Translations under genes and position numbers: made by a program
In this document: piece after piece, positions 1-64,000 of the stretch
Numbering within the stretch: the first letter of the stretch is position 1
Layout: each line of letters opens with the position of its first letter
Notes under the pieces: model-generated
Database searches by the model: none
What the model saw: the letters and a program-made list of their open reading frames with translations, nothing else
What the model was told of the DNA's origin: nothing
IMG/VR virus record: IMGVR_UViG_3300050120_000152
Span: 248,001 to 312,000 of that record
DNA: 64,000 bases
Source of the DNA: a virus
Strand: one strand, 5' to 3'

Positions 1-39
1 CTTGACACGCTTTGCCGGGAAATAATATATCCACACCTA

Positions 40-1743
40 TTAATTCTTATAATGACGATTTTCTCTACGAGTTTTGCCATCGTAGTGATGTTTACGAAAA
101 TGGTTAATAGGTGATGCAAACAAACTACCCACTTTCATCTTTTTATCGAAAATATATTGACATGCCAAACTACTTAATGTTTGTTCAAATATATGTTCAT
201 ACATGTCAGATAAAAATAGTTGATAGTTTCCTTTCTTATTGAATAATAAAGGCCAATTAGAATAATGAAATTCTCCTACCGCATATGATACCCCCTTATA
301 GGCTCCTGTGTAGTATATCTTGGTTTTCCAGCGTAGCTCATCACTTCCTTTATCATCGGGGAAGATTTCATCGCGTCTATGACTGGCAACATTCTTATAG
401 CCCCAATTGAAATGACAATCGCCAAAGACTTCAGTATGATTCAGGCGTAAGAAATCAAGTTCATTGTCTTCTAGTATTTCAATACTCTTTTGGAATAATT
501 CTGGGATATAGCGTACAAATCCATTTTTACATGGTTGACCTTTGAATATTTTACCTGATGAACTTTCAGCATAATCAGCATCATTATCACCATCGTTAAC
601 CAAAAGCATGTCGTCCTCAAAGAAAACCATGTACTTATGTTCAGATTTATCAAAATGCTTGGCACAAAATACTCGGCCATCGTTGATACCAATATTCTCA
701 CCTTCATGAATAACTTCAAACCCATACTCAGTGAATAATTTTGTATATTCTTTCTTTACCTTGGGGTCAGTTGAGTTATTGACCACATATTTTTTATGTT
801 TATCAAATTCTTTTGGATATGCTTTTTTAAAGGCATCGGCCCACATAGTAAACTGTTTCGGTAAATTATAAGTTATGGCATAGAATGCTAATGGATATTC
901 TGGATCGGGAGCCGTTACTTTGTTGGTCTGTAAATTTTCAAAGAACTTATACACTAATCCATTACCTTCAATAAATCGTAGATTATATTTTTTAGGGTCG
1001 CGATAGGTTAATAAAGTGAAAATACTTTCTTCTGTCCCCATGTAACCTGCGTTTAATGTTTCATTCAATAAATGGTAATAATTATCGTTGAATGCATTAA
1101 TGGCATCCTTGTTGCCGCCAAATATACCACCACGACATACATATTCTGTGTTACATCCCGCATATTGATTCATGGCAGCTTTTTTGAACCCATGTACTTC
1201 AACTTGACCATCATAGGGAAAGGCCACGAACATCATTTTATTAAGATGTGGCGTTATAAGTTTCTCAAAATCTTGATTAAAATAGGCATCAAGATTTACC
1301 GTATTTGCTAACCCGCCGTCTACCCACAGAAAGTACTTTGATGAGAATGGATTCGTCAATGATGCGTCATTTAACATAAATTGCTTAGACATTACTAAGG
1401 GATTATACAATTCCAATTTTGCTTGTGTACTACCCGCAAGCCATCCAGCTTGACCTAACCAGTCAGAATTTATCCGTATTTCTTGAGTTTTATTATAAAA
1501 TGGAAATTTGCGTAAATCATCAAGAGTTTTAATAATAACGCTAGTATTATCACGTTTTCTATGTTGCCATACCAACTCTTCATATTGTGGTTCAATATAG
1601 ATAATCATAGGAAAATCTAATTTTAATAATTTAGTAAAACATTCGAGATAATGATCGAAGGGTCGTTTCATATCACTGTCCATTTCCCCACGGCCAATGT
1701 TGAAAAGTCCTGTACAGATGGTTAGGTTTTGTCTTGTATTCAT
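40..1743 (-). CDS. Two-domain glycosyltransferase: HtrL/YibB-like domain fused to a GT-A-type domain
   Basis: Residues 1 to about 290 resemble the HtrL/YibB family (Pfam HtrL_YibB), known from bacterial LPS loci and thought to be glycosyltransferases. The signature FLWVDGGLA at 138-146 carries the probable metal/nucleotide-sugar Asp. The second half (about 290-567) looks like a separate GT-A domain: an N-terminal strand-turn region, then VFFEDDMLL near 370-376, a DxD-like motif. The 567 aa length is about twice that of a single-domain HtrL protein, so I read it as a fusion with two active sites. It is the last gene of a minus-strand modification cassette, 49 bp after another HtrL-like gene. 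An AATAAATA late box lies about 25 nt before the start. The acceptor is unknown: DNA, virion protein and host surface glycan all remain possible. Confidence 0.62.
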   Translation of the reverse strand: MNTRQNLTICTGLFNIGRGEMDSDMKRPFDHYLECFTKLLKLDFPMIIYIEPQYEELVWQHRKRDNTSVIIKTLDDLRKFPFYNKTQEIRINSDWLGQAGWLAGSTQAKLELYNPLVMSKQFMLNDASLTNPFSSKYFLWVDGGLANTVNLDAYFNQDFEKLITPHLNKMMFVAFPYDGQVEVHGFKKAAMNQYAGCNTEYVCRGGIFGGNKDAINAFNDNYYHLLNETLNAGYMGTEESIFTLLTYRDPKKYNLRFIEGNGLVYKFFENLQTNKVTAPDPEYPLAFYAITYNLPKQFTMWADAFKKAYPKEFDKHKKYVVNNSTDPKVKKEYTKLFTEYGFEVIHEGENIGINDGRVFCAKHFDKSEHKYMVFFEDDMLLVNDGDNDADYAESSSGKIFKGQPCKNGFVRYIPELFQKSIEILEDNELDFLRLNHTEVFGDCHFNWGYKNVASHRRDEIFPDDKGSDELRWKTKIYYTGAYKGVSYAVGEFHYSNWPLLFNKKGNYQLFLSDMYEHIFEQTLSSLACQYIFDKKMKVGSLFASPINHFRKHHYDGKTRRENRHYKN

Positions 1744-1766
1744 ATTATGATCTTCTTTGGATTAAT

Positions 1767-1778
1767 TATTTATTTATT
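1767..1778 (-). promoter_or_regulatory. Late promoter candidate (two overlapping AATAAATA)
   Basis: Overlapping copies of AATAAATA on the minus strand at 1767-1774 and 1771-1778, 24-35 nt before the ATG at 1743. This is a one-base variant of the T4-type late box TATAAATA used elsewhere in the window. Confidence 0.4.
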
Positions 1779-1792
1779 ATACGTGAATTGCG

Positions 1793-2641
1793 CTACAATA
1801 CATCTTCGAAAAAAGTGCTAAAGGGTTTCATAGTAGATTCAAAGCAATCCCAATCTTCATGATACCACGTATCAAATTCATATATTTCAAATTTGTCAGG
1901 ATACTTTTGATATACTAAGGTAAAAATTAGTTCTTCGGGTAATAAGGTATTTTTTGATAAAATATAATTAACTATGTTATCAAACCCATCTTTTAAGAAA
2001 TTTATTGATGAATATGTTCCACCAAATAAACCGGCAACAATACTTCCGGGCAGGGTTTGCGTCTTTGAGTATAATTCTGGATATGAATGTTGTCTATTCG
2101 AACAATAAAATGTAAATAAATTATTATCACTTAGTTTATCTAGTTTATCAACTAGTTTATGAGTAAATATTAAATCATGTTGATGAGATTGTTCAACAGT
2201 ATCTATTGGATTTGATTTAAATCGTTTTGGTAATATTCCATTATGAGAAATTCCTGCATCAATCCAAAATATTTTATCGTTTGGATATTTTATTGCTTCT
2301 ATTTCCAACCAAAATATTTTTAACCACATTAATTCAACGCAACGATTCGTCCAAATATTATCCAATGCATATATTTCTTTATTAACATGTTTGAGTTGAT
2401 GAATCGCATCATGATATTTCATAGAATTTAATTCAAATACTTCCAAAGATACATTAGTTATGGTATTCTTGAATAAATATTCTTCAATTTCTGCTTTATC
2501 AACGGATGAAGTGTAACATAATATAGGTTCGCCCATTCCCGCTAAACATTTTAATGAAAATAAGTAATGATTATTTCTATTTAATCTTCCGCCATAAGGT
2601 GAATGATGTAATTCATTGTAAATTGCGGTTACAAATTTCAT
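1793..2641 (-). CDS. HtrL/YibB-like putative glycosyltransferase
   Basis: A 282 aa protein resembling single-domain HtrL/YibB proteins. It starts with a short strand (KFVTAIYNE), then has IFWIDAGIS at 124-132, the counterpart of FLWVDGGLA in the neighbouring fusion protein. The two genes are therefore probably diverged paralogues with different donors or acceptors. Its start at 2641 directly abuts the carbamoyltransferase stop at 2642, so the two are probably translationally coupled and belong to one transcript. No signal peptide or membrane segment is seen, so it should act in the cytoplasm. The family assignment is by eye from the motif and overall pattern. The reaction and substrate are not known. 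Confidence 0.58.
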   Translation of the reverse strand: MKFVTAIYNELHHSPYGGRLNRNNHYLFSLKCLAGMGEPILCYTSSVDKAEIEEYLFKNTITNVSLEVFELNSMKYHDAIHQLKHVNKEIYALDNIWTNRCVELMWLKIFWLEIEAIKYPNDKIFWIDAGISHNGILPKRFKSNPIDTVEQSHQHDLIFTHKLVDKLDKLSDNNLFTFYCSNRQHSYPELYSKTQTLPGSIVAGLFGGTYSSINFLKDGFDNIVNYILSKNTLLPEELIFTLVYQKYPDKFEIYEFDTWYHEDWDCFESTMKPFSTFFEDVL

Positions 2642-4972
2642 TTATGCATCCAAAAATTTATAACGACTGATATTTTCTATGGATGACAGTAATAAATAAT
2701 CATAATCTTTACCGATCTTACCCAAATCCATGTACCATAATAACATACCTTCATAATTGTTGAACATCCATTCAAGATTTTCAAAATTTCCGCAAAATAA
2801 TGCAGTGGTAGGATAATGTTCAATATCAAAATTGAATTTATTTTTGATATATTCTCTATCAAAAATACTGTTCATCTCTTTTTTTGATGTAATGACGATA
2901 CAATCATCGGTTTTTGCAAACTGAGATAATAAATCAACATCACGGGCGATATCATAAGCATATTCACGCTCATTCAATTCATCCAAGTTAACGAATAGAT
3001 GATACTTACTACGGTAATGATTTAATTGAATAACTTCTTTACACCAAAATAGTTTAACATATTTTGAAAATTCTACAGTAGAATTAGATTTAAATTCAAA
3101 ACGCTGTTTTAATCGCTGATCATAATAATGTTGATGTGGCTGAATCAAAAAATATTTAAATGATTTAGATTCAGGGAGTAAACTAACATACTTATGATAA
3201 TTATATTGTGGTATTAATAAGGTAAGGTTTCTATCGTCACGGATCAATTTTTTAATTTGTTCGATATCATAACTTATATCAATATCAGCGGTTTTAAATG
3301 ATAATACATAGATAGAAGTATCAGCTGTTAATTCACCTGCTAATTGATCGTCTTTTATTTTTTTGAATTTATTGCTACCGGGCTTTACTATCAATTTACC
3401 CTCAAAATAAACAGCATCTAATTCCGTATCGCGAAGAATTTTAAATGCGTCAGATAATCGGCTTAATATAGGTTTACCATCTACATTGAACGATGTATTT
3501 AATAGTACCCCATGCCCTGTAAATTTTTCAAGTTCACCTAATAGATCGTAAATCAATGAATTTTGGGCTTTGGTTACGGTTTGTAATCTTGCTGTATTAT
3601 CTTGATGTGTAATGGCAGGTAATCTTTCGCGCCACTCTTCTCTCACAGTAGCCACGAATATCATGTGCCGAGATTCTACACCTTCATCAAATTCAAAATA
3701 CTTAGTAGTATCCTCTAATCTTACCATAGGTGCAAACGGACGATACCATTCACGGTGTTTTACTTTATTATTAAGAATATCTTTCATATCACCTACCGGA
3801 TTACATATGATGCTACGATTACCCAAAGCACGAGAACCGTGTTCAGAGTTACCTTGAATCATACCAACGATATTACCTTCGGCAATAAATTGTGCTAATT
3901 CTTCTAGCTGGATATCTTCATATACTTTTAGATCATGTTCCTGTATATAAGTACCAAACTGGTTCTTATCAATAACAGGCGTGCCACTGTAGGTCAAATC
4001 TACTTGCTGTTCGGGATTCTGATACCATAATAATCCACCGGCTGCTATACCACAGTCATTGACGTTAGGTGGAACGAAAACCTTATTATTACGCAACTTG
4101 AGAAGCTTAGTATTTAATAACACATTGAGCGCACAACCACCAGCCATTGCGATTGGCATATCTGGATATTTGTTTAAATAAGGCTGCGCAAATTTAAAAA
4201 ATTGATTTTCAAATGCTTTCTGCGAAGTAGCTGCAATATCCCAAGCTAGTTGGCCTTCATATCGACTCGATTCCAAATCAAAATCATCAATTCCAATATT
4301 TTTAAATAATTCGGTTAGGGCTTCAAAGCGTACTTCAGCGCCACCTTGCACAGAGTTACCAATATAATTAAATTTTGAATAGAAGTGTTCGAAATGAGGT
4401 ACCCAATGATCACGAATAGTTCCGTAGGAACATAACCCCATAATTTTACCAGCATAGACCAAGTTACCGATGCTTAACGGTTCTTTTTTAATATCCTTAA
4501 GATAATCACATAAAATCATATATGGAAATCCTAAGTCTTGATTGAATTTATCAATCAATCGAATTCCATGTTGACGATTAGCATTATATACGTTGAAGTA
4601 CCCATTATCACCACCGCCGTCGAAAGTGAATATTAATGCTTCTTTATAGGGCGATTGATAAAATGCAGTTGCTGCATGAGCTGTATGATGGTCATAACCC
4701 AATGCTTCCTTGGTATGAAATTTTGGTTTTATGTGTTGAACATAATCTGTCAAATAAACATCCACATCACTTCTATCCGTAGTGGAAAGAAGATATTCCG
4801 TAATTTCATCAAATATTATTTGTGGATGTTTACTTGGCATATAAGTGGTTAAGCCGATATTCTTCGAATTTAACCATCTTTCAACTTCAATTACCCTATA
4901 TTCACCCTTATAATACATTGCTATTGCAGCATTATGTGATCCATAAGCAGATATTATCAATTTATCTTTCAT
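2642..4972 (-). CDS. Carbamoyltransferase (NodU/CmcH family) with extra C-terminal domain
   Basis: Clear NodU/CmcH-type O-carbamoyltransferase, which moves carbamoyl from carbamoyl phosphate through a carbamoyl-adenylate to a hydroxyl group. The N-terminal part has SHNAAIAM near residue 12, then a His-rich YDHHTAHAATAF near 93 and FTFDGGGDNG near 115 typical of the Kae1-like domain. The YrdC-like half contains GNSEHGSRALGNRS near 375 and LLNTSFNVDGKP near 490. The family core ends near residue 545; the last 230 residues are an additional domain I do not recognise. A TATAAATA late box 24 nt upstream implies late expression. Family members act on sugars, antibiotics and, in a reported phage-derived case, 5-hydroxymethylcytosine. 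With glycosyltransferases on both sides, a sugar acceptor is the simplest guess. Confidence 0.88.
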   Translation of the reverse strand: MKDKLIISAYGSHNAAIAMYYKGEYRVIEVERWLNSKNIGLTTYMPSKHPQIIFDEITEYLLSTTDRSDVDVYLTDYVQHIKPKFHTKEALGYDHHTAHAATAFYQSPYKEALIFTFDGGGDNGYFNVYNANRQHGIRLIDKFNQDLGFPYMILCDYLKDIKKEPLSIGNLVYAGKIMGLCSYGTIRDHWVPHFEHFYSKFNYIGNSVQGGAEVRFEALTELFKNIGIDDFDLESSRYEGQLAWDIAATSQKAFENQFFKFAQPYLNKYPDMPIAMAGGCALNVLLNTKLLKLRNNKVFVPPNVNDCGIAAGGLLWYQNPEQQVDLTYSGTPVIDKNQFGTYIQEHDLKVYEDIQLEELAQFIAEGNIVGMIQGNSEHGSRALGNRSIICNPVGDMKDILNNKVKHREWYRPFAPMVRLEDTTKYFEFDEGVESRHMIFVATVREEWRERLPAITHQDNTARLQTVTKAQNSLIYDLLGELEKFTGHGVLLNTSFNVDGKPILSRLSDAFKILRDTELDAVYFEGKLIVKPGSNKFKKIKDDQLAGELTADTSIYVLSFKTADIDISYDIEQIKKLIRDDRNLTLLIPQYNYHKYVSLLPESKSFKYFLIQPHQHYYDQRLKQRFEFKSNSTVEFSKYVKLFWCKEVIQLNHYRSKYHLFVNLDELNEREYAYDIARDVDLLSQFAKTDDCIVITSKKEMNSIFDREYIKNKFNFDIEHYPTTALFCGNFENLEWMFNNYEGMLLWYMDLGKIGKDYDYLLLSSIENISRYKFLDA

Positions 4973-4995
4973 TTATATATCTTATTATCTTCTAT

Positions 4996-5003
4996 ATTTA
5001 TAT
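4996..5003 (-). promoter_or_regulatory. Late promoter, TATAAATA
   Basis: Exact TATAAATA on the minus strand, 24 nt before the carbamoyltransferase ATG. It is identical to the T4 late -10 element recognised by gp55, which is encoded in this window. Confidence 0.7.
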
Positions 5004-5039
5004 GCGCTTGTCGTAGATAATTCCATACAATATATCTAT

Positions 5040-5507
5040 TTAAGTCCATAAATATGATCTATAAGTGATGATATTATTTAAATGTGTAGTATCAATTTTC
5101 TTATATTCTTCTAGTAATACAAATGATAAATCATAATCATTTATAGCATGAGCTTCTTCATATTTAATATCACGAATCTTAGCCCAATTATAGGCATCGT
5201 TCATCGTATCAAAGATAAGCTTATTGCGTTCACGGGATAGGTCTTCAGTAGTCACATTATGATCATAATCTGAAGTATTATCATACATTTCATATAGATA
5301 TTTAAGTGATGTTTTTCCATCATCATTTTCCCAAAAATTAATCAAACACGCAAATGTAAGTGTTTCTATGAGCGTATCAATATCTTGAAAATGTTTTGGT
5401 ATTTTTAATGTTAACCATTTTTGTCGAGGATTTACTCTAGTTACTACAATATCGTACCATTGGCGGTTCCACCAATATGAGTTAAATAATAATTTAATAT
5501 TTTTCAT
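5040..5507 (-). CDS. Hypothetical protein, 155 aa
   Basis: No family recognised. The protein is soluble-looking, rich in Tyr, Trp, Asp and Asn, with an aromatic N-terminus (NSYWWNRQWYD at residues 9-19) and probably mostly helical after residue 40. It lies between the GlcNAc-transferase-like gene and the carbamoyltransferase, in the same direction, so it may belong to the modification cassette. Upstream, at 5613-5641, is a terminator that separates it from the glycosyltransferase transcript. I see no signal peptide, membrane helix or metal-binding cluster. Confidence 0.6.
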   Translation of the reverse strand: MKNIKLLFNSYWWNRQWYDIVVTRVNPRQKWLTLKIPKHFQDIDTLIETLTFACLINFWENDDGKTSLKYLYEMYDNTSDYDHNVTTEDLSRERNKLIFDTMNDAYNWAKIRDIKYEEAHAINDYDLSFVLLEEYKKIDTTHLNNIITYRSYLWT

Positions 5508-5612
5508 AAGTTATCCATTCTCTATAAATCAATTTTAAATCCTGTTTAGCTACAGAAACGCCACGCTACCAAATCAGCTGTTGAATATATTTCTTTATGT
5601 CGTGGTATTCCA

Positions 5613-5641
5613 AAATAAAAAGGTCAGATATAACTCTGACC
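5613..5641 (-). terminator. Rho-independent terminator after the GlcNAc-type glycosyltransferase
   Basis: On the minus strand GGTCAG and CTGACC pair around an 8-nt loop and are followed by TTTTTATTT. It sits about 33 bp beyond the stop of the 5674-7059 gene. The remaining sequence from 5508 to 5612 holds no gene or RNA that I can recognise. Confidence 0.7.
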
Positions 5642-5673
5642 AGTTTATCATATCAAATCTAATATATCAATTA

Positions 5674-7059
5674 TTAATTTTCAACTATTTTATCAATCTT
5701 CTTCAACCAATCCTTCGATGCGCTGTGTGGCCATACGGTATATGTCTTAGCAATGCGGTCGGGGGGTGACATGTAAATGAAGCGATAGTCGATCCATTCA
5801 CCTTTCAGATATTCCTTAATTTCTGATGCAGATAAATCTTTTCGATATATTTCAGAGCCATACTCATCATGGCACCCGACATAGCAGAAATCATAATCAT
5901 CTATAATCATGACATTACCTTGATCGTCTAAGGTATTAAGATCATTCTTATGAATGCAAACTCTAATATCGTTTGATCGGGAAATAGTGGATTTCCACTC
6001 TTCAGCAGAATCATAAGTCTTATATCCTGTTAACGTTGGTTCAGTACGATCTAAAACGCATTGCTGAACACCGCGATATTTAAATGCTACACCAGAAAAT
6101 TCTTCATAATCCTTTACTGTTCGTACAGTACCAAACCCATATTTACCAAAATCTATCTGAGATTGATCTTCACCATCCATACCAAATAAAATACGATTGC
6201 GCTTATGAGAATTAACATTCTTTTCCCACCAATCTTCAGATATTTTACCTTTCTGTTTTTGTTGGGTTGTATGGTCATCCCACACTTTTACGCGGCCTGC
6301 CCGTGTATATTCATGCCAACATACTACAATATTGGGATGATATAAATCATATCCATGAGTATAAGCTCTTACGCCGATGGATACTTCTTCACCATGGAAG
6401 AAAAATTGTGGGTCATGCTGAACTTCTTCGGCAAATATTCCATCAGCGAATGCAAAATGTGCTGAATAAAATCTTGCATGTATAGGTTTTGTGCGAGTTT
6501 TCCAATCATCTATTGTTGATGGTCTTGTAAAATGGGTGCCTTCGGGAATAAATCTATCAAAATCCATTTTCCACGGTTCCTGAATACGAGCAGCTGGATC
6601 ATTCTGTGGATCAAAAGAAGATACATAAGCCGTCAATAGAGGTTTCGGGCTTACATCTCTTACAGATTCTAGCATGTCAATCAATACAGTATCCCAGCCC
6701 TGTATGAATCTATGATGTGAATCTAATTGTAGGGTATATTTTTCTTTCTTATAATGCTGTTGTATTTTGTTTCTAGCCCAGCATGCCCCATTCGTTTTTA
6801 AATAATGCAAGTCGATTAATTCAATTGTTGCGCCGTTTAAGGTAAGTACGTGTACGTCATCATCTAAAACGGTTTCAGAATTTACTACATCAAATTTTTT
6901 ATCAAGAAAATCTTCAATAGTTTCATCTGCGCCATGTTGCCAGCAAACTACTGCGCGAATTAACTCAGGGTGGTTAGCATTATTGATTAGATCAGTTAAA
7001 GTTGGGATTAACTGGGGATCTCTATAACTAGCGATTTGTACGAAAATTGTGTTATCCAT
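5674..7059 (-). CDS. Glycosyltransferase of the GlcNAc (Skp1 GlcNAc-transferase-like) family
   Basis: Residues 1 to about 280 match the Pfam GlcNAc family: IFVQIASYRDPQL at 5-17, GACWARN at 91-97, and YTLQLDSHHRFIQGWD at 108-123, where Asp113-Ser-His is the DxH-type metal site. The founding member is the Dictyostelium enzyme that adds GlcNAc to hydroxyproline of Skp1; bacterial and phage members have unknown acceptors. The C-terminal 160 residues are additional and unrecognised. The start ATG is preceded by a good GAGGAT ribosome site. It is the first gene of the cassette, flanked by a terminator on each side, so it forms its own transcript. It could act on the Thr/Pro-rich linkers of the tail proteins (see findings); this is inference. 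Confidence 0.78.
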   Translation of the reverse strand: MDNTIFVQIASYRDPQLIPTLTDLINNANHPELIRAVVCWQHGADETIEDFLDKKFDVVNSETVLDDDVHVLTLNGATIELIDLHYLKTNGACWARNKIQQHYKKEKYTLQLDSHHRFIQGWDTVLIDMLESVRDVSPKPLLTAYVSSFDPQNDPAARIQEPWKMDFDRFIPEGTHFTRPSTIDDWKTRTKPIHARFYSAHFAFADGIFAEEVQHDPQFFFHGEEVSIGVRAYTHGYDLYHPNIVVCWHEYTRAGRVKVWDDHTTQQKQKGKISEDWWEKNVNSHKRNRILFGMDGEDQSQIDFGKYGFGTVRTVKDYEEFSGVAFKYRGVQQCVLDRTEPTLTGYKTYDSAEEWKSTISRSNDIRVCIHKNDLNTLDDQGNVMIIDDYDFCYVGCHDEYGSEIYRKDLSASEIKEYLKGEWIDYRFIYMSPPDRIAKTYTVWPHSASKDWLKKIDKIVEN

Positions 7060-7088
7060 TTTTATCCTCTATTTTTAATGGGCATAGT

Positions 7089-7124
7089 AAAATAAGAGTG
7101 TCAGATATCTGACACTCTTATTTT
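7089..7124 (-). terminator. 36-bp perfect palindrome, terminator
   Basis: All 18 base pairs on each side of 7106/7107 match. The arms run from an A-tract through AAGAGTGTCAGAT, and the hairpin ends in TTTT on both strands, so it can terminate in either direction. It follows the 7135-7593 gene by 10 bp and precedes the glycosyltransferase start by 30 bp. Confidence 0.78.
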
Positions 7125-7134
7125 GTGGGTTGCA

Positions 7135-7593
7135 TTACGATTTATTAGATTTTGGTGGGCGACCAGCTTTACGAGGGGCTGGGGCTGAAGCCTCTGTAGC
7201 ACCATACGGTGGCTGAGCTGCCTGTTGAGACACTGGTTGTCTCATTGGCTGAGCATCTGGATTAAGTCGGGTACGCTGCACTGAACCAGTACGATATAAG
7301 TTAGGTGCCATAATTTCACCAGAGCGAGTTTTTACTTTTACGAACTGGTGGAAATATTCTAATGCATTCACACCATTAGCAAGTGTAATCTGAGCGAATA
7401 AATCCCATGCCTCATAACGAGCAGCGTCACGGCGTGATAAAATCATACCAGCACGATTACGATCAATATCATCAAGATAGTCGGTACGGATAAAGAAAAC
7501 GTCACCGTTTACTTTGTTGTGTTTCAACACAATGACTTCATAGTCGATGCCATTGTTAAAAAGGTCTATAAGTGTTACATGTGGTAATGCCAT
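7135..7593 (-). CDS. Hypothetical protein with AT-hook-like C-terminus
   Basis: A 152 aa protein. Residues 1-100 form a compact domain of alternating strands and helices (LPHVTLIDLFNNGIDYEVIVL at the start) that I cannot assign. Residues 100-140 are Pro/Gln/Ala-rich and look disordered. The C-terminus RKAGRPPKSNKS (141-152) contains the GRP core flanked by Arg/Lys of an AT-hook, suggesting minor-groove DNA binding. It has a strong AGGAGAT ribosome site and a CATAAATA late box at 7625-7632, so it is probably made late. The next gene upstream also carries GRP-type basic motifs, so the pair may act on phage or host DNA together. Confidence 0.6.
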   Translation of the reverse strand: MALPHVTLIDLFNNGIDYEVIVLKHNKVNGDVFFIRTDYLDDIDRNRAGMILSRRDAARYEAWDLFAQITLANGVNALEYFHQFVKVKTRSGEIMAPNLYRTGSVQRTRLNPDAQPMRQPVSQQAAQPPYGATEASAPAPRKAGRPPKSNKS

Positions 7594-7624
7594 ACGACTA
7601 TCTCCTAATTCTTCAAGTCAAAAT

Positions 7625-7632
7625 TATTTATG
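7625..7632 (-). promoter_or_regulatory. Late promoter candidate, CATAAATA
   Basis: CATAAATA on the minus strand 32 nt before the ATG at 7593; a first-base variant of TATAAATA. Confidence 0.45.
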
Positions 7633-7649
7633 GAGATAAAAAAATCGTG

Positions 7650-8522
7650 TCACGCTGTAAACGTCATTTTTTCCATATGCATGTCAAAATAATATAAGAC
7701 TTCATTAATATTTGATATAACATACAAACCGGGAGTGTCATAATATGATTGAAATTTCCTAGATAATAAATCACCCCAATCAAAATCGGGAGATATATGA
7801 TATAACTTAATGATTTGATTATTAGATTGTTGCAATTTCAATCTAAGATCAGACTCAAATTCATTCATTACCATAAACATATAAATGTTTGATGGCATAT
7901 CGGCATTACGAGCAATAACTAATATATTTAATTTGTTTTTTATGGCGATCAATTGATCGCTAATAGACGATCCAATCCAATCTTTCCATGATACCCAAAA
8001 CCCGCCTCGTTTGGGTTTGCCTGTATAAATGGTTTTACCATACACGAGGTTTGGCCATAATGGAATATTTGTAGGCAATTTATCCTGTCTGCCTAACTCT
8101 ACCCAAGCCTCTCTAGTTTTTAATTTTAATGATCGTGCATAATCTCTAGCATCATGAAATGAGCGATATATCTTTTTTGAATCGGGGAATGTATTATAAG
8201 TTCCAGTCCAATCGCCCCAAGATACCCATCCCTCGTTAACATAGGTTCTGGCGGGATTTTTTGGAATTCTTGCTGGAATATTCATATTCCACCAACGTAT
8301 AAAATCATTATGTGAGCCTAAACATTCACCCCGGACAATTGTTCTGGCTTCTTCGAAGGGTAATACAAATCTTGCTGGCCCACGTTTTTTGTTAGTTTTT
8401 TCTATTTTTACTGGTCTACCACTACGATCTTTGCGATTTCTGACCGTATTTCTAGGTCTACCAAAACCTGTTTTTTTGAGTTTTCGTCTGGGTTTTTTAA
8501 TTTCTGTAATTTTTTCGTTCAT
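7650..8522 (-). CDS. Basic DNA-binding-like protein with two phage-integrase-type repeat units
   Basis: A 290 aa protein. Residues 1-50 are strongly basic with GRPR (21-24) and SGRP (34-37), AT-hook-like. Two units follow, at about 55-108 and 121-186. Each runs from an F-x-E/D-AR helix through a Trp-containing helix and an IP-x-x-P turn to a Y...GWVSWGDWTG or GFWVSWKDWIG ending, the pattern of the Pfam INT_rpt unit found beside some integrases. No tyrosine or serine recombinase domain is present, so it is not an integrase. Residues 190-290 look like a separate alpha/beta domain with no recognisable motif. It shares a short upstream region with the divergent membrane-protein gene at 8563. Confidence 0.6.
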   Translation of the reverse strand: MNEKITEIKKPRRKLKKTGFGRPRNTVRNRKDRSGRPVKIEKTNKKRGPARFVLPFEEARTIVRGECLGSHNDFIRWWNMNIPARIPKNPARTYVNEGWVSWGDWTGTYNTFPDSKKIYRSFHDARDYARSLKLKTREAWVELGRQDKLPTNIPLWPNLVYGKTIYTGKPKRGGFWVSWKDWIGSSISDQLIAIKNKLNILVIARNADMPSNIYMFMVMNEFESDLRLKLQQSNNQIIKLYHISPDFDWGDLLSRKFQSYYDTPGLYVISNINEVLYYFDMHMEKMTFTA

Positions 8523-8534
8523 TGTTAATCTTCA

Positions 8535-8542
8535 AATAAATA
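8535..8542 (+). promoter_or_regulatory. Late promoter candidate, AATAAATA
   Basis: AATAAATA on the plus strand, 20 nt before the ATG at 8563. Confidence 0.4.
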
Positions 8543-8562
8543 ATGTATAATATCAAGAATAT

Positions 8563-9078
8563 ATGGATCGCTTATCTAAATTTAGACAATACTCATTGGC
8601 ATTGGCCGAAACCGTCGATGCATGGCGAATCATTCCACGCTTAATGATTGTAGCTTACGGTGCGCTTGTGGTGAATCTTTATTCATGGTACAAGTCGATC
8701 CCGACCTTCATGCAGCAAAAATGTGATGCCGCCGTGCTACAGATATTTATAACAGGCGGAATGGCATTGCACGATGCTCAAGCGTTGGCATGCACCGTAA
8801 TCGACGTTGTAGGTGGCCCTACACCTGCACAATCTACTTTCGTTACAACCATCATAGGTTTATCAACTGGTATATTTGGATTGTATACTGCTACAGGTAA
8901 AAAATGGGAACAATTAGATTTTAATTATCATCAATTTAGCCAATTTGGCCCTCCCAATAATGGCAATTATAATGGCTATGATATTGATTCGGCGAAGCAG
9001 GGTGAAGTTGCTATGGGACAACCTGCAACACCGATTACCCCATCTAATACTCCATCTATTACCCAACCAGTGAGTTAG
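8563..9078 (+). CDS. Two-helix membrane protein, possible holin
   Basis: A 171 aa protein with two hydrophobic segments, at about 24-44 (IPRLMIVAYGALVVNLYSW) and 92-110 (TFVTTIIGLSTGIFGLYTA). A short amphipathic loop lies between them, and a polar tail of about 60 residues ends in Pro/Thr/Ser-rich sequence. This layout matches small phage membrane proteins often annotated as holins, but no lysis enzyme sits beside it, so the function is uncertain. It is the only plus-strand gene in the first 21 kb and has its own late-type box. Its 3' end overlaps the convergent rnh gene by 20 bp. The Thr/Pro-rich tail resembles, in miniature, the linkers of the tail proteins. Confidence 0.5.
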   Translation: MDRLSKFRQYSLALAETVDAWRIIPRLMIVAYGALVVNLYSWYKSIPTFMQQKCDAAVLQIFITGGMALHDAQALACTVIDVVGGPTPAQSTFVTTIIGLSTGIFGLYTATGKKWEQLDFNYHQFSQFGPPNNGNYNGYDIDSAKQGEVAMGQPATPITPSNTPSITQPVS

Positions 9079-10006
9079 TATTTAACATTTTTGTAAATGC
9101 CTTACCATTGGCAGAAATTCGTTCTAACTGATGCTTACCACAGAATTTTATAAATTGAATTAAATTAAATTTACCACGCGTTTCCATGGCTTTCTTAATG
9201 CAATTAATCATGATGGTTTTTATTTCTGTGGGTTGATTTCTTAATCCCATCAATAATAAATTCTCTTCAAATAATTCCTTAGTTTTATAATGATGTACCT
9301 TTAAATTGCCGTCATCGTCATATACTTCTACATCAAATTCGTGAGCCATAATATTAGTTAACTGAAAATTATCGCCAGCATAGGCTTCATCAATAGCTTT
9401 CTTACGTAGTCTAGGATAACTTGATTGTACATTATCCCCAATATCTCCACGTAAACATTTTTCAAACATGAAATGTTCATAATCGAAATTCCATTCTAAT
9501 AATGTTCGTTCTTTTTCTTTATCAGGTTCTATCAACTTTACATTAGGGTGATTCAGTAATTGCATAAAATCTTTATCGGAACTTATGATGACATGATTAT
9601 CATACGGATAGGCATCAACGAAACCCGCTACAAGATCATCACACTCAAGTAAGTTGTGTTTCAATACTATTAATGATGTATGATCCCGTAAATATTCATA
9701 AAATTCATTGATATGACTGTCAAATACTTCTAACTGTTCTTGTTCTTTTTTAGTAAGATTTTGTCTGCGTTGACCTTTATATTTTTTATGGCTAATCGAA
9801 GCATATTTGGTATATTCTTTTCTCCAAGAGTGGGAGTCGAAGATTGCCACAATTTCATCCGGTTGATATTTTTTATTTAAATATTGTAATGATGTTAGTG
9901 CCGAATGATGACACATACTGATTAATATGTCATCATGCTCTTTTATGTTGGCATAAAAAGTACGATACAACATATTTGATATATCAATTTCTAAATAAGT
10001 TTTCAT
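9059..10006 (-). CDS. rnh: RNase H / 5'-3' exonuclease (T4 Rnh type, FEN-1 family)
   Basis: At 315 aa it is close to T4 RNase H (305 aa). The acidic metal-binding residues of the FEN family are in order: LEIDISNMLYRTFY near the N-terminus, VAIFDSHSWRKE, LLECDDLVAGF, IISSDKDFMQLL and CLRGDIGDNVQ. The last is the helix-hairpin-helix/K-binding region where T4 has its two C-terminal Asp residues. It removes RNA primers from lagging-strand fragments. It is the last gene of a minus-strand replication run and overlaps the gene upstream by 4 bp (ATGA), a sign of translational coupling. Its 3' end is antisense to the end of the membrane-protein gene. Confidence 0.88.
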   Translation of the reverse strand: MKTYLEIDISNMLYRTFYANIKEHDDILISMCHHSALTSLQYLNKKYQPDEIVAIFDSHSWRKEYTKYASISHKKYKGQRRQNLTKKEQEQLEVFDSHINEFYEYLRDHTSLIVLKHNLLECDDLVAGFVDAYPYDNHVIISSDKDFMQLLNHPNVKLIEPDKEKERTLLEWNFDYEHFMFEKCLRGDIGDNVQSSYPRLRKKAIDEAYAGDNFQLTNIMAHEFDVEVYDDDGNLKVHHYKTKELFEENLLLMGLRNQPTEIKTIMINCIKKAMETRGKFNLIQFIKFCGKHQLERISANGKAFTKMLNTNSLVG

Positions 10007-10284
10007 TCGTTATCCGGTTCTTTACCCATATTCTCTTTAATCATATTACGCACATGTGCTTTTTCAAAAATAGTGAACAAATAACTTTCTATCACTTGTT
10101 CATCTGCTATACCTTTATATCCCTTATCACGTAGTCCCATAATGAATGCATTATTCCAGTCCATTTCGACTTCAATACCTTCAGCATCATCCTTTAATAT
10201 TTTCATATCAAAGAATGGTACTGGTGAAGCCTGTATTTTTTGTGTCTTTTTGTATTTAAAAAACTCTTTAATTGTCTTAAACAT
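10003..10284 (-). CDS. Hypothetical protein, 93 aa, between 45 and rnh
   Basis: A small protein with a basic, helical N-terminus (residues 1-18, many Lys and Phe) and an acidic C-terminal half. No family recognised. It is 12 bp after the clamp gene and overlaps rnh by 4 bp, so it is co-transcribed and co-translated with the replication genes. A role at the replication fork or in late transcription is possible by position only. I compared it mentally with T4 gp33 and RpbA and saw no convincing match. Confidence 0.6.
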   Translation of the reverse strand: MFKTIKEFFKYKKTQKIQASPVPFFDMKILKDDAEGIEVEMDWNNAFIMGLRDKGYKGIADEQVIESYLFTIFEKAHVRNMIKENMGKEPDNE

Positions 10285-10296
10285 AGAAATCCTTGA

Positions 10297-11037
10297 TTAA
10301 TGTTCTGCTATTACATATATATTAAAGGAATTTACGTTCACTCTCAACGCACCCCTATCTGAAATTTGCACAGTTAACTTACCGTCTAAATCAGATGCTG
10401 CCTTAAATAGAGGTAAAATATACTTAATTTCATATTCATGGAAGAAATTTTGTTTGGGTGAATTGGGTAAAATTTCAAATGATTCTGAAACAATATGGTC
10501 AAATAGATCACCTTCTACGTCAGTAGTTTTGAAAACTACATTACCATTTTTTTCATTAGAAAATGATATTTTTGATGTGTTAATAGCTGCAAATGTTTTT
10601 TGCATGATTCGTAATGTATCATCAGAAATAATAAATTCATGACAAAATGGGTCAACAAATTTCTTAGGAGCCTTAATACGTAATGAGTCAAAACATGAAA
10701 ACTCAATTTTAGTTTTTTTATTAGCCATTTGTAGTTTTTTTACCATAACATCCCCATTATCTTTTTCTTTACCATCGAATGACATGGTAATGGGATCGGG
10801 CTCCAGAATGGCAATTCGTGTTCCCAAGGTCTTTACTCTTCCTATACCCAAGGAATCAAATTCTAGATTATCTGGAACATTATCCGTTTCAAGAATGAAT
10901 GTTCCTTTAGAATTATCCATAGCTTGTCCTCGTACAATACCCTTTTCTAAAGCTATTGTATCAATACCGCATAATGAACAGGTTTTAATCAATTTTTGTA
11001 TATATTTTAAAGTTGGTTCGCTTAGCTTTTCCATCAT
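10297..11037 (-). CDS. 45: DNA polymerase sliding clamp (gp45-like)
   Basis: A 246 aa protein, near the 228 aa of T4 gp45. It shows the two-domain pattern of strands around short helices seen in PCNA-like clamps, for example an N-terminal helix followed by strands and a C-terminal ending in strand-rich LRVNVNSFNIYVIAEH. It lies 24 bp downstream of the polymerase gene in the same direction. The clamp tethers the polymerase to DNA, and in T4 it also activates late transcription with gp33 and gp55. The clamp-loader genes 44 and 62, which lie beside 45 in T4, are not here. Identity rests on fold pattern, size and position rather than a diagnostic motif. Confidence 0.7.
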   Translation of the reverse strand: MMEKLSEPTLKYIQKLIKTCSLCGIDTIALEKGIVRGQAMDNSKGTFILETDNVPDNLEFDSLGIGRVKTLGTRIAILEPDPITMSFDGKEKDNGDVMVKKLQMANKKTKIEFSCFDSLRIKAPKKFVDPFCHEFIISDDTLRIMQKTFAAINTSKISFSNEKNGNVVFKTTDVEGDLFDHIVSESFEILPNSPKQNFFHEYEIKYILPLFKAASDLDGKLTVQISDRGALRVNVNSFNIYVIAEH

Positions 11038-11061
11038 TATTCTCGTTAGTTTAGTAGTATA

Positions 11062-13809
11062 TCAGTATTCGAACATTTCGTCTATCAATATGGTTTTGTG
11101 AGTTGGTGCATACTCATCAATAGCATCCAAAATGGATTGTAATGGTTTATCAACCAATCTATCTAATTGGCCTTTACGATCTACTAGTGGTGAAAAATGC
11201 TTTGTGAACCATTCCGGTGGAACCTTTGTATCAGTTGGCAATGCAATACTTTTGAATCTATCAAATTTCTTAGTTAAATAGTATGTTTTAATTTTCATAC
11301 CTGAAACAATTTTTGGAGATTCTTTATCATCATAAATTTCCAAACATTTATTATAAAACATTGCAGCAGCCACATGACCCGGCAATTTAACTTTAGGGCC
11401 ACCCGGAATTTGCTTATTAAATTGATTGGTATAATCTTCAATATTCTTGATTCCTTTAGGTAAACCAATAGAAGTAATCTTATCCTCAATTAGGATATCC
11501 TTATATGCGACAACTCGTTTTGCAATATCCTTCCATGGATTACCCTCTAGTAATTCTTCTACGAACCTAGTTAGCTTTTTGCTAATAGGTTTTGGTATGG
11601 TGGTTTTTTTGATTTGAAGCCCCATGACTTTCATTTTCGGTTTGTCTAACTTAACACCTTCATTATATAAAAGATGCATAACATAATATTTCTTTTTGAT
11701 GAAAATTGAATTATCAGCTATAACGTCCAATTCACCCTTAAGAATAGTATCGAACGTATCATTACACATTAGATATTCGCGAGAAAATGAAACAAGTTCT
11801 TCATTGACTATTGATGCAATAATTTTTGCAGCTTCATAAACCTCATCAATGTCGTCACCTAAATTAACATTATCCAATGAAAAGTAGGTAGAGTCGGTGT
11901 CATTGTAAATGATATTATCATCAGGGAATGTATAATCATCATTGAGATTTTGGGCCGATTGCCATACATGAACATTCTTTCTAGCAATAACGTTAGCTAT
12001 TATCATATTCATGAACATTAAAGCTTCTCTACCTGTTCTGGTAGTTGATTCGGCAATTCGTAAATCAAAAAATCTAAAATAAATGTTACCGATAGCTCCA
12101 TATGCAGAGTTTAATAAGATTTTTTTAATAAACTGTAAACGGTGATAATAATCATATTTTATCTTATATTCATCATATAATTTAACATCATTTTCTGCCA
12201 TCAATATACCTTCTCTGATCATCGGACTATTTTTGTCATATGATGGTGGATTAGGCTTATCTTTATATGAAAGAGTAATGTCTTTCATGAGATTTTTATG
12301 TTTCTTGGCTAAATTCTTATATTCTACGCGCTCTTCGTACCATTCTCGTAGAATATCAGAAATAATACCATTTTTGTTCTGATCAAATACTGTACCATTC
12401 GCGCTTAATGAACACTTTCTTGATTTTAATATATCTTTCCATTCATTGGCTAAATGCGTTTCAGATTCACCATCTTCTTTTATTAAAGTCAATGATTTAC
12501 TAGATTGCATGGTGATTTCTTCGTATGCCACGAAGTTATTATAAAATTGGCCTATGATGGTATCAGGACTGGCATTCAATGCTCTGATAATTGAAGGATA
12601 TAGAGATGAGAAGTCGATTGCTGCTACTTTCTTTTTCATACCCACTTTTGGATATGTAACTAATGCACCAGCAAACTTACCATTATCGGAAGAGTAATCA
12701 CGTTCCTTTGCATCAGGAACAATAAGATTTAGTGTATGGTGACATTTGTTATTAATAGTAGCTTCTACTACTCGGATAGTACCCAATACGTCATTCATTA
12801 ATACCGTGGCTGAATGGTACGTTGCAATAGCAACGCCCATATATCCAAGAACATCTTCAAAACCCTTCAATACCTCAGTATCTCTTACGTTGTATCTGCA
12901 AAATTTAGGGAAATCCTCATAATACAAATCGTACAATGATCCATCATATTCCAATTTGGTCATATGTGGTAAAATTTCTTCGGAAATGGCATCAAGAGTG
13001 AAGGATGGTCTAGTGGTAGTTTCAAATTTCTTGAACATCTCAAGATAGTCGATATGGACACGTCCAAAAATATCGACCTGTAAAGTTTTGCTGCCTTTGA
13101 AAATTTCCACTTCTTTGAGTTTAGGAACTGGAGCATTATGAAATGATAAACGATTAGCCATAGCCTCGCCATAGCGTTCAAGCATTCTCATATAAAGATA
13201 GGGAACGTCAAAGCCCGAGCTATTCCAACCACTGATGATATCGGAATTTTCTATTTCGTCAAGGAATCTCAACAAGAGTTCCTTTTCACTTTTACATACA
13301 ATAATTTCCGATAGTTCATGTAAATCGGCTGGTATGTCTTTCTTAGTCCATTTACCATTATCTGGTAGAATAACTAATAATATCATCTTGTCTAGATGGT
13401 GATGATATATTGATATTGCACTTACTGGTGCATAAGGATTTTCTGGTGAAGAGAAGCCACGATTGGGATCATAATCAACTTCTATGTCGAATAAGGTAAA
13501 ATTTAATTTGCCTGTTGGCTTACCATAATATTGCTCTGATAATACCTTGTAAATAGGATTAATATCTGACTCAAACATTTTAATATTACGATCATGATGA
13601 TCTTTTTTGGCTTCGTAAAACTCATATCCTGTAGAATATTCTAATTTTGATAATGATTTTCCGTTAATATCTTTGTATTTTCCATGCTTATCTTGTACAT
13701 AGAAAAAGTATGGTGCATCGTACATCTTAGTTTCAATTTTATTATTTTCACGTTCCCAAACAAGGACGCTTCTTTTATTTTCTGAAAGTGCTGCCGAAAT
13801 ATATGTCAT
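11062..13809 (-). CDS. 43: DNA polymerase, family B (gp43-like)
   Basis: A 915 aa replicative polymerase with proofreading exonuclease, close to T4 gp43 (898 aa). Exo I is LFDIEVDYD with Asp108 and Glu110, Exo II is GWNSSGFDVPYLY, and Exo III is YNVRDTEVL. Polymerase motif A is DFSSLYPSI near 397, motif B is KKILLNSAYGAIGN near 563, and motif C is YNDTDSTYF near 635 with both catalytic Asp residues. The reading frame is continuous, with no intron or split. It is preceded by a strong terminator at 13824-13851, so it is either read through from dsbA or driven by a promoter in the 13810-13883 gap that I could not identify. Confidence 0.96.
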   Translation of the reverse strand: MTYISAALSENKRSVLVWERENNKIETKMYDAPYFFYVQDKHGKYKDINGKSLSKLEYSTGYEFYEAKKDHHDRNIKMFESDINPIYKVLSEQYYGKPTGKLNFTLFDIEVDYDPNRGFSSPENPYAPVSAISIYHHHLDKMILLVILPDNGKWTKKDIPADLHELSEIIVCKSEKELLLRFLDEIENSDIISGWNSSGFDVPYLYMRMLERYGEAMANRLSFHNAPVPKLKEVEIFKGSKTLQVDIFGRVHIDYLEMFKKFETTTRPSFTLDAISEEILPHMTKLEYDGSLYDLYYEDFPKFCRYNVRDTEVLKGFEDVLGYMGVAIATYHSATVLMNDVLGTIRVVEATINNKCHHTLNLIVPDAKERDYSSDNGKFAGALVTYPKVGMKKKVAAIDFSSLYPSIIRALNASPDTIIGQFYNNFVAYEEITMQSSKSLTLIKEDGESETHLANEWKDILKSRKCSLSANGTVFDQNKNGIISDILREWYEERVEYKNLAKKHKNLMKDITLSYKDKPNPPSYDKNSPMIREGILMAENDVKLYDEYKIKYDYYHRLQFIKKILLNSAYGAIGNIYFRFFDLRIAESTTRTGREALMFMNMIIANVIARKNVHVWQSAQNLNDDYTFPDDNIIYNDTDSTYFSLDNVNLGDDIDEVYEAAKIIASIVNEELVSFSREYLMCNDTFDTILKGELDVIADNSIFIKKKYYVMHLLYNEGVKLDKPKMKVMGLQIKKTTIPKPISKKLTRFVEELLEGNPWKDIAKRVVAYKDILIEDKITSIGLPKGIKNIEDYTNQFNKQIPGGPKVKLPGHVAAAMFYNKCLEIYDDKESPKIVSGMKIKTYYLTKKFDRFKSIALPTDTKVPPEWFTKHFSPLVDRKGQLDRLVDKPLQSILDAIDEYAPTHKTILIDEMFEY

Positions 13810-13823
13810 TAATTGCCTCTAAT

Positions 13824-13851
13824 AAAAAAGCGCAGACTTCTCTGCGCTTTT
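13824..13851 (-). terminator. Rho-independent terminator between dsbA-like gene and 43
   Basis: An 11-bp stem (AAAAGCGCAGA with TCTGCGCTTTT) around a 4-nt loop, followed on the minus strand by a T tract. It lies 33 bp beyond the stop of the DsbA-like gene and 15 bp before the polymerase start. Confidence 0.8.
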
Positions 13852-13883
13852 AGTATGACACATGTTGTTCAGTTAATCAAGAT

Positions 13884-14201
13884 TCAGTCTTCATCAGATA
13901 CCGAAGTAGTGGTATCGTTATTATTTGATACCATTATAGCTTCATAAGTATCTTCAATGGCAGTATGCTCTGCACTAACATCTTCAAAATTATGATCTGA
14001 AACGATTTTAGCAATCTTTGGAATGATTTTCTTCGGAATACCATAATCACTGTTGAGGGCAGTTACGAAACCTTTTAATACTTCGCGAGCATCTTTAATT
14101 TCTTGCTGTACGCCAGACATTTCATAAAAAATATCTCTAATTTTCTTCTTTTCTTTTGGATCAGATGGAAGGGTAAATCCTAAATCGACGGGCTTTAACA
14201 T
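13884..14201 (-). CDS. dsbA: DsbA-like double-stranded DNA-binding protein
   Basis: A 105 aa protein whose helical core resembles T4 DsbA: a first helix with KEKKKIRDIFYEMSG, then EIKDAREVLKGFV, then a Lys-rich turn (GIPKKIIPKIAKIV) and an acidic helix ending in DTYEAIM. T4 DsbA is 89 aa and binds DNA near late promoters, and it lies close to rnh in T4 as well. The last 20 residues are Asp/Ser/Thr-rich and probably disordered. It begins 23 bp after the 2OG-oxygenase-like gene, in the same operon. The match is a pattern match without a unique motif. Confidence 0.62.
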   Translation of the reverse strand: MLKPVDLGFTLPSDPKEKKKIRDIFYEMSGVQQEIKDAREVLKGFVTALNSDYGIPKKIIPKIAKIVSDHNFEDVSAEHTAIEDTYEAIMVSNNNDTTTSVSDED

Positions 14202-14224
14202 TTTATTTTCCTATAGTTAATGTT

Positions 14225-14848
14225 TTAATGAAACCAAGTTCTATAATCACCGGGGAAATCTGTTGGTTTATAGATAAAGGGATCTTTTGCTGTTACATGA
14301 CAGCGAATGCAATTCAAGTTTCCCAATGAAATTTCCGTAAAGGTATTTAAGAAATTATCATTAGCTGGAAACATGAGCATTGTTCCAGCTTTAGGTGTTA
14401 TTGTCAAGTTATGATTAAAAAATTCTAGCTTACCGCCAAAAGATTCCATCAAAGTATCCGTAATAGAAGTATCTTTTGAGGAAGATAAGAAAATCATGAT
14501 GGTAAAATCAATGTCTCTGGATTTTGTCCATTTACCGTTGAAATACATACCATTGTCTGGCTTTGGTGGTTCGCCAAGATAGCCTTCTGTCATCCATTCA
14601 AAATTAAATGGAGATAAATTTAGGGTAATGAAATTATAATAAACTTCGGCTTTATCTAAAAAAGTATCTATACGATCCATTAATCTAATTTCTGCTAATT
14701 GATTAGTTTTTAACGTTTTAATGGGATGGTTTTTAGCATCTCTATTAGGAATAGTATGTTTAAGATTTAATATAATATCCTCACATTCGTTAAATGAAAT
14801 GAAATCTTCTATTAGGATGAAGGGTGAGCGGCTTGGTTTCTGTGACAT
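14225..14848 (-). CDS. 2OG-Fe(II) oxygenase-like protein with apparently degenerate iron site
   Basis: A 207 aa protein with the jelly-roll signature of phage 2-oxoglutarate/iron oxygenases: DIDFTIMIFLS (112-122), FGGKLEFF (137-144), ITPKAGTMLMFP (150-161) and, near the end, IRCHVTAKDPF (181-191). In active members an HxD motif precedes the first strand and a His follows the Pro-Ser/Ala turn. Here the first site reads Lys96-Pro-Asp98 and the second reads NDNFLN (163-168), so both iron-binding His appear replaced while the Asp and a candidate 2OG-binding Arg182 remain. It may be a pseudo-enzyme or bind metal differently. It is the first gene of the replication operon, behind a sigma70-like promoter embedded in an inverted repeat. 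Confidence 0.6.
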   Translation of the reverse strand: MSQKPSRSPFILIEDFISFNECEDIILNLKHTIPNRDAKNHPIKTLKTNQLAEIRLMDRIDTFLDKAEVYYNFITLNLSPFNFEWMTEGYLGEPPKPDNGMYFNGKWTKSRDIDFTIMIFLSSSKDTSITDTLMESFGGKLEFFNHNLTITPKAGTMLMFPANDNFLNTFTEISLGNLNCIRCHVTAKDPFIYKPTDFPGDYRTWFH

Positions 14849-14855
14849 GTTAATA

Positions 14856-14895
14856 ATTCTCTCATATGCTAAACAATATTATCATATGAGAGAAT
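14856..14895. repeat. Inverted repeat overlapping the early promoter, possible operator
   Basis: Perfect 13-bp arms ATTCTCTCATATG (14856-14868) and CATATGAGAGAAT (14883-14895) separated by 14 bp. The right arm lies in the -10/-35 spacer and touches the -10 box; the left arm covers the likely start of transcription. There is no T tract after it on the minus strand, so an operator or leader hairpin is more likely than a terminator. Confidence 0.6.
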
Positions 14896-14904
14896 CTATG
14901 TCAA
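14878..14904 (-). promoter_or_regulatory. Sigma70-like early promoter for the replication operon
   Basis: On the minus strand TTGACA (14899-14904) is followed after 15 bp by GATAAT (14878-14883); TAATAT at 17 bp is an alternative -10. It drives the 2OG-like gene, dsbA and possibly 43, 45 and rnh. No late box is seen before these genes. Confidence 0.5.
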
Positions 14905-14907
14905 CAA

Positions 14908-16938
14908 TTATGGTGGACATGTTCCCCACACTGGTTTTGGTTGTGTCCATGCTGGTGTATTTTGTTTGAAGCCTCCCGGTAAAGTTGGGATATTTGTAAC
15001 GCACCATCCAGATAAATTTTGATTAAATATAGAAGCACCATTAAACATTAATGTCATATCTGTTACATTATGTACATTCCATGAACCTATATTTTGATTA
15101 AAGCTTGTAGATGCGCTAAACATATTACTCATGGAAGTTACGTTGCCAGTATTCCAACCTGAGATATTTGCATTAAATGTTGCATTTCTAGCAAACATGT
15201 GAGCCATTGTAGTTACACTACTCACATCCCAACCTGAAATATCACCATCATAAATAGTTACATCCCCGAATTCATTACCAAACATATAACTCATATCTAT
15301 TACGCTACTGGTATCCCATGCGGTTAAATCCTGTGTAAATGCTGAAGAACCAGAAAACATGTTGTTCATGTCTGTTACACTACTCACATTCCAACCTGAA
15401 ATATCTCCATTAAATATTGTATTATTGGCGAACATATGATCCATAGCTGTAACCGTAGAAGTATCCCATGAAGAAATATCTCCATTAAATATTGTATTAT
15501 TGGCGAACATATTTGACATAGTTAATACATTATGGGTATCCCAACCTGAAATATCTCCATTAAACCCAGAACCGACAAACATGTAACTCATATCAGACAC
15601 ATTTCCAGTATTCCAACCTGAAATATCTTGATTGAAAGCACTTGCTCCTGAAAACATCCCATTCATGTTAGTTACATTACTAGTATTCCATGAAGAAATA
15701 TCTTGGTTAATTGTGCTGTCAGCAAATGTTCCACTCATCGAGGTTACATTACTGGTATCCCAACCTGAAATATCACCAGCGAACACCGTATTACCACCAA
15801 ATAACGAATCTATGTTAGTTATATTTGCTGATAATGTTGTCGGTACATCTGTTATATTACTAGAAATTGAGTAATAATTAATTATATTATTACCCCAATC
15901 AGTTATTGCCACGGTAGTACCTTCATCCATGTCGAAACCAATACTCACATAATTACCATATATTTTCACAGTATAATTTTCAATAGCATCATATACGTGA
16001 GAATATCCACTATCACATCCAACATCACCTTCCTCACCAGAGCCGTCTGGTATAGAATCTACATTTCCATCGCCCCAATCAATAGAAGCTGAGTTAGAAG
16101 CACCGCATCCATAAAATGTGCAATTTTGTATTTCAGTAAAGTCAAGAGTAAATGGGGTAGATGAACCAACTGATGGAGTAGGAGTTGGTACGTTTGCAAC
16201 AGGTAATTGTTTAACATCTATTATACTAAAATTATATGTCGTACCCTTGGCTGCTGGGAGTGCATAATTTGGGCTATCAAACAAGTAAACTTTAATTGTT
16301 CCACCAGATGTATTAGAAGTTGTTTTGAATGATGATCTAAAACTTCCGCTAAACTGTTCTTTTAAATTAAAGACGATAATGGGTGATCCATCTTGCAAAT
16401 CTAATTCTATTCTTATAAATTGGCAGGTGCCCTCATTAAATCTTACATAAAATTCATAAATTTGCGATGCTGATAAGTTTAATGGCGCAGTGAAATTAAC
16501 TGAACCATTATTATTAAAATTTGATTTAAATTGTAAGGAATTATCATTATTGATGATAATCGATCCATTGGTAGCTGTCCACATGATACCATCAGTTAAA
16601 TCTGGATAATTAGTGGCGGAACTTGAGGGGGTGGGAGTAGGAGTCTGGGTCGCTTTCGGTGTTCTGGTTATAGCTGGTGTTGGCGATGATGTAATAGTAG
16701 GAGTAGGAGTAACTAATCGCTGTTTAGCCAATTCGGCATAACTTAATAATGGATACAATTGTGAATGGGAATGGGTTTCGTTTAAACCAGTATCATCCAT
16801 TAAGACTTCATAGCTCATTTCATCATCGACTATGCCACTTACAATAGCCACTTTGCCACTACGATAAACTAATTCTATACTTAATACCCAAGCAAAATCA
16901 CCAACATTATATATGTATCCATGTATATTATAATTCAT
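14908..16938 (-). CDS. Surface adhesin-like tail protein with DUF285 (BspA/lipoprotein) repeats
   Basis: Residues 1-75 form a small N-terminal domain and 77-110 a Thr/Pro/Ser-rich linker. The middle (about 115-235) looks like a beta-sandwich, followed by a PKD-like strand region. About 385-660 hold ten 25-residue repeats of the type W(D/N)TSNVT-x-M-x-x-MF...FN-x-DISG, the Mycoplasma DUF285 family known from surface proteins. It ends with a Cys-containing cap. A receptor-binding or fibre role is likely. I prefer the ATG at 16938 (676 aa, 11-bp overlap with the gene upstream) over 16971 (44-bp overlap); neither has a good ribosome site. It is last in the tail block and could recombine through its repeats. 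Confidence 0.72.
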   Translation of the reverse strand: MNYNIHGYIYNVGDFAWVLSIELVYRSGKVAIVSGIVDDEMSYEVLMDDTGLNETHSHSQLYPLLSYAELAKQRLVTPTPTITSSPTPAITRTPKATQTPTPTPSSSATNYPDLTDGIMWTATNGSIIINNDNSLQFKSNFNNNGSVNFTAPLNLSASQIYEFYVRFNEGTCQFIRIELDLQDGSPIIVFNLKEQFSGSFRSSFKTTSNTSGGTIKVYLFDSPNYALPAAKGTTYNFSIIDVKQLPVANVPTPTPSVGSSTPFTLDFTEIQNCTFYGCGASNSASIDWGDGNVDSIPDGSGEEGDVGCDSGYSHVYDAIENYTVKIYGNYVSIGFDMDEGTTVAITDWGNNIINYYSISSNITDVPTTLSANITNIDSLFGGNTVFAGDISGWDTSNVTSMSGTFADSTINQDISSWNTSNVTNMNGMFSGASAFNQDISGWNTGNVSDMSYMFVGSGFNGDISGWDTHNVLTMSNMFANNTIFNGDISSWDTSTVTAMDHMFANNTIFNGDISGWNVSSVTDMNNMFSGSSAFTQDLTAWDTSSVIDMSYMFGNEFGDVTIYDGDISGWDVSSVTTMAHMFARNATFNANISGWNTGNVTSMSNMFSASTSFNQNIGSWNVHNVTDMTLMFNGASIFNQNLSGWCVTNIPTLPGGFKQNTPAWTQPKPVWGTCPP
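14965..15780 (-). repeat. Tandem 75-bp repeats encoding DUF285 units
   Basis: Ten imperfect 75-bp units in tandem. Two neighbouring units share an exact 40-bp stretch (15398-15437 and 15473-15512, exactly 75 bp apart), which points to a recent unit duplication or gene conversion. Confidence 0.85.
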
Positions 16939-17347
16939 TATTTTTAGCCAATTGTATGATTTCACCATCATTACAGGATATAGCTAATTTAAATTCTATA
17001 TTTTTGGTACCATCTTCAAAATTTATGGGAAGGGTTACGTGTGCTTCATTATCCATTTCACATAAATTGGTCATAATTTCTTTACCTAATAGTGATATTT
17101 TACCAGAACCACAAGCATTTTTCAAACTTTCATATGAGTCCACATATAAAACGTTATCAGAGCCATAGACCACATTAATAATAGGAGATTCGCTTAAACA
17201 ATCAATAGTAACTTTAGTTGATACTGTAACAGGCTCATCTTCTATTGCTTCCACAATAGAAGATTTAAATTCAACCTCAGAATGTGCTAAATCTATATTC
17301 TCGGTAATAATATATTTTAATAATTTTTCTAAATTTTCAAATTTCAT
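16928..17347 (-). CDS. Hypothetical protein, 139 aa
   Basis: No family recognised. The sequence is acidic, with an N-terminal amphipathic helix (LEKLLKYIITE) and then alternating strands, suggesting a small beta-rich domain. Its ATG overlaps the stop of the 520 aa gene by one base, and its 3' end overlaps the adhesin start, so it is tightly coupled to both. Co-expression with a virion-like protein and an adhesin suggests a structural or assembly role, by position only. Confidence 0.6.
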   Translation of the reverse strand: MKFENLEKLLKYIITENIDLAHSEVEFKSSIVEAIEDEPVTVSTKVTIDCLSESPIINVVYGSDNVLYVDSYESLKNACGSGKISLLGKEIMTNLCEMDNEAHVTLPINFEDGTKNIEFKLAISCNDGEIIQLAKNNEL

Positions 17348-18909
17348 TAATTTAGTCCATTATTTACGGCTGCTTGTCCATTGGGTGCACCGGGAGCGGG
17401 CTGTCCAGTAGGGTTTTGTGGGTTTTGCGGAGGTTGAGGGTTTTGTGGATTCTGTGGATTCTGGTTATTTTGTTGGGGATTCTGTTGATGTTTAGCTTCA
17501 TCGGCATTATATTGTGTAGTCAATTGAGCAGCCTTTATTCTAGCATTTAATTGATCAGTATCACATTGAAACATAGCTTTTTTGTAAGCTTGTGTTTCAG
17601 CATCATCAGTCGGAACTATTTTATATTTGTCCTGTAACTGAAGCTTTTGTTTTTGTAATGTTTGAACATTATCGAATTGATCTTCATTTAACATTTTTAC
17701 CGCATCCAATAGAAACGATTTTGATTCGAATGCTGAATCTCCACCATTCTGACCTTTGCTAACATTATATCGAGCTAATTCAGCATATTTCTTTGCTTCT
17801 TTTGCTTTTTTCTTTTGAGCTTCTACTTCTGCACCAACTCTAGCCAACTCTTCTTGACGTTTTACTTCATGATCAGACGCGATAGCTGACCATTCAGCCT
17901 GTTTGGCACGCGCTTCTTCAGCAGCGGCTTCAGCTTGGGCTTCTTGGGCATTGGCTTGAGCTTTAAGCATGGCTACAATACTCTTAAGAATTGATTCTTC
18001 GCCGTCACCTTCCGGTTCAGTACCAAAATCTTCTACATTATCGCCTTCACCATTTTCATCACCCATACCCGGATTTAGCTCGTCGGCAGCACCTTGTACG
18101 CCCGATTCCTGACCTTGTGTGTTAGGTTCTCCCATTCCGCCTATATCAGCCCCTTGGTCGTCCATCGGAGTACTATTAGCATCCATATTAGGCTGTTCTA
18201 AGGAATTATTATCGCCCATACCACCAGCGTCACCATCCATTTCATCACTACCGTCGCCAAATTGATCAAATGATTTGTCAAAACCCGCAGTATCATCGTC
18301 ATCGGGGCTTACACCAGTATCAGGCTCTTTTGATGCCATATCAGCATTATAAACTACATCTTTTGGAATGATAGGAAAATCCACGGTAATAATTTCAAAT
18401 TTATCTCTCAAATTATATAAAATTTCAGCAAGAGAATTACCTTGTAAATTGATACCATTTTTCTTATTATCTTTATTATCAGCTAATTGAACCGCAATGG
18501 TTTCTTCAAATTCTTTAGCTTGATCACCGCGCACAGTAATACGCATGATATTACCTTTATCATCTTCTACGCCATAAGAAACCACACCCACATCATTTCC
18601 TGATGATTCGGTATCAGCATTTTTCAATCGTGATACAATATCGTTCATATCAAAATCTTCATTGGTTCTTCTACGTAATAACCATGCTTTGAAACCAGTT
18701 TTTTTCTTTTTAGCTTTGACGCGATCAAGCTCTGCACGCATTTTGGAATATTTTTCTTCATCAGCCTTTTCTTTAGGCGCATTTGCTCTCCAAACATGTT
18801 CACTACTTTTATGTTCTCGGCGGCTGTCACCAGATGGATTAGCTGCTATTGATCCAGCGCCTATTGATCCACCCATTGCGGTTTCTTGTAAATATTTTTT
18901 GAAACTCAT
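17347..18909 (-). CDS. Putative internal head or scaffold-like protein with capsid-targeting-type N-terminus
   Basis: A 520 aa protein of low complexity. It begins MSFKKYLQE-TAMGG, matching T4 capsid-targeting peptides that end in L/I-x-E and are cut by gp21. It continues with a basic stretch (about 45-85), a small domain (about 85-195), an Asp/Gly/Asn-rich acidic region (about 195-310), an Ala/Glu/Lys coiled coil (about 310-390) and a Pro/Gln/Asn-rich tail (about 478-520). Coiled coil plus acidity fits a prohead core or internal protein, but I cannot match it to gp22 or another named family. It has a CATAAATA late box and is followed without a gap by the 139 aa gene. Confidence 0.55.
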   Translation of the reverse strand: MSFKKYLQETAMGGSIGAGSIAANPSGDSRREHKSSEHVWRANAPKEKADEEKYSKMRAELDRVKAKKKKTGFKAWLLRRRTNEDFDMNDIVSRLKNADTESSGNDVGVVSYGVEDDKGNIMRITVRGDQAKEFEETIAVQLADNKDNKKNGINLQGNSLAEILYNLRDKFEIITVDFPIIPKDVVYNADMASKEPDTGVSPDDDDTAGFDKSFDQFGDGSDEMDGDAGGMGDNNSLEQPNMDANSTPMDDQGADIGGMGEPNTQGQESGVQGAADELNPGMGDENGEGDNVEDFGTEPEGDGEESILKSIVAMLKAQANAQEAQAEAAAEEARAKQAEWSAIASDHEVKRQEELARVGAEVEAQKKKAKEAKKYAELARYNVSKGQNGGDSAFESKSFLLDAVKMLNEDQFDNVQTLQKQKLQLQDKYKIVPTDDAETQAYKKAMFQCDTDQLNARIKAAQLTTQYNADEAKHQQNPQQNNQNPQNPQNPQPPQNPQNPTGQPAPGAPNGQAAVNNGLN

Positions 18910-18934
18910 TTGTTTATTCCGTTATATTTCATTA

Positions 18935-18942
18935 TATTTATG
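18935..18942 (-). promoter_or_regulatory. Late promoter candidate, CATAAATA
   Basis: CATAAATA on the minus strand, 26 nt before the ATG at 18909. Confidence 0.45.
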
Positions 18943-18948
18943 CCCGCA

Positions 18949-19434
18949 TTATCTAAACAGGGTTTTTTCTGTAGCAATTATGAACTCTATACCATGCTGA
19001 CTACACCATGCAGTGGCTGCTGACCATTTAGCTGTATTAACAGCATATGCATAGTTTTCTTGAAGCTTTATTGTGGGTTTTTTGGATTTAGATGGTTTAG
19101 TTTGTTTTTCGGGTTTTATTTCAATTAATTGTCGTTTCTCATTACCATGAGAATCAATAAATTCTACATATATATCGGGGAAATAATTAGCTTTACGCAT
19201 AGAGGCTTTACCATTAACCAAAATAGGTTTCATATATGGTATGGGAAATGGTTCAGATGCCCAACCTATAATATGAGGATTTTCATCTAAAAAAATAAAA
19301 ACTCGTTTTTCCCATGATGATCTAAATATTATTTTATCGAAATCGCCAATATACTTATATGTATTTTTTGGTATAAAATAATTTGCATGATGAGAAGTTC
19401 TTGTTAATTTGGGTTTATTTAGGGATAATGCCAT
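18949..19434 (-). CDS. 4: Head completion protein gp4-like (TnsA/nuclease-like fold)
   Basis: A 161 aa protein similar in pattern to T4 gp4 (also called gp50, 150 aa). Diagnostic stretches are YIGDFDKIIFRSSWEKRVF, then PHIIGWASEPFPIPY, then NYFPDIYVEF with the catalytic-type Asp, and LIEIKPEKQ with the E-x-K of PD-(D/E)xK nucleases. In T4 the protein is needed to complete DNA-filled heads before tail joining. Both the FPD and E-x-K residues are present, so the nuclease core may be active. Its start lies 20 bp inside the end of the gp54-like gene, so the two are co-translated. Confidence 0.8.
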   Translation of the reverse strand: MALSLNKPKLTRTSHHANYFIPKNTYKYIGDFDKIIFRSSWEKRVFIFLDENPHIIGWASEPFPIPYMKPILVNGKASMRKANYFPDIYVEFIDSHGNEKRQLIEIKPEKQTKPSKSKKPTIKLQENYAYAVNTAKWSAATAWCSQHGIEFIIATEKTLFR

Positions 19435-20386
19435 TAATAGCCTTTGAATCTGTTAATAAAGCATTGCTAGATGCTTGCCGAACCCAACTTGGTATTACAT
19501 CATTTAATGTTAATGGCGGTTTAGTTGTTGGAGCTATCACCACCGGATCACCATTACCATCTGTGGTAGATGGGTTTGGTGTAACTACATCACTATAAGT
19601 AATATTTACGGAATCGTATACGAAAGTTACTTCAACCATAGATGCCTCAGATTGCGACATATCTAAATCATCCAAATTAACGCTTAATATTTTTGGATTT
19701 AAATAATCATAAAATACCTGCTTAGCTTTTCCTGTATTAGCATGTTTATCATCTAGCATATGATGAGTAACACGCATAGCAGCAAATGGGCCTAGTGGAT
19801 TATCAGCATATGCACCAATTGTTATAGCACCATAATCTGCACCATCTAAATTGTCGGCTTCATCTTTACTGATTGATGATATTGGGCTTACATACCTAAT
19901 ATATTGTGTTACAATATTATGCGCTCTATTTACCACATCATCATAAAATCCCAATGTTACGGTACCATAATCCAGTTTGATCGCTACCTTAGTTCGTAAT
20001 CCATAAAAATTAACATCTTGATATGTAATATTTGGCTGCGGTCGAGTGGCACGTTTTAAAGCGAAAGCCATTTTTGTCATATCTTGATCGCCAGAATGTA
20101 ATAATTTTAATCCATCTCGCGGAAAGAATTGTACAGTAAATAAAAATTTTAATTTTGGTTGTTCATTCGTAGCAAACCCGTCAGGAATATCTGAGCCTAA
20201 TGCAGCAAAATCATTTTTATGGTTTTTAAATGGAGCAGTACTTGCCACAGAATTTTTTAACAACCTACGGGGAGCATATTCATTAGATGGTACGGTAACT
20301 CCCGAATCGTTAGTGATTGTATCATCAGGAGCATTAGCAGTTACATTAACTGGTGCTAAATTTGTTACATTAAGAATTGATGCCAT
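19415..20386 (-). CDS. 54: Baseplate tail-tube initiator (gp54-like, tail-tube fold)
   Basis: A 323 aa protein, nearly the size of T4 gp54 (320 aa). It shows the tail-tube-fold pattern: a central region KLKFLFTVQFFPRD, a strand set around VKLDYGTVTLGFYDD, an acidic turn, then SMVEVTFVYDSVNITY, which parallels the FDVTFAYRVM stretch near the end of T4 gp54. A Pro/Thr-containing tail follows. In T4, gp54 sits on gp48 and starts polymerisation of the gp19 tube. Here it lies in the same run as gp19, overlapping the small gene upstream by 17 bp. A tube-related alternative such as a second tube protein cannot be excluded. Confidence 0.58.
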   Translation of the reverse strand: MASILNVTNLAPVNVTANAPDDTITNDSGVTVPSNEYAPRRLLKNSVASTAPFKNHKNDFAALGSDIPDGFATNEQPKLKFLFTVQFFPRDGLKLLHSGDQDMTKMAFALKRATRPQPNITYQDVNFYGLRTKVAIKLDYGTVTLGFYDDVVNRAHNIVTQYIRYVSPISSISKDEADNLDGADYGAITIGAYADNPLGPFAAMRVTHHMLDDKHANTGKAKQVFYDYLNPKILSVNLDDLDMSQSEASMVEVTFVYDSVNITYSDVVTPNPSTTDGNGDPVVIAPTTKPPLTLNDVIPSWVRQASSNALLTDSKAINGIIPK

Positions 20387-20930
20387 GTATTATTCCTGCT
20401 GCTGATTGTGCGATGACTCGTGCCTGTCTTAATAATGAGGTTGAATAATTTGATGATAGATAGGTTCCCTTTCTTAAATCTGATACTATCGCATCTACTA
20501 ATATATAAAAATTTTGTTGTAGCGTAGAGGATACCAAGTTTAATATTTGTGTTATTTGTAAATTGGTCAATACGATCAATCTTCCTTGATTATTTGTTAC
20601 AGTATTAAATGGGATAGTTGCACCATATAAAATAGTATTATTAAATACATCCGATGATAATTGCATACCAGTTACTACATTTGTATTTATTAATGTTAGA
20701 GACTGCATACCATCAGATATCGGGCCATTTCCATAATCAATAGCCATTTGGTTGATTAATATCAAGTTAGCCTGTTGAATTCCATTTGTCCGTGCTGTGC
20801 CAGTAATTACATTAGCAGTAGATAGAAAATTATTGGCTATAAATTGCGATAATGGTATAGCCTGCGTTCTATTAAAGAAATTGGTTGAAATTTGACCTAA
20901 ATTGTATTTTGGTAATAATACTGATGCCAT
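20370..20930 (-). CDS. Hypothetical tail-associated protein, 186 aa
   Basis: No family recognised. The protein is rich in Asn, Ile, Leu, Thr and Ser with few charges and looks mostly helical, with a hydrophobic stretch near residues 120-150 (LIVLTNLQITQILNLVSS). It lies between the tail tube gene and the gp54-like gene and overlaps the latter by 17 bp. A strong GAGGAG ribosome site and a GATAAATA late box precede it. The position suits a tail terminator or tube-associated protein such as T4 gp3, but the sequence gives no proof. Confidence 0.6.
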   Translation of the reverse strand: MASVLLPKYNLGQISTNFFNRTQAIPLSQFIANNFLSTANVITGTARTNGIQQANLILINQMAIDYGNGPISDGMQSLTLINTNVVTGMQLSSDVFNNTILYGATIPFNTVTNNQGRLIVLTNLQITQILNLVSSTLQQNFYILVDAIVSDLRKGTYLSSNYSTSLLRQARVIAQSAAGIIHGINS

Positions 20931-20946
20931 GGCTTACTCCTCATAA

Positions 20947-20954
20947 TATTTATC
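20947..20954 (-). promoter_or_regulatory. Late promoter candidate, GATAAATA
   Basis: GATAAATA on the minus strand, 17 nt before the ATG at 20930 and directly after the gp19 terminator stem. Confidence 0.45.
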
Positions 20955-20989
20955 AAAAATAAAGCCGCCATTCTGGCGGCTTTATTTTT
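20955..20989 (-). terminator. Strong terminator after the tail tube gene
   Basis: A 15-bp stem (20955-20969 with 20975-20989, including GCCGCC/GGCGGC) around a 5-nt loop and ending in T-rich sequence. It may set a high level of gp19 message separately from the genes downstream. Confidence 0.85.
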
Positions 20990-21008
20990 ATACCATACGA
21001 ATATAATC

Positions 21009-21620
21009 TTAAAAAGCACCTTGTGCAGGATGCGCTCTAAGAGTAACACCAGAAAGTTTCTGTCTTGCATGATCAAAGCTTACTGTTAAATTAATTTTAA
21101 CTGATTCGTTAGCAGCATAATCCAAATCAGTATAATCAATATTTTCAATCCAGCAACCTTCTACCGACCATGATTCGAACACGGTTTCATTACCATCTAA
21201 CATATCAATTCGAATAGCGAATTTATATAATTCACCAGCCGCACTAGCTGGCAATAATGCACTTGGAAATTGTGAAATGATGTTTTGCTGTGACTCTAAT
21301 TGATTTTGTAATGCTTGAGAAACATTACCACCTGTATCATCTTCAAAAACTAAATTCATAGGATCGAAACTATGCTTACCAGCAATAAAAACTTTTGAAT
21401 TATAACGATCTAATGTAATTTTTTCAAAACTTAATTTAGGGCGAGAAGCTGTGATAGCTTGCACAGTTAAGAAATCAGCATCCAATGAACCGCCACCGTT
21501 ATAGGTACCGTTAGCTCCACCACCAATACCGATAAAGGTTACGCGCCATCTATTCTTTAATTTGGGTTGAAATATACCCATATTGGTACCATCATTACCA
21601 ACGTCACTTAAAACTGCCAT
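21009..21620 (-). CDS. 19: Tail tube protein (gp19-like)
   Basis: A 203 aa protein with the features of the T4 gp19/phage tail tube family: an early strand NRWRVTFIGIG, then FEKITLDRYNSKVFIAGKHSFDPMNLVFEDD. The last part parallels the KIN-VAGDRTFDDWTVTV-type strand pair of gp19. Late in the protein are the SWSVEGCWIENIDYTDLDYA and VKINLTVSFDHA strands. It forms the stacked hexameric inner tube of the contractile tail. It is expressed alone between a perfect TATAAATA late box and a strong terminator, as expected for a highly made structural protein. It is some 40 aa longer than T4 gp19, mainly by an insertion near residues 90-125. Confidence 0.78.
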   Translation of the reverse strand: MAVLSDVGNDGTNMGIFQPKLKNRWRVTFIGIGGGANGTYNGGGSLDADFLTVQAITASRPKLSFEKITLDRYNSKVFIAGKHSFDPMNLVFEDDTGGNVSQALQNQLESQQNIISQFPSALLPASAAGELYKFAIRIDMLDGNETVFESWSVEGCWIENIDYTDLDYAANESVKINLTVSFDHARQKLSGVTLRAHPAQGAF

Positions 21621-21647
21621 TAAAATTCTCCAGATGTAATTTCATAT

Positions 21648-21655
21648 TATTTATA
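21648..21655 (-). promoter_or_regulatory. Late promoter, TATAAATA (tail tube)
   Basis: Exact TATAAATA on the minus strand, 28 nt before the gp19 ATG, followed by a CTGGAGAA ribosome site. Confidence 0.72.
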
Positions 21656-21726
21656 CTTGAAAAAGAAAATTCTTGGTAAAAGCCTCGTTTTAAAATATGT
21701 AAATAGTTATATTTCACGATGAAACC

Positions 21727-21734
21727 GATAAATA
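21727..21734 (+). promoter_or_regulatory. Late promoter candidate, GATAAATA
   Basis: GATAAATA on the plus strand, 24 nt before the ATG at 21759. With 21648-21655 it makes a divergent late promoter pair. Confidence 0.45.
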
Positions 21735-21758
21735 TCTATAACTATAATCTGGTATCAT

Positions 21759-22496
21759 ATGCAATCCTTCAAAGCACATCTGTTAAACGAACTGTTAAAT
21801 GTCAAGCCTATTGAAAATGAGGCATTATTGACCTTAAGAAAAATTATTGATATGATTGATGATGGTCATGTTGATTATTCTACTGATAAAATTAAAATAA
21901 ATGTGGGTCGATTGATTAAAGATAAAAAATATAATAATCTAAACATTTATATACTTAAAGGTAAAAAAAGTCCGCGTATAGGACGGCATATAGAAACAGA
22001 AACTCATGCCATATTTTTATATTCTGAGAGATTGCCAGCAAGAGAAAAAATTGATGATTTCTTATCTGATCAAGAACGTACATCATCATTTAAATTACTA
22101 TTTAAAAAATTCTTCAATGATGCAGTATTTGATGATACTGATAAAGAACAAGATTCATCGTATGAAAAGAAAGCTAATTTGAATACTAGAAAAAGCTTTG
22201 AAAAAGCTTATATCGAGTTAGTCAATAAATTAAATAACCATATCGGTAAATATAGCTCCGCTAAAGGCGATCTTGATGGACGTATTGAAAAATCTAATCA
22301 CGATTTAGGTCATAAAGAAATATTAGGTCTTAGTTTAAGCAAAATCAAGCATGATATGATTGGCAATAGCGTCGAAGAATTCAAATCTAAAGCTATTGAT
22401 ATGTTTGGTAAAGAAAATTATAAATTATTAGATAAAGAATTCAGGGATAAATTGGATTCACGCTTAAATGATTATTACGAACATAAAATAAATTAA
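21759..22496 (+). CDS. Hypothetical, likely capsid-internal protein
   Basis: A 245 aa lysine- and glutamate-rich protein, no family recognised. It opens with MQSFKAHLLNE-LLN, very like the capsid-targeting peptides of T4 internal proteins (hydrophobic residues, then L-x-E at the cut site) and like other proteins in this window. The rest is mostly helical with a strand region (about 50-90) and high charge. It is isolated on the plus strand between gp19 and gp15, both minus, as expected of a mobile accessory gene. If packaged, it would be injected with the DNA. There is no Cys-rich or nuclease motif. Confidence 0.6.
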   Translation: MQSFKAHLLNELLNVKPIENEALLTLRKIIDMIDDGHVDYSTDKIKINVGRLIKDKKYNNLNIYILKGKKSPRIGRHIETETHAIFLYSERLPAREKIDDFLSDQERTSSFKLLFKKFFNDAVFDDTDKEQDSSYEKKANLNTRKSFEKAYIELVNKLNNHIGKYSSAKGDLDGRIEKSNHDLGHKEILGLSLSKIKHDMIGNSVEEFKSKAIDMFGKENYKLLDKEFRDKLDSRLNDYYEHKIN

Positions 22497-22500
22497 TTGA

Positions 22501-23316
22501 TTATCCTGTAGGAAAATCTGGAATTTTATCCACATCTACGATAGTAATATCTATAGATTGTGAAGGATCAATAATACCTTCTTGTATAGCATCTAGTAAT
22601 GACTTATTATTTTGTAATATATCCAATCTAACATGAATAGATTTGATAAAGTTATCTTTGAAATCAATAGGTACCTGTAACCATGCATAGCAACTGAATA
22701 CCATACTACTCATGTTTATTTTTCTATCATTCCCTGCTGGATAATTTTCTTCAAATCCAATGTTTTCTAATGTCAACACTGTAATTTTACCACCATCAAA
22801 GGGATCATCGCTTGTTTGAATTTGTAATGATGGGTCAAATGCTGTTAATATTTGTTCGAATATTTGGAATTTTTGCATATCATTTGATGTGAAAATATTC
22901 AATTCGAACGCTAATTTGTAAGGTTGTGGTGTACGTCTGTACATAACTTTCACACCATCAGGTAACGCAGCACCGCGAGGTAGAAATGATCTACGTGATA
23001 CTGTTGCGGTACCCTTACGACGTTCTGGGGCTGGTTGAATATCGGCCAATTTGCAAGAGAACATAGGTAATCTAAGTGGTGAGTTTTGAGTTTGTCCGGC
23101 AATAATAGAATCTACTACTCTATCTACACCACCATACCGAATAGGAACTTCTATAAAATTATTCTGATTATCAAAATCATTCTGACCTATTTTTACATTG
23201 AAAACGCCAAACACGGCCATAAATTGTGTAATATATGACACTAATTGTTCATCATACCAAAAATTTTTGAATGCATCATCAAAATAAGGTTTATGTTCTT
23301 GTATTTCTTTAGTCAT
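22501..23316 (-). CDS. 15: Tail sheath stabiliser / tail completion protein (gp15-like)
   Basis: A 271 aa protein, the same size as T4 gp15 (272 aa). It parallels gp15 through an N-terminal FWYDEQLVSYITQFMAVF helix, FIEVPIRYGG in the first strand, LPMFSCKLADIQP, then PYKLAFELNIFTSNDMQKF and QILTAFDP, matching the gp15 stretch with ELSIFTR and EQILPYF. gp15 caps the contracted or finished tail and provides the head-joining surface. The gene ends 4 bp from the convergent 21759 gene. The AATAAATA late box upstream overlaps the end of the fibre gene. Confidence 0.8.
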   Translation of the reverse strand: MTKEIQEHKPYFDDAFKNFWYDEQLVSYITQFMAVFGVFNVKIGQNDFDNQNNFIEVPIRYGGVDRVVDSIIAGQTQNSPLRLPMFSCKLADIQPAPERRKGTATVSRRSFLPRGAALPDGVKVMYRRTPQPYKLAFELNIFTSNDMQKFQIFEQILTAFDPSLQIQTSDDPFDGGKITVLTLENIGFEENYPAGNDRKINMSSMVFSCYAWLQVPIDFKDNFIKSIHVRLDILQNNKSLLDAIQEGIIDPSQSIDITIVDVDKIPDFPTG

Positions 23317-23334
23317 AAGTTATCATCTTCAGTA

Positions 23335-23342
23335 TATTTATT
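23335..23342 (-). promoter_or_regulatory. Late promoter candidate, AATAAATA
   Basis: AATAAATA on the minus strand, 19 nt before the gp15 ATG, overlapping the last base pairs of the upstream fibre gene. Confidence 0.4.
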
Positions 23343-25497
23343 AAGTGAATACGCCGCCAATGTAAATACTAAAATCGCTAGTCTGCGTAATACAATCAAC
23401 GAGGTTATTCAGACCTATATCTACGAAAGTACTATCCATTATACCAACCGAAGTTAAACGTGCAATATAATTATGCACATGACTCCCTATTGCAGTGAAG
23501 TCGCCACCAATATAAATCTTACCATCAATAACTGTTTGATATAATATTTTAATATACCCATTTACATCTATATCTATAAATGATGAGTCGAGTGTGCCGT
23601 TAGAATTTAATTTCGTTAAATAATTGTAACTATTGGTTCCTGCTGCGGTGAAATCACCACCTACATAAATTTTTGCATCTGCGGTTTGAATGATTGAATA
23701 TACATCATTATTCAAATCTAAATCAGTAAATCCAGTATCAACGGTTCCATCCGAATTTAATCTAGCAATATAATTGCGTGGTATTGATCCAATAGAGGTA
23801 AAATTACCTCCCAAATATATTTTTCCATCCGCCGTTTGATAAATGCAATTAATAGTTGAATTAAAATCAATACTCATAAAACTAGTATCTAATGTTCCAT
23901 CAGAATTCAAGCGAGCAAGATAATTATATGGGATTGATCCAATTGAGCTAAATGATCCTGCAACATATATTTTACCATCAGCTGTTTGATAGATATAATT
24001 TAATGAATTATTAAAATCTATAGGCATGAATGATGTGTCTAATGTACCATCGTAATGCAGTCTTAGGATATAGGTATAAGATAATGAACCATGTGATGTA
24101 AAATTACCTATAACATAAATTTTGTTATCTGATGTTTGGATAATGTCAATAACTGTGCTATCAACATCTAAACTCACATAAGATGTATCTAATGATCCAT
24201 CATAATTTAATCGGTCGAACAATGCCCATGCTGGCGATGATGAATCGCCATTGAAGAATGCTCCCCCAAAATAAATCTGTCCATCGGTAGATTGTATGAT
24301 AGCGTCTACTTGACCATCCAAAGAAAGATTAGTATAACCACGATTTATCGTACCATCTATATTCAATTTAGTCATATAGCCAGCTGCAACAGGTGGGGTT
24401 GATGTTGGTGTAGGAGTTAATGTAGGACTTACTGTGATGGTTGGTGTAATACTTGGCGTAACTGTAATTGTGGGAGTAATACTTGGCGTGATCGTAATTG
24501 ATGGTGTTGGGGTTGGGGTTGGTGTTGGCGTAAGTGATGATCCCGGTGCAGGGGTTGCAGATGGGGTTATTGATGTTGTTGGTGTAATGGTACGAGTTAC
24601 GGTTGGCGTAGGTGTTAGTGTCCGAGTTACTGTTGGAGTTACTGATATTGATATTGTAATTGTTGGTGTGTTAGAAATTGTTGGCGTTACACTCGGTGTA
24701 TCGGAAATAGTTGGGGTAACAGTCGGTGCTGGCGTTGGAGTAGGTGTTTCGGTAGCCATTGGTGTAACTGTAATAGTTGGTGTTATTGATATTGATCCAG
24801 TGACCGATGGGGTAACTGAAATAGTCTGCGTGACTGTTGGAGTCATCGTTGGAGTTGCAGTAGCTGTCGCGGTCATAGTTGGAGTAATTGTTACAGTTTG
24901 TGTTACTGTCAATGTAACGCTTGGTGTAGGCGTTAAGCTTTGTGTCAATGACACACTAGGGGTCAGTGTATGGGTAGGTGTTGGTGTAGCCTGTGGTGTC
25001 TTAGATGGCGTCACAGATACTGTTGCCGTTGGTGTTAGTGTAGGAGTTGATGGTATTTCAGATGAGGTTGATGGAGTTGGTGTAGGAGTTGGAGTCAATG
25101 AGGTTGATGGAGTGATGTTTACTGGTACTAAGGGATCGAGTGCTGATCCAAAATATAATATATTTGCCGTGCCAGTGCAATTACCCAAACGACCAAAATC
25201 CAGCCATATATTATTACTATCAATATAATTTATAATAGGTTCTATTTTAGTTAAAATATTATTAATATCGTTGATGAAAACATTGATGAATAACTGATTA
25301 GAGTTATTTCCATGAAATATTTTCCAAATAGTTGCGGGAACCGTCTGAACATGCTGTGTAGCATGTTCAAATTGTTCAAAATTTTTATCGGTGTTTATTA
25401 CTCTACCTAAATTTTTATCTAATAATAATTTTTTATATTTACTAAATCCACCGGCTATAGGAGTCACTGATGTAGATGGTGTAATTAAGTCATTCAT
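23341..25497 (-). CDS. Tail fibre protein with a Pro/Thr linker and a seven-bladed delta-60-type propeller
   Basis: A 718 aa protein in three parts. Residues 1-128 are an N-terminal attachment domain with an HATQHVQTVPATIWKIFH stretch of the kind found at the base of phage fibres. Residues 129-370 are an almost uninterrupted Thr/Pro/Ser/Val/Ile linker of about 240 residues. Residues 371-718 hold seven copies of a unit of about 45-50 residues: LNSDGTLDTSF...IYQTADGKIYVGGNFTS. That is the delta-60/DUF5122 beta-propeller repeat, so a seven-bladed propeller at the tip is likely. A surface-binding role is inferred. It lies between the giant baseplate gene and gp15 and has a CATAAATA late box. Confidence 0.75.
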   Translation of the reverse strand: MNDLITPSTSVTPIAGGFSKYKKLLLDKNLGRVINTDKNFEQFEHATQHVQTVPATIWKIFHGNNSNQLFINVFINDINNILTKIEPIINYIDSNNIWLDFGRLGNCTGTANILYFGSALDPLVPVNITPSTSLTPTPTPTPSTSSEIPSTPTLTPTATVSVTPSKTPQATPTPTHTLTPSVSLTQSLTPTPSVTLTVTQTVTITPTMTATATATPTMTPTVTQTISVTPSVTGSISITPTITVTPMATETPTPTPAPTVTPTISDTPSVTPTISNTPTITISISVTPTVTRTLTPTPTVTRTITPTTSITPSATPAPGSSLTPTPTPTPTPSITITPSITPTITVTPSITPTITVSPTLTPTPTSTPPVAAGYMTKLNIDGTINRGYTNLSLDGQVDAIIQSTDGQIYFGGAFFNGDSSSPAWALFDRLNYDGSLDTSYVSLDVDSTVIDIIQTSDNKIYVIGNFTSHGSLSYTYILRLHYDGTLDTSFMPIDFNNSLNYIYQTADGKIYVAGSFSSIGSIPYNYLARLNSDGTLDTSFMSIDFNSTINCIYQTADGKIYLGGNFTSIGSIPRNYIARLNSDGTVDTGFTDLDLNNDVYSIIQTADAKIYVGGDFTAAGTNSYNYLTKLNSNGTLDSSFIDIDVNGYIKILYQTVIDGKIYIGGDFTAIGSHVHNYIARLTSVGIMDSTFVDIGLNNLVDCITQTSDFSIYIGGVFT
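24387..25113 (-). repeat. Low-complexity repeat encoding a 240-residue Thr/Pro linker
   Basis: Degenerate hexanucleotide-like repeat of ACx-CCx codons interspersed with GTx, ATx and TCx. The opposite strand gives a long spurious Gly/Val reading frame. Confidence 0.85.
25346..25369. repeat. Intragenic hairpin, 10-bp arms
   Basis: TGAACATGCT and AGCATGTTCA with a GTGT loop, 45 codons into the propeller fibre gene. Confidence 0.6.
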
Positions 25498-25518
25498 GTT
25501 CTATTTTCGGTTTAAATA

Positions 25519-25526
25519 TATTTATG
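25519..25526 (-). promoter_or_regulatory. Late promoter candidate, CATAAATA
   Basis: CATAAATA on the minus strand, 22 nt before the ATG at 25497; it touches the stop codon of the giant gene. Confidence 0.42.
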
Positions 25527-28500
25527 TTGGTGTTGGAGTTAAGGTAATAGTAGGAGTTACTGTGACAGTAGCTGTTAATGTTGGTGTAATAGTAGGTGTT
25601 ACTGTGGCAGTAGCTGTTATGGTTGGTGTGATTGTAATAGTAGGAGTGACAGAGATTGTGGGTGTTATGCTTGGAGTGATTGTAATAGTAGGAGTGAGGG
25701 TGGGTGTTGGCGATGGAGTAATACCTACACCAGAAATAGCTTCATAATGTGCAAAAATACTATCATCGGTCAATGCTGCCCCATAAAATGAGAAATTATC
25801 TATTCCACCAACAAAATTGTTGATGCTTGGAATATAGAATGGTGAACCACCTATATTAATACCATAGGTATTTGAAAATAAATTATTTCCTGTAACTGGT
25901 ATGGAAGTTTCTTCTATACCATTCACAAAAATACACATTTCGTCATTCATTCTACGACATGTTATGACATAGGATGAACCATCTGCAGATGTAGTTGATT
26001 GTATTTCGGCGGCTGGGAAATCTGTGGTTGCTATTCTAAAAGCAAATTTTCCAGTCGATGGATCAATAGCTAATTGCATTTGTGGTTGTTGTGACGATGT
26101 ATTATATGGAATATACACCAACATTGGAATAGCAGCATGTTGCTCTGCAGTAGTAGCATTGGTAGTTATTTCAAAAGTAAAATCGCCCGGAATATCTAAG
26201 AAACTACCATATGTACCTAATACCATATTATTTTGAGTGAAGTCATTATTAAACAATATTGATCTTACCGATCCTGCAATCAATCCCGGCTCACCCAATG
26301 TTATATTACCATTATAATAACCATTATTGCCATATAGCGAACTATCTAACGCTGTAGATGTAGCTAAATCGTCAAACTTATAATAAACTAATGGATTATC
26401 ATTCATTACAGCAGAGTCATACATGCTGATAGGCACTGGTGATAATGTTGGTGTGATGGTTGGTGTAATAGTAGTAGTTATTGTTGGTGTAATTGTAGGT
26501 GTTGGTGTTGGAGTATTAGTTGCCATAGGTGTTGGAGTATTAGTTGCGGTAGGTACTGGTGTTCCTGTGGCTACTGGGGTTGTTGTAGGTGTGATAGTTG
26601 TTGTAGGTGTGATAGTAGTAGAAACTGTCAACGATATTGTTGGGGTTAGCGACGGCGTCACGGTTACGGTTGGCGTAATAGTTGTAGAAACTGTAATAGT
26701 AGGTGTTATACTTGGTGTTGGTGATGGTGATGGTAACGGTGGCTGTGTTGGAACTGCAATATTATCAGCAATATCACATGCTCCACCCGGAAGAATATTA
26801 TTGATAATAGTAGTAGGATTAATATCAGACACATTAACATTTTGTGAAACGTCAATAGCAACCCACGAAGTTTTGAAAAAATCTGCGCTATTTTTCTTCA
26901 AACTCATTGCATCATTAAATGCCGCAAAATAAATGTAGTTAATATTAGATATATCAAAATTATCATATATTACATACATGGTATTAACAATGTTATTAAT
27001 ATTATCAAAATTATTAATAGCTAAAAATGAGTTTATATCAATGTTTATAAAATCTTGTGTAGGATCATTTAAAATACTTTGAATGGTAGCCAAAGTTAAG
27101 CTAGATGATGTAAATATTTGTTCAACACCCATACCATATTTGGTATCAGTACCATAGATATTATCAAATAATATTCTATCTAATGTGGGTAACGTTATCG
27201 TAGTATCAATGATTTTATTAGAAACCGGGTATCCTACCAATGCTGATATTAATTTTTCCCATAGATATAGATCGATTTTCTGTGATTGATTTTTTCTAAA
27301 CATTTTCCATTCATAATGAACATTTTTTAATGCTAATGGTGATTTAACCGGATTTGTGGTTGAATAATCGTAAATATCACCATTTATTGGCATTCTATCT
27401 CTTAAAGTAAAATCACGAGTAAATCTAAGCGCATAACGATTATCATCATTTACTAAGCCCTTTAGACCGCGAATGATCATTTTATTGAATCTAGCAGGTA
27501 AATCGTAAGCTGCACCATCAAATACATCACCAAACACAATGCCATATCCATCATCATTGTAACGCATTCCCGATAATATCATATATGGGTTTGGGTTAGT
27601 AATCAAATCGGATTGCGCCTGTATGATTGTTGATTGATAATTGCTAGTATTAGTAATGGTTGTCGGTGAACCGTTTACCCAGAAATAATAATACGGTACT
27701 AATGCACCATTTGTATTGCTTACGACATAAGTGGTAGAGTATGGGGTATCATACTTATAAACCATATTGGTAATGTCATCAGCGGTGGGGATAGGTGCAG
27801 GTAGCACTACTGTAATATAATCTTGTATATCAGGTTTATTGATCTGTCCCGGTAATAGTGCACCATACATATAATCGTAAAAATTATATAGTGTTAAATC
27901 CACACTCAAATCATATGTACCGTTACGATATATATTTACACTTCCTGAGAATGGAACTACGGTGGTTGTTTGAATTAATGCAGCTAATATACTAAATCGT
28001 TGATCTGAAACTTGATTCCAATTAGGATTTGTTATAGAGCCTTCATTATAATATAGGTTAACTATTGGGGTACCAGAGTTTGGATACTGCGAAGTATACT
28101 CTGATGGAGGGACTAAAGATTCCGTCCATTGATATAAGTTCAGTTTACCAATATTCGATAATTTACCCCAATTAGCTATTCTATCATTAATATTAGGAAA
28201 TACGCCATGATCAAAATATGGGATATAATCAAGTTCAGTAGTATCCATCCAAACTTTACCAGCTTTATATTTTAACCATACATCATTATAAATATTTCCT
28301 GTAAAATCAATTGAATAGGTTGCTGGATCATATGCAGTCTTTATGTCAACTAACGAATAGGCATATTGATCATGTTGATTTAATGCGGGATTCCATATAG
28401 CAATTTGGTTAACGATTACGCCCGCAGTCTTATCTACAAATACTGAAGAATTTTGCGCATTATAGTTATAGATCAAACAACTTATTTGGACATTATTTAA

Positions 28501-31500
28501 TATAGTTGGATCGGTCGAGAACACCACAACTTGATTATTGATCATGGTATAATCTTGCTGATTAACTAATGATTTAGTATTCCCATTGGCATCCAAATAT
28601 GTAATGATAACGCCATCATAAATATCACCCAATGATAATATAATACGAGAATTTATATATAATAAATCGCTTTCCTGTAATGATATAATTTGTTTTACTG
28701 ATGCATTAAAGAAATATGATTGATTGGGGGCTATTTTATTTAATACATCGGGCTGATCCCACCATCGGGTATTATCGGTTAAAGCAATTCCAGTAAACGT
28801 ATCATCTAATGCATTTTCATCTGGTGCAATAAACTCTGCTCTAAACTCTGCTCCTATAGAATCGGAACGTTTTAATTTTAATTCAATATAATCTTTTTCT
28901 TTAGAATCGCCAAATCTAGCTAATTTATATACCCAGAATTCATCTAGAGTGGCTTTATTAAACAAGCTTTGGTTAGTATAGGCATCTATAGCTAAGTTTG
29001 TGCCTTTATTCTTAATCATACCACGCCAAAAAATGAAATCAGATTTTGAATTTACATTCAAGTCCGCCATATAATCTGATTGACCAGAATATCCCAAAGA
29101 CTTTCTTACTTCTTTAATTAAGGGTTTAGATTCTAATACGTTATAGGTATCATACATGTAACGTAAATCGGTCACTGCAGATTCAAAGTTTTGCATTAAA
29201 TCATCATTATGTATAATGAATCCGCCTGTATTTGGTCTTAATGTCATTCCGGGCTGGCGATTGAATTCTACAAAGAAACGTGGAGTTCTTAAACCCAAGA
29301 AAGAATCATATATTAAATTGTTTGAAACGGAATAATTATTTAAGGATAAAATATGTTCATATGCATCAATGAAAGCATGTATTCCGGCAATATATGATGG
29401 AAATGCTGAAATGGTATTTGATATAATTTGTTCGTTCGTTAATGATATTTGACTATATTCATCATGACGAAGTACCATCAATTTATCATGCGTTAACATT
29501 TGACCATACTGATTATATATTCTTTGATTAGTTAAAATATCATTACGATCATTACCTATCACATCAGATAAAATACCTTGACTATGATTTATACGCATAG
29601 CTTTTTTATAAGGATTTATTAAAAATTGTGGGTAATTTATTTGAGGTCTATAAATTTTGAATGATGATATGCCCGATCCTGATGTACTAAATGGTATAAA
29701 GATGCCCGCTAATGCATCGGAATTGGTATAAGCTAACTGAAAACCCATTCCATCAGATGATGGAATGACATAATAAGGAACGAACTGCTTTAATGGATTA
29801 TCAAATGGTTGTGGTAGTATTGAAGCATCAGATGCTGTTATCACTACTCGTTGCGCTTTATTGATTTGTGCACTAGGAATTGAAACATTAGAATCAGTAT
29901 ATAGAAATCGACTATTTACATAATCAGATTTTATTTGATATTCAAGATCGGTAGTTTGTTGTGATGTTGAAAGGACGTATAACCAATCGATAAAATATTC
30001 TATTTCTAATTGCCAATCATTTAATCTTCCAGTATTAGGATCAGAGTTATCAATGTCTTCCGTCATTGTTGAGAACCCGATGCTTGCTAGATAATCGGAA
30101 TATCCATCAATAAAATCTATCATTTGTTGTATATTTGTAATATACAACGGTTGAGAGGCATTTATAATGGTTCTAGTATCTGAGTAATGCTTTCTCCATG
30201 AGGTATTAACAGCATTTCCACCCAATGCTTTGAAGGTGGTTTGAATACGTCCTACAAATGGTGCAGATAATGATGTAGTCAAAGGTGTTATAGCACCCTT
30301 ATTAGCTAAAGCTGCATCAGGATTATTACTCAAGGAAAATGAATAATTATCCAATCTAATAAGATAATATGGAATGAATTCGTTAAATGGTGCAGGTAAT
30401 GCCGTATCAGTTGTTAAATATAATTCGGTTCCCGTTACCCAATCATCAGGTAATGTTCTACGAACAGATGGATAGATTTGCCCATCTATGGTATCAGAGG
30501 TTAAAGTTATAGTTTCATTGACAAATATTTTTGTTGATGAGTTAGCAATATCATAATAAATTGATTTTATTGTGTATGTACCGTTGAACTGTGTCGAATG
30601 GTTGATGACAAATGAAGTTCCTTCGACAAATGAAGTTGTTAAATTACCACTCAAATCAAAATATTGTTGGAATAAAAATCCAGTGTTAATAGATGCTGAT
30701 ATACCAGCATAATTATCATGTAAAGTAGAAAATAGACCATTATCATTGATGGTGATAGTTGTGTTTGCCTGAATGACGATATTTCCGTTACTTAAGTAAG
30801 CTGATGCCGCCGTACCTAATTGGTCATTCAATGTTATAATAGCTGCACTAATTGTAGGAGCATTAGTAGTATTTAATGTTAATATAATTGAATCAGAGCC
30901 GATACTAATTGATGCGGTATATGACATTGTACCAATATAGTTAGTCGAATTACTTAAATCAGCAGTTTCACTATAATTTATAGTTGAAATAGTAGCAGGG
31001 GTAGCAATACCAGCATCAATAATATCATATACGGAAATTTCAAATACCGGATTGCCAGTCAAAGATTTAAACCCAAAGTTTTCTTTTGGATAATATAAAA
31101 TATTGGTATTTGTGGGCGATGTTGATCCAAATTGTACTGTCCACCCTGTACCTAAATTACGTGTTTTTGAATATTTTGATGGTGAATTTAATACAGTACC
31201 AATCAATGAATCAAAACTTATATCATTGAATCCAAATGTTTTCTTTACATTTATTGTATAATCTTTGTTTGTAATATCAAAATTTTCATTATCGATATTT
31301 AAAGATGGGGTATCAATATATGAACCTATTAGATAGGATAGTTGGGTATCCCATGTTTTCCAATATGATCTGAATTGTGATGCCTCGCCATCATAACCAT
31401 GATATCTATTATAATTAATGTACCATTGATTTAAGCCGTTAGAATAGAAAGCTTTTCCATTAGCATCAATGTCACCATGGAAAATAGTATCTTTATGAGA

Positions 31501-34500
31501 AAATACTCGTTTTGTGGTATCATCTACATTTAAGCAATTTATCTTTTGTAATTTATTACCATTAAACGTCTCATAATTAAAATTAATAGGATCAATCTTA
31601 AATGATACTATCATCTGATCGTACAAATATTGCGCAGAAGTCTTCCATTCCCATTCATTGGGGTTTCCATCACCAAATGTATAATCTACATTTGGTGTGA
31701 TAATTTCCTGATTTAAATTGGCATCATATGGTGTTCTAATTTTTGCGGCCGTAGTATTCGCACTATTCCAAAAGGGTGGTAATAAATCATCAGGATTATA
31801 ACCATCTAATGTAGGAGTAGCTGCCATATTTACTGGTATGTAAAGATATGTTATTCCAGCTTGGCCTACTAATCCAGAGGACATATTACCATTAGGTAAT
31901 ATTTTACCTGACGGTACTGTACCATTGATAATATTGTTCCACATGAAACCATTCCAATGTCTTATACCAGTATTGTCGTGGTATATAGAATCCCACCATG
32001 TTGGTTTATCTTTATAATTTTGTAATTTCCACGGCTCAAGGTTTGGATATGGGGTTTGGTATAATTTGGTGTACAAACTTTGGTAGCTAGATGCTAAATC
32101 ATGTGACACGTTTCCTGTAACTGGATGTTCTTGAATTGTTGTAAATTCATAGTTCCATGTAAATGCATTGTTTGTTCTGAAATATGTATTCGTCAATGGA
32201 GTAGCAATATTACTATATGATGCCCATGCCCCAAATTGAGTGGCATTTAAATTTATAAATCTATTATTTGTATTATTTGTAGTAGCGTCATATATTAAAT
32301 TATCGTATATTGGACAAGCATCATACAAATTCTGTTCAACTTGTAACATGACATTAGCTAATATTTGATGGAAATCTACCAATTCCCATATAGTTGAAGT
32401 TGCTAATCTATATAATTTTCTAGTTTTTGCAACTGTATTAACACGAATTATTAAACTCCCAAATGACACGCCATTTGGAAATGGCGTGTCATCTGACGAG
32501 ACGGTTTGCTGAATTATACTAACCTGTTGTAATAATGTAGCAAAAAATAATTGAATTACTGATGGTTGAAGAATAATGTCCTGAATATGTCCATCATGGC
32601 ACGATACGGCATTTAGTTTTAATTTATCGTCAAATAAAGTGTAACAAACTTTCTTTTCAGCTAAACCAAAATAGGGAAGTGTTGCAACCCAATTTTCCAT
32701 ACCAACGCCAGTAGATTGATTATAAGTTGTGCTATCGCCAAACCATTCATTAAATTTTTCGTTTGATTTGTAAATGGTTATTAACAAATTATTTAAATAT
32801 GTTTGAAAAGATGATAGCGATGTATATGAAGTTTGATTTACTAATGATGATACAATATTTTTTATATATTCTTCTTGAATGAAATTATATCCATTTAAAT
32901 ACTGATCATGGCCGAATTGTATCAATTGTAGCGGGTTTACATTATTAACTAATGTAGATGATATAGATAAATCCATCCCATTATTATGTTCTTTAATTGT
33001 ACCACCTAATCCATAATTTATATTATCACTTAAATGAATTTGATTGATGTTTGTAGAATTTGGCACCCCCGGTACTTTTTGTGCTAAAATAATACTATTA
33101 AAATGTGATAGACATTCAGACAAATTAATATCTGATCTAAGTTGATGATCAATATTATAATACCATGGATTAGGCAATTCCCATGAACCATCAGCTAATA
33201 ATTGTGGAACATATTGCTCATTGTTTAATCCACGTTTCCATATAGTTTGCAATGGATAATTTGGTTGTGAAAAGTTTTTATATGAATATAATTCACCTGT
33301 ATCTGGATTAGATAGTTCTTGTACAAACCCATAATCATTCGTTAATGTATTATTGACGATTCGCTTAAGAATATAATTATTAACGGGATAAGTTTGATCT
33401 TCACGATATGTAAATATTCGCGATGCTATGGTTTCGGCCTTTCCTTCTACATCATATACAGTAAACCAAGGGTAAATATTAGTGGTATCCTTGCTTTGTT
33501 CAATTTTTCTAAATGATGTTATATTCAACAATTCATACGGAATCGTAGGGTCTACTAGGTTAGCATTAGTAACCATAGTTACAGCACGACGGCCAATATC
33601 ACTCAAAGCATATTCGCCCAGTTCAATACGGAGTAAATCATCTTTACCTAACGATACTGATTGGTCAAAAATGATAGTACCGACATAATCAGGGTAAATA
33701 TCGGATCGGCTATCTTGATAATTACCGTATTGACGAATATTATTAATATACACCCGAAGATCGCCTTCCTGATAGTCATCATAAAGAACTAACTGATGTA
33801 AGGAATTGTCAAATCTAATAGCAACACCAATATTATAATCATTTATATAAGAGAATGTCTGCCACATCAAACCGACATTGGTTTCATAACCTGCTCCTAT
33901 ATTAGAATAGGATGTTACGAAGACTTGTAACATGGGGTTAGGTACTGGTGCAATACTTGTTGCAGATACATCTTTAACACCGTAGAACATCCAATGTTTA
34001 TCATAACCCAACCATTGATCACCGGCTACTGTTTTTTCTGGCCCAACGGAAGACCCAACCGGAATATCAAATGGATTTGCTATATTCACCGTTAATGTTA
34101 TATAGGATTGATACATTGAGTTAGGAGTTTGCTGGGTATAGGCTACATTGGATACGACATAATATCCATTATTACCTACTGTACCCGATATCTTTATTCT
34201 TGAACCAATGGCAATATCATTGGTAACATTACCTAATGAGGGTGCCAATAAAATAGTATTTTCAGTTACAAAAATATAAGCCGGATTCAATGGATCGATA
34301 TTAGTGATATCTGAAATTTCAAATAATGTTGGTTCGAAAATAGTGTCGGAATAGATGTTAGATGTTAATGTTCTATATTTCCAATTATAAGTCGTTAATG
34401 ACGTTGTAGATAGCTCTAGGAATGGATCGAACTCTATGATAGGTAGTTGTGCGCGAATTTTACCAGAGAATGACTGTAACTCATTCTTATGAACCCACTG

Positions 34501-36018
34501 ATTGCTTGCTGACCATGGATCGGTTTGCGTTAATGACAATTTATATCGTTGATGTGCCGCTTCAACTAATAATGAAATATGATATACTTGTGGCACCCAA
34601 TCGTGTCCAGACCATTGCATAATTACATCATTCACCGAATCTATCCATATTTGATAGATTGTGGGGAACGATGGCGCAGTTGCACTTACGAGATAATCAT
34701 ATATGGTTTGTCTTACGATAGTGTAATGTAAATCTTCTTTAGTGAACATACGAATAGCGGCATCAACACCAATAAAATTATGTTGCACGGAAATAATGGT
34801 ATATGATCCGCTATTAGCACCATTAGTTAATTGTAAAATATCTCCCGGTCTGATTTCATTTGTAATAAAATCATAAGTAGTATCGTATATACCATGATTA
34901 CCTAAGAAAGAATACCCGTTGGTTGAACTCAATAACGGCAAATTCCTATCCCAGATTAATGATCCTAAATTGATATCATTCCACATGGAATTATATTGAA
35001 TAATAGAATCATCTGTGATGGAATTATATTCAGCATCCGCCAATGATGCCATAGGCATCATTGAAATTGTATGCCATGCGTCTGCGGCTGCAACAAGTTG
35101 ATTTACTATAATCTTTGTACTATTAGTAGAAACATTGAAGGTTGATGTAGTAGTAGACCATAACGTATCATAAATGATATTAGATTTGGTTAAAAATATA
35201 TAATCTTTAGTAAATATTTCACTTAAATCTCCCGCAACTATGAATGAATTATCATTACCTGTAGACAATATAGATAATCCAAAATTACACATTCCGGTGA
35301 ATGTACTTCCATCCATATTATTCAATACACTAATTTGTGTTAAGCCTGTGGTAGGATTTAATGATATGGATGATATTTGATTAATCGCTGAGCCTGTAGT
35401 ATTGTTGTTTTGAGTCAATAATATATAATCATATGCCTTGAAAGACGATAAAATGTTTCCTTGGACAGTTATGTTAAAAGAATCGAGTTGGGTAACCGCA
35501 AATACTGGATTGACCTTGTTTATAGTATTTTTATATTCTGTACTTCTACCCAATGCCCAATTAGTTTCATTTTTTATGGTTATATAATCGGGAACATCAT
35601 TAATATTGGGAGAATTCCAATAATAGTCTTGATAATTAATTAATTTATCAATGTCGATAGGTGGCGCATAGTTAAATTGAAGAGTTTTACCCCATTCATT
35701 AAATTGGGTAATATCTACATCAAGTCTAGACAAACGTTGTAAATAATCTTGAAAAGTTAAATATGCTGTTTCGGAACCTACGGCAACAGATGCCACCGGC
35801 TGTAACTGTTCAGTCTGACGATAAATTGTTTTTTCTATGATTTGCTTTAATGGATTATTTGGATCAACATCACCGATAATACCAACAACATGTTGGTATT
35901 CATCCTTTGTTAAAAAACGATTGAACAAATTTTCATTTATATTTTTAAGAAAAGCCGACTGAAGTTGCGCTGGCAGATAATCATTTAAATTTGTTCGTTG
36001 CTTTGTGTAATCACTCAT
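25522..36018 (-). CDS. Giant baseplate/tail structural protein (3498 aa) with LamG-like domain and Thr/Pro linkers
   Basis: Starts at the ATG at 36018; the TTG one codon earlier is less likely. It directly follows gp6 with the same polarity, the place of gp7 in T4 (1032 aa), so a baseplate wedge role is inferred from position only. Residues 1 to about 3085 are a long Asn/Ile/Tyr/Asp-rich, strand-rich body, probably many domains, with none recognised. About 3090-3197 is a Thr/Pro linker. About 3199-3428 is a concanavalin/LamG-like domain (NPLVYYKFDD, SSLYGNNGYYNG, CIFVNGIEE, GGIDNFSFYGAAL), typically glycan-binding. The last 70 residues are Thr/Pro repeats ending in a bare TLTPTPT. The gene is 10.5 kb and uninterrupted, and contains several strong hairpins. 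Confidence 0.7.
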   Translation of the reverse strand: MSDYTKQRTNLNDYLPAQLQSAFLKNINENLFNRFLTKDEYQHVVGIIGDVDPNNPLKQIIEKTIYRQTEQLQPVASVAVGSETAYLTFQDYLQRLSRLDVDITQFNEWGKTLQFNYAPPIDIDKLINYQDYYWNSPNINDVPDYITIKNETNWALGRSTEYKNTINKVNPVFAVTQLDSFNITVQGNILSSFKAYDYILLTQNNNTTGSAINQISSISLNPTTGLTQISVLNNMDGSTFTGMCNFGLSILSTGNDNSFIVAGDLSEIFTKDYIFLTKSNIIYDTLWSTTTSTFNVSTNSTKIIVNQLVAAADAWHTISMMPMASLADAEYNSITDDSIIQYNSMWNDINLGSLIWDRNLPLLSSTNGYSFLGNHGIYDTTYDFITNEIRPGDILQLTNGANSGSYTIISVQHNFIGVDAAIRMFTKEDLHYTIVRQTIYDYLVSATAPSFPTIYQIWIDSVNDVIMQWSGHDWVPQVYHISLLVEAAHQRYKLSLTQTDPWSASNQWVHKNELQSFSGKIRAQLPIIEFDPFLELSTTSLTTYNWKYRTLTSNIYSDTIFEPTLFEISDITNIDPLNPAYIFVTENTILLAPSLGNVTNDIAIGSRIKISGTVGNNGYYVVSNVAYTQQTPNSMYQSYITLTVNIANPFDIPVGSSVGPEKTVAGDQWLGYDKHWMFYGVKDVSATSIAPVPNPMLQVFVTSYSNIGAGYETNVGLMWQTFSYINDYNIGVAIRFDNSLHQLVLYDDYQEGDLRVYINNIRQYGNYQDSRSDIYPDYVGTIIFDQSVSLGKDDLLRIELGEYALSDIGRRAVTMVTNANLVDPTIPYELLNITSFRKIEQSKDTTNIYPWFTVYDVEGKAETIASRIFTYREDQTYPVNNYILKRIVNNTLTNDYGFVQELSNPDTGELYSYKNFSQPNYPLQTIWKRGLNNEQYVPQLLADGSWELPNPWYYNIDHQLRSDINLSECLSHFNSIILAQKVPGVPNSTNINQIHLSDNINYGLGGTIKEHNNGMDLSISSTLVNNVNPLQLIQFGHDQYLNGYNFIQEEYIKNIVSSLVNQTSYTSLSSFQTYLNNLLITIYKSNEKFNEWFGDSTTYNQSTGVGMENWVATLPYFGLAEKKVCYTLFDDKLKLNAVSCHDGHIQDIILQPSVIQLFFATLLQQVSIIQQTVSSDDTPFPNGVSFGSLIIRVNTVAKTRKLYRLATSTIWELVDFHQILANVMLQVEQNLYDACPIYDNLIYDATTNNTNNRFINLNATQFGAWASYSNIATPLTNTYFRTNNAFTWNYEFTTIQEHPVTGNVSHDLASSYQSLYTKLYQTPYPNLEPWKLQNYKDKPTWWDSIYHDNTGIRHWNGFMWNNIINGTVPSGKILPNGNMSSGLVGQAGITYLYIPVNMAATPTLDGYNPDDLLPPFWNSANTTAAKIRTPYDANLNQEIITPNVDYTFGDGNPNEWEWKTSAQYLYDQMIVSFKIDPINFNYETFNGNKLQKINCLNVDDTTKRVFSHKDTIFHGDIDANGKAFYSNGLNQWYINYNRYHGYDGEASQFRSYWKTWDTQLSYLIGSYIDTPSLNIDNENFDITNKDYTINVKKTFGFNDISFDSLIGTVLNSPSKYSKTRNLGTGWTVQFGSTSPTNTNILYYPKENFGFKSLTGNPVFEISVYDIIDAGIATPATISTINYSETADLSNSTNYIGTMSYTASISIGSDSIILTLNTTNAPTISAAIITLNDQLGTAASAYLSNGNIVIQANTTITINDNGLFSTLHDNYAGISASINTGFLFQQYFDLSGNLTTSFVEGTSFVINHSTQFNGTYTIKSIYYDIANSSTKIFVNETITLTSDTIDGQIYPSVRRTLPDDWVTGTELYLTTDTALPAPFNEFIPYYLIRLDNYSFSLSNNPDAALANKGAITPLTTSLSAPFVGRIQTTFKALGGNAVNTSWRKHYSDTRTIINASQPLYITNIQQMIDFIDGYSDYLASIGFSTMTEDIDNSDPNTGRLNDWQLEIEYFIDWLYVLSTSQQTTDLEYQIKSDYVNSRFLYTDSNVSIPSAQINKAQRVVITASDASILPQPFDNPLKQFVPYYVIPSSDGMGFQLAYTNSDALAGIFIPFSTSGSGISSFKIYRPQINYPQFLINPYKKAMRINHSQGILSDVIGNDRNDILTNQRIYNQYGQMLTHDKLMVLRHDEYSQISLTNEQIISNTISAFPSYIAGIHAFIDAYEHILSLNNYSVSNNLIYDSFLGLRTPRFFVEFNRQPGMTLRPNTGGFIIHNDDLMQNFESAVTDLRYMYDTYNVLESKPLIKEVRKSLGYSGQSDYMADLNVNSKSDFIFWRGMIKNKGTNLAIDAYTNQSLFNKATLDEFWVYKLARFGDSKEKDYIELKLKRSDSIGAEFRAEFIAPDENALDDTFTGIALTDNTRWWDQPDVLNKIAPNQSYFFNASVKQIISLQESDLLYINSRIILSLGDIYDGVIITYLDANGNTKSLVNQQDYTMINNQVVVFSTDPTILNNVQISCLIYNYNAQNSSVFVDKTAGVIVNQIAIWNPALNQHDQYAYSLVDIKTAYDPATYSIDFTGNIYNDVWLKYKAGKVWMDTTELDYIPYFDHGVFPNINDRIANWGKLSNIGKLNLYQWTESLVPPSEYTSQYPNSGTPIVNLYYNEGSITNPNWNQVSDQRFSILAALIQTTTVVPFSGSVNIYRNGTYDLSVDLTLYNFYDYMYGALLPGQINKPDIQDYITVVLPAPIPTADDITNMVYKYDTPYSTTYVVSNTNGALVPYYYFWVNGSPTTITNTSNYQSTIIQAQSDLITNPNPYMILSGMRYNDDGYGIVFGDVFDGAAYDLPARFNKMIIRGLKGLVNDDNRYALRFTRDFTLRDRMPINGDIYDYSTTNPVKSPLALKNVHYEWKMFRKNQSQKIDLYLWEKLISALVGYPVSNKIIDTTITLPTLDRILFDNIYGTDTKYGMGVEQIFTSSSLTLATIQSILNDPTQDFINIDINSFLAINNFDNINNIVNTMYVIYDNFDISNINYIYFAAFNDAMSLKKNSADFFKTSWVAIDVSQNVNVSDINPTTIINNILPGGACDIADNIAVPTQPPLPSPSPTPSITPTITVSTTITPTVTVTPSLTPTISLTVSTTITPTTTITPTTTPVATGTPVPTATNTPTPMATNTPTPTPTITPTITTTITPTITPTLSPVPISMYDSAVMNDNPLVYYKFDDLATSTALDSSLYGNNGYYNGNITLGEPGLIAGSVRSILFNNDFTQNNMVLGTYGSFLDIPGDFTFEITTNATTAEQHAAIPMLVYIPYNTSSQQPQMQLAIDPSTGKFAFRIATTDFPAAEIQSTTSADGSSYVITCRRMNDEMCIFVNGIEETSIPVTGNNLFSNTYGINIGGSPFYIPSINNFVGGIDNFSFYGAALTDDSIFAHYEAISGVGITPSPTPTLTPTITITPSITPTISVTPTITITPTITATATVTPTITPTLTATVTVTPTITLTPTPT
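25525..25737 (-). repeat. C-terminal Thr/Pro repeat of the giant protein
   Basis: About 70 codons of Thr-Pro/Ile-Thr/Val-Thr repeats ending the reading frame, with no domain after them. Confidence 0.8.
26430..26754 (-). repeat. Internal Thr/Pro linker of the giant protein
   Basis: About 108 codons of Thr/Pro repeats separating the body from the LamG-like domain. Confidence 0.8.
29746..29767. repeat. Intragenic hairpin, 10-bp arms, 2-nt gap
   Basis: CATTCCATCA and TGATGGAATG around GA, inside the giant gene. Confidence 0.55.
30126..30148. repeat. Intragenic hairpin, 10-bp arms
   Basis: GTTGTATATT and AATATACAAC around TGT, inside the giant gene. Confidence 0.55.
32463..32492. repeat. Intragenic hairpin, 14-bp perfect arms
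   Basis: ATGACACGCCATTT and AAATGGCGTGTCAT with only GG between them, in the middle of the giant gene. No T tract follows on either strand. It is the strongest intragenic inverted repeat seen in the window. Confidence 0.75.
35041..35063. repeat. Intragenic hairpin, 10-bp arms
   Basis: CAATGATGCC and GGCATCATTG around ATA, inside the giant gene. Confidence 0.55.
35878..35900. repeat. Intragenic hairpin near the 5' end of the giant gene
   Basis: AATACCAACA and TGTTGGTATT around a 3-nt loop, about 40 codons after the start. Confidence 0.55.
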
Positions 36019-36048
36019 CAAGAGAATCCATCATTAGATTGTATGATC

Positions 36049-36056
36049 TATTTATT
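36049..36056 (-). promoter_or_regulatory. Late promoter candidate, AATAAATA
   Basis: AATAAATA on the minus strand, 31 nt before the ATG at 36018. Confidence 0.4.
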
Positions 36057-36083
36057 CACGGAAACTTAAAGTTTTTTCTGTGT

Positions 36084-38978
36084 TTAAAATTGTTGAAGCA
36101 TAGAAGGAGTCAGTGAAGTTACTATGTTAATATTATCTACTGATATACTTGGTTGAATAATTTCATTTTCCTTTGCATATACTTGAAACATATCACCGAA
36201 TATATGTGTGTTATAGGTTGGGACTAACACAATGGAACTTATATCATTTGGTAATGTAGTATGAATGTATGTTGCAAGTTCGGTGAAATAAAATGTTTGA
36301 CCAAATTCCCATTGATTGATATCAAAATATGCGTTGATAGCGTCTACAATAGCGGTCTTTACCTGATTATTGGTAAGTGTTGTATTTTGTGATCTTATAA
36401 CCTTAAACGATGCTTGCAAGGTGTTATTTGCGTTAGCACCAAATAATACTTTAATACTCCCCGAATGTAATATAATCTCATCACTAATCATTTTACTTTG
36501 TAGTAAATATCCATAATCATTTTTCAATTCAAATGGGGTAGGTGGGGTAGGTTGAATTAATATTTGCCCTGTTAACCATTGACGTAATAAATTATAATAT
36601 CCACGAGTAATTATATACGAATCTATTATATTCGATGGTGCCGGGTCAACCAAATGATAACGGGGTGTTCTATGCATCCATAAGAAATTGATATTCTCTC
36701 TACCCATCTCAACTTTCCATAGATTGGTACCAGCAGTTTGATCGGCATTATAGGATGCTACAGTAGCTGTCGAATATGGGACATATGACCATTCACATCC
36801 TGATACACACGCTCTATTAAAGTACACTAGTGTAGCCGGGGATATCAAATAAGATAATGTGACATAATCTGGTATACCATCACCATTAATATCGCCCGGT
36901 AATAATATTAGATCATTGATACTATCTAACCCTTTATTTTCACCTGTTTCATAGACATATTGACTAACAACATTTAAATTATAATTAGTAGTTAGTATAT
37001 GGTTATTTGGATCAGTGTTAGCAGATAAAACTACAATTTGGTCATAATTACCATTTAAAGTATCATAAGTGATAGTTTTAGCTTCAGTATTGGTAATCCA
37101 AAAATCCAATCCACTACTATGCATAATAACGCGTTTAGCTAGAAATTGTATATCCCAATAATAATCAGTTTGTGACTCTATAGAAATCCAATAACTTTGT
37201 GGTACTGTTAGCGAAACCTGCCATGTATTAGTAGGAACATCGTAGTTTAAATAAACTGTTTGTGGTAATGCATTAACCGCGTTAGATAATGCAGCCTGTA
37301 TTTGCATGGCTTCCAGTGTAGTAAATTGTGTGCGGATAAGTTGGGGTATAACACCAAATAGTAATGATTTTGTATAAAATTCATCTGTTGATAAAATAGG
37401 TTGAATATAGTTTGTAACCAATGCCATAGTTAAATTAACATTAGCGCCAAAATCTGGAGCAGGTAATGATCCGGGTGCTATTAACTTATCAACGGAATAA
37501 CTATTAAAATATATAACACCATCATCAGAAAACATTTTTACATTATCATAATATTCTCGTGGATCATGCCATTCAATATATTTTGAATCACCGGCAAATG
37601 TTCTATTAATAGCTCGTAATTTTAATATAGAATTATCTTGTAACATGAATTGATTATAATCTTGACCATTAACCATACGATCTTGAGTATAATATGCTGC
37701 TGGTGCTATTCTTCGGATATGTTCTATATCTTCTGATGGTGAAGCATTCTGGATAGAATCAACAAGTGAAAACGCAAATGTTAGTGTTTGTTTTTTGCCA
37801 TTATTGTCAGCATAGGCGATACTATTTGACATATTTTGAATAGCATTAGCAGGAATGACGGCATCACTATTTGCCGATATTCTTGACCATATTTCAAATG
37901 ATCCAGATGGAATAGCTGCGAAATTACCGTCACCAAATACTAATCTAAATTCATCATTATCTAAGGTTTCAATTTCATACTTATTCATGTTAGTATTAGT
38001 ATTGAAAATAATGTTTTGACCGTTGGCTACGTCAACCTGCATCCACTCGCCTGCACGAAGAGTACTACTACCATCGCCAACAATAATAGCACCATTAGAA
38101 TCGATATTATTTAACCATACGTCAGTATTATTAGAATTTTCTATCAAAACATCAAATGTTTGGTTTGGTGTTACACCATCAAATACAGTTGTAGTGCGCT
38201 GTAACTTCCCCTGTTTTGTAAAGAAAAAGAATCCAGTATTATCGGAGGCGTCACCAAGACCATCTGAAAGATATAGAATATTCGTACCTAAATTCTTTTC
38301 AGGCCGTTTTTCGTAAGGCCCATTAACATCCAATGATGCACTAACCAATTCCATTGGATAGGTAACCCCAGATACGTTTATATTATATGATATTACATTG
38401 TTATTTAATGGGTTATTATTTAATCCATAGAGTTCAAACACCACATCTTGTACTTGAATGCGATCTGATGGTAAAACTGAACCAAAATTTTGTGCTAATA
38501 CTCGATTGAGGACAATGAGAAATTGATCTTTCCATTGAGAATTGTTAGGATCATTCCATAAAATAGTAATATTGGTTAAATTATTACCACGAGAATCAAA
38601 TACCGATTCGGTAGTCGATATAGATGTAATTTTTACTAAACCTCTAGCTGGAATATTACGCGATGCATTGTATGATAATAATTTAGCTAATCGCAATACA
38701 GATTCTTTTCTATCTGCTTGAGTAACAATATTTTCGTGAGCATTCATATCTTGTCGATATGCTATCAATTCACCAACATAAGCAAATAATTCTAATATAG
38801 CAATAAGTTCTGAAGATTCAATATAATCATTAAAATCTTCTTCAGGATAATATAATTTCAAATAGTCAAGTAATGACTTTTTGATGCTATCAAAATCCCA
38901 AGCAGTAAAATTAATTTGTTGGAAGGCTGTGTAAGCCATTTCCCATGTTTCTGCTCGGTTAATTACTCTGGCTACCAT
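36084..38978 (-). CDS. 6: Baseplate wedge protein gp6-like
   Basis: At 964 aa it is larger than T4 gp6 (660 aa). The N-terminal stretch INFTAWDFDSIKKSLLDYLK, followed by YYPEEDFNDYIESSELIAIL, then AYRQDMNAHENIVTQADRK and LLSYNASRNIPARG, is the hallmark of the gp6/J-like wedge family. In T4 gp6 and gp7 form the core bundle and the inner ring of the baseplate. The extra length is mostly between residues 500 and 820, with an acidic DGDGIPDYVTL stretch that resembles a dockerin or EF-hand-like calcium loop and is unusual for gp6. It has an exact TATAAATA late box and an AGGATC ribosome site. Confidence 0.9.
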   Translation of the reverse strand: MVARVINRAETWEMAYTAFQQINFTAWDFDSIKKSLLDYLKLYYPEEDFNDYIESSELIAILELFAYVGELIAYRQDMNAHENIVTQADRKESVLRLAKLLSYNASRNIPARGLVKITSISTTESVFDSRGNNLTNITILWNDPNNSQWKDQFLIVLNRVLAQNFGSVLPSDRIQVQDVVFELYGLNNNPLNNNVISYNINVSGVTYPMELVSASLDVNGPYEKRPEKNLGTNILYLSDGLGDASDNTGFFFFTKQGKLQRTTTVFDGVTPNQTFDVLIENSNNTDVWLNNIDSNGAIIVGDGSSTLRAGEWMQVDVANGQNIIFNTNTNMNKYEIETLDNDEFRLVFGDGNFAAIPSGSFEIWSRISANSDAVIPANAIQNMSNSIAYADNNGKKQTLTFAFSLVDSIQNASPSEDIEHIRRIAPAAYYTQDRMVNGQDYNQFMLQDNSILKLRAINRTFAGDSKYIEWHDPREYYDNVKMFSDDGVIYFNSYSVDKLIAPGSLPAPDFGANVNLTMALVTNYIQPILSTDEFYTKSLLFGVIPQLIRTQFTTLEAMQIQAALSNAVNALPQTVYLNYDVPTNTWQVSLTVPQSYWISIESQTDYYWDIQFLAKRVIMHSSGLDFWITNTEAKTITYDTLNGNYDQIVVLSANTDPNNHILTTNYNLNVVSQYVYETGENKGLDSINDLILLPGDINGDGIPDYVTLSYLISPATLVYFNRACVSGCEWSYVPYSTATVASYNADQTAGTNLWKVEMGRENINFLWMHRTPRYHLVDPAPSNIIDSYIITRGYYNLLRQWLTGQILIQPTPPTPFELKNDYGYLLQSKMISDEIILHSGSIKVLFGANANNTLQASFKVIRSQNTTLTNNQVKTAIVDAINAYFDINQWEFGQTFYFTELATYIHTTLPNDISSIVLVPTYNTHIFGDMFQVYAKENEIIQPSISVDNINIVTSLTPSMLQQF

Positions 38979-39001
38979 TTTGATCCTGAAATTAGTCTAA
39001 T

Positions 39002-39009
39002 TATTTATA
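39002..39009 (-). promoter_or_regulatory. Late promoter, TATAAATA (gp6)
   Basis: Exact TATAAATA on the minus strand, 24 nt before the gp6 ATG. Confidence 0.7.
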
Positions 39010-39382
39010 CGGAGCTACTAGCAAAATTAATTTGTATACTCATTTGATCGCTATAATTCAAATAAGTATAATATACATCGGCAAATACCATCAAAGCATT
39101 TTGATCATATAATGGAATGACTCGCAAATCTTGTAATTGTACGCGAGGCTCATTTTTAAATACTGTGGTGATATCTTCTTCAACTATATACACCGTAGTA
39201 TCATCCAAGGGATCAAACATAAGATCGGGAATGCTGGTGCCATAATTAAACATCATCACACGTTCCCCTCGGCGAGTGTAAATATTATTAAGTATATCTT
39301 GTTTAATAATATCCACATTTCGCATTATCAAATCTTTATTATACTGATATTGTAATGATGAAAATCCAACGTATGCGTCCAT
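39005..39382 (-). CDS. 25: Baseplate wedge protein gp25-like
   Basis: A 125 aa protein, near T4 gp25 (132 aa). It has the family order: an N-terminal strand region, DIIKQDILNNIYTRRGERVMM, FNYGTSIPDLMFDPLDD, then the EPR core motif in FKNEPRVQLQDLRVIP and closing strands with the family's YYTY pattern. gp25 nucleates the sheath at the wedge, and homologues exist in type VI secretion (TssE). It is followed by gp6 in the same direction, as in T4. A GATAAATA box lies 20 nt upstream. Confidence 0.92.
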   Translation of the reverse strand: MDAYVGFSSLQYQYNKDLIMRNVDIIKQDILNNIYTRRGERVMMFNYGTSIPDLMFDPLDDTTVYIVEEDITTVFKNEPRVQLQDLRVIPLYDQNALMVFADVYYTYLNYSDQMSIQINFASSSV

Positions 39383-39401
39383 AGTATACTCTATAATCTA
39401 T

Positions 39402-39409
39402 TATTTATC
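39402..39409 (-). promoter_or_regulatory. Late promoter candidate, GATAAATA
   Basis: GATAAATA on the minus strand, 20 nt before the gp25 ATG. Confidence 0.45.
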
Positions 39410-39411
39410 TT

Positions 39412-39738
39412 TTATCTGCGCCAGAACTGACCGCGCGGTAAAATATCAATACCTTCAACACGATTAATAGATTTTGATGATTCACCGCCATCATCTACGA
39501 ATTGTGGATTGTGACTAGTATTATACTTACATTCTGGGTTAGGTGAATTTGCGGATGGGGTATCTCCCATCATAGTTCTAGGCCATGGTTCATGTGCGGG
39601 AACCCTATTAGTCCAAGGTGCAGCATCAGTAAAAGACAAACATGAAGGTGTTGCGGCAGTAGGCAGTACACCAGCATAGGATGAGCCTAAATTAATTGGA
39701 GTAAACCCTGTAACTACATTTTCATTTATGCTTATCAT
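39412..39738 (-). CDS. Small baseplate-associated protein after gp5
   Basis: A 108 aa Pro/Ser/Asn-rich protein with no helical or hydrophobic segments. It contains NRVPAHEPWPRTM near residues 44-56, a short motif I associate with phage tail-spike and hub proteins. Two Cys (PSCLSF, PECKY) and His in AHEPWP and TSHNPQ could bind a metal. It sits between gp5 and gp25, the place of the PAAR-type gp5.4 spike tip in T4, but I see no PAAR signature. It may cap or attach to the hub needle, by position only. Confidence 0.6.
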   Translation of the reverse strand: MISINENVVTGFTPINLGSSYAGVLPTAATPSCLSFTDAAPWTNRVPAHEPWPRTMMGDTPSANSPNPECKYNTSHNPQFVDDGGESSKSINRVEGIDILPRGQFWRR

Positions 39739-39740
39739 AA

Positions 39741-41885
39741 TTATCCTCTCACATGATCAAAGACTGTTAACGCTACCGGGTCAATAGATGGTATATGGAA
39801 TGGAATTACACATTCCATATTAACTTGTAATCCAGTAGTTATTAATGGTAATACAACTTCGAATGACGATGGTAAAGTAATATGTATATTTGCTAATGCT
39901 CCCAATGTTTGAATAGCATTTTCTGCATAGCTAACATAACCTTCGATTTCAGAAAGAATAGTAGATGATGGTATATTAAGTTCAGATAACACACCTATTG
40001 CCGTACTGATTGTACTTAATGCAGTATTGGCATAATAAGACAATGTATCTAACTGTAACCCATTTTCATTAAGTTTACCCAAAATACTACCTGCCCCACC
40101 CAATGTAGGCAATGACATATTTAATGATGTAGATATCATATGTATGTCATTAGTAGCTTGTAGCATTAATCCACCAGCGCTAAATGATAATGATGGTGCT
40201 AATGGATTACATGATATTGCGGATAATAAATTATTATCTCCCATAACCATATCGAATGATTCTCTGTTTTTAGCTACTGAAAATAAGTTACTTCCCGGAT
40301 CAGTAGGTGAGTTACTTGCTAATGTAGTATTTCCACCAGATTGTACGTCAAATGTTCCAGTGGTAGAAATGGTTACCGCAATATCAGTTACACCTATCTG
40401 ACTATTGGGCGATTTTATAATAACTTGTCCAGTTTCCGAATTACCGCCCACTGATTGTATGATAACATCACCACCCATAGATTTTAATACAAGATTTTCC
40501 CATGATGCTATATTCATGGTTCCTTCATAAGAATATATATTAACGTCAGATTTAGATGCCAACCAATATTCATCAATAGCAAACATGTTGGCTTTACCAC
40601 TAGCAGACATGTTATAATCTCCGGTTACTGATAAATTATAATGTCCATCATTTGTAATTATATCTATATCATTTTTAACTTGTGTGGAAAAATCACTTCC
40701 TACAGTTAAACAATAATTTCCACCTATTTCTGACATAGCATCACTCAAGCTCATTTGACGATATATCGTAGACAACAAATGTAAGTCATTTTGTGCTTGA
40801 ATTCTGACTTGACCAGATAATGGTGCTTCGGACATTTTTTCTAAACCATTATCAGTACCGGCGTAGATATACACGCCTTCTTTACCCTGAATTCGAACTG
40901 ATCCACCAGCATTTATATTAACATCCATATCAGAACTTAAAGATATTCTTCGGCTAGAGTATACGTCTACATTACCCGCAGAATCCATTTCCATCCATGC
41001 ATTACCCGTATTGGTTTTTACATAAATTCTATCATTAGTATCATCCATCAATATCATATGACCAGATGCAGAACGTAATTTAGTTCTACTATTAAAAATT
41101 CTATCATCCAAGGTAATAGAAGCAAATCCCGGCGAAGTCAATGCAATAACTTTAGATGCTTTGAACGATAATCCACCAAATCCACTCCAATCATACCCAT
41201 TTGATCCAACGATATCTTGATTGAATCCAAATTGTTGGGATTTGGCGATATCTTCTTGCATTTGATCTAAATATGACCCTTTATCGGGTGTTGGTGGTTG
41301 ATTAAGTGAACCATCTACTGCAGCAATAGAATAGTCTGCTATTCTAGCTTGCCATTCAGGTGAATTATTATTACCACCAAATGAGGCTTTAGCATTGTCA
41401 TATGCTGGCTGAATAGGTTTTCCCGCTGATGATAATGGGCCATCGGCAGACCCACCAGATGACCATTTAAACCGACCATTACCTAAAGTGTGGGTTTCTT
41501 GTTGATCATACATAGTACCAATCCAGTAGCGCCGACGAAGATCGCCGTCAATACATCCTACTAATACATTAGCCCCTACTTCGGGGATAGCCCAGAATCC
41601 ATAACTTACAGCACCAGTCGTAGTTTGACCATTACGCTCAAATGATGAGTTAGCAATAGTACCACCAAAGGGTGAGATATAAACTGCCCAAGGCAATTGT
41701 AATATTTTAGATGGATCATCGCCATGAGACGGACAAAATACTCTTAATCGACCTTGTTGTAAAGGATCATCCGTATCAACAACAATACCAGCGGTTAATG
41801 AAGTAGTAACATGAAAATAATCACCTTTATTATCGGTAGAATATCTTTTGTCTAAAATATCTAATAGTTCATCTTGGTTAATCAT
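39741..41885 (-). CDS. 5: Baseplate hub/needle protein gp5-like (VgrG-type), without lysozyme domain
   Basis: A 714 aa protein. Residues 1 to about 160 contain the gp5/VgrG OB-fold: TAGIVVDTDDPLQQGRLRVFCPSHGDD, LPWAVYISPFGG, FWAIPEVGANVLVGCIDGD and RYWIGTMYDQ. The middle and C-terminal parts (about 230-560) are repeated short strands (KASKVIALTSPG, GNVDVYSSRRISLSSDMDVNINAGGS) typical of the gp5 needle beta-helix. T4 gp5 has a lysozyme domain between OB-fold and needle; here that domain is missing and a lysozyme is found in the next gene upstream. It overlaps that gene by 4 bp (ATGA), so the two are co-translated. Confidence 0.85.
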   Translation of the reverse strand: MINQDELLDILDKRYSTDNKGDYFHVTTSLTAGIVVDTDDPLQQGRLRVFCPSHGDDPSKILQLPWAVYISPFGGTIANSSFERNGQTTTGAVSYGFWAIPEVGANVLVGCIDGDLRRRYWIGTMYDQQETHTLGNGRFKWSSGGSADGPLSSAGKPIQPAYDNAKASFGGNNNSPEWQARIADYSIAAVDGSLNQPPTPDKGSYLDQMQEDIAKSQQFGFNQDIVGSNGYDWSGFGGLSFKASKVIALTSPGFASITLDDRIFNSRTKLRSASGHMILMDDTNDRIYVKTNTGNAWMEMDSAGNVDVYSSRRISLSSDMDVNINAGGSVRIQGKEGVYIYAGTDNGLEKMSEAPLSGQVRIQAQNDLHLLSTIYRQMSLSDAMSEIGGNYCLTVGSDFSTQVKNDIDIITNDGHYNLSVTGDYNMSASGKANMFAIDEYWLASKSDVNIYSYEGTMNIASWENLVLKSMGGDVIIQSVGGNSETGQVIIKSPNSQIGVTDIAVTISTTGTFDVQSGGNTTLASNSPTDPGSNLFSVAKNRESFDMVMGDNNLLSAISCNPLAPSLSFSAGGLMLQATNDIHMISTSLNMSLPTLGGAGSILGKLNENGLQLDTLSYYANTALSTISTAIGVLSELNIPSSTILSEIEGYVSYAENAIQTLGALANIHITLPSSFEVVLPLITTGLQVNMECVIPFHIPSIDPVALTVFDHVRG
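39793..39820. repeat. Intragenic hairpin near the 3' end of the gp5-like gene
   Basis: ATATGGAATG and CATTCCATAT with an 8-nt loop, inside the last 30 codons. Confidence 0.5.
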
Positions 41886-44323
41886 GTTTTATCATCCGTG
41901 CGATATAATTGTAGAGATTGTGTAAAAAACGATCCAGTAATAACCGATTTTATTACTCCAAGATGATAATATCCTGTATAATAATATTGTAGCGGCATAT
42001 CTTTTGGTATAGTCAGGCCAATGCTATTAGATGGTTTAATATATACATCCAATTTTGCATACATTGGATAATATTCAGGGAATTTATAAAAATTTGGTGA
42101 GTCTGCATCTTCAGCAGATACCTTTATCGGATTTCTAAATAAATCTGATAATAAATTAGGATTTCCTATAATAGTAATATATAATTTTGATGTTTGTGTT
42201 AAGTTTGTTTTCACTAAATTATCTATTGATATTGGGCCATTAGGGCGCTCTAATCCAAAGTTTTTAGGATTAGCCATCCCTCTAACACCCGAATAAGCCG
42301 TATTAAAAAATCCTATATCAGGATTACGTTCTAACATGATCTGCTCTCTATTACCATAGATTGATAGATTATTGGTACTATTATTAGGTTGACTCATAAT
42401 ACCTAAATCAGTATCCGAAAATAATGACATTGATAATTTTATGATATCTCTATCTCTACCATTTTTTTGGTAAGTAAATTCTAATGGTTTAAAAAACCCC
42501 TCCCCAGTTCCCGGCCCAGAATCAGTAGTAGTGCTATTTAATGGTACAACATATTGTTTAATCGTTATATTAAATTCATATTTCGTGTCACACGTTTTGA
42601 CGCATGAAATATTACATTTATAGCTTTTTTGTAAGGATGAGGCAGAGATAGCATCATTACCCACTTGATTTGATAATTTCATTAAGTTATTAACTACTTT
42701 GGTAAGCATCTTACCGGGCTTAACTTGATATACCTTTATCCCTGATGATGTTTGAGATTGGTCAGGTTGTTCAAATGGCATATTTCTATTATCTATAATA
42801 TAGTCATTATAGATAGGGTCTAGATTTATATTATAATCTATAGGTAATATTCCATCAGATTTTTTTTGGTCATTGGGGATAAGCGAATCAACATAATTAT
42901 TATTTATAGATGCTAACCATTGTGATAATGTCGATGGTGGTGGTGATTTTAGAGCTTTCAGCGCTGCCTCAAGACCATTCATAACATCTTGAATAGTTTT
43001 CATTGTTTTATCACTATTTAATCTGCGGCTTCTATACCCATTTAACGCATCGTTTTTAGCCTTTATATCAATGTTTTGGTTTGATCCATGATCTAAATTA
43101 TTTTGTACTGGTGCTGGTTGATTCCCGGTAGGTGGTGGCAGACCACCGAATATAGCAGCTTCAGCAGCGCGACGATTTACTAAGCTTTGATTTACCTTAC
43201 CTCCAGAATATACATAATCATTAAATGCTTGTTGTGCACCATTATAATCACCTGAATTGAGTTTTGCTAATAATCCTTTATATCCATTAGCACCTACGTT
43301 ATAAGTTAAACTTACTAAGGCATCATATTTACCTTGGTCTAATAATACAGTAACCTTGGTACGTACAGCAGCTTGCGCCCATTGTAAATCTTCCAATAAA
43401 AATGCATCTGCTTGTGATTGATTAATCACATCACCCTCATGTACACCTTTTCGGTGACCATAACCAATAGCCCATGCATTTACATCCCAATAAGCCGTTA
43501 ATCGTAATCCTTCAAATTGTTTTATTAAATTTAAACCGGCATCACTTATCGAGAACGATGATGCTGGTTGACCATTATTAATAGTTACCGTTGGTGTAGG
43601 TGTTAATCCCGGTACTGGAGTTGGAGTTATAGTAACCGTAGGGGTAACGGTAATAGTTGCTGTTGGAGTAACGGTAGGTGTGGTTACATATGATTGGGCG
43701 CTTGCAATGTTAGCAGAGGTATTACTATCTTGATGAGTAATAGTCATCTGAAACATTTTTGAATAATTTGGTAATAATGAAAATGTATTATAATCTGCAA
43801 CATATAACATTGTATAAAAATTATTAATAGTATCGACATCATTATATGAATGTGTAAGATTATACATATGAAAAATTAGAGGTTTGATCGGTATAATTTC
43901 AGTTTTATCGTCATATGTAGTGCCAATGATATATGTTTTTAATGCAAATATAATATGTGTTTCTGATATATTTAATTTTGATGCGACCTGATCACGTAAA
44001 AAATTTTGAAAATATCCACCTACCGAATCGGTAATAGTTAATGCTCCCGTCATAGATGATGTTGATAAATCAAAAAATGAATGAAAGGAAAATTCATTTT
44101 CATGCGAATATATGATGAATGAATTATCGACAAACTCATTTACTACTACTATACCGGGTTGACCGCACCCAGTACCCACAAATTCTGTACCAGCTTTACC
44201 AATAGTATAATCTATTGTACTATTAACCGCATCAGAGGTAGTGGTAAATGCGACCAAAATATTTTTGATCACATAACTTCTATATTTCATTAACGGATTT
44301 TGTGTATCTGACGTATTAGGCAT
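41882..44323 (-). CDS. Baseplate hub protein carrying the tail lysozyme (GH24) domain
   Basis: An 813 aa protein in three parts. Residues 1-212 are an unassigned N-terminal domain; 213-255 are a Thr/Pro linker. Residues 256-393 are a phage-type lysozyme: KQFEGLRLTAYWD with catalytic Glu270 and Asp279, then WAIGYGH, SLTYNVGANGYKG and NRRAAEAAIFGG. The Thr of the T4 Glu-Asp-Thr triad appears to be Ala284. Residues 394-813 are a large domain rich in strands with a CVKTCDTKYEF stretch, perhaps a hub/gp27-like part. It probably digests peptidoglycan during injection, the role of gp5 in T4. The placement beside a lysozyme-free gp5 suggests the domain moved between hub subunits. Confidence 0.75.
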   Translation of the reverse strand: MPNTSDTQNPLMKYRSYVIKNILVAFTTTSDAVNSTIDYTIGKAGTEFVGTGCGQPGIVVVNEFVDNSFIIYSHENEFSFHSFFDLSTSSMTGALTITDSVGGYFQNFLRDQVASKLNISETHIIFALKTYIIGTTYDDKTEIIPIKPLIFHMYNLTHSYNDVDTINNFYTMLYVADYNTFSLLPNYSKMFQMTITHQDSNTSANIASAQSYVTTPTVTPTATITVTPTVTITPTPVPGLTPTPTVTINNGQPASSFSISDAGLNLIKQFEGLRLTAYWDVNAWAIGYGHRKGVHEGDVINQSQADAFLLEDLQWAQAAVRTKVTVLLDQGKYDALVSLTYNVGANGYKGLLAKLNSGDYNGAQQAFNDYVYSGGKVNQSLVNRRAAEAAIFGGLPPPTGNQPAPVQNNLDHGSNQNIDIKAKNDALNGYRSRRLNSDKTMKTIQDVMNGLEAALKALKSPPPSTLSQWLASINNNYVDSLIPNDQKKSDGILPIDYNINLDPIYNDYIIDNRNMPFEQPDQSQTSSGIKVYQVKPGKMLTKVVNNLMKLSNQVGNDAISASSLQKSYKCNISCVKTCDTKYEFNITIKQYVVPLNSTTTDSGPGTGEGFFKPLEFTYQKNGRDRDIIKLSMSLFSDTDLGIMSQPNNSTNNLSIYGNREQIMLERNPDIGFFNTAYSGVRGMANPKNFGLERPNGPISIDNLVKTNLTQTSKLYITIIGNPNLLSDLFRNPIKVSAEDADSPNFYKFPEYYPMYAKLDVYIKPSNSIGLTIPKDMPLQYYYTGYYHLGVIKSVITGSFFTQSLQLYRTDDKT
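43558..43687 (-). repeat. Thr/Pro linker before the tail lysozyme domain
   Basis: About 43 codons of Thr/Pro/Val/Ile repeats of the same composition as in the fibre and giant proteins. Confidence 0.75.
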
Positions 44324-44325
44324 TA

Positions 44326-44661
44326 TTAATCGCTGGTCAAGTTATATAGGGTACGCGCATAAGATGGTAATATAAGAACGCTACCTACAGTAAGCTCTTC
44401 ATTGATATCTACAATATTATTATATTGTAATACCAGCCATTGAAAATCATCTCTACCATATAATTTATATGAAATTTTGTCGGCTCGGAATGCATAATCT
44501 GATGTTATAGTAAATTTTACATCGGTAATATTATCAGTAGGGAACGTAGCTTTATCCCAATATCCTAAGAATTGCCCTGATATTTCTGTAGTACCGCCAC
44601 GAACCATTCTACAGTTTTTATTATTTAAAGAACTTTTATTTTGATAGAGTTTAAATGCCAT
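44326..44661 (-). CDS. 53: Baseplate wedge protein gp53-like
   Basis: A 111 aa protein, shorter than T4 gp53 (196 aa). The region YKLYGRDDFQWLVLQYNNIVDINEEL matches the gp53 pattern of an aromatic Tyr, then a polar turn, then WVLL and an Asn-containing D-P/D-I loop. The end (VGSVLILPS) resembles the LysM-like close of gp53 homologues. gp53 joins wedges around the hub in T4. It is flanked by hub and tail-tube-cap genes, and the 2-6 bp gaps indicate co-expression. Confidence is moderate because of the short length. Confidence 0.6.
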   Translation of the reverse strand: MAFKLYQNKSSLNNKNCRMVRGGTTEISGQFLGYWDKATFPTDNITDVKFTITSDYAFRADKISYKLYGRDDFQWLVLQYNNIVDINEELTVGSVLILPSYARTLYNLTSD

Positions 44662-44667
44662 AATTAA

Positions 44668-45525
44668 TTACCATTGGGTCAAATTACCTTTTTTATAGTC
44701 AGCATATATAAATGATCCAAGATCATCACTGCTTCTTACTTCTTTAAGGACTATAGATACATTTTGTATAATAGGTACCCATATAGCTACTCCATTAATA
44801 TCTTTAGTGTTTATATAATCTATTTCTGATGAATACTCAACATTAAGAGATTGAATCATTACTGGAATACCTCGTATTACATTACCATAAGCAAACAATC
44901 TAAGAGTTTCAGGTTCGGCGCCACCAAGACCTTCGCCTTTCCCTAATACTGGCATTCTCCATGCCTTCAATGTATTTAAATATGTATTATTGGCCGTGGC
45001 TTCTTGCGCTGTTCTAGATATAAACTTAGCATTAATACTAAATGCCCTAGATGGGCTACCCATATAAAATACGATAGATGCTGCTGCGCGAATATCACCA
45101 ATATCTACTAATATTACAGTGCCTGCTTCTGACATATCTGGTGTAGCGTTAAATATTACTGACGAAAATAATGATGTACCCGTTTTACTATCATTTAATG
45201 ATGATACTGTATCAGTATGACCAAACGCATCACCCGATAATCCTATAGTACCCGTGCCAGTTCTACCCACTAATACTACTTTTTGGACAGCATTAGGGTC
45301 AACTGACGATAATGCTGATACTCGTGAAACATAATCTTTCGCGCTATCTGATATAGAATTTGCCTCTTGTTGGGGAGTAGACCCATTAAATGCGGTTCTA
45401 AGTTGTTGCGCCTGTGCTGCAGCTGTTTGTACCCCTACCCCTGCAGCAGCAACATTCACATTAGGCGTATTCGGGGATACCACTGGCTGAACAGCTGGTG
45501 TGGTGTGATCTATTGTTTGCGTCAA
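44668..45525 (-). CDS. 48: Baseplate tail-tube cap (gp48-like), TTG start
   Basis: A 285 aa protein. Residues 1-70 are Ala/Gln/Pro-rich and flexible. The rest has the tail-tube-like pattern of gp48/gp54: LKAWRMPVLGKGEGLGGAEP, ETLRLFAYGNVIRGIPVMIQ and SLNVEYSSEIDYI. gp48 caps the hub and starts the tail tube. The start codon is TTG at 45525, backed by a strong GAGGAAAG ribosome site 6 nt upstream and no better ATG nearby. It is the first gene of the 31-kb minus-strand tail run, preceded by an exact TATAAATA box. Whether it is 48 or 54 is decided here by size and order only. Confidence 0.62.
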   Translation of the reverse strand: MTQTIDHTTPAVQPVVSPNTPNVNVAAAGVGVQTAAAQAQQLRTAFNGSTPQQEANSISDSAKDYVSRVSALSSVDPNAVQKVVLVGRTGTGTIGLSGDAFGHTDTVSSLNDSKTGTSLFSSVIFNATPDMSEAGTVILVDIGDIRAAASIVFYMGSPSRAFSINAKFISRTAQEATANNTYLNTLKAWRMPVLGKGEGLGGAEPETLRLFAYGNVIRGIPVMIQSLNVEYSSEIDYINTKDINGVAIWVPIIQNVSIVLKEVRSSDDLGSFIYADYKKGNLTQW

Positions 45526-45562
45526 AGTTCTTTCCTCATTATACTAATTCATATATTACCAA

Positions 45563-45570
45563 TATTTATA
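45563..45570 (-). promoter_or_regulatory. Late promoter, TATAAATA (leftward)
   Basis: Exact TATAAATA on the minus strand, 38 nt before the TTG start of the gp48-like gene. Confidence 0.7.
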
Positions 45571-45607
45571 TCGTTTATAGATACAATTTTCTTGCATGTT
45601 TTAGAAA

Positions 45608-45615
45608 TATAAATA
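45608..45615 (+). promoter_or_regulatory. Late promoter, TATAAATA (rightward)
   Basis: Exact TATAAATA on the plus strand, 23 nt before the gp26 ATG. It is divergent from 45563-45570, with 37 bp between the boxes. Confidence 0.72.
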
Positions 45616-45638
45616 GTTTAACAAATGAGATATACCAT

Positions 45639-46484
45639 ATGACATCAGAAGTCGATCTACAACATAATCCACTTATTCATAAAATGATTAAATCCAATGC
45701 TATTCCCGGCACTGTGTTTAGATTACCATCTAAAGGTATCCCTTATACTAATGGAGAGTTGGCTGATGAAGTGTTAGGTGGTGAAATTTTGATTTATCCT
45801 ATGTCAACATTAGATGAAATATATTTAAAATCTCCTGATATGCTTTTCCAAGGTACTGCAGTTGAAAAAACTCTAGTTAGATGTTGCCCACAGATTATTA
45901 AACCTTTAGAGCTATTGGCTAAGGATGTAGATTATATCCTTACTTGTATGAGACAAGTATCTTATGGAAATATTTTAACTGTTCCATACGAATGTAATTG
46001 TCCAAAAGCTAAACCAATTGACCTACAAGTCCCTGTATCAGACTTTTTATCTAAAACTAAGACCATATCCGAAAAATCTTTAAAACAGCTTACCTTCACT
46101 CTTGATAGTTTTTTGATAAAGACTAAGTATGTGCGATTCGGACAAATGATTAAATTAAATCAAGAAAATCTTACTGAGGGTGATGAAGATACTCCAGATA
46201 ATATTTTTGATACGTTTATTAAAAATCTAGCAGCAAATATCGAATCCATTGATGCTATAGAAGATAATAATATTATTGTAGATTTCTTGAAAGCCCAGCA
46301 ACGGTCTTTCCAAATGTCTCTTCTTAAGAATATTCAAGATATCAATAATTGGGGGGTAAATTTTGAATATAAATTTACCTGTAAATATTGTGATAAAGTT
46401 AAAACGACCGCGATTGCATTGAATCCTGTAAGTTTTTTTACGGAACCCTCAAATCAGGAACCGGAGAGCAAAAGCGACGATTAA
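45639..46484 (+). CDS. 26: Baseplate hub assembly protein gp26-like (T4_baseplate family), tail chaperone-like
   Basis: A 281 aa protein from the ATG at 45639; an upstream in-frame extension to 45498 would run through both promoters and is rejected. It has the family signature VFRLPSKGIPYTNGEL, EILIYPMSTLDEIYLKSPDMLF, then CCPQIIKPLELLAKDVDYIL and RQVSYGNILTVPYECNCPKAK. A Cys pair (CNC) and a second (CKYC) near the end may bind zinc. In T4 gp26 acts in hub assembly. Codons 265-267 contain a perfect T_TTT_TTT slip site, giving a likely -1 frameshift product of about 345 aa. Confidence 0.85.
   Translation: MTSEVDLQHNPLIHKMIKSNAIPGTVFRLPSKGIPYTNGELADEVLGGEILIYPMSTLDEIYLKSPDMLFQGTAVEKTLVRCCPQIIKPLELLAKDVDYILTCMRQVSYGNILTVPYECNCPKAKPIDLQVPVSDFLSKTKTISEKSLKQLTFTLDSFLIKTKYVRFGQMIKLNQENLTEGDEDTPDNIFDTFIKNLAANIESIDAIEDNNIIVDFLKAQQRSFQMSLLKNIQDINNWGVNFEYKFTCKYCDKVKTTAIALNPVSFFTEPSNQEPESKSDD
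46433..46439 (+). promoter_or_regulatory. Programmed -1 frameshift slippery site T_TTT_TTT
   Basis: Seven T in the exact X_XXY_YYZ phase of the gp26 frame (AGT TTT TTT ACG). After a -1 slip the next codon is TAC at 46439 and the frame stays open to TAA at 46673-46675. Confidence 0.62.
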
Positions 46485-46675
46485 AAAATGATCTTGAGGG
46501 TCAAAGTAGAAAATTATATAAATCAGGTGTAGAAATAATGTACTTTATGCGTGGCGCACTTAGTCGTGAAAGCATGTTGGATTTAACTTCATGGGAAAAA
46601 GATATATTGTCCGAATTCCTTAATGAGCGCATAGAAATTGAGATGCAAAAAAAGAATACCCCACCAATTTATTAA
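46439..46675 (+). CDS. -1 frame extension of gp26 (gp51-like/tail chaperone C-part), 78 codons
   Basis: Read in the -1 frame, this stretch encodes about 78 residues, including LEGQSRKLYKSGVEIMYFMRG and TSWEKDILSEFLNERIEIEM, ending in TPPIY. The composition is that of a real, helical protein. No ATG, GTG or TTG occurs in this frame before the ATG at 46538, which has no ribosome site and would give only 45 aa, so frameshift fusion to gp26 is the simplest way to make it. It corresponds in position to gene 51, next to 26 in T4, and resembles the downstream partner of tail-assembly chaperone pairs such as lambda G/GT. Confidence 0.6.
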   Translation, partial: YGTLKSGTGEQKRRLKNDLEGQSRKLYKSGVEIMYFMRGALSRESMLDLTSWEKDILSEFLNERIEIEMQKKNTPPIY

Positions 46676-46676
46676 T

Positions 46677-47372
46677 ATGAATATAGTAGCTATTGATCCA
46701 TCCCTAACCTGTTCAGCCTTAGTTGTAAATGATAAAAAATTTATTTACGCTAAAGAAGATTTGGGAATATCTGAAAAAACACAAAAAATTAAGAAATGGT
46801 TTGAGTTATGTGCACCATTCATTACCTATCGTTGGATAAATTATACAAAAAATATTATTCATTCAGAATCTGAAATATCTAAGTTAATGGAATATGATGT
46901 TATTACGGATAACATCATAAAAGATATATTATCTAATATTAACAAAGATGAAAAGACGATCATCGGAATTGAAGGATATAGTTATTCATCTGCAGCAGGC
47001 CCATTAATTGATTTAGTTACTTTTAGTACATTATTACGAAATAAATTATATAAACAAGTATCAACAAATATAAAAGTATTTCAGCCAGCATCATTAAAAT
47101 TGGAGGCGGCAAAACTAACTTATCCAGTAATAAGAAAGGGTGTGAAAGTCATAAAATTAGAATATAGAAATAATCAAGGTGTTTCTGGTGGTAAATTTAA
47201 AAAACCGGAAATGTTAATGGCATTGACTGATAATACTACTTTAATATGTCCATGGGTTGAGTTTTTAAGAGTTCATCAACAACTCATTATGGAACTGAAT
47301 ACGGTTCCTAAACCAATGGAAGATGTTAATGATGCCAAATTACTATATGAAATCCTAAAGAACCATAAATAA
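46677..47372 (+). CDS. RuvC-like Holliday-junction resolvase / RNase H-fold nuclease
   Basis: A 231 aa protein from the ATG at 46677, two bases after the preceding stop; the start at 46638 would overlap the gp51-like frame. The RNase H-fold acidic residues are in order: MNIVAIDPSLTCSALVV (Asp7), IIGIEGYSYSSAAG (Glu in the second motif) and DVNDAKLLYEIL at the C-terminus (final Asp). RuvC-type enzymes cut branched DNA before packaging; T4 uses gp49 instead. There is a long insertion between the second and third motifs. A late box is embedded in its last codons for the next gene. Confidence 0.72.
   Translation: MNIVAIDPSLTCSALVVNDKKFIYAKEDLGISEKTQKIKKWFELCAPFITYRWINYTKNIIHSESEISKLMEYDVITDNIIKDILSNINKDEKTIIGIEGYSYSSAAGPLIDLVTFSTLLRNKLYKQVSTNIKVFQPASLKLEAAKLTYPVIRKGVKVIKLEYRNNQGVSGGKFKKPEMLMALTDNTTLICPWVEFLRVHQQLIMELNTVPKPMEDVNDAKLLYEILKNHK
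47364..47371 (+). promoter_or_regulatory. Late promoter candidate, CATAAATA
   Basis: CATAAATA on the plus strand overlapping the stop of the RuvC-like gene, 22 nt before the ATG at 47394. Confidence 0.42.
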
Positions 47373-47393
47373 TTACAATAAGAATCATATAAA

Positions 47394-48581
47394 ATGGCTA
47401 CTTCTCAACAAATCTATAGTGAAATAAATTCAGCAATCAATCCTGAAAATTCTTCAAAGCGTCCTACTATGGCATGGATTGCTGGTACATTTAAGAAAGC
47501 CTATGATTTTGGTAGAATACAACGCGCTGTTGATGAACATTCTAAAGAACTTGATACAAAGACATTAGAAAATTTTATAAACACCTTAAAATTTAGAGAT
47601 ATTGCTGTAAAGAATGGTTTAATGACTAAAACTGATGAAGGTAAGTATGTAACCTCGGAAAGAGGAAATCGATTCATTCAGGATTTATCCAAAAATATTA
47701 AACAATGGGAGTCGATTAATGATCTTTCATTTAAACAGTTACGTGGTGAAGTTCAATCTGCAAAAGGTGAAGTAGATCAAGAATGGTATAATAACCTCCC
47801 TCCCGTTGAACAGCATGTCATTGACATTTATTCCAGATTGACTCCAAAAGAGTTTCATTTGTTGACTGGTCTTAAAAATGATCGAGATAACAAACAAAAA
47901 TATGTTAATCGTATAGAAACTCTTGAAGATAGTGATCCAGAATCTTATGCTATTTTACGAGATGCCGGAATTATTAACAATAAAAATCAAATAAACAATA
48001 CTTTACTATCAACATTCTTTGCTACATTGGCTAAGTATGATTATCGTCATCTTCGTTCATTCAATCGTAGTATATCAAGTAAATCTGATAGAATAGCTGC
48101 CGACAAAGGATTGGCACAAAATTATTTGAATCGTTCATTAGATAAAAATTCTCCACGTAACTCTGATATTGGTGTTAGAGCTAGGGAGTTCATTGAAGAT
48201 AGTAATGGATGCACTAAAAGTTGGATTGAGGCCATGGCAAAAGGGCCGGGTCAAGGTGTAAGATGTTCACAAGTGGATTTTGATGATTTGAGATTACAAG
48301 GTATAGTTACTACAGCGGCATCACGAGAATTAACTACTTTTGGTAAGCTTGTAGCTTCATTAATCAAAACGGGTAGGGGCATGAATTCGTTTGATGAAAA
48401 AGAACCGTTGAATTCTAGAATGCCAACTGGTGCTGTAGCTGATAATGATCGCCAGCGTCAACGATCTAAAATACTCGGTGGACGTAAGGCTGCATTTAAT
48501 GATAGAATGCATCGAACAAAAACAGAAGAATCTAAAAACCTTTCATTCAAGAAGTATCTCATCGAGCAGCAAGCTTCTTAA
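47394..48581 (+). CDS. Hypothetical protein, 395 aa, with a capsid-targeting-like motif at its C-terminus
   Basis: No family recognised. The protein is helical, charged and Asn/Ser/Arg-rich, without membrane segments. Residues about 1-110 look like a small winged-helix-rich domain; a second helical part (about 140-330) follows. The last 14 residues contain LSFKKYLIE-QQAS, nearly the same as the N-terminus MSFKKYLQE of the 520 aa protein at 18909. Such L-x-E peptides normally sit at the N-terminus in T4 internal proteins, so a C-terminal copy is odd: cleavage would remove only four residues. It has a late box and may be a head-associated protein. Confidence 0.6.
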   Translation: MATSQQIYSEINSAINPENSSKRPTMAWIAGTFKKAYDFGRIQRAVDEHSKELDTKTLENFINTLKFRDIAVKNGLMTKTDEGKYVTSERGNRFIQDLSKNIKQWESINDLSFKQLRGEVQSAKGEVDQEWYNNLPPVEQHVIDIYSRLTPKEFHLLTGLKNDRDNKQKYVNRIETLEDSDPESYAILRDAGIINNKNQINNTLLSTFFATLAKYDYRHLRSFNRSISSKSDRIAADKGLAQNYLNRSLDKNSPRNSDIGVRAREFIEDSNGCTKSWIEAMAKGPGQGVRCSQVDFDDLRLQGIVTTAASRELTTFGKLVASLIKTGRGMNSFDEKEPLNSRMPTGAVADNDRQRQRSKILGGRKAAFNDRMHRTKTEESKNLSFKKYLIEQQAS

Positions 48582-48624
48582 TTTCTTTTTGTTTTATTAA
48601 AAAAGGCATAATTAAATAATGTTA

Positions 48625-48667
48625 AATGCACTTGACAGAATTAATTAATTCATATATAATGCACTTG
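48625..48667 (+). repeat. Direct repeat AATGCACTTG flanking the early promoter
   Basis: AATGCACTTG at 48625-48634 (overlapping the -35) and 48658-48667 (overlapping the end of the -10), 33 bp apart, about three helical turns. The promoter spacer itself contains the perfect palindrome GAATTAATTAATTC (48638-48651). Both look like operator elements. Confidence 0.6.
48632..48660 (+). promoter_or_regulatory. Consensus sigma70 promoter TTGACA-N17-TATAAT
   Basis: TTGACA at 48632-48637 and TATAAT at 48655-48660, with a 17-bp spacer: a full match to the host sigma70 consensus. It should be a strong early promoter for the helicase and perhaps genes 47 and 46. Confidence 0.85.
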
Positions 48668-48889
48668 CTCTTCCAATAAATGCCTTCTATTAAAAGCCAT
48701 ATAATTTCAAATAGAACTTGTTTCTATTTGATATTTCGTGTAAGCGAAATATTATTTATTTCTATTTAATATTATACAATTATATTTTAATATTGCGTTT
48801 TTTGTTATATGTAACGCATTAACAAACGAATGGCAAATAAATCCCAGATATGATAGCATGGCAATCCCTAAACTAGGTACTTAATTAGC

Positions 48890-50491
48890 ATGGCAACAGA
48901 AATACTAAATTATTGGCCGATGGCTAATTTTTCGCCTAGAGATTCACAGGTGAAAGTATTGGAATGGATTCAAGCATTACCACCAGAAAAAAAATACATA
49001 TTATGTGAAATACCTGTGGGTGGTGGTAAATCACCTATTGGTGTTAATCTATCAGCTTATCTAGCTAATTCATTAGGTAACGCATTTATTCTAACACCAC
49101 AGAAAATATTGCAGAAGCAATATCAAGACTCATTTCCAGAGAAAATGCTTTTTTCTCTATATGGAAAGAGCAACTACAAATGTGCACCAAAAGAAACGAA
49201 TTGCGATATTGGTTCAGATATCAAACCGAAGTGCGCCAGCTGCCCGCATAGAAATGCAATGATAACCGCACGCACATCACCTAACATTGTTCTTAATTAC
49301 ACATTAGGTCTTTTGTTATTCATGCTCAGTGCTGAATTAAAATTAGACAAAAGAAAGCTAATGATTTTAGATGAATGCCATACATTAGAACATCACTTGA
49401 CAGAATTCAAAGCTCTTCAAATAGGTGAAAAGAGATGCCGTCAGTTCAAAGTAAAATTTGTATGTCCTACGAATGAATATGAAGCTCTTGATTGGATTGA
49501 AACAGTTTATCATCCAGCAGTAGTACATGAATACACCATATTAAAATCAGTGGTGGAAGCTATCATGTCCCGATATGAAGAAAATGAAACCATGGATAAA
49601 GCAGATGCAGATGCTATCAATAAATTAAAAGATATTATCAGTCATTTGGATGTGTTAAATGACTATAAAGCATTAGGTATTCAAGAGCTAATGGAAAAAT
49701 ATGCTCTTATCCGTGATAAAACATTTTTTAAATTTAAGCCATTATATGGAAAAGAATTATTCGTAAAATACATGAAGCCTATGGCAGAACGATTCTTATT
49801 CATGTCATCAACTATTTTAGATAAAGATGCGTATTGTCGTGATTTAGGTATTCCACCAGAGGAAGCAGCATTCATATCCATTGATTCAGAATTTGATCTA
49901 GAAAACAGACCAGTTATTTACAGTCCTACTATGAAAATGACATTCGGTTGGGATAAAGACGATAAACGTGCAGATAGAAAAAGAATGATTGCCAAAATTA
50001 TTGAAATATGTAATTCACATAAAGAAGATTCTGGCGTTATTCATACGGGAAGTTTTCAAGTAGCTAAATGGTTAATTAGCGAATTGTCCGGCAAAATCCC
50101 ACAAAAAATAATGGAACATGGCCCAGATTCCGATTCCACTAGAGATGCAGTTATTGATGAATTTCAGAAGAATAATAATGCCGAACCTGCATTATTGATT
50201 AGTCCAAGTATTACCGAAGGACTTGACCTAAAAGATGATAAGGGAAGATTTTCTATTATAGCAAAAGTACCTTATCCTTATCTTGGCGATAATTGGGTAA
50301 AGCGTCGCCAAGAACTTTCTAAAGAATGGTATACAAGACAAGCAATGATTGGTATAATCCAAGCAACGGGTCGAGTAATTCGTACTAAGACTGATTGGGG
50401 ATATAATTACATTTTAGATGAATCCTTTGGGATGTTATCTAAAATGTATTCAAAGAATATTCCTAAGTGGTTCAAAGATTCGATAATGTAA
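48890..50491 (+). CDS. DinG/XPD-like superfamily 2 DNA helicase with Fe-S cluster motif
   Basis: A 533 aa protein. Walker A is IPVGGGKSP (41-49). Four Cys (98, 105, 115, 118) between motifs I and II match the iron-sulphur domain of XPD/DinG helicases. DECH (161-164) is the Walker B box. MSSTIL is motif III-like, and IIQATGRVIRTKTDWG is motif VI with the Arg finger. It should unwind DNA 5'-3', possibly R-loops or forked intermediates in recombination-dependent replication. It has the only perfect sigma70 promoter in the window and a structured leader. The genes that follow (homing endonuclease, 47, 46) fit a recombination unit. Confidence 0.85.
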   Translation: MATEILNYWPMANFSPRDSQVKVLEWIQALPPEKKYILCEIPVGGGKSPIGVNLSAYLANSLGNAFILTPQKILQKQYQDSFPEKMLFSLYGKSNYKCAPKETNCDIGSDIKPKCASCPHRNAMITARTSPNIVLNYTLGLLLFMLSAELKLDKRKLMILDECHTLEHHLTEFKALQIGEKRCRQFKVKFVCPTNEYEALDWIETVYHPAVVHEYTILKSVVEAIMSRYEENETMDKADADAINKLKDIISHLDVLNDYKALGIQELMEKYALIRDKTFFKFKPLYGKELFVKYMKPMAERFLFMSSTILDKDAYCRDLGIPPEEAAFISIDSEFDLENRPVIYSPTMKMTFGWDKDDKRADRKRMIAKIIEICNSHKEDSGVIHTGSFQVAKWLISELSGKIPQKIMEHGPDSDSTRDAVIDEFQKNNNAEPALLISPSITEGLDLKDDKGRFSIIAKVPYPYLGDNWVKRRQELSKEWYTRQAMIGIIQATGRVIRTKTDWGYNYILDESFGMLSKMYSKNIPKWFKDSIM

Positions 50492-50503
50492 ACTCACAGT
50501 TAC

Positions 50504-50511
50504 TATAAATA
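50504..50511 (+). promoter_or_regulatory. Late promoter, TATAAATA (homing endonuclease)
   Basis: Exact TATAAATA on the plus strand, 20 nt before the ATG at 50532, followed by a GAGG ribosome site. Confidence 0.68.
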
Positions 50512-50531
50512 GATTAAATACGAGGTAAACC

Positions 50532-51398
50532 ATGTTAATCTATAAAATAACACATATGAATAGCGGTAAATCATACATAGGACTTACAACGCGTAAAACG
50601 GTATATCAACGATATAGAGAACATTTTTACGTTGCAAAACGTCATCATAATAAAAAAGGTAGTCCACATAAATTCAAAGATATTTTACATGAAGAAAATT
50701 ACGATAAATCTAAATTTAATGTTACTATATTAGATACGGCGTCAACTTTAATAGAACTTATTGAAAAAGAAGCTTATTATATAAAAAAATATGATACGGT
50801 TAATTCTGGATTTAATGTAGTAAATGGCGGAAGTGATACAGTGCATAGAGAGGCGGTATCTAAAGGATTGATAAAATATTGGGCAAATGTTGACGAAACC
50901 AAAAGACAAGAAAGAATAGATATACTTAAACATATGATATCAGAAAATAAAGAGAATTATGTCAATAGAGCAAAAAGTTTAGCAATCAAAAACTGTTTAC
51001 CTATAAAACTTATTTTATATGGGAATGAACACACATTCCAATCTTTATATTCTAATAATGGCTTAAAAAAATTTTGTGATATTAACAACATTAATTTTTA
51101 TGATTGTAAACAAAAGGCCAAGGGTACAATAGAGCAAGACCATGAAATCAAATGTTATTTCTTAGATATTAATGGTAATGAAATTAAATTTAATACAACA
51201 AGAAAAAAATTTGAAAAAAGTAAATATACAAAAACGAAATATAAATCTTATACTTTATTATCACCAAATAATAAAAAAACTGTTATTACTAATTTAAAAC
51301 AATTCTGTCATGAACATAGTCTGTGTATAAAAAATATATATGGAATATTAAACGGTAAAGAAAAGAGTCATAAAGGATGGAAAATATATAATGCTTAA
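50532..51398 (+). CDS. Free-standing GIY-YIG homing endonuclease (Seg-like)
   Basis: A 288 aa protein. The GIY-YIG domain is at 1-95: MLIYKITHMNSGKSYIGLTT (GIY and YIG elements), then VYQRYREHF with the Arg, and LIEKEAYYIKKYDT with the catalytic Glu, closing in GFNVVNGG. The remainder is Lys/Asn-rich with short DNA-binding repeats (a nuclease-associated modular unit), ending HKGWKIY. It lies between helicase and gene 47 as a mobile insertion and overlaps gene 47 by 8 bp. Base composition is more AT-rich than the neighbours. It has its own late box, while the genes around it look early, as seen for T4 Seg proteins. Confidence 0.88.
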   Translation: MLIYKITHMNSGKSYIGLTTRKTVYQRYREHFYVAKRHHNKKGSPHKFKDILHEENYDKSKFNVTILDTASTLIELIEKEAYYIKKYDTVNSGFNVVNGGSDTVHREAVSKGLIKYWANVDETKRQERIDILKHMISENKENYVNRAKSLAIKNCLPIKLILYGNEHTFQSLYSNNGLKKFCDINNINFYDCKQKAKGTIEQDHEIKCYFLDINGNEIKFNTTRKKFEKSKYTKTKYKSYTLLSPNNKKTVITNLKQFCHEHSLCIKNIYGILNGKEKSHKGWKIYNA

Positions 51399-52434
51399 TA
51401 AATGCGCAATGTTTACTGATATTCATTTTGGTGCACATAATAATTCAGAACAACATAACAAAGATTGTATAGATTATCTTGAATGGTTTGTGAATAATGT
51501 AAAAAGTGATTCAACTATAGATCATATTATGTTTTTAGGTGATTATTTTGAACATAGAGCAGCTATATCAGGTCTAACTTTAGATTATGGATATAGAGGG
51601 GCTAAAATGGTAAATTCATTAAATATTCCTGTATATTGGCTTACGGGTAATCATGATTATTATTATAGAAACAATAGAAATATTCACAATACATTTTCAT
51701 TTGAATCTTTATCTAATATTACAATAATAAACGATATAACTGTATTAGATGATGTAGGATCGCGTGGAGTAATAATGTCACCATTTTTATTTGAAGATGA
51801 ATATCCTCAACTATTAAATTATATGGAATATCCATATTTGTTTATTCATGCAGAATTTAAAGATTTCGTTATTACGGGTGATACTATTGTTAAAGAACAT
51901 GGGCCTGATCATAAATTATTTAAAAGTTTCAAACGCATTTTTTCAGGCCATTACCACAAGAGGCAGGAAAAAGATAATATTGTTTATATAGGTAATACAT
52001 TTCCTACATCATTTGCTGATGCTAATGATATTAAACGTGGTATGGCAGTCTATGAATATAAAACTGATAAATTGGAATTTAACGATTGGGGGGGTGCACC
52101 ATCTTATATTAAATGCAAATTATCGAAATTATTAGATCATCCAGATGCTATATTAAAACCAAAGGCTACAGTGAGATGTTTAGTTGATATTGATCTATCT
52201 TATGAAGAATCATTGGAATTAAAAGCTAGTATGATATCAACGTATAAATTGAGAGAACTTTCATTGGATGAAGGTTTTGATTTAAACTTCTTGATTGCAG
52301 GTGCCGAATCTGAAGATTGTGATCTTGAAGGTCAAACTATGGATAATGTTATTATTGAATTGCTGCAAACTGTATCATCAAAGGATATCGACAATAATAC
52401 TTTAGTCGAATTATATAAGGATTTAGTCATATGA
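51391..52434 (+). CDS. 47: Recombination endonuclease subunit gp47 (Mre11-like)
   Basis: A 347 aa protein, near T4 gp47 (339 aa). All Mre11-type metallophosphoesterase motifs are present: FTDIHFGAHN, LGDYFEHR, TGNHDYYYRNN, FIHAEFKD and FSGHYHKRQ. With gp46 it processes DNA ends to start recombination-dependent replication and degrades host DNA. The start overlaps the homing endonuclease gene by 8 bp; the next ATG (six codons downstream) is possible too. It overlaps gene 46 by 4 bp (ATGA), so the two subunits are made in step. Confidence 0.95.
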   Translation: MLNKCAMFTDIHFGAHNNSEQHNKDCIDYLEWFVNNVKSDSTIDHIMFLGDYFEHRAAISGLTLDYGYRGAKMVNSLNIPVYWLTGNHDYYYRNNRNIHNTFSFESLSNITIINDITVLDDVGSRGVIMSPFLFEDEYPQLLNYMEYPYLFIHAEFKDFVITGDTIVKEHGPDHKLFKSFKRIFSGHYHKRQEKDNIVYIGNTFPTSFADANDIKRGMAVYEYKTDKLEFNDWGGAPSYIKCKLSKLLDHPDAILKPKATVRCLVDIDLSYEESLELKASMISTYKLRELSLDEGFDLNFLIAGAESEDCDLEGQTMDNVIIELLQTVSSKDIDNNTLVELYKDLVI

Positions 52435-54686
52435 AAACCCCCATTCGATTAATATCAATATCCTTACGTAACTTCTTATCTTATGGTAACGATATAACTA
52501 CTATAAATTTGGAATTTACCAACCCTACGTTAATTGTAGGACGAAATTTAGACTCCACTACAGAAGGTGAAATAGATTCGAATGGTGCAGGCAAGACTAC
52601 CATTGTAAACGCCCTCGCATGGTGCCTTTATGACACCCCCATCTCTGATATCCCTCAAGATGCTTTAATTAATTTTATCAATAAGAAAAATCTTGAAATA
52701 ACTGTGATTTTCCAAAAAGATGGATATTTTTATAAAATTGTTCGGTTTAGAAAACATAAGATTTTTGGTGGTGATGGCATTCGAATCTATAAGTCTGATA
52801 AATCCGATTTTACTGATCATGAAATGGACAAAGATAAGGACATTGCTCATAGTAGCATCGCACAAGCTAACAAGCAGTTGGTACAAATTATAGGAATGCC
52901 TTTTGAGATTTTTAGTCGTATCGTTATCTATAGTGCTGGTAGTCCATCATTCTTCAAGTTGAAAACTACTTCAGCGTCGAATGAACCAAATCAAACAGAT
53001 ATTATGGAAGAGTTGACTGGTCTTACAGACTTAAGTAAGAAAGCCGATTTGCTTAATGATCGAATGAAAATAAACAAAAAAGAAATTGAATCATTAAAAC
53101 GTATCCAAGAAGAATTAGATAATCAAAAAGCTCAATATGAAACCAAAATAAATTCCATAAAATCAAGAATAGATCATTGGGAATCAGTAAAGCGTACAGA
53201 TATAAAGAATTTACAGAATAAAATAGAAAATCTATCAACTGTTGATTATGACTATCAGAAAGAGTGTTTAGTGGAATATGCTAATATTCAAGTTTCTATG
53301 ACTAAAAATCAAAGTGAACTATCACTTAACAAAGTAAAGCGTCAAAATTTAGCACAATCATTGAATTCTTCGATTAAATGGGTTGAAGATCATGATATTA
53401 AGCTTGAACAAATTAATGAAAAATTGAAAAAATTTGAAAATATAGATTTTGATACGGAAGAAGCGTTACTGATCAATATTGACGAAAGTACAACAAATGT
53501 TAAAGTACAGCGGGATTTGATGTTTGCTGAATCTGCTATTATATCTAATAATAGTAAAAAAATGTCAAAGAACGCTCAAGACCTTGAACATTTGCAGGAT
53601 AATAAATGTCCATATTGCCTGCAACAATTTAAAGACGTTGCAACAAAAATTTTAGAATTAGAAGCAGACAATGGTAATCTCTACACCGATAATGTGAAAC
53701 GTGAATCAGTGGTAAAAAAATATGTTGCATCAATAGAAGCTCTTGATGATGTAATCAAGCAGGCTCGCTTGATATTATATTTTAAATCAATGAGCGAGTT
53801 GAATAATTCTAGATCATCATTACATTCATTAAACAAAGAACTAGAAATTGTATCAAGTCAAATTAATCCATATGCCGATATTAATGCCGATGCATTAAAG
53901 CTACAAATTTCAACCATGGATAGAGAAATAGATAAGCTTGATAGCACTAATTCAAAATTAATGAATAATTATAATATTTTGAAAACGGAATTGATCTATG
54001 ATAATGAAGCTACGCTACTACAGGATGTACATAATCTAGACACCAATAGAATTGATTTGTCAAAACTTGAATCATCAGTCAATCCTCATACTGAAACGTT
54101 GGCTGATATGAGTGATATGTCGTTTGATGATAATAATTATAAAAAAATTGAAGCTCTCGAAAACACCGTTCAGCATCAAATGCTTCTACATAAATTATTA
54201 ACCAAAAAAGATTCCTTTGTAAGAAAGAAATTATTGAGTAAAAGTTTAATTTTTTTGAATGAACAATTGAAAAAATATTTGGATCGTTTGGGGCTTCCAC
54301 ATAAGGTGACATTCGTAGAAGATATGACAGCATCTATCAGCCAATTTGGGAATACATTACGATTTGGCAATCTATCATCTGGGCAGCAGGCACGAGTGAA
54401 TATAGCTTTAGCATTCTCATTTAGAGATGTTCTACAGAAGAGATATGGTAAAATATCATTCTGTATTTTAGATGAATGCTTAGATACTGGGTTATCTACA
54501 GCTGGTGTTCAGAAGGCAGCTAAATTTATTAAATCTGTAGCAGTTACCGATAAACTATCTATGTTTATCATATCCCATAAAGATGAAGTAATAAACACGT
54601 TCCCTAACATTATGGAAATAGAATTAGAAGGTGGATTCTCACGGATACTGCCTTGCAAAATAGTAGACATAAAAAGTGCGGCTTAA
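52431..54686 (+). CDS. 46: Recombination endonuclease subunit gp46 (Rad50-like SMC ATPase)
   Basis: A 751 aa protein (T4 gp46 is 560 aa; the coiled coil here is longer). Walker A is SNGAGKTTIVNALAW near residue 45. A long coiled coil is split by a zinc hook, NKCPYCLQQF, near 395. The ABC signature is NLSSGQQARVNIALAF near 655, and Walker B is FCILDECLDTGL near 680, followed by a His switch in IISHKDEV. The protein pairs with gp47. A terminator directly follows the stop. Confidence 0.95.
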   Translation: MKTPIRLISISLRNFLSYGNDITTINLEFTNPTLIVGRNLDSTTEGEIDSNGAGKTTIVNALAWCLYDTPISDIPQDALINFINKKNLEITVIFQKDGYFYKIVRFRKHKIFGGDGIRIYKSDKSDFTDHEMDKDKDIAHSSIAQANKQLVQIIGMPFEIFSRIVIYSAGSPSFFKLKTTSASNEPNQTDIMEELTGLTDLSKKADLLNDRMKINKKEIESLKRIQEELDNQKAQYETKINSIKSRIDHWESVKRTDIKNLQNKIENLSTVDYDYQKECLVEYANIQVSMTKNQSELSLNKVKRQNLAQSLNSSIKWVEDHDIKLEQINEKLKKFENIDFDTEEALLINIDESTTNVKVQRDLMFAESAIISNNSKKMSKNAQDLEHLQDNKCPYCLQQFKDVATKILELEADNGNLYTDNVKRESVVKKYVASIEALDDVIKQARLILYFKSMSELNNSRSSLHSLNKELEIVSSQINPYADINADALKLQISTMDREIDKLDSTNSKLMNNYNILKTELIYDNEATLLQDVHNLDTNRIDLSKLESSVNPHTETLADMSDMSFDDNNYKKIEALENTVQHQMLLHKLLTKKDSFVRKKLLSKSLIFLNEQLKKYLDRLGLPHKVTFVEDMTASISQFGNTLRFGNLSSGQQARVNIALAFSFRDVLQKRYGKISFCILDECLDTGLSTAGVQKAAKFIKSVAVTDKLSMFIISHKDEVINTFPNIMEIELEGGFSRILPCKIVDIKSAA

Positions 54687-54700
54687 AGCCGCATTTTTTT
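54671..54700 (+). terminator. Rho-independent terminator after gene 46
   Basis: Stem TGCGGCT/AGCCGCA (7 bp, 3-nt loop) followed by seven T. An A tract on the other side also allows termination of the convergent gene 55. Confidence 0.85.
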
Positions 54701-54704
54701 CATA

Positions 54705-55220
54705 TTAACCCTCTTCCGGCCCTGCCGAAGCTACGCTTACATCGTAGGTGGGATCAAAACTCACATCCTGTACAGAATCATTTGAGGATACATGACTATC
54801 AAAATCATCGTGCCCATTACGATCCAAGAATGAGAATGACGGATTTTCTCCATGAGATATTAAAATTTCATCACGAATATCACGTTGCTTTCTTTCAAGA
54901 TTATCAAATTGAAAAAACGCATGTTTTATGGTTTGAGTAAAATATGCGAATGGGTTATCATATTTTTCAGCATTAAACCCTCGCCATACCTTAACAATGG
55001 TCAATAATGCAAAAGCTTGCATATCGTCATTATATGTATAATTAGAAAATCTACCTTTCATAGCGAACCGATGAGTTAATAACATTAACATTTTGGTTAA
55101 CTCATTTGTCATCTTATTTTGCTCATTACTTAATCGCAATTCTTTAAGTAAATCTGCATTGTTAATATAATTTTTCTTCTTTTTCGGTTTTACTTCGAAA
55201 TTGCTAGGAGTTTCAGTCAT
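54705..55220 (-). CDS. 55: Late-transcription sigma factor gp55-like
   Basis: A 171 aa protein, near T4 gp55 (185 aa). It parallels gp55 in KKKKNYINNADLLKEL at the N-terminus, MLMLLTHRFAMKGRFSNYTY in the middle, and the sigma region-2-like DDMQAFALLTIVKVWRGFN, NPFAYFTQTIKHAFFQFDNLERK. It directs host RNA polymerase to TATAAATA promoters, which are abundant here. The C-terminus is acidic and Ser/Asp-rich. It is alone on the minus strand, with its own sigma70-like promoter inside a 14-bp inverted repeat. Confidence 0.85.
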   Translation of the reverse strand: MTETPSNFEVKPKKKKNYINNADLLKELRLSNEQNKMTNELTKMLMLLTHRFAMKGRFSNYTYNDDMQAFALLTIVKVWRGFNAEKYDNPFAYFTQTIKHAFFQFDNLERKQRDIRDEILISHGENPSFSFLDRNGHDDFDSHVSSNDSVQDVSFDPTYDVSVASAGPEEG

Positions 55221-55237
55221 TTATTGTTCTCTTTTTT

Positions 55238-55296
55238 AAACTTATATAAAAGATTAACATAACGTGAATGATATGTCAAATATTTTATATAAGTTT
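55238..55296. repeat. 14-bp inverted repeat flanking the gene 55 promoter
   Basis: Perfect arms AAACTTATATAAAA (55238-55251) and TTTTATATAAGTTT (55283-55296), 31 bp apart. The -10 adjoins one arm and the -35 lies in the loop, so the arrangement looks like paired operator half-sites between gene 55 and the tape measure gene. Confidence 0.6.
55251..55279 (-). promoter_or_regulatory. Sigma70-like promoter for gene 55
   Basis: On the minus strand TTGACA (55274-55279), 17 bp, then TAATCT (55251-55256) with an extended-minus-10 TG. The -35 is perfect and the -10 weak. Confidence 0.5.
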
Positions 55297-55299
55297 ATG

Positions 55300-55307
55300 G
55301 ATAAATA
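55300..55307 (+). promoter_or_regulatory. Late promoter candidate, GATAAATA
   Basis: GATAAATA on the plus strand, 29 nt before the ATG at 55337. Confidence 0.42.
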
Positions 55308-55336
55308 TCACATATATTTCGGATATTTAGAACAAT

Positions 55337-58249
55337 ATGGCAGATTTAACTCCAGCGCAAGCAAAACAGCTTGGTCAATTATTACAACAAGTGATGGGTG
55401 GTTCAGGATTCGCTGGCTTCGGCGGTAATGCGAAAAGTTCAGCTATGCACAAATATGATAATGATGAAGGTGGCGGCGTTGACTTCACTAAAATGAAGAA
55501 TATTATTAAAAATAATAGTGATCTTGCCACACAAATGGGCGCAACCTATAAAGACCTTAATGCGAGAGGTAAAACTGTAGCAGGATTGTATAAAACATTA
55601 GAGGAAGCTACTAGATCACAGGGTAATATTCAGCGTAAAGCTGCTCAAAGTATGGCCGATATGATCGAAAAAACCAACGATGCCGCCAAAAAGTTAGAAC
55701 AAATTACTAGAATAGCAAGTAAAGCCAGTGAGAATCTATCTAGAAGTGAAAAAGTATTTGCTCAGCTTGATAAGATTGCAGCCGAACGCAAAAAATTAAA
55801 AACGATTATAACTAAACGTAGAAATAAGGGAGAATCGACTACTAGTTATGAGAATGAATTAAACACACATAACAAAGAGAATGCAACTAAGGAAAAAAAT
55901 CTTAGAGGGGAAGCCGATAAAATAATTAATAGTTTCAAATTATTAAATAAAGTTACAGGAACTCTTTCGGCTGGACAGGTTAAACAGTTATCAAGATTTG
56001 CAAAAATGACTGCTAATCAACGTAACAAGTCTGGTGTATTTGATACGGTAAGAAAAAGTGTAGAAGGTTTAGATGGGTCTACTAAAATTGCGGCTAATCA
56101 TATAATTACTAATTCGAAGGTTGCTGGCGAATCGTTGAAAGCTGCTGGACAAAGTGCAGTTGCATTTGGAAAAGTTTTGTTAACTATGATTCCCGGCATA
56201 TATGCCGGGCTTAAAGCCAATCAGAAATATAATGTAAAATCTTATAATCCTTTAGAATCTGGCTTAAGGGGTATGAGTGAGCAAGAGCGCGCTCAAGCTA
56301 TAGGCGAAAACCGAATTGGGTTGCGCGGCCTCGGCAGTGGAAATGAGGAGAAGGGGTTTACTAATACTAAGGCATTACAAGAAACTGCGCATATTTTTGG
56401 TGTGACTGGCGCAGCAGCATTGCAAAAAGCATTTGATTATCAGAAAATATCAATGGGGATGGGAGTTTCTACTAGTAATGTCAAAGCACAGCAACAACAA
56501 ATGTCGCAGATGCACGCTATGTCTAAAGCCGTTGGCAGCACTGACGAAGAGTTACAAGATTTTTATGCAACATTGAAAGATACCGGACAGCTTGCTGGTA
56601 TGAGTGCAAACATGTCTGAAAAGAATGATAAAGATCGCTCACAAGCAATAAATCAAGAAATTTTTCAACGTTTAGCATTGAATAAAGCTATGGGCATCAG
56701 TGTAGATATGTTAAAACGTCAGGCACAAGATGCCGTAAATTCAAGATATGCCGGATTAGCCAATTCTATAAAATCTGGATTGGGTGAACAGTTAAAAATT
56801 AAACAATATAATAAAGATAATCCTAATGATCAGATAAATCCGGCAGATAGCAAAAGAATGCAACAAATTAAAGCTGCTGGCGTTGGAGGAACTTCCCCAG
56901 AGGATCAGGCTTGGTATAATGCCAATGAATTAAAGATAGGCACATTCAGAACGGCTAAATTGGCCAAGGATCAGCGGGATTATCCACACGGTGGTAAAGA
57001 ATTTACGAAAGATTTAGTACAAAATCAGTATATGGGTGCACTTAACCCAAACCTTGCACAGGAAGATAAAGATTTTGCTAATGCTCAACAACAAGGTCAA
57101 GCACAAGGTAAAGATGCAGTACAAGGAGATTTCAGTAAAGTCATTCAGGATGCATCAACAAGTTTAAATGGCCCTACGGGGTTAACTGGTGCGGCAATGG
57201 ATGCAGCTCAAGCATTGGAAGGGTTAGCAAAATCTCCGCTCGGCGGTAGTGGTGGGGTGGCATCCTATATCGAAGGTGCTATTGCCGCTAAAGTTGGTGG
57301 CATGGTCACTAAATGGGGGGCCGGACAAATAGCTAAAAAATTAGGAACTAATGCGCTAGGAAAGGCTGCGGCAGATGTTGCAGAACATGGTGTTGCTGGT
57401 GCTCTATTGAAACATGCTGCCGGATATGTAGCCAGTAAAACTCCTGAGTCTATATTGGGTAAGGTTGCAGGGGGTGTTGCTGGTAAATTTGCAACCGGAG
57501 CTGCAGGGAATGTAGCTAGAGCAGGATTATTTAGTGGAATTGGTCGAGGATTACTTAAAACTGGGCTACGTGGGGGCGCTGGTGCATTGGGCGCATATGG
57601 GATAAATTCATTATTTGGTGGTGCAGATACTCTTTCAGAAGGTAATAAAGATTTAGGTTCCCGTATGTTGCGTGGCGGTGATGAAGTAGCTGACTGGGCT
57701 ATGGCAAGCGGTTGGAAACCCGCACAAGGAGTAGGATTAGCCTATAAAGGTGGGGTACGTACTGGTAATGCCATCCATAATTTTGGCTCCAAGTTTGACG
57801 GATATAAGGATTTTACTGATACGCTATTTGGATCAACTGTTGGTGGCGTTCAAGCGTTAATGGGTGGTGATAAGAGCGGATGGCATCAAGCAGAAAAGAG
57901 TGCTAATGAGTTAGCAGGAAAGCTTGGTCTTGGATATAATGATGATTCATTTCATTATAATGGTAAATCAGTAGATTCAGGAATATCTATTCCGGCTGAT
58001 GTAGCAGCATCAAAAATTAGTGATCTTACCAAACAATCGCTTGATGATGCCAATGATCCGGTAGCATTAGCTCGTGATCAAGAAACTATAAAAGTATTAA
58101 AAGCTATTGCCAAAGCTACTACCGAATCAAATGATAGAGATAAATCTAAAGATTTAACCCCAGAAACCCCTGATAATGTTAAAGGCTCGGGTTTCGCAGG
58201 TTATAATGGTCACTTGAATCAAGTCCATGCTGGCGCGTTCACTCGCTGA
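55337..58249 (+). CDS. Tail tape measure-like protein (970 aa)
   Basis: The sequence suggests a tape measure: a long helical N-terminal half (about 50-270) with heptad-like Lys/Glu/Ala/Leu, one hydrophobic stretch (about 275-295, VLLTMIPGIYAGL), a second Gln/Ala-rich helical region, and a Gly/Ala-rich hydrophobic section (about 635-770). The motif GSGFAG appears near both ends (about residue 22 and about 950). At roughly 0.15 nm per residue it would set a tail of about 145 nm, longer than T4 (gp29, 590 aa). It lies downstream of a late box and upstream of the portal gene. There is no peptidase motif. The call rests on composition and size. Confidence 0.55.
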   Translation: MADLTPAQAKQLGQLLQQVMGGSGFAGFGGNAKSSAMHKYDNDEGGGVDFTKMKNIIKNNSDLATQMGATYKDLNARGKTVAGLYKTLEEATRSQGNIQRKAAQSMADMIEKTNDAAKKLEQITRIASKASENLSRSEKVFAQLDKIAAERKKLKTIITKRRNKGESTTSYENELNTHNKENATKEKNLRGEADKIINSFKLLNKVTGTLSAGQVKQLSRFAKMTANQRNKSGVFDTVRKSVEGLDGSTKIAANHIITNSKVAGESLKAAGQSAVAFGKVLLTMIPGIYAGLKANQKYNVKSYNPLESGLRGMSEQERAQAIGENRIGLRGLGSGNEEKGFTNTKALQETAHIFGVTGAAALQKAFDYQKISMGMGVSTSNVKAQQQQMSQMHAMSKAVGSTDEELQDFYATLKDTGQLAGMSANMSEKNDKDRSQAINQEIFQRLALNKAMGISVDMLKRQAQDAVNSRYAGLANSIKSGLGEQLKIKQYNKDNPNDQINPADSKRMQQIKAAGVGGTSPEDQAWYNANELKIGTFRTAKLAKDQRDYPHGGKEFTKDLVQNQYMGALNPNLAQEDKDFANAQQQGQAQGKDAVQGDFSKVIQDASTSLNGPTGLTGAAMDAAQALEGLAKSPLGGSGGVASYIEGAIAAKVGGMVTKWGAGQIAKKLGTNALGKAAADVAEHGVAGALLKHAAGYVASKTPESILGKVAGGVAGKFATGAAGNVARAGLFSGIGRGLLKTGLRGGAGALGAYGINSLFGGADTLSEGNKDLGSRMLRGGDEVADWAMASGWKPAQGVGLAYKGGVRTGNAIHNFGSKFDGYKDFTDTLFGSTVGGVQALMGGDKSGWHQAEKSANELAGKLGLGYNDDSFHYNGKSVDSGISIPADVAASKISDLTKQSLDDANDPVALARDQETIKVLKAIAKATTESNDRDKSKDLTPETPDNVKGSGFAGYNGHLNQVHAGAFTR
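56192..56209. repeat. 18-bp perfect palindrome inside the tape measure gene
   Basis: CCCGGCATATATGCCGGG, GC-rich against an AT-rich background. Confidence 0.5.
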
Positions 58250-58267
58250 CTATAGATACAATTAACA

Positions 58268-58275
58268 TATAAATA
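58268..58275 (+). promoter_or_regulatory. Late promoter, TATAAATA (portal)
   Basis: Exact TATAAATA on the plus strand, 22 nt before the portal ATG. Confidence 0.72.
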
Positions 58276-58297
58276 CTAAAATCGAAGAGATTGTACC

Positions 58298-60025
58298 ATG
58301 GCTAATCCAGAAAATGGAAAATTAACTAAAATATACAAAATCATAACACCGGAATCGCCGAGAACCAGCGTCACGGATAGTCAAGATTTAGCCGGTAATT
58401 ATGGGTTGTATGGTAATTATAGTTTTATGAACAAGTTGATGCAAGGCAGTTCTATGCGCTTGCAACGATATCGCGAATACGACATGATGGATGAAGATAC
58501 TGATGTGAGTAGAGCATTGGATATCATTGCCGAAGAAATTGTAGGTAATAACCCAAAATCAGATTTACCATTAATATTAAAAATTACTGCTGGCGAAGAA
58601 CAGCAAGTTAATTCTCGTACTGTAGTCACATTAAAGGCAGCATTAAATACATGGTGTAATATCCATAGATGGAATCGTAGACTTTATACTACTGTAAGAA
58701 ATACAATTAAATATGGTGATACATTCTTTTTTAGAAATGAAAAACCAAACCTACCTAATAAATATGTCAATCCTAAACACGTTATAGGTGCAGTTGTAAC
58801 AAAAACCGATGTTAATGATGTTAAAGGATGGCAAATTCAAACTGATTATGACAAAGCATCCCAAAATATAAACTTTGCCATTACAGGAAATTCTTCACAA
58901 ACTTATAATGTGGAAAACTACACCCCTGAAGAAGTTATACGATTTGGTTTGCATGATGATATGAGTGATGAAGCCCCATTTAGTCAATCTATTCTTAAAG
59001 CAGCATACAAAATTTTCAAACAAAAGCAGATGCTGGAAGATTCTTTATTAATTTATAGAATACAACGCGCACCAGAAAAACGAGTATTCAAGCTTGAAAT
59101 TGGTAATACACCACCACATCTAAAATCACAAATTTTAGAAAATGCTAAGAATGAAATCAAGCAACGTAAAATACCAACTCCTTATGGTGGTGGTAATCAG
59201 GTAGAATCCATTTATTCACCAATGTCAATGAATGAAGATTTCTTTTTTACAATGAAGAATGGTGTTGGGTCTACTGTAGAAACCTTACCGGGTGGTCAGA
59301 ATCTTGGTCAGCTTGACGATCTTAATTATTTCTATAGCAAAATGTGGAGAGCTTTAAGAATCCCTCAATCCTATATGGACAATGGAGTCGAAGGTGGCAC
59401 GCCATTCAATGATGGTAAGGTTGGCATAGCCTATCAACAGGAAATCAAATTTACGCTTTATATTGAGTCATTACAAGTACATTTTGAAGATATTCTTGAT
59501 AGAGAATTTAAAAAATTCTTACGTGATCAAAAAATAAATATTGATCCAACTATTTTTAAAGTTGTATTACCTGAACCATCAAATTTCAAAAAGTCTCGTG
59601 ATAATGAAATTGACCAAACATTAGTAGCTTTAGCAACATCTGCTGGTGCTATTGATTGGTTATCTAAGAGATATATCGCTATACATTATCTACAGATGAC
59701 TAAGGCCGATCTTCTTATTAATGAACGACAGAAAGCTGAAGAATTGGGTCTTGACCCTAATGATACTATTAAGAATATGGCTAAAATATATTCACCTGAG
59801 AATGCCGATTCTGGTGGTTATGATGGTGGTATGACTGGTGGTAGTGGAGGATCATCAGATTTAAGTGGTATGCCAGCTGATGATATAGGCGGGGATGATG
59901 ATGGTGCTGATACTGGCGAAGCTGGTACAGGTGAAGAAAATGCTAAAGGTAGTGCTAATAATGGTGCAGAAACAGGTGGAAATGCTTCAAAAGGACAAAA
60001 TCCTCCTAAGAATGGCAAAACATAA
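58298..60025 (+). CDS. 20: Portal protein (gp20-like)
   Basis: A 575 aa protein (T4 gp20 is 524 aa). It shows the gp20 run MQGSSMRLQRYREYDMMDED, then VSRALDIIAEEI, YGDTFFFRNEKP, then SPMSMNEDFFFTMKNGVGS, VETLPGGQNLGQLDDLNYF and KMWRALRIPQSYM. These belong to the clip, stem and tunnel regions of T4-type portals. Twelve copies form the DNA-entry vertex and start prohead assembly. The last 75 residues are a Gly/Asp/Ala-rich disordered tail not typical of T4. It heads the late head-gene run. Confidence 0.93.
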   Translation: MANPENGKLTKIYKIITPESPRTSVTDSQDLAGNYGLYGNYSFMNKLMQGSSMRLQRYREYDMMDEDTDVSRALDIIAEEIVGNNPKSDLPLILKITAGEEQQVNSRTVVTLKAALNTWCNIHRWNRRLYTTVRNTIKYGDTFFFRNEKPNLPNKYVNPKHVIGAVVTKTDVNDVKGWQIQTDYDKASQNINFAITGNSSQTYNVENYTPEEVIRFGLHDDMSDEAPFSQSILKAAYKIFKQKQMLEDSLLIYRIQRAPEKRVFKLEIGNTPPHLKSQILENAKNEIKQRKIPTPYGGGNQVESIYSPMSMNEDFFFTMKNGVGSTVETLPGGQNLGQLDDLNYFYSKMWRALRIPQSYMDNGVEGGTPFNDGKVGIAYQQEIKFTLYIESLQVHFEDILDREFKKFLRDQKINIDPTIFKVVLPEPSNFKKSRDNEIDQTLVALATSAGAIDWLSKRYIAIHYLQMTKADLLINERQKAEELGLDPNDTIKNMAKIYSPENADSGGYDGGMTGGSGGSSDLSGMPADDIGGDDDGADTGEAGTGEENAKGSANNGAETGGNASKGQNPPKNGKT

Positions 60026-60031
60026 TAAATA
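60024..60031 (+). promoter_or_regulatory. Late promoter candidate, AATAAATA
   Basis: AATAAATA on the plus strand, 23 nt before the ATG at 60055. Confidence 0.38.
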
Positions 60032-60054
60032 ATAATTACCGAAAGGATGGATTG

Positions 60055-60342
60055 ATGGAATCGAAAGAATATTTAAAGCAAGTAGTTAATGCATTGGTTA
60101 ACGGCAATGAAACCGAAGCCAAAGAGATTCATCATGCCTATGTTGAGCAGAAATCTCAAGAATTACTTAAAGAAGATAAAATTTCTTTAAAAGGTGCTGT
60201 AGATTTTATCAAAAAAACAAAAGCTGCTATTGCAGCATGTGATCCAAAAGACATTGAAAAATTAAAAGAATTACGTCATACATTATCATCGGCTGAAGAA
60301 CAGTTTGAGAATGATGAAAATGAAAATGAGTTTGATAAATGA
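60055..60342 (+). CDS. 67: Prohead core protein gp67-like
   Basis: A 95 aa protein from the ATG at 60055, with GAAAGGA 8 nt upstream; the TTG one codon earlier is unlikely. The N-terminal helix VVNALVNGNETEAKEIHHAY followed by VEQKSQELLKEDKISL resembles the T4 gp67 sequence with its EAIKSNDLVAARKLF and IDLIKEEKIAI stretches. The rest is charged and helical with an acidic end. In T4, gp67 is part of the prohead core and is cut by gp21 into packaged peptides. Order portal then 67 is as in T4. Confidence 0.72.
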   Translation: MESKEYLKQVVNALVNGNETEAKEIHHAYVEQKSQELLKEDKISLKGAVDFIKKTKAAIAACDPKDIEKLKELRHTLSSAEEQFENDENENEFDK

Positions 60343-60608
60343 AAATTCAAGATGTGCTATCCGAGAAGTTTGATCCGAGTGATAGAGACTATCACAAACA
60401 GACGGTGGCAGTGAAAAATAGTTCAACTGCAAAATTACCAAATGCATTTGTAAATAAACATATTACCCCGGTAGCATATCGTAATGGTAATTCTGTGAAT
60501 GATGAAATTGGATTAGATTTTACCAGCCACGATTACACCAAGGATGAACCCATTGCCAAGGATGGCAAACCTAAAAAGAAAAAAGTAAAGGAAGATAGTG
60601 AGTCATGA
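60339..60608 (+). CDS. Putative internal/core head protein with MKIQDVLSE leader
   Basis: An 89 aa basic protein with no recognised family. It starts MKIQDVLSE-KF, a short amphipathic peptide ending L-x-E, as in T4 capsid-targeting sequences, and almost the same as MKIQNVLTE of the protein at 62386. The body is Lys/Asp/Asn-rich with a Lys-rich C-terminus (KPKKKKVKE), suited to packing with DNA. It overlaps its neighbours by 4 bp on both sides within the head operon, which supports a head role. Confidence 0.6.
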   Translation: MKIQDVLSEKFDPSDRDYHKQTVAVKNSSTAKLPNAFVNKHITPVAYRNGNSVNDEIGLDFTSHDYTKDEPIAKDGKPKKKKVKEDSES

Positions 60609-60799
60609 AAATTGGAAGTTTTAAAGAATATAGAAATTCAATAAAAGGTTCACCATATCATTACTTGGAAACCAATACAACAGAATTTGAACAAGCAGAA
60701 ATAAAGGATGGGTTAGCACCATCCGAAGACGAAAAAGATATCGAAAATAAGAAATCCTTATTACAATATTTATTATATGCTAATGCAGCCAACCAATAA
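60605..60799 (+). CDS. Small putative core head protein, 64 aa
   Basis: A short charged protein starting MKIGSFKEYRNSI, which shares SFK-x-Y with the targeting peptides MSFKKYLQE and LSFKKYLIE, though no clear L-x-E cut site follows. It has an acidic middle and a hydrophobic helix at the end (LLQYLLYANAA). It is overlapped by the preceding gene (ATGA) and followed 14 bp later by the next core gene. Position within 20-67-...-21 suggests a role in the prohead core. Confidence 0.55.
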   Translation: MKIGSFKEYRNSIKGSPYHYLETNTTEFEQAEIKDGLAPSEDEKDIENKKSLLQYLLYANAANQ

Positions 60800-60813
60800 T
60801 TGAGGAATACAAT

Positions 60814-61365
60814 ATGAGTATGCAAGACGATCTAAAAACAGTATTTGATAGTGTAGTCAAGAAAGATGATGATGCAGCTTCTGCTGCATTCAGCGCCTAT
60901 ATTGATCAAAAATCTGTAGAAGTATTAAAAGGTTTAACTGAAGCAAAATTTAAATCACCCATTCAAATCAAGGGTAATGATGTATTCGTCAACGGTAAAA
61001 AGGTGGGTGGCGTCAAGCATAATGCTGAGGAAAATAAGGGATTGGAATATACCCCTACAGATGGTGAAAAACAGAAGTTTCCTAAGTTAGGCGATCTATA
61101 TACTCATTTGGGTAAAGAACATAAATTGAGTGAAAGCGCAACCGATTTGAAAGGTATTGTTAAAGATTATGAATCTGAAGTACAATCATTACCAAACCGT
61201 CCTAAGTTGTCTAAACTTAAAGCATTTAGTTCAGCTAAGGGCGCAGGTTTGGATGCCGATGGTGATCATGATGGCGAAGAAGATGGTGCAAGTGCTGATG
61301 CTAAGCGTGAAGCGCCTATCAAGAAATTAGTTGCAAAAGTAGACGCAGAGAAGAAGGTTAAGTAA
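60814..61365 (+). CDS. Second gp67-type prohead core protein (gp68 position)
   Basis: A 183 aa protein. Residues 1-42 repeat the gp67-type helix pair (DDLKTVFDSVVKKDDDAASA, FSAYIDQKSVEVLKGLTE), so it is probably a paralogue of the 60055 gene with a longer body. LTE-AKF at about 41-43 could be a gp21 cut. The rest is Lys/Asp/Gly-rich, with an acidic DGDHDGEEDG stretch near 150 and a basic end. It takes the place of gene 68 just before the protease gene. TGAGGA precedes its start, and its stop overlaps the protease ATG by one base. Confidence 0.6.
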   Translation: MSMQDDLKTVFDSVVKKDDDAASAAFSAYIDQKSVEVLKGLTEAKFKSPIQIKGNDVFVNGKKVGGVKHNAEENKGLEYTPTDGEKQKFPKLGDLYTHLGKEHKLSESATDLKGIVKDYESEVQSLPNRPKLSKLKAFSSAKGAGLDADGDHDGEEDGASADAKREAPIKKLVAKVDAEKKVK

Positions 61366-61994
61366 TGGAACTGTTGATTGAACACTATACCAGTTCTGAA
61401 GCTAACGTTATAACCGAATCAGCTAACGGCGGGAAGGATGTATATTTGAGTGGTAGATTTTTATCTGGAAATTTAAAGAACCGTAATGGTAGAATTTATC
61501 CAGTGAACGAAATCATGCAAGCTGTTATGTCTTTGAATGAAGGTATCCGCGAACATGGTTCTATTGCTGGTGAATTAGATCATCCAGCTAATCGTTTAAC
61601 CACAGAACTTAAATATGCTTCCCATGTTATTACTGAAATTCGTATGGATGGTGATAATGCTACTGGTAAGATGAAAATCATGAATACTCCTAATGGATTA
61701 GTTGTAAAAGAATTAATCCGTAACGGTTTTCGTCCTGATGTATCATCTCGCGGTGCTGGTAATGTTGGTTCTGATGGTGTAGTTGAAGGATTCCTGATTC
61801 AAACTATTGACATAGTTAACCAAGCATCTGGCATTGGATGTTCACCAGTATCTGTTTATGAATCATTGGAAGATAATAAATTTGGTCGTAGAGCAGTATC
61901 ATTGGCAGAAGCAGTATTAGAAGACCAAGCTGCACAAAAATATCTTATTGCCGAAGTGAAGCGATTCATGGATGCATTAAAATATAATAAGTAA
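61365..61994 (+). CDS. 21: Prohead protease (gp21-like)
   Basis: A 209 aa protein, the size of T4 gp21 (212 aa). YLSGRFLSGNLKNRNGRIYP, then IAGELDHPAN with catalytic His73, then FRPDVSSRGAG with the catalytic Ser at 127 or 128, are the family signatures of this herpes-type serine protease. It cuts core, capsid and packaged proteins after L/I-x-E. Its own N-terminus has VITE-SANG (residues 15-22), a likely self-cleavage site. A terminator follows, and genes 22 and 23, which come next in T4, do not. Confidence 0.92.
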   Translation: MELLIEHYTSSEANVITESANGGKDVYLSGRFLSGNLKNRNGRIYPVNEIMQAVMSLNEGIREHGSIAGELDHPANRLTTELKYASHVITEIRMDGDNATGKMKIMNTPNGLVVKELIRNGFRPDVSSRGAGNVGSDGVVEGFLIQTIDIVNQASGIGCSPVSVYESLEDNKFGRRAVSLAEAVLEDQAAQKYLIAEVKRFMDALKYNK

Positions 61995-62015
61995 TACAAA
62001 AATGACAGACAAAAT

Positions 62016-62037
62016 AAAGCCCCTTTCGGGGCTTTTT
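62016..62037 (+). terminator. Rho-independent terminator after gene 21
   Basis: Stem AAAGCCCC/GGGGCTTT (8 bp) with a TTTC loop, then TTTTT. It overlaps the region just beyond the convergent gene's stop, so it may serve both strands. Confidence 0.85.
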
Positions 62038-62038
62038 G

Positions 62039-62386
62039 TTATTCTATTTCCATAGATTCATCAGGCTCGCGTTCCATACCTTGAGAACCTTGTTGTCTGA
62101 AATTATCTCTAGCCTGACCCAAGTTTCTACGATCAACACTACCACCAAGCTTATTAGCATAATTTAATGCCATAGTACCACGTTCTGTAATATCTAAAGC
62201 GATATCATCAACTAATCCCAAAGCAGCTAAACCTTCAACTGCATCATGTGCTTGAGGGGAAGCATCATCAAAATTAAATTTATTTGATGCAATCTTTCTT
62301 AAAATACCAACTTGCAAGGGCGATAACTGTTTATATGCTAATACTGCACCACCACCATCTTCTGTTAAAACGTTTTGAATTTTCAT
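62039..62386 (-). CDS. Putative packaged winged-helix protein with MKIQNVLTE leader
   Basis: A 115 aa protein. Residues 1-9 (MKIQNVLTE-DGG) resemble a capsid-targeting peptide ending L-x-E. Residues 18-80 look like a winged-helix domain: LSPLQVGILRKIAS, AVEGLAALGLVDDI and LDITERGTMALNYANKL follow the MarR/PadR-like helix-turn-helix-wing pattern. The C-terminus is Gln/Arg/Glu-rich. If the leader is real, a DNA-binding protein is packaged and delivered with the genome. It has both a sigma70-like promoter and an AATAAATA box, so it could be made early and late. A GGAGAG ribosome site precedes the ATG. Confidence 0.6.
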   Translation of the reverse strand: MKIQNVLTEDGGGAVLAYKQLSPLQVGILRKIASNKFNFDDASPQAHDAVEGLAALGLVDDIALDITERGTMALNYANKLGGSVDRRNLGQARDNFRQQGSQGMEREPDESMEIE

Positions 62387-62404
62387 AATACTCTCCGATG
62401 TTAT

Positions 62405-62412
62405 TATTTATT
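62405..62412 (-). promoter_or_regulatory. Late promoter candidate, AATAAATA
   Basis: AATAAATA on the minus strand, 19 nt before the ATG at 62386. Confidence 0.4.
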
Positions 62413-62420
62413 TGAGTTTG

Positions 62421-62449
62421 ATGATAAGATGAACATATTTTAATGTCAA
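62421..62449 (-). promoter_or_regulatory. Sigma70-like promoter, TTGACA-N17-TATCAT
   Basis: On the minus strand TTGACA (62444-62449), 17 bp, TATCAT (62421-62426), a one-mismatch match to consensus, upstream of the winged-helix gene. Confidence 0.6.
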
Positions 62450-62554
62450 GCACTTCTTGTAAAATGAAATTAATTATGTTAGACTTGATAAGTTAATTAT
62501 GAAGTCGAAATATGTCTACAATATTAAAAATAAAAATAACAGCGAGGGAATTGG

Positions 62555-63121
62555 ATGACTTGTATAGTAGCTTTAAAAGATAAAAATAAAGTATATATGG
62601 CTGGTGATTCTCTTGGTACTGACCCAGTAACCTTACAGAAAACCGTGAGATTAGATGAAAAAGTTTTTATAAAAACTGATATGTTATTCGGATTTACTTC
62701 ATCATTTAGAATGGGACAAATTATACGTTATGTATTTGATATTCCCGAGCGAATGGAAGCTATTGGTGATATGGAATATCTTGTAGCACATTTTATACCA
62801 GCCTTGATAAAATGTTATGAAGACCAAGGATTCCTTAAAAAACCTGATGATAATGAATATCAAGGGGGGCATTTTTTGTTAGGATATCGTGGTAATTTTT
62901 ATGATGTTCTTGATGATTTTCAGATAGGCATTCCAACATTAAATTATGAAGCCATAGGATGTGGTGAAGATTATGCCAAAGGTTCAATGTATACCACAGA
63001 AACGTTGGAAGATAAACTAGATAAAAAACTAACCCCACAAAAACGCCTTACCATGGCATTAGATGCAGCATGCGAGCATTCTGCGGGCGTAGCAGCACCC
63101 TATATCATATTGAGTATATAA
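62555..63121 (+). CDS. Proteasome beta/HslV-like Ntn hydrolase
   Basis: A 188 aa protein with the proteasome-type Ntn fold. After Met removal Thr2 would be the nucleophile: TCIVALKDKNKVYMAGDS, with the conserved Asp at position 17 counted from Thr. A Lys (DEKVF) stands where the catalytic Lys is expected. FGFTSSFRMGQIIRY, HFLLGYRGNFYDV and IGCGEDYAKGSM follow, the last being the family's G-x-G-x-x-YAxG motif. No ATPase partner is seen. Such genes occur in some phages and actinobacteria with unknown targets. A GAGGGA ribosome site precedes the start, and the stop overlaps the next gene's ATG by one base. Confidence 0.82.
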   Translation: MTCIVALKDKNKVYMAGDSLGTDPVTLQKTVRLDEKVFIKTDMLFGFTSSFRMGQIIRYVFDIPERMEAIGDMEYLVAHFIPALIKCYEDQGFLKKPDDNEYQGGHFLLGYRGNFYDVLDDFQIGIPTLNYEAIGCGEDYAKGSMYTTETLEDKLDKKLTPQKRLTMALDAACEHSAGVAAPYIILSI

Positions 63122-63657
63122 TGAATAAATTTACTGAAGTATTCTTGACAGAATCAAAAAAACCATCCCGAGTATTTAAAGCTCCTGTAAAAACGATTCT
63201 TCCGAAAGATGGAGTTTCTATATTTTTAGCTGGTTCTATTGAAATGGGCAAAGCCGAAGATTGGCAAACTAAAGTTACCAAATTACTTACAAGTCATTAC
63301 GAAAATATTTACATTTTCAATCCTCGTAGAGATGACTGGTCATCTGACTGGAAACAAGAAATAGAAAATAAACAATTTAACGAACAAGTTACATGGGAAC
63401 TATCCCATATTGAATCATCTACAATTATGTTAGTTCATTTTGATCCAAAAACCCAATCTCCCATTACTCTAGCTGAGTTGGGAATTGCTTGTGGTAAATT
63501 CCCCGATAAAGTGATAGTATCGTGCCCTGAAGGCTTTTTTCGTAAGGGTAATGTGGATATCATATGTCATCGTTACGGGGTTACACAGATTGAATCATTA
63601 GATGATGAATTAATTGAAGCTGTAGCAAAAAAATCAAACAAATTAAAGGAGAAATGA
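63121..63657 (+). CDS. Nucleoside 2-deoxyribosyltransferase-like enzyme with capsid-targeting-like N-terminus
   Basis: A 178 aa protein from the ATG at 63121; the upstream extension to 63070 lies inside the Ntn gene. The fold motifs are ISIFLAGSIEMG-like (33-43), FNPRRDDW (66-73), EQVTWELSHIESS (88-100) and PITLAELGIACG (114-125), where Glu119 is the expected nucleophile. These match the Nuc_deoxyrib_tr2 family, which transfers or hydrolyses the N-glycosidic bond of (deoxy)nucleosides. It begins MNKFTEVFLTE-SKK, an L-x-E peptide like those of packaged proteins. It may be a salvage enzyme, or an injected enzyme acting on host nucleotides. It is coupled to the Ntn gene. Confidence 0.78.
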   Translation: MNKFTEVFLTESKKPSRVFKAPVKTILPKDGVSIFLAGSIEMGKAEDWQTKVTKLLTSHYENIYIFNPRRDDWSSDWKQEIENKQFNEQVTWELSHIESSTIMLVHFDPKTQSPITLAELGIACGKFPDKVIVSCPEGFFRKGNVDIICHRYGVTQIESLDDELIEAVAKKSNKLKEK

Positions 63658-63658
63658 A

Positions 63659-63844
63659 ATTCCAATCCATATCTACCACTGCGATACAGAATCGTGTGAA
63701 GCACCAGAAGAAGAACGTTTAGTAAAATTTAGTAATGCTGAAGAACAGATATGTAAAGAGTGTGGTGCAATATTACGTATTATTCCTTCTTTTGGCACTT
63801 TTCATTTGAAAGGTCATTGGTGGAAAACGATGAAATCTTATTAA
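63659..63844 (+). CDS. Zinc-ribbon protein (FmdB-like), probable AUU start
   Basis: A 61 aa frame beginning at ATT 63659: (M)PIHIYHCDTESCE, then QICKECGAILRII, ending in HWWKTMKSY. Cys8, Cys13, Cys32 and Cys35 form a zinc ribbon, and MPI-x-x-Y-x-C is the usual start of FmdB-type proteins, which places the start exactly at the ATT. AAAGGAG at 63645-63651 is 7 nt upstream, ideal for this codon but only 2 nt from an out-of-frame ATG at 63654. No ATG, GTG or TTG is in frame upstream before a stop. A one-base sequencing error is the alternative. Confidence 0.6.
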   Translation: MPIHIYHCDTESCEAPEEERLVKFSNAEEQICKECGAILRIIPSFGTFHLKGHWWKTMKSY

Positions 63845-63846
63845 TT

Positions 63847-64000
63847 ATGACGCGAGTATTTGCATTTGATGTTGATGAAACTTTAGACATATCGAATGGC
63901 CCAATTGGAGTAAAAGTAATTGAGCTTTTATATAATGCTGGTCATATTGTAGGTATTTGTGGAAATTTCCCACAATTTATACGTGAAGTACCTAATTGGA
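63847..64000 (+). CDS. HAD-superfamily hydrolase, 5' part only
   Basis: The first 51 codons of a gene cut by the window end. MTRVFAFDVDETLDIS contains the HAD motif I DxDxT (Asp8, Asp10, Thr12), followed by a helix (IGVKVIELLYNAGH) and a second strand IVGICGN at the place of motif II. It starts two bases after the zinc-ribbon stop. It may be a small nucleotide or polynucleotide phosphatase. Confidence 0.7.
   Translation, partial: MTRVFAFDVDETLDISNGPIGVKVIELLYNAGHIVGICGNFPQFIREVPNW

Follow-up and report, generated by a model that had tools for sequence, protein, structure and literature searches.

Gene organization of the locus

IMGVR_UViG_3300050120_000152 is a 340,344-bp record of a T4-like jumbo myovirus, of which we analysed bases 248,001–312,000 (64,000 nucleotides, hereafter the window; positions are those of the window unless stated otherwise). 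Within the phage collection, the cultured phages nearest to it are Xanthomonas phage XacN1 and the Stenotrophomonas phages CM1 and RAS14. The minus strand of the window encodes a 461-residue GT60-type (PF11397) glycosyltransferase (5674–7059), identified from Pfam, motifs and a structural model; a NodU/TobZ-type O-carbamoyltransferase (2642–4972), identified from Pfam and alignment with TobZ; a 282-residue HtrL-like putative glycosyltransferase (1793–2641); and a 567-residue protein in which an HtrL_YibB domain is fused to a second GT-A domain (HtrL-GT; 40–1743), identified from PF09612 and a model. The same gene order is found in XacN1, CM1 and RAS14, where the block from GT60 to HtrL-GT is flanked by the DNA polymerase region and the baseplate genes.

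The gene coordinates and identities of the initial annotation hold. Of the two proteins called HtrL-type, HtrL-GT matches PF09612 (3e-17) and contains a second glycosyltransferase-like domain, whereas the shorter protein has no Pfam match and resembles HtrL by eye, with orthologues in the same place in XacN1, CM1 and RAS14. The carbamoyltransferase assignment is borne out by matches to PF16861 (1e-57) and PF02543 (1e-24).

At least part of these genes had been placed under late promoters, which is clear for the carbamoyltransferase gene only, with a perfect late-promoter-like TATAAATA at −30. The HtrL-GT gene has a TATAAATA site with one mismatch at −35, and no convincing TATAAATA site was found upstream of the GT60 gene. 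A GIY-YIG homing-endonuclease-like gene (50532–51398), located between a helicase gene and a gp47-like gene, also has TATAAATA 28 nt upstream. TATAAATA is not enriched in the window but rarer than chance (10 observed versus 21 expected), and we therefore retain the promoter evidence only as a remark on the carbamoyltransferase.

Thr/Pro linkers in tail-module proteins

A 24-residue T/P/S scan of the proteins recovers the Thr/Pro/Ser linkers that had been noticed in the minus-strand genes at 14908, 23341, 25522 and 41882, and gives their lengths as 43, 259, 114 plus 72, and 43 residues, respectively. The carriers are tail-module proteins with a modular architecture in which a linker is combined with a DUF285, DUF5122 β-propeller, laminin-G-like or lysozyme head. 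Thus, the linker of gene 14908–16971 (16591–16719) precedes a DUF285-repeat head, that of gene 23341–25497 (24370–25146) a DUF5122 β-propeller head, the longer one of gene 25522–36021 (26413–26754) a Laminin_G_3 lectin-like domain, and that of gene 41882–44323 (43574–43702) a phage lysozyme domain. The 72-residue segment of gene 25522–36021 (25525–25740) is the bare C-terminal tail of a 3,499-residue baseplate protein, after which a head domain is absent. The RAS14 counterpart likewise ends after its linker, and it is possible that a head has been lost or exchanged here.

The window linkers contain 30–42% Thr and 18–23% Pro. Shuffling the rest of the protein never yields a linker for genes 14908 and 23341, and shuffles of the remaining sequence of genes 25522 and 41882 yield at most 24–29 residues of linker. 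The Thr and Pro codons within the linkers are mixed, indicating that these are not simple DNA repeats; it is the protein sequence, not a repeat in the DNA, that seems to be kept. The linkers have the character of mucin-type acceptors, being Thr/Ser/Pro-rich, unfolded segments of proteins that are presumably exposed at the surface.

About 12 further linker proteins are encoded elsewhere in the genome of the window phage, and six linker-bearing open reading frames or pieces of them lie at 228–241 kb of the record, just left of the cassette. Several paralogous linker proteins share a few head types, with three more DUF5122 heads and one more DUF285 head at 7955–18002 of locus L017. The sharing of exchangeable heads between these paralogues and genes 23341–25497 and 14908–16971 suggests a swappable adhesin array. 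In another viral contig (IMGVR_UViG_3300008448_000004) we observed 276 TPTxTPT motifs, of which those listed all fall in the first 5 kb, a region for a giant mucin-like protein.

The GT60 enzyme resembles mucin-type initiators

The protein encoded at 5674–7059 matches PF11397, ‘Glycosyltransferase (GlcNAc)’, with an E value of 1e-76 and 259 bits (cut-off 21) over profile positions 1–350 of 352. The enzyme that had been recognized by its Skp1-GlcNAc-transferase signature is thus an intact, full-length PF11397 (CAZy GT60-type) protein. It has the DxH motif that replaces DxD in GT60, together with the core Glu and C-His, and these residues (D113-S114-H115, that is DSH; E225; and the C-His H249) are invariant in 18 viral sequences. 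An AlphaFold2 model built from these 18 sequences (pLDDT 91, pTM 0.83) has as its top PDB matches human GalNAc-T2 (E 1e-8) and Toxoplasma GalNAc-T3 (3e-8), both of which are mucin-type initiators, with TM-scores of 0.4–0.5. A PDB search with GT60 or HtrL-GT profiles found no significant sequence match to solved structures, leaving fold comparison alone as informative. In a library of viral models the nearest neighbours are proteins of uncultured phages named ‘Glycosyltransferase, GlcNAc’, and neighbours are also found in giant viruses (Megaviridae, Pandoravirus).

Trypanosoma cruzi TcOGNT and Dictyostelium Gnt1/Gnt2, which we take to be PF11397/GT60 members and polypeptide α-GlcNAc-transferases, resemble the phage enzyme in Pfam family, DxH motif and GT-A fold, and members of this group initiate O-glycosylation on mucin Thr. 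The phage enzyme, known here from sequence and model, differs from them in being cytoplasmic, in having an extra C-terminal β domain of about 130 residues and in its partner enzymes. The GT27 polypeptide GalNAc-transferases provide the best structural matches (6nqt, 6s24) and share the DxH motif and mucin-like acceptors, but sequence similarity to them is not detectable in the PDB search. The replacement of DxD by DxH in both GT27 and GT60 has been described, and a shared mode of Ser/Thr O-glycosylation is cited there (PMC7185993). The T. cruzi GT60 enzymes attach α-GlcNAc to mucin Thr, as assayed on the peptide KPPTTTTTTTTKPP (PMC3769586, PMC9472816). By analogy with its family, the phage enzyme would use GlcNAc as donor.

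Hydroxyproline had been put forward as an alternative acceptor to Thr, with a 2OG-oxygenase-like protein (14225–14848, minus strand) as its candidate source. This branch of the proposal is not supported. As suspected, the protein is devoid of iron ligands: HxD and the distal His are both absent from its sequence, and the distal His is missing also in XacN1 and RAS14. It looks dead and probably has no enzymatic role in the system. The record of the window phage does encode an intact 2OG-Fe(II) oxygenase (HHD...H...R) elsewhere (65726–66532 of the record; L009 5726–6532), but 12 other GT60-bearing records yielded no match to PF13640. Because the T. cruzi enzymes act on plain Thr (PMC3769586, PMC9472816), hydroxyproline is not required, and we rejected it as a requirement given the dead-looking nearby oxygenase and the lack of PF13640 matches in those 12 records. 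For the window phage only, the intact oxygenase makes a hydroxyproline route possible.

Linkers and GT60 co-occur in viral contigs

Co-occurrence of linkers and cassette in relatives had been named beforehand as a point on which the proposal could be refuted, and it is observed among jumbo phages. All six GT60-positive jumbo records (the window phage, XacN1, RAS14, CM1 and two IMG/VR contigs) have dense linkers, with 40–90 TPTxTP DNA motifs each. By contrast, each of the 12 GT60-negative jumbo records (Phosso, Atu_ph07, Vibrio 2.275, PA5oct, SCTP-2, GAP32, CBB, XbC2, PBECO4 and three cyanophages) has 0–1 such motifs, with 0–2 for a reversed-pattern control. XbC2 also infects Xanthomonas yet has neither GT60 nor linkers, and host alone is therefore no explanation. 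The contrast concerns a single clade and so counts as one evolutionary event, which we judged insufficient by itself; we therefore turned to wider scans with two control sets.

GT60 scans and an HtrL-GT scan of uncultivated viral contigs gave 139 GT60 clusters (95% identity), of which 86 have linkers, counting within a locus stretch no longer than about 21 kb. Among loci longer than 15 kb, linkers are present in 83 of 124 GT60 loci (67%), compared with 3 of 35 loci (9%) in a baseplate-gene control set and 0 of 36 (0%) in a set defined by a GDP-mannose dehydratase cassette; at least two of the three linker-bearing baseplate-control contigs also carry GT60. In 59 loci, which form 43 clusters, a same-strand linker gene lies immediately upstream of GT60, mostly at a spacing of 16–100 nt, and none adjoins GT60 on the opposite strand among the loci examined. 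With clustering at 80%, this arrangement occurs in 23 of 59 linker-bearing clusters against 4.4 expected from random placement, and none of 20,000 simulations reached 23. In the window phage, the GT60 gene does not adjoin a linker gene.

These data bear on two other readings of the cassette. It could block superinfection by altering the glycans (LPS or capsule) on the surface of the infected host; cyanophage clusters with glycosyltransferases and carbamoyltransferases have been interpreted in related ways (PMC7824862), and HtrL-type genes are present in such clusters too. However, phages chosen by their GDP-mannose-dehydratase sugar cassette have linkers in 1 of 80 loci and GT60 in none, which indicates that GT60 is not of that class, and the position of GT60 directly behind tail-linker genes also speaks against this reading, which we consider unlikely. 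Alternatively, the enzymes could glycosylate mainly other virion proteins, such as capsid or tail tube, with the linkers being unmodified spacers that co-occur with them through, for example, shared ecology. Mycobacteriophages do glycosylate capsid and tail tube (PMC11600133, PMC12363180), linkers without GT60 exist, and the XacN1 glycoproteins (see below) are not identified in the text of PMC5852040. Against this stand the operon-like adjacency of GT60 to linker genes, the lack of both GT60 and linkers in Xanthomonas phage XbC2, and the fact that the GT60 family is known to accept Thr-rich mucin repeats, and we regard this second reading as quite improbable.

The association of GT60 with linkers is strong but not obligatory. 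Among GT60-positive contigs above 110 kb, 19 of 20 have linkers, and this is the fair count because some large contigs were picked for linkers already seen nearby; six have no linker within 10 kb, five of which have linkers elsewhere. Starting instead from contigs selected for a linker DNA pattern, we find GT60 in 15 of 39, versus 0 of 29 controls. The other 24 linker-bearing contigs, many of which are fragments, have linkers without GT60, showing that the enzyme is not required for linkers. Mapped onto a GT60 tree with 188 rows, the linker label switches a minimum of 30 times, against a shuffled mean of 59, indicating that the trait partly follows the tree yet has been repeatedly gained or lost.

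PF11397 relatives are also found in many bacterial genomes, where Thr/Pro proteins are nearby in 16 of 80 loci; the remaining 64 have no linker within 10 kb, which is also true of many viral GT60 loci. In Sphingomonas metagenome-assembled genomes a Thr/Pro protein gene directly precedes the GT60 gene. Such adjoining genes were seen in Sphingomonas, Gemmatimonas, Bacteroidota and others (L535 6247–9993, L537 6318–10001, L523, L528, L509, L513 and L515), which suggests that there are bacterial mucin-type glycoproteins.

Partner enzymes of GT60

The model of HtrL-GT has two GT-A domains. Among its best matches are the protein or glycoprotein glycosyltransferases LH3, LARGE1 and COLGALT1, at low whole-length TM-scores, and this fold points to a putative glycosyltransferase function for HtrL. 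A scan for HtrL-GT by itself found 79 new loci; 76 of them have GT60 and 55 have linkers, which makes the tandem HtrL-GT an almost constant companion of GT60 in viral contigs.

The carbamoyltransferase core aligns with TobZ (E 9e-55), and the N-terminal Kae1-like and C-terminal carbamoyltransferase domains are both present. The protein shares this catalytic core with NodU/TobZ O-carbamoyltransferases but differs in having an extra C-terminal domain, and its proposed acceptor is a protein-linked glycan, not Nod factor or tobramycin. The extra part (2642–3355, about 240 residues) is less conserved than the core and looks HtrL-like by eye. Carbamoyltransferase genes occur in only a minority of GT60 loci, and carbamoylation of linkers, as initially envisaged, is plausible but not general. 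A UDP-galactopyranose mutase gene lies near GT60 in two phage contigs (L048 13094–14173; L050 8820–9932), paralleling the galactofuranose found on T. cruzi α-GlcNAc-Thr mucin glycans.

Phage glycosyltransferases often modify DNA, and the cassette might do the same, with glycosyltransferases acting on hydroxymethylated bases and the carbamoyltransferase adding a further decoration against restriction. The C-terminal domain of HtrL-GT does weakly match phrog_842, a β-glucosyl-HMC-α-glucosyltransferase (E 0.008). Nevertheless, a search of the genome of the window phage, whose record may be incomplete, found no member of PF00303, the family of thymidylate synthase and dCMP hydroxymethylase, and no TET/JBP was found in 23 GT60-positive, possibly incomplete records in a search run without a positive control. 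Polypeptides are the substrates of PF11397 and of its fold neighbours, and the genes travel with Thr/Pro tail proteins. DNA modification was disfavoured on the absence of PF00303 and TET/JBP, and we give it very little credence.

A model for glycosylated adhesin stalks

Enzymes resembling the initiators of protist and animal mucin glycosylation are present in hundreds of uncultivated relatives of the window phage as well. The enzyme genes travel with, and often directly follow, linker genes, and the virus thus probably sugar-coats its attachment stalks. We put the probability that the cassette performs phage-encoded mucin-type O-glycosylation of the phage’s own adhesin stalks at roughly three in four. 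The initial proposal that it glycosylates the Thr/Pro linkers is accordingly kept on the strength of co-occurrence, fold, gene position and literature, shorn of its hydroxyproline branch.

In our model, the GT60-type enzyme would be the initiating polypeptide O-glycosyltransferase. Acting in the cytoplasm, either ahead of assembly or while it proceeds, it would transfer HexNAc, most likely α-GlcNAc from host UDP-GlcNAc, to many Thr residues in the flexible linkers of tail and baseplate proteins. HtrL-GT, as the proposed chain extender, and the HtrL-like enzyme would lengthen the glycan, and in some phages, including the window phage, the carbamoyltransferase may place carbamoyl groups on sugar hydroxyls as an optional last decoration. 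The glycosylated linkers would form stiff, hydrated, protease-resistant stalks that hold exchangeable heads (β-propellers, DUF285 repeats and lectin-like domains) off the virion. We also favour, with less confidence, a wider reading in which GT60 and tandem HtrL-GT, joined in some cases by a carbamoyltransferase or a UDP-galactopyranose mutase, constitute a widespread mucin-type O-glycosylation module of viruses and bacteria. This module would be devoted to Thr/Pro adhesin stalks and would share ancestry with the mucin glycosylation of protists.

Mycobacteriophages Che8, Corndog and Myrna likewise encode glycosyltransferases that act on their own virion proteins, but the acceptors there are capsid and tail-tube proteins, whereas those proposed for the window phage are Thr/Pro adhesin stalks. 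According to the text of the XacN1 report, XacN1 virions hold at least two glycoproteins, and its authors proposed that the phage glycosyltransferases ORF328 and ORF334 make them (Yoshikawa 2018, PMC5852040). ORF334 is the GT60 orthologue (61% identity), and XacN1 has the same gene order and Thr/Pro linkers. That report is independent support, and the idea has thus been published in part, although its text does not name the acceptor sequence, the partner enzymes or the wider distribution (PMC5852040). In the literature outside subscription papers and preprints we found no prior description of phage GT60, HtrL and Thr/Pro linkers; as far as searched, the linker acceptor, the partner enzymes and their spread appear to be new to print.

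Virion glycosylation in phages has so far been described in a few mycobacteriophages and once, with no named acceptor sequence, in XacN1. Here the link between a specific enzyme family and a specific type of acceptor spans well over 100 distinct viral loci, which makes it testable in cultured phages. The work also suggests a role for HtrL/YibB-type proteins, whose function Pfam still lists as unknown, and points to a possible source of small bacterial mucin-type glycosyltransferases. Under the wider reading, phages could build glycosylated, swappable receptor-binding arms, and GT60 mucin glycosylation would be common to phages, bacteria and protists. If the model is correct, phages make their own mucins, which would matter for the construction and protection of receptor-binding arms, for the way antibodies recognize therapy phages and for the origin of protist mucin glycosylation.

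Follow-up and report, generated by a model that had tools for sequence, protein, structure and literature searches.

Putative T4-type capsid-targeting leaders on unrelated proteins, including an Acb1 homolog, in an XacN1-type jumbo phage

Capsid-targeting sequences (CTS) in bacteriophage T4 are carried by IPI, IPII, IPIII, and Alt. In IPIII, residues 4 and 7 are needed for targeting and residues 8 and 10 for processing (PMC9026906); in its leader MKTYQEFIAE these residues are P7, P4, P3, and P1. The T4 capsid vertex protein gp24 begins with a comparable leader, MAKINELLRE, for which gp21 cleavage is annotated. PMC5694885 describes the gp24 propeptide as being of CTS length and the prohead protease of phiKZ and SPN3US as removing propeptides from head and ejected proteins. 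ART, GNAT, and nucleotide-signal-degrading domains are discussed as phage-injected or deployed in a review of jumbo phages (PMC7824862), and polyvalent injected proteins are the subject of PMC5512222. The literature found on capsid targeting and on internal or ejected proteins concerned mainly T4, SPN3US, and P1; no listed title on leaders of the clade described here and no paper on Acb1 packaging was found, in searches that covered few subscription journals.

The window analysed here is a stretch of 64,000 nucleotides (positions 248,001 to 312,000 of IMG/VR record IMGVR_UViG_3300050120_000152) from a 340-kb jumbo phage of the T4 superfamily that encodes an S77 (gp21-type) prohead protease. 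The original prediction held that unrelated proteins in it begin with a short peptide ending in L-x-E, like the T4 leaders, and are packaged and injected with the DNA. The five N-terminal leaders that it named (18909, 21759, 60339, 62386, and 63121) are present in the translations, as are VITE near the N-terminus of gp21 (61365, plus strand) and LSFKKYLIE at the C-terminus of the product of 47394-48581. In the list and below, a slash marks a putative cut.

18883..18909, minus strand: leader MSFKKYLQE (then T) of a 520-aa protein (ORF 17347-18909), followed by TAMGGSIGAGSIA, which resembles the MCP cleavage arm
21759..21791, plus strand: leader MQSFKAHLLNE (then L) of a 245-aa protein (ORF 21759-22496); orthologs begin MRFTSYLIE (XacN1) and MSFKTFLIE (RAS14)
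48540..48566, plus strand: C-terminal tag LSFKKYLIE (then QQAS) of a 395-aa protein (47394-48581)
58298..60025, plus strand: portal (gp20) gene, first of the head-core block; gene order as in XacN1 and RAS14, where the gene in the same place is annotated portal vertex protein
60339..60365, plus strand: leader MKIQDVLSE (then K) of an 89-aa protein between portal and protease (ORF 60339-60608)
60605..60799, plus strand: 64-aa protein with SFKEY present and L-x-E absent; XacN1 and RAS14 counterparts have FSEYLAE/S and FREHLAE/N
61365..61994, plus strand: gp21-type prohead protease (Peptidase_S77, PF03420, E=7.3e-18, over the cut-off; phrog_207, head maturation protease)
62360..62386, minus strand: leader MKIQNVLTE (then D) of a 115-aa protein (ORF 62039-62386); orthologs begin MKIQNILSE (XacN1), MKIKTLLE (RAS14), and MKIQDILCE (L017)
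63121..63153, plus strand: leader MNKFTEVFLTE (then S) of a nucleoside 2-deoxyribosyltransferase-like enzyme (63121-63657; Nuc_deoxyri_tr2, PF15891, E=2e-33)

Judging from sequence comparison, we put at roughly 85% the probability that these peptides are capsid-targeting sequences of the T4 kind in a jumbo-phage version, and the tagged proteins are likely packaged in the head. The idea of T4-type leaders cut by gp21 is supported by the S77 protease, an [LI]xE kept among orthologs, the T4 register, a leader on an enzyme with mostly leaderless relatives, and a tag at the opposite end from that in the orthologs. Candidate leaders were found in 17 families over three jumbo phages; they are mostly 7-13 residues long (one is 15, counted from the called start), they follow the styles MKIQxxLxE or SFxxYLxE, and their P1' position is not restricted. 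The protease shows 45-49% identity to annotated prohead core proteins and proteases, and VITE/S is its putative self-cleavage site, with IITE at the counterpart in XacN1 and RAS14.

Injection does not follow from a leader, because gp24, a shell protein of T4, has one, and because the sequence that follows the L-x-E of the 520-aa protein resembles that of the MCP. Orthologs of the 520-aa protein begin MTKQKLNE/TAGGGATGAG in XacN1 and MTKSLNE/TAGAGAIGTG in RAS14, and the MCP of the window phage reads LNE/TASSGAIGAGDIA, so that an arm E-TA-xx-G past L-x-E is common to the 520-aa family and to the MCP after its presumed cut. This continuation suggests a head-structural role, and retention in the head is more likely for this protein than delivery to the host; it had no Pfam match and a weak match in PHROGs (E=0.031). 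The leaders in general could be gp21 sites of structural or scaffold proteins, like those of T4 gp24, gp67, and gp68, rather than of injected cargo, a reading that we hold to be possible, at less than an even bet. The leader gene at 60339, which lies between portal and protease, occupies the place of gp67/gp68 in T4, and a similar place and start are seen in PA5oct EST35_0150 (MKINDIITE, marked ESI-MS/MS), Atu_ph07 (MKLTELFNPLTE), and RaK2 (MLFKDIFE), with weak similarity of the bodies. Next to it, the 64-aa protein, whose XacN1 and RAS14 counterparts were matched by place and by eye, has apparently lost its cleavage site in the window phage. Several other tagged proteins are catalytic in kind, however (the Acb1 homolog, the GNAT protein, and the deoxyribosyltransferase-like enzyme), and are unlikely to be scaffold.

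The start of the deoxyribosyltransferase-like enzyme at 63121 is plausible, as it overlaps the upstream gene's stop codon (TAATG); alternative in-frame starts close by are ATG 63070, inside the upstream gene, and TTG 63145, inside the leader. Its relatives mostly begin at the enzyme body, without a leader (42 of the 56 fetched loci read, one doubtful; L025 and L050 are truncated by the end of a contig, and L019 and L020 look identical). In the doubtful case (L021), starting from a Met further upstream would yield MGNGVLIKE, acceptable to a leader pattern, and in a few other relatives the frame is open upstream without such a peptide. The Acb1 (anti-CBASS) homolog matches the whole Pfam domain (PF23474, E=1.5e-36, 125.7 bits against a curated cut-off of 27, profile 1-144 of 144). 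It aligns to PDB 7t26 (E=9.8e-20) from its residue 17, and its translation contains two H-x-T motifs, LHTTI and THFTL, which we take to be the catalytic motifs. An [LI]xE ending at residues 7-13 is found in the Acb1 homologs of the window phage, XacN1, RAS14, and two IMG/VR proteins, and is absent from all six Straboviridae Acb1 proteins read, T4 included.

A GNAT protein is also tagged, as is a PARP-like protein with a sub-threshold PARP match (E=0.021, 14.8 bits against a cut-off of 26.7). The body of the 115-aa protein is perhaps a winged helix; this is only a hint, because its model reaches moderate confidence only at about residues 21-60 and PDB matches were weak (best Foldseek E 0.63, MarR-type regulators). 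In IMG/VR, scans with the 245-aa, kinase-like, and PARP-like proteins recovered no relatives, PADLOC and NCBIfam searches gave weak matches only, and none of XacN1 ORF296, 299, 300, 319, 347, and 352 is named in the main text of the XacN1 paper. The putative cuts in XacN1 would follow NILSE in ORF296, KLNE in ORF347, SYLIE in ORF352, and ILLE in its Acb1 homolog. New are the tags on the Acb1 homolog, the GNAT protein, the weakly PARP-like protein, and the deoxyribosyltransferase-like enzyme, as well as a C-terminally tagged protein whose orthologs are tagged N-terminally.

By chance, the bare [LI]xE motif is expected in about 5% of proteins and is weak evidence alone; it becomes strong because it is kept across diverged relatives. 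In the 234 ortholog families that the window phage shares with XacN1 and RAS14, 15 had it at residues 7-13 in every member, where 4.1 were expected (p=2.2e-5), and seven reversed or substituted control motifs (including [LI].D/K/Q and E.[LI]) were at background. In 14 families picked by [LI].E alone, P4 was hydrophobic in 27 of 35 leaders (background 0.30, p=1.3e-8) and P7 in 20 of 32 (background 0.35, p=0.0024), which is the register of T4 targeting residues 7 and 4; P2 was also raised (19/35, background 0.31). The leader is no better kept than the body (45% against 44% identity for the first 12 residues, 10 families), and some orthologs in tagged families lack it (the XacN1 counterpart of 50371 and the window phage counterpart of F52) or vary it, as in one XacN1 HTH protein with V-L-E in place of L/I-x-E.

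The peptides might instead be host-directed signals for membrane anchoring or export, or simply each fold's opening helix, with an incidental glutamate, which we regard as very unlikely. They are amphipathic, and in Acb1 proteins of other phages a few residues likewise precede the first strand, with L-x-E ending at residue 5 in two of the six read (VR26, MTLNE; Apostate, MKLSE) and F-x-E in RB43, GEC-3S, and avDM12. Against such roles, orthologs keep [LI].E and none of the control motifs above expectation, and a like peptide stands at a C-terminus; the very low confidence of the leader in one small structure model is weak evidence in the same direction.

That C-terminal tag belongs to the 395-aa protein, whose orthologs, in the same gene order, carry theirs N-terminally (XacN1 MRFVQYLIE, at 190362-191417; RAS14 MSFVQFLIE). 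Only when the called proteins of XacN1 and RAS14 were searched by profile and by sequence did the homology emerge; tblastn with the 395-aa protein returned no relatives in the phage collection. A tag-stripped HMM of the XacN1 and RAS14 proteins placed the 395-aa protein top among the window phage's called proteins (E=5.9e-4), and reverse searches placed those two proteins top (E=0.047 and 0.0054). One alignment lacked nine N-terminal residues of the RAS14 protein and a few C-terminal ones of its XacN1 counterpart; the match itself lies away from both ends. Among 300 shuffled controls, the pairwise score was reached by 5 for XacN1 and by none for RAS14, and hhalign gave E=5.5e-4 with a probability of only 30%, so the orthology case rests in part on gene order. 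The structure model was unusable (pLDDT 45), and among 24 C-terminal pattern matches in six phages just one had SFKKYL.

A genome-wide scan for the motif had been proposed as a way to list the injected set. In the window phage, plain [LI].E ended at residues 7-11 in 48 of 541 called genes of the whole record against 25.5 expected; about half of these matches would be chance. The plain motif was unenriched in XacN1 (24/601 against 27.2 expected) and gave 43/569 against 35.6 in RaK2 (p=0.12), and [LI].K was likewise raised at N-termini in several phages, so a motif from one genome cannot name cargo on its own. Plain counting in a single genome was rejected as too noisy, and the ortholog test was used instead. 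A tighter leader pattern matched 13 of 521 genes (1.4 expected, p=2.8e-9), a count that is partly circular since the pattern was derived from the window's own leaders and 4 of the 13 are the originally named examples; it matched 3 of 1383 spurious ORFs. The tighter pattern showed no clear enrichment in RaK2 (4/569 against 1.6, p=0.08), and phiKZ showed little enrichment of such a leader (3/365 against 0.9, p=0.07). The least probable reading, that the leaders are chance examples selected from common short hydrophobic N-termini with a glutamate, gains from the plain counts and is disfavoured by the ortholog families, the P4/P7 register, and the contrast between genes and spurious ORFs. In T4, a wider pattern (R2) matched 8 of 268 proteins (2.0 expected), IPII and IPIII among them. 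Two further R2 matches are, we presume, lysozyme and a helicase, which means that some listed leaders will be false.

Proteins of phage PA5oct marked by ESI-MS/MS include leader-like starts such as MKINDIITE, MKIKDILVE, and MKILEFNLTE; candidate cut sites there lie in EST35_0150, 0238, 0380, and 0381. Virion MS data are also public for XacN1 (ProteomeXchange PXD008065, PMC5852040), and PMC6102473 gives 131 virion proteins for Atu_ph07. In PA5oct the association with MS detection is modest and exploratory. The leader pattern, widened after the detected list had been seen, matched 4 of 93 detected proteins against 2 of 388 others (p=0.014), and a broad pattern 13 of 93 against 36 of 388 (p=0.13), the others being ORFs called in this analysis rather than the record's CDS list. 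When T4, RaK2, and PA5oct were searched with HMMs built from the leader families, Acb1 was recovered from T4 and a single family from RaK2 and PA5oct, besides some weak matches, so the PA5oct MS data are unusable family by family.

As capsid-targeting sequences, the leaders would work as follows. An N-terminal amphipathic peptide, mostly of 7-13 residues with hydrophobic P7, P4, and P3 and a glutamate at P1, would dock unrelated proteins into the prohead scaffold core, the phage's own gp21-type protease would cut after the glutamate, and the mature protein would remain in the head with the DNA. Less confidently, the Acb1 homolog and the PARP-like, GNAT, deoxyribosyltransferase-like, and DNA-binding-like proteins may enter the host with the DNA, as do T4 IPI and Alt. 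That these form an injected counter-defence kit, under one tag that works from either end, hitting CBASS signalling and host NAD and nucleotide defences before expression, is a tentative idea to which we give well short of even odds; a tag set that includes a relative of an anti-immunity enzyme suggests ready-made weapons delivered with DNA.

If the capsid-targeting reading is right, combining the motif with orthology reveals, from sequence alone, much of what the head contains in a clade of giant phages that has received little study, and an anti-CBASS enzyme is predicted to come preformed with the particle rather than through expression in the infected cell. The reading also suggests that the T4 code (P7, P4, P3, P1) is common to XacN1-type jumbo phages (RsoM2USA is placed with XacN1 in PMC8504454), which would make the leaders usable in protein delivery studies. 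The C-terminal tag is a natural experiment on tag function at that end, and together with the leader on an enzyme whose relatives mostly have none it is a natural analogue of grafting the leader onto a foreign protein.

Compared with the CTS of T4 IPI, IPII, IPIII, and Alt, the leaders are alike in length, putative L/I-x-E cut site, P7/P4 hydrophobic register, S77 gp21-type protease, and unrelated bodies behind one kind of leader. They differ in cargo (Acb1 homolog, PARP-like, GNAT, deoxyribosyltransferase-like, and HTH-like proteins), in having MKIQxxLxE or SFxxYLxE where T4 has MKTYQEFIAE, and in one C-terminal tag. The N-terminal L-x-E propeptides of T4 gp24 and gp23 are similar, the 520-aa family adding an MCP-like arm. 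The SPN3US propeptides are longer (several above 100 residues, one of 20; PMC5694885), whereas the window leaders are mostly 7-13. Polyvalent injected proteins are large and multidomain, whereas those of the window phage are small, each with its own short tag. T4 57B (Acb1) shares the domain of the window phage's homolog, which adds an [LI]xE ending at residues 7-13.

Short N-terminal leaders ending in L-x-E are conserved among orthologs of this phage and its relatives XacN1 (Xanthomonas) and RAS14 (Stenotrophomonas). The window spans bases 248001-312000 of a 340,344-bp virus record; it encodes a protease of the T4 gp21 family (Peptidase_S77, window 61365-61994), and the closest proteases in the phage collection, at ~49% identity, belong to Stenotrophomonas phages RAS14 and CM1 and to XacN1. 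Portal, small core genes and protease are clustered in this phage, XacN1 and RAS14 alike. In record coordinates, the scaffold-like and capsid-like genes occupy 11997-14353, and the capsid-like one is the reciprocal best hit of the annotated major capsid protein (MCP) of XacN1. The peptides of the original prediction (starts at 18909, 21759, 60339, 62386 and 63121, a C-terminal copy at 48581, and VITE in gp21) were all found on translation at the places stated. The gene starting at 63121 overlaps the end of its upstream neighbour (TAATG), in support of that start. In the protein at window 60605-60799, SFKEY is kept and L-x-E apparently lost; the XacN1 and RAS14 counterparts read FSEYLAE and FREHLAE.

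Between the protease and capsid genes of XacN1, near an annotated NUDIX gene, is a YbiA-like gene (XacN1 locus L007, 14104-14544), and a COG3236-annotated gene of RAS14 (locus L008, 13944-14363) has a similar position; the head-gene region of these two relatives may hold an NAD/ADP-ribose cluster. Proteins starting MTCIV/I-G..D...GDS, with a proteasome/HslV-type Ntn-hydrolase-like fold by eye, occur twice in this phage (window 62555-63121, which had no match in a Pfam search, and locus L004 13278-13829) and were seen once in XacN1 (107528-108118). Large proteins with very long Thr/Pro-rich linkers (TPTPTPSITPT...; window 14908-16971, 23341-25497, 25522-36021 and 41882-44323, also L004) are probably tail or surface proteins. 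A GIY-YIG/homing-endonuclease-like protein (by eye) at window 50532-51398 is flanked by helicase-like and gp47-like genes.

A genome-wide count of the plain motif [LI].E, as foreseen with the original prediction, gave an excess in the record (48/541 genes vs 25.5 expected) but no enrichment in XacN1, and by itself is not enough evidence of leaders. A tighter pattern, partly circular as it was composed after the leaders of the window were seen, matched 13/521 genes here vs 1.4 expected, four of them from the original prediction. The corresponding values were 5/601 vs 1.1 in XacN1, 5/548 vs 1.1 in RAS14, 3/455 vs 1.3 in PA5oct, 4/569 vs 1.6 in RaK2, 1/268 vs 0.7 in T4 and 3/365 vs 0.9 in phiKZ. 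Orthology is a stronger test than such single-genome counts. Among 234 reciprocal-best-hit families of two or three members from this phage, XacN1 and RAS14, 15 have [LI].E ending at residues 7-13 in all members (aligned internal windows predict 4.1; p=2.2e-5), including the MCP and a few unlikely leaders (a GroES and one family with a doubtful start). The control motifs E.[LI], [LI].D, [LI].K, [LI].Q, [VF].E, [KR].E and [ST].E stayed at background level in these families.

Hydrophobic residues also keep a register. With P1 as the Glu and the MCP left out, 14 families selected on [LI].E only have hydrophobic residues at P4 in 27/35 (background 0.30, p=1.3e-8), P7 in 20/32 (0.35, p=0.0024) and P2 in 19/35 (0.31, p=0.0054), and P5, P6 and P8 are not raised. 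In T4 IPIII, residues 4 and 7 serve targeting and residues 8 and 10 processing (PMC9026906); in its leader MKTYQEFIAE these are P7, P4, P3 and P1, the layout that the jumbo leaders retain (I, V, L and E in MKIQNVLTE).

The proteins bearing the tag include the following, with further tagged proteins elsewhere in the record.

Candidate tagged proteins of this phage
Window 17347-18909, minus strand: 520-aa protein, MSFKKYLQE
Window: 245-aa, 89-aa and winged-helix-like proteins
Window, start 63121: deoxyribosyltransferase-like enzyme, MNKFTEVFLTE
Window 47394-48581: 395-aa protein, C-terminal LSFKKYLIE-QQAS
Record 83334-83843: Acb1 homolog, MKLETLSEALKE (PF23474, E=1.5e-36)
Record 330611: GNAT, MKLKTLHE
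Record 4788: PARP-like protein (sub-threshold match), MKINSILE
Record 117514 (L079 1223-1909, record 117523-118209): kinase-like protein (by eye only), MKIQYLIE
Record 50371 and 102019: HTH-like proteins

In the kinase-like protein, DLSVHNIM...TDPF recalls a kinase active site by eye, and the Pfam match is weak and implausible; its RAS14 ortholog is likewise tagged (MKLIDLFE).

The tag appears to be modular and movable. Of 56 IMG/VR relatives of the 63121 enzyme fetched, 42 were read; two end at a contig edge and the rest start, as far as readable, at the enzyme body, one (L021) being doubtful. The 395-aa protein has N-terminally tagged counterparts in XacN1 (190362-191417, MRFVQYLIE) and RAS14 (138721-139761, MSFVQFLIE). 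The tag most likely switched ends between them, since a tag-stripped HMM of the counterparts ranks the 395-aa protein first in this phage (E=5.9e-4; runner-up 0.53), reverse searches rank the counterparts first (E=0.047 and 0.0054), hhalign links them (E=5.5e-4, probability 30%) and the flanking genes are the same. Because a cut after LIE would free merely QQAS, the C-terminal peptide may serve to target the protein instead of being cleaved off as a leader. T4 Alt is a known case of processing by gp21 at the C-terminus (PMC9026906).

Acb1 homologs carry [LI]xE at the leader place in XacN1 (MGRHLAEILLE), RAS14 (MARSLMEILME) and two IMG/VR contigs (MKLIDITE, MKLTELQE), vs none at residues 7-13 in the six Straboviridae Acb1 proteins read, T4 included. 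The contrast with T4-like phages is not a sharp one, however, because L-x-E ends at residue 5 in two of the six and F-x-E occurs in three. Alignment to the solved Acb1 7t26 begins at residue 17 of this phage's homolog. For the start of that homolog there are two candidates, the GTG adopted here and an ATG in frame with it, two codons further upstream.

The PA5oct record marks 93 proteins as detected by ESI-MS/MS. The leader pattern, widened after the detected list was seen, matched 4/93 of these and 2/388 other called ORFs (p=0.014), and a broad pattern 13/93 and 36/388 (p=0.13). One detected protein, EST35_0150 (MKINDIITE), adjoins the portal gene, near the position equivalent to that of the 60339 gene. 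Virion MS data for XacN1 are public (PXD008065; PMC5852040).

The protease, motif, register, conservation and movability are all read from sequence. Tagged proteins would dock in the scaffold core, have their leaders cut and stay in the head with the DNA; delivery into the host is less certain than these steps. The original prediction held that such proteins are packaged and injected. Packaging is likely, and we propose injection for the enzymes and DNA-binding-like proteins only, because T4 gp24 bears such a leader, which can thus belong to a shell protein. That the Acb1 homolog, PARP-like, GNAT, deoxyribosyltransferase-like and DNA-binding-like proteins form a counter-defence kit injected with the genome has a probability of about 0.35, lowered by the blurred Acb1 contrast.

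Capsid-targeting sequences themselves are established, and their use by T4-like phages to package varied proteins has already been suggested in a review (PMC9026906). A jumbo-phage review discusses signal-degrading enzymes, injected or encoded, and the term "capsid targeting" is absent from its main text (PMC7824862). Within the literature searched, the extension of putative leaders to the XacN1-type clade by orthology, the tag on the Acb1 homolog and on PARP-like, GNAT and deoxyribosyltransferase-like candidate cargo, and the tag's apparent change of end are new.

In the 520-aa protein, LQE is followed by TAMGGSIGAGSIA, compared by eye (it has no exact match to the arm motif) with LNE|TASSGAIGAGDIA of this phage's MCP. 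Among the proteins called in five jumbo phages, T4 and phiKZ, the arm motif lies within the first 130 residues of all five jumbo-phage MCPs, the XacN1 and RAS14 members of the 520-aa family and PA5oct 127321-128817 (marked ESI-MS/MS), and in one phiKZ protein as a chance-looking match. The MCP-like arm supports cutting at the L-x-E of the 520-aa protein and suggests a head-structural role for it. T4 gp61.1 (T4 18966-19130) starts MKTFKEFIKE and continues GTTSGAVV, much like gp23 past its cleavage site. This small protein, with its capsid-targeting-like start and MCP-like arm, is analogous to the 520-aa protein of this phage.

Follow-up and report, generated by a model that had tools for sequence, protein, structure and literature searches.

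A conserved poly-T heptamer in the gp26-like gene of a jumbo-type phage as a candidate -1 frameshift site yielding counterparts of T4 gp26 and gp51

Introduction

How is an open frame that overlaps the end of a phage gene, and that lacks a start of its own, brought to expression? The question is raised by a gp26-like gene lying in a 64,000-nucleotide stretch of viral DNA, here called the window, which comprises bases 248001-312000 of a 340-kb virus record (IMG/VR IMGVR_UViG_3300050120_000152). The original prediction, made from the letters alone, was that a T_TTT_TTT heptamer in this gene is a -1 slippery site creating a fusion with the frame in the gp51 position, a type of shift that it did not regard as established for gp26-type genes.

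That last point has been overtaken, as papers citing Vladimirov et al. 2022 credit the poly-T signals of T4-like chaperones to that work. To judge by its title and by the sentences that cite it, Vladimirov, Gautam and Davidson 2022 (Virology 566:9-15) is devoted to T4-like tail assembly chaperones. With this reference, the available text of the PRFect paper (PMC10885494) states that in some T4-like phages two chaperone genes, one short and one long and fused, take the place of frameshifting, and that of the phage Adele paper (PMC12846349) treats poly-T shift signals as known in the TAC-N genes of T4-like phages. In our reading of these citing passages, the T4-like chaperones in question are gp26/gp51 and, as far as sequence and the citing sentences go, the window site is a divergent case of an already known T4-like chaperone frameshifting.

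For T4 itself, the accessible part of PMC5009743 names this phage as the exception to G/GT frameshifting. The T4 tail review (PMC3004832), in its accessible part, describes gp26 and gp51 as hub assembly chaperones but refers as well to genetic evidence that places gp26 in the hub; a role of T4 gp26 as chaperone only is disputed. According to the available text of PMC3037559, gp51 is missing only in Aeh1, and the cyanophage gp51 has about 20% of the normal length, being devoid of some 200 N-terminal residues. A gp26 shift is not mentioned in the available parts of PMC9024508, PMC2993671, PMC12859696, PMC11131426 and PMC9603447, and in the literature outside subscription journals, as far as its text was accessible, our search returned no shift described by name for RaK2-, GAP32- or XacN1-like phages or for cyanophages.

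Results

The gp26-like gene and its -1 frame

The features of the locus are collected in Table 1. Reading of the frames confirmed the original prediction in its essentials: the heptamer stands in exact X_XXY_YYZ phase, the -1 frame stays open for 78 codons past the slip with no start before a weak internal ATG, and translation gives both expected products, the long one being a fusion of 345 aa (267 + 78). The gp26-like protein matches PF12322 T4_baseplate (gp26/gp51) over residues 71-267 with 34.6 bits, the curated cut-off being 24.5, and phrog_150 at 3.2e-12; it is the only PF12322 match across the 340-kb record. Within the 46 window ORFs of at least 100 aa, which are largely non-overlapping, in-phase T_TTT_TTY occurs at 3 sites per 20,206 codons, the sole T_TTT_TTT being the one of the gp26-like gene; from this frequency about 0.004 such sites are expected in the 27-codon overlap. 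Phe-Phe pairs are written NNT TTT TTY in 3 of 37 cases in the same ORFs, the heptamer included.

Table 1. Coordinates of the features of the gp26-like locus in the window
Feature	Positions	Strand	Remarks
gp26-like gene, 0 frame	45639..46484	+	short product of 281 aa; proposed tail assembly chaperone, N part
-1 frame, whole open stretch	46403..46675	+	82 nt shared with the gp26-like gene
slippery heptamer T_TTT_TTT, -1 phase	46433..46439	+	read as AG[T TTT TTT] ACG, X_XXY_YYZ
-1 frame tail	46439..46675	+	78 codons and stop; proposed counterpart of the gp51 C-terminus
predicted stem, possible stimulator	46445..46501	+	46445-46456 with 46489-46492 and 46494-46501
first ATG, -1 frame	46538..46540	+	33 codons into the tail; no Shine-Dalgarno-like motif directly upstream

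Conservation of the heptamer

Homologues were collected by protein similarity to gp26, never by the heptamer, using single proteins as queries; L104 and L106, which are pieces of one split T4-type gene, were set aside. Near the gp26 stop an in-phase heptamer followed by an open -1 tail was found at 109 of the 135 gp26-family loci, in the form T_TTT_TTC (102), T_TTT_TTT (5) or T_TTT_TTG (2), so that the check by conservation in related phages that accompanied the original prediction came out in its favour. Seventeen positives are of the jumbo type (the window, L001, L003-L014 and L107-L109, of which L108 and L109 encode an identical gp26 protein), 12 of the 55 matching jumbo records having been read for the heptamer; these jumbo relatives share 20-39% identity with the window protein. 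The remaining positives are 80 cyanophage-type loci (L020-L099) and Sf-FS3, RL38J1, IC12, L100, phiN3, SRB7757, Bhz51, Aeh1, P-RSM6, R10Z, S-RSM4 and ACP17. The site is intact in 80/80 cyanophage-type loci, the best 80 of at least 591 matches, which amount to 47 distinct full-length 94-nt sequences and hence are not independent. In the positives the -1 frame extends 51-75 codons beyond the gp26 stop, with the exceptions of L036 and L055 (contig end). L011 is a weaker case, its heptamer lying 70 nt upstream of the gp26 stop, and was excluded from the codon-frequency, folding and start/Shine-Dalgarno analyses.

Codon choice at the Phe-Phe site

The cyanophage-type site is written NNT TTT TTC in all 80 loci, whereas other Phe-Phe pairs of the same genes are written NNT TTT TTY in 1 of 80 cases. 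The preceding codon is Ser AGT (35 loci), Ser TCT (28), Asp GAT (15) or Asn AAT (2); since both AGT and TCT precede the site, conservation of the T spans two serine codon boxes, and the codons adjoining the site are variable. The product of the background codon frequencies over 21 positive representatives is 10^-17.4, a figure which treats lineages as independent and leaves out five heptamer-less named relatives, whose proteins end in IFI, IFT, LFA or AFM and not in Phe-Phe. The codon table over 104 loci, selected for having the site, is a description and not a test. In the heptamer-bearing RL38J1, IC12, phiN3, Bhz51 and XacN1, TTT makes up 11-27% of the Phe codons, the G+C-rich RL38J1 standing at 11%. 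The T4-type gp26 has Phe-Phe near its end in 5/6 loci, written TTC TTT or TTT TTT preceded by G or A, and the heptamer in 0/6. A chance run of T is ruled out by the conservation at 109/135 loci together with the codon choice, and the view that the window heptamer is a conserved site is supported by these sequence comparisons.

Identity of the -1 tail

PF12322 matches both T4 gp26 (8.8e-64) and T4 gp51 (3.9e-52), indicating that the two are paralogues, and phrog_634 ('baseplate hub assembly catalyst') matches residues 147-246 of T4 gp51 (1.2e-23). The same phrog_634 recognises the -1 tails of Sf-FS3 (7.9e-27), phiN3 (1.3e-22), R10Z (7.9e-22), Aeh1 (2e-14) and SRB7757 (3.6e-11), each alignment starting at the slip, with residue 2 of the piece; the PhiSH19 tail scores 0.0028 and the joined product of Aeh1 2.3e-16. 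By these comparisons the -1 tail of the smaller relatives tested is homologous to gp51. The phrog_634 profile search gave no match for the window tail or the window fusion, nor for the tails of PBECO4, Phosso, Atu_ph07, XacN1, RAS14 and RaK2, and none of the family profile searches matched the window tail, whose direct matches (tblastn) are RAS14 and CM1 (3e-8) and XacN1 (5e-4). In hhalign comparisons with the gp51 C-terminus, cyanophage tails reached 96.7% and small-phage tails 96.5%. All jumbo tails together gave 88.9% against small-phage tails and 35.4% against the gp51 C-terminus, and for the window subgroup the values were 80.0% (small-phage tails), 9.7% (gp51 C-terminus) and 8.9% (RaK2-like tails); the maxima over 100 shuffles each were 5.1% for jumbo tails and 3.2% for small-phage tails. 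The gp51 identity proposed for the window tail is thus indirect, as any link runs only via intermediates and the tail has no family profile match. The proposed fusion with a gp51-position frame agrees with these results, directly in five smaller relatives and, more tentatively, through intermediates in the window, where the tail would be a counterpart of the gp51 C-terminus.

Across 30 whole records, two PF12322 copies are present in 4/4 of the T4-type and one in 25 of the 26 others, including that of the window; SCTP-2 has 0 PF12322 matches and its gene was found by tblastn. In the records read, the two forms would come either from one gene with the heptamer or from two genes without it, and a third case is formed by five Ackermannviridae-like records with one PF12322 copy and no heptamer.

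With regard to existing annotation, the small 'gp51' genes annotated in Sf-FS3, P-RSM6, S-RSM4 and phiN3 (L016, L114, L118 and L121) lie within the gp26 -1 tail; that of S-RSM4 begins 63 nt past the heptamer and loses part of the tail. In Aeh1 (L117, 2187-2369) a counterpart of the 'missing' gp51 is present as the unannotated -1 tail that matches phrog_634. Both the short cyanophage gp51 and the absent Aeh1 gp51, as described in the available text of PMC3037559, fit a -1 tail.

Possible stimulators and starts of the second frame

The stem predicted in the window has 12 bp and one bulge at 46493, and begins 5 nt past the heptamer; it folds at -15.1 kcal/mol (z -1.93), and 7/200 shuffles fold equally well. 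Over 21 representatives the mean downstream folding z is -1.88 at the site versus -0.16 to -0.68 at seven upstream offsets, with the first paired base 5-8 nt downstream of the heptamer in 13/21. Folding is strong in Atu_ph07 (z -7.8), XacN1 (-4.5) and Phosso (-4.4), and an excess is absent in XbC2, RaK2 and RL38J1, the stem not being universal. Covariation gives the cyanophage stem little backing: of its 9 pairs 1 is changed on both sides, and 6 of the 34 sequences used, out of the 47 distinct ones, break that pair.

A Shine-Dalgarno-like motif placed 11-15 nt upstream is at a known position for ribosomal stimulators. Such a motif begins 11-15 nt before the heptamer in 8/11 non-jumbo representatives and in 0/13 jumbo ones, and in phiN3 it lies 21-22 nt from the heptamer. 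GAG encodes the glutamate at codon 8 from the end in 74 of the 80 cyanophage-type genes, versus 421/1,805 elsewhere. Downstream stem and upstream motif look like alternative stimulators.

As for starts, PA5oct and SRB7757 have no ATG, GTG or TTG within the first 45 codons past the slip, and the first ATG lies at least 30 codons into the tail in the window, RAS14, RaK2 and Vibrio 2.275. Three of 24 slippery-site representatives (L001, XbC2 and L122) have a Shine-Dalgarno-like motif ahead of their first candidate start. Relatives whose second frame has a clear start and ribosome site of its own, named at the outset as the finding that would speak against the fusion, are therefore few where the heptamer is present, and this survey makes an independent start improbable for the window and for the majority of the slippery-site representatives.

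Relatives without the heptamer

The 26 heptamer-less loci of the 135 comprise six of the T4 type (T4, L101-L103, L105 and Aeromonas phage 31), with a separate gp51 in 6/6, and 20 from Ackermannviridae and similar phages: PhiSH19, phiEa2809 and YC (Ackermannviridae), K475, Cygsa01 and L123-L137, fetched with PhiSH19. Our impression is that these 20 form one group. They lack the heptamer and keep the -1 tail (20/129 non-T4-type loci), so that the tail can be expressed in another way. Here the second frame may have an independent start, TAATG-type starts being found in three of the five named members (K475, YC and Cygsa01). The ATG of these three corresponds to ATT in the PhiSH19 type and to ATA in phiEa2809, and PhiSH19 (L110), phiEa2809 (L111) and L123-L137 have neither the heptamer nor an ATG, GTG or TTG at the beginning of the conserved -1 tail. 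The segment attttcatttaaTTTTTGAAATTGATTT is identical in 9 distinct sequences of the PhiSH19, phiEa2809 and L123-L137 group. One might think, for PhiSH19-type tails, of initiation at AUU or of a stop-hop that leads from one AUU codon to the following one.

Structure predictions and genome neighbours

The AlphaFold model of the window gp26-like protein has a pLDDT of only 70.4, and its search against the PDB gave nothing significant (best E 1.5; the HK97 chaperone 2ob9 at rank 38, E 5.7). A viral structure library yielded 55 matches with an E value of 0.001 or lower, and the named proteins among the 50 matches listed are mostly baseplate or uncharacterised proteins. The tail model has a pLDDT of 87.5, with helices at 2-6, 9-38, 43-47 and 51-73, and no significant match in the PDB; a profile search of solved structures returned no match to solved chaperones. 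The gene next after the gp26-like gene is RuvC-like (phrog_159), and no tape measure family match was obtained among six window regions searched.

Elsewhere in the window, low-complexity Thr-Pro repeats of the TPTPTI type occur in the proteins at 14908-16971, 23341-25497, 25522-36021 and 41882-44323, the first of which also has repeated GWDTSNVTSMSGMF-like units. An ORF of 288 aa at 50532-51398, beginning MLIYKITHMNSGKSYIGLT, which we take to resemble a GIY-YIG homing endonuclease, sits between a helicase-like and a nuclease-like ORF, both named by reading. On the minus strand, 54705-55220 matches the late sigma factor family phrog_234 (3.2e-27).

Discussion

In the present study we propose that a single gene very probably gives rise, by programmed -1 frameshifting, to the counterparts of both gp26 (short form) and gp51 (long form), a proposal built on the arrangement and conservation of the sequence. 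Most ribosomes would read the gp26-like gene to its stop and produce the tail assembly chaperone of 281 aa, and a minority would move one base back on T_TTT_TTT to give the long protein with its helical tail of 78 aa, the stem 5 nt downstream perhaps aiding the slip. Slippage itself and its rate are what we infer from the site. The short form would resemble T4 gp26 and the long form T4 gp51, as with lambda G and GT, and both together may accompany the tape measure and hub proteins and bring in tail subunits; this chaperone role is suggested by T4 work and by analogy with lambda. In T4-type phages two paralogous genes, one short and one long in frame, take the place of the shift.

The main alternative reading is that the second frame forms a small independent gene, with its own start or reached by reinitiation past the gp26 stop. 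Many records of relatives annotate it as a small CDS of its own, cyanophage tails have an ATG a few codons past the slip, and in the Ackermannviridae-like loci the tail persists in the absence of the heptamer, K475, YC and Cygsa01 having a TAATG; L001, XbC2 and L122 do have a Shine-Dalgarno-like motif ahead of the first candidate start. However, this motif is lacking in the other 21 of the 24 representatives, starts are absent from the first 45 codons or lie deep in the tail in the phages named above, the cyanophage ATG sits inside a predicted stem, and a separate gene would leave the retention of the heptamer without a reason, which makes this reading very unlikely for us. That RNA polymerase rather than the ribosome slips on the T run is, we consider, extremely unlikely. 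In some hosts slippage can occur on seven consecutive T, yet 102 of the 109 positives have T6C and not T7, and both this break in the run and its strict phase relative to the codons agree with slippage of tandem tRNAs, as the upstream Shine-Dalgarno-like motif of 8/11 non-jumbo representatives also speaks for the ribosome.

The run might also have arisen as a side effect of Phe-Phe being conserved in genomes rich in A+T, and a C-terminal Phe-Phe is indeed conserved in the protein, T4 gp26 included. Nevertheless, T4-type gp26, where gp51 is a gene of its own, spells this pair without the heptamer in 5/6 loci, phages with few TTT among their Phe codons keep the heptamer, the same cyanophage-type genes contrast 80/80 with 1/80, and the -1 frame is open and conserved, so that we find this explanation hardly credible. 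Least probable of all, to the point of being negligible, is a homopolymer error of sequencing or assembly that splits one in-frame gene: the window does come from an IMG/VR virus record and contains a T7 run, but the same arrangement recurs in many separately deposited phage genomes.

The frameshifting thus preferred can be compared with known systems. In lambda G/GT, with counterparts in P2 and other long-tailed phages, a -1 frameshift yields a short/long pair, and the same is proposed for the window, which has an in-phase heptamer within the overlap, a second frame open and without its own start, and a site conserved in divergent relatives. Unlike that kind, the window protein has no sequence or fold match to solved tail chaperones, and downstream of its gene lies the RuvC-like gene instead of a recognised tape measure gene. 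With T4 the window shares PF12322, found in both gp26 and gp51, gp51 being a gp26-like core with a C-terminal tail that is related to the -1 tail of the smaller relatives; however, genes 26 and 51 of T4 are separate, on opposite strands and without heptamer, whereas the window has one gene, and gene 25 occupies the -1 frame that follows T4 gene 26. The T4-like chaperones of Vladimirov et al., as the citing sentences present them, have a -1 poly-T signal and short and long forms, as proposed for the window, which differs in belonging to a divergent jumbo branch and in its tail without a phrog_634 match.

We lean, with some reservation, towards the idea that gp26 frameshifting is ancestral to the T4-type superfamily including the jumbo phages, an idea that takes in the losses in T4-type and Ackermannviridae-like phages and an exchange of stimulators. 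The T4-type loss would have occurred by duplication into gp26 and an in-frame long gp51, the Ackermannviridae-like phages would have swapped the shift for another recoding or a non-AUG start, and the stimulator would have been exchanged between an upstream Shine-Dalgarno-like motif in smaller phages and a downstream stem in jumbo phages. On this view the cyanophage gp51 of about 20% length and the apparent lack of gp51 in Aeh1 (PMC3037559) would both be accounted for.

If the proposed frameshifting is true, an oddity of annotation would be explained: the cyanophage and marine vibriophage 'gp51', which according to the available text of PMC3037559 lacks some 200 N-terminal residues, would be the -1 end of a gp26 fusion, and the gp51 of Aeh1, listed there as missing, would be neither truncated nor missing but likewise such an end. 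Annotators could merge both frames in such phages. Phages with one shifting gene and phages with two genes form natural pairs in which the importance of the ratio between the two forms could be tested, and T4, a very well studied contractile phage, would gain a counterpart to lambda G/GT.
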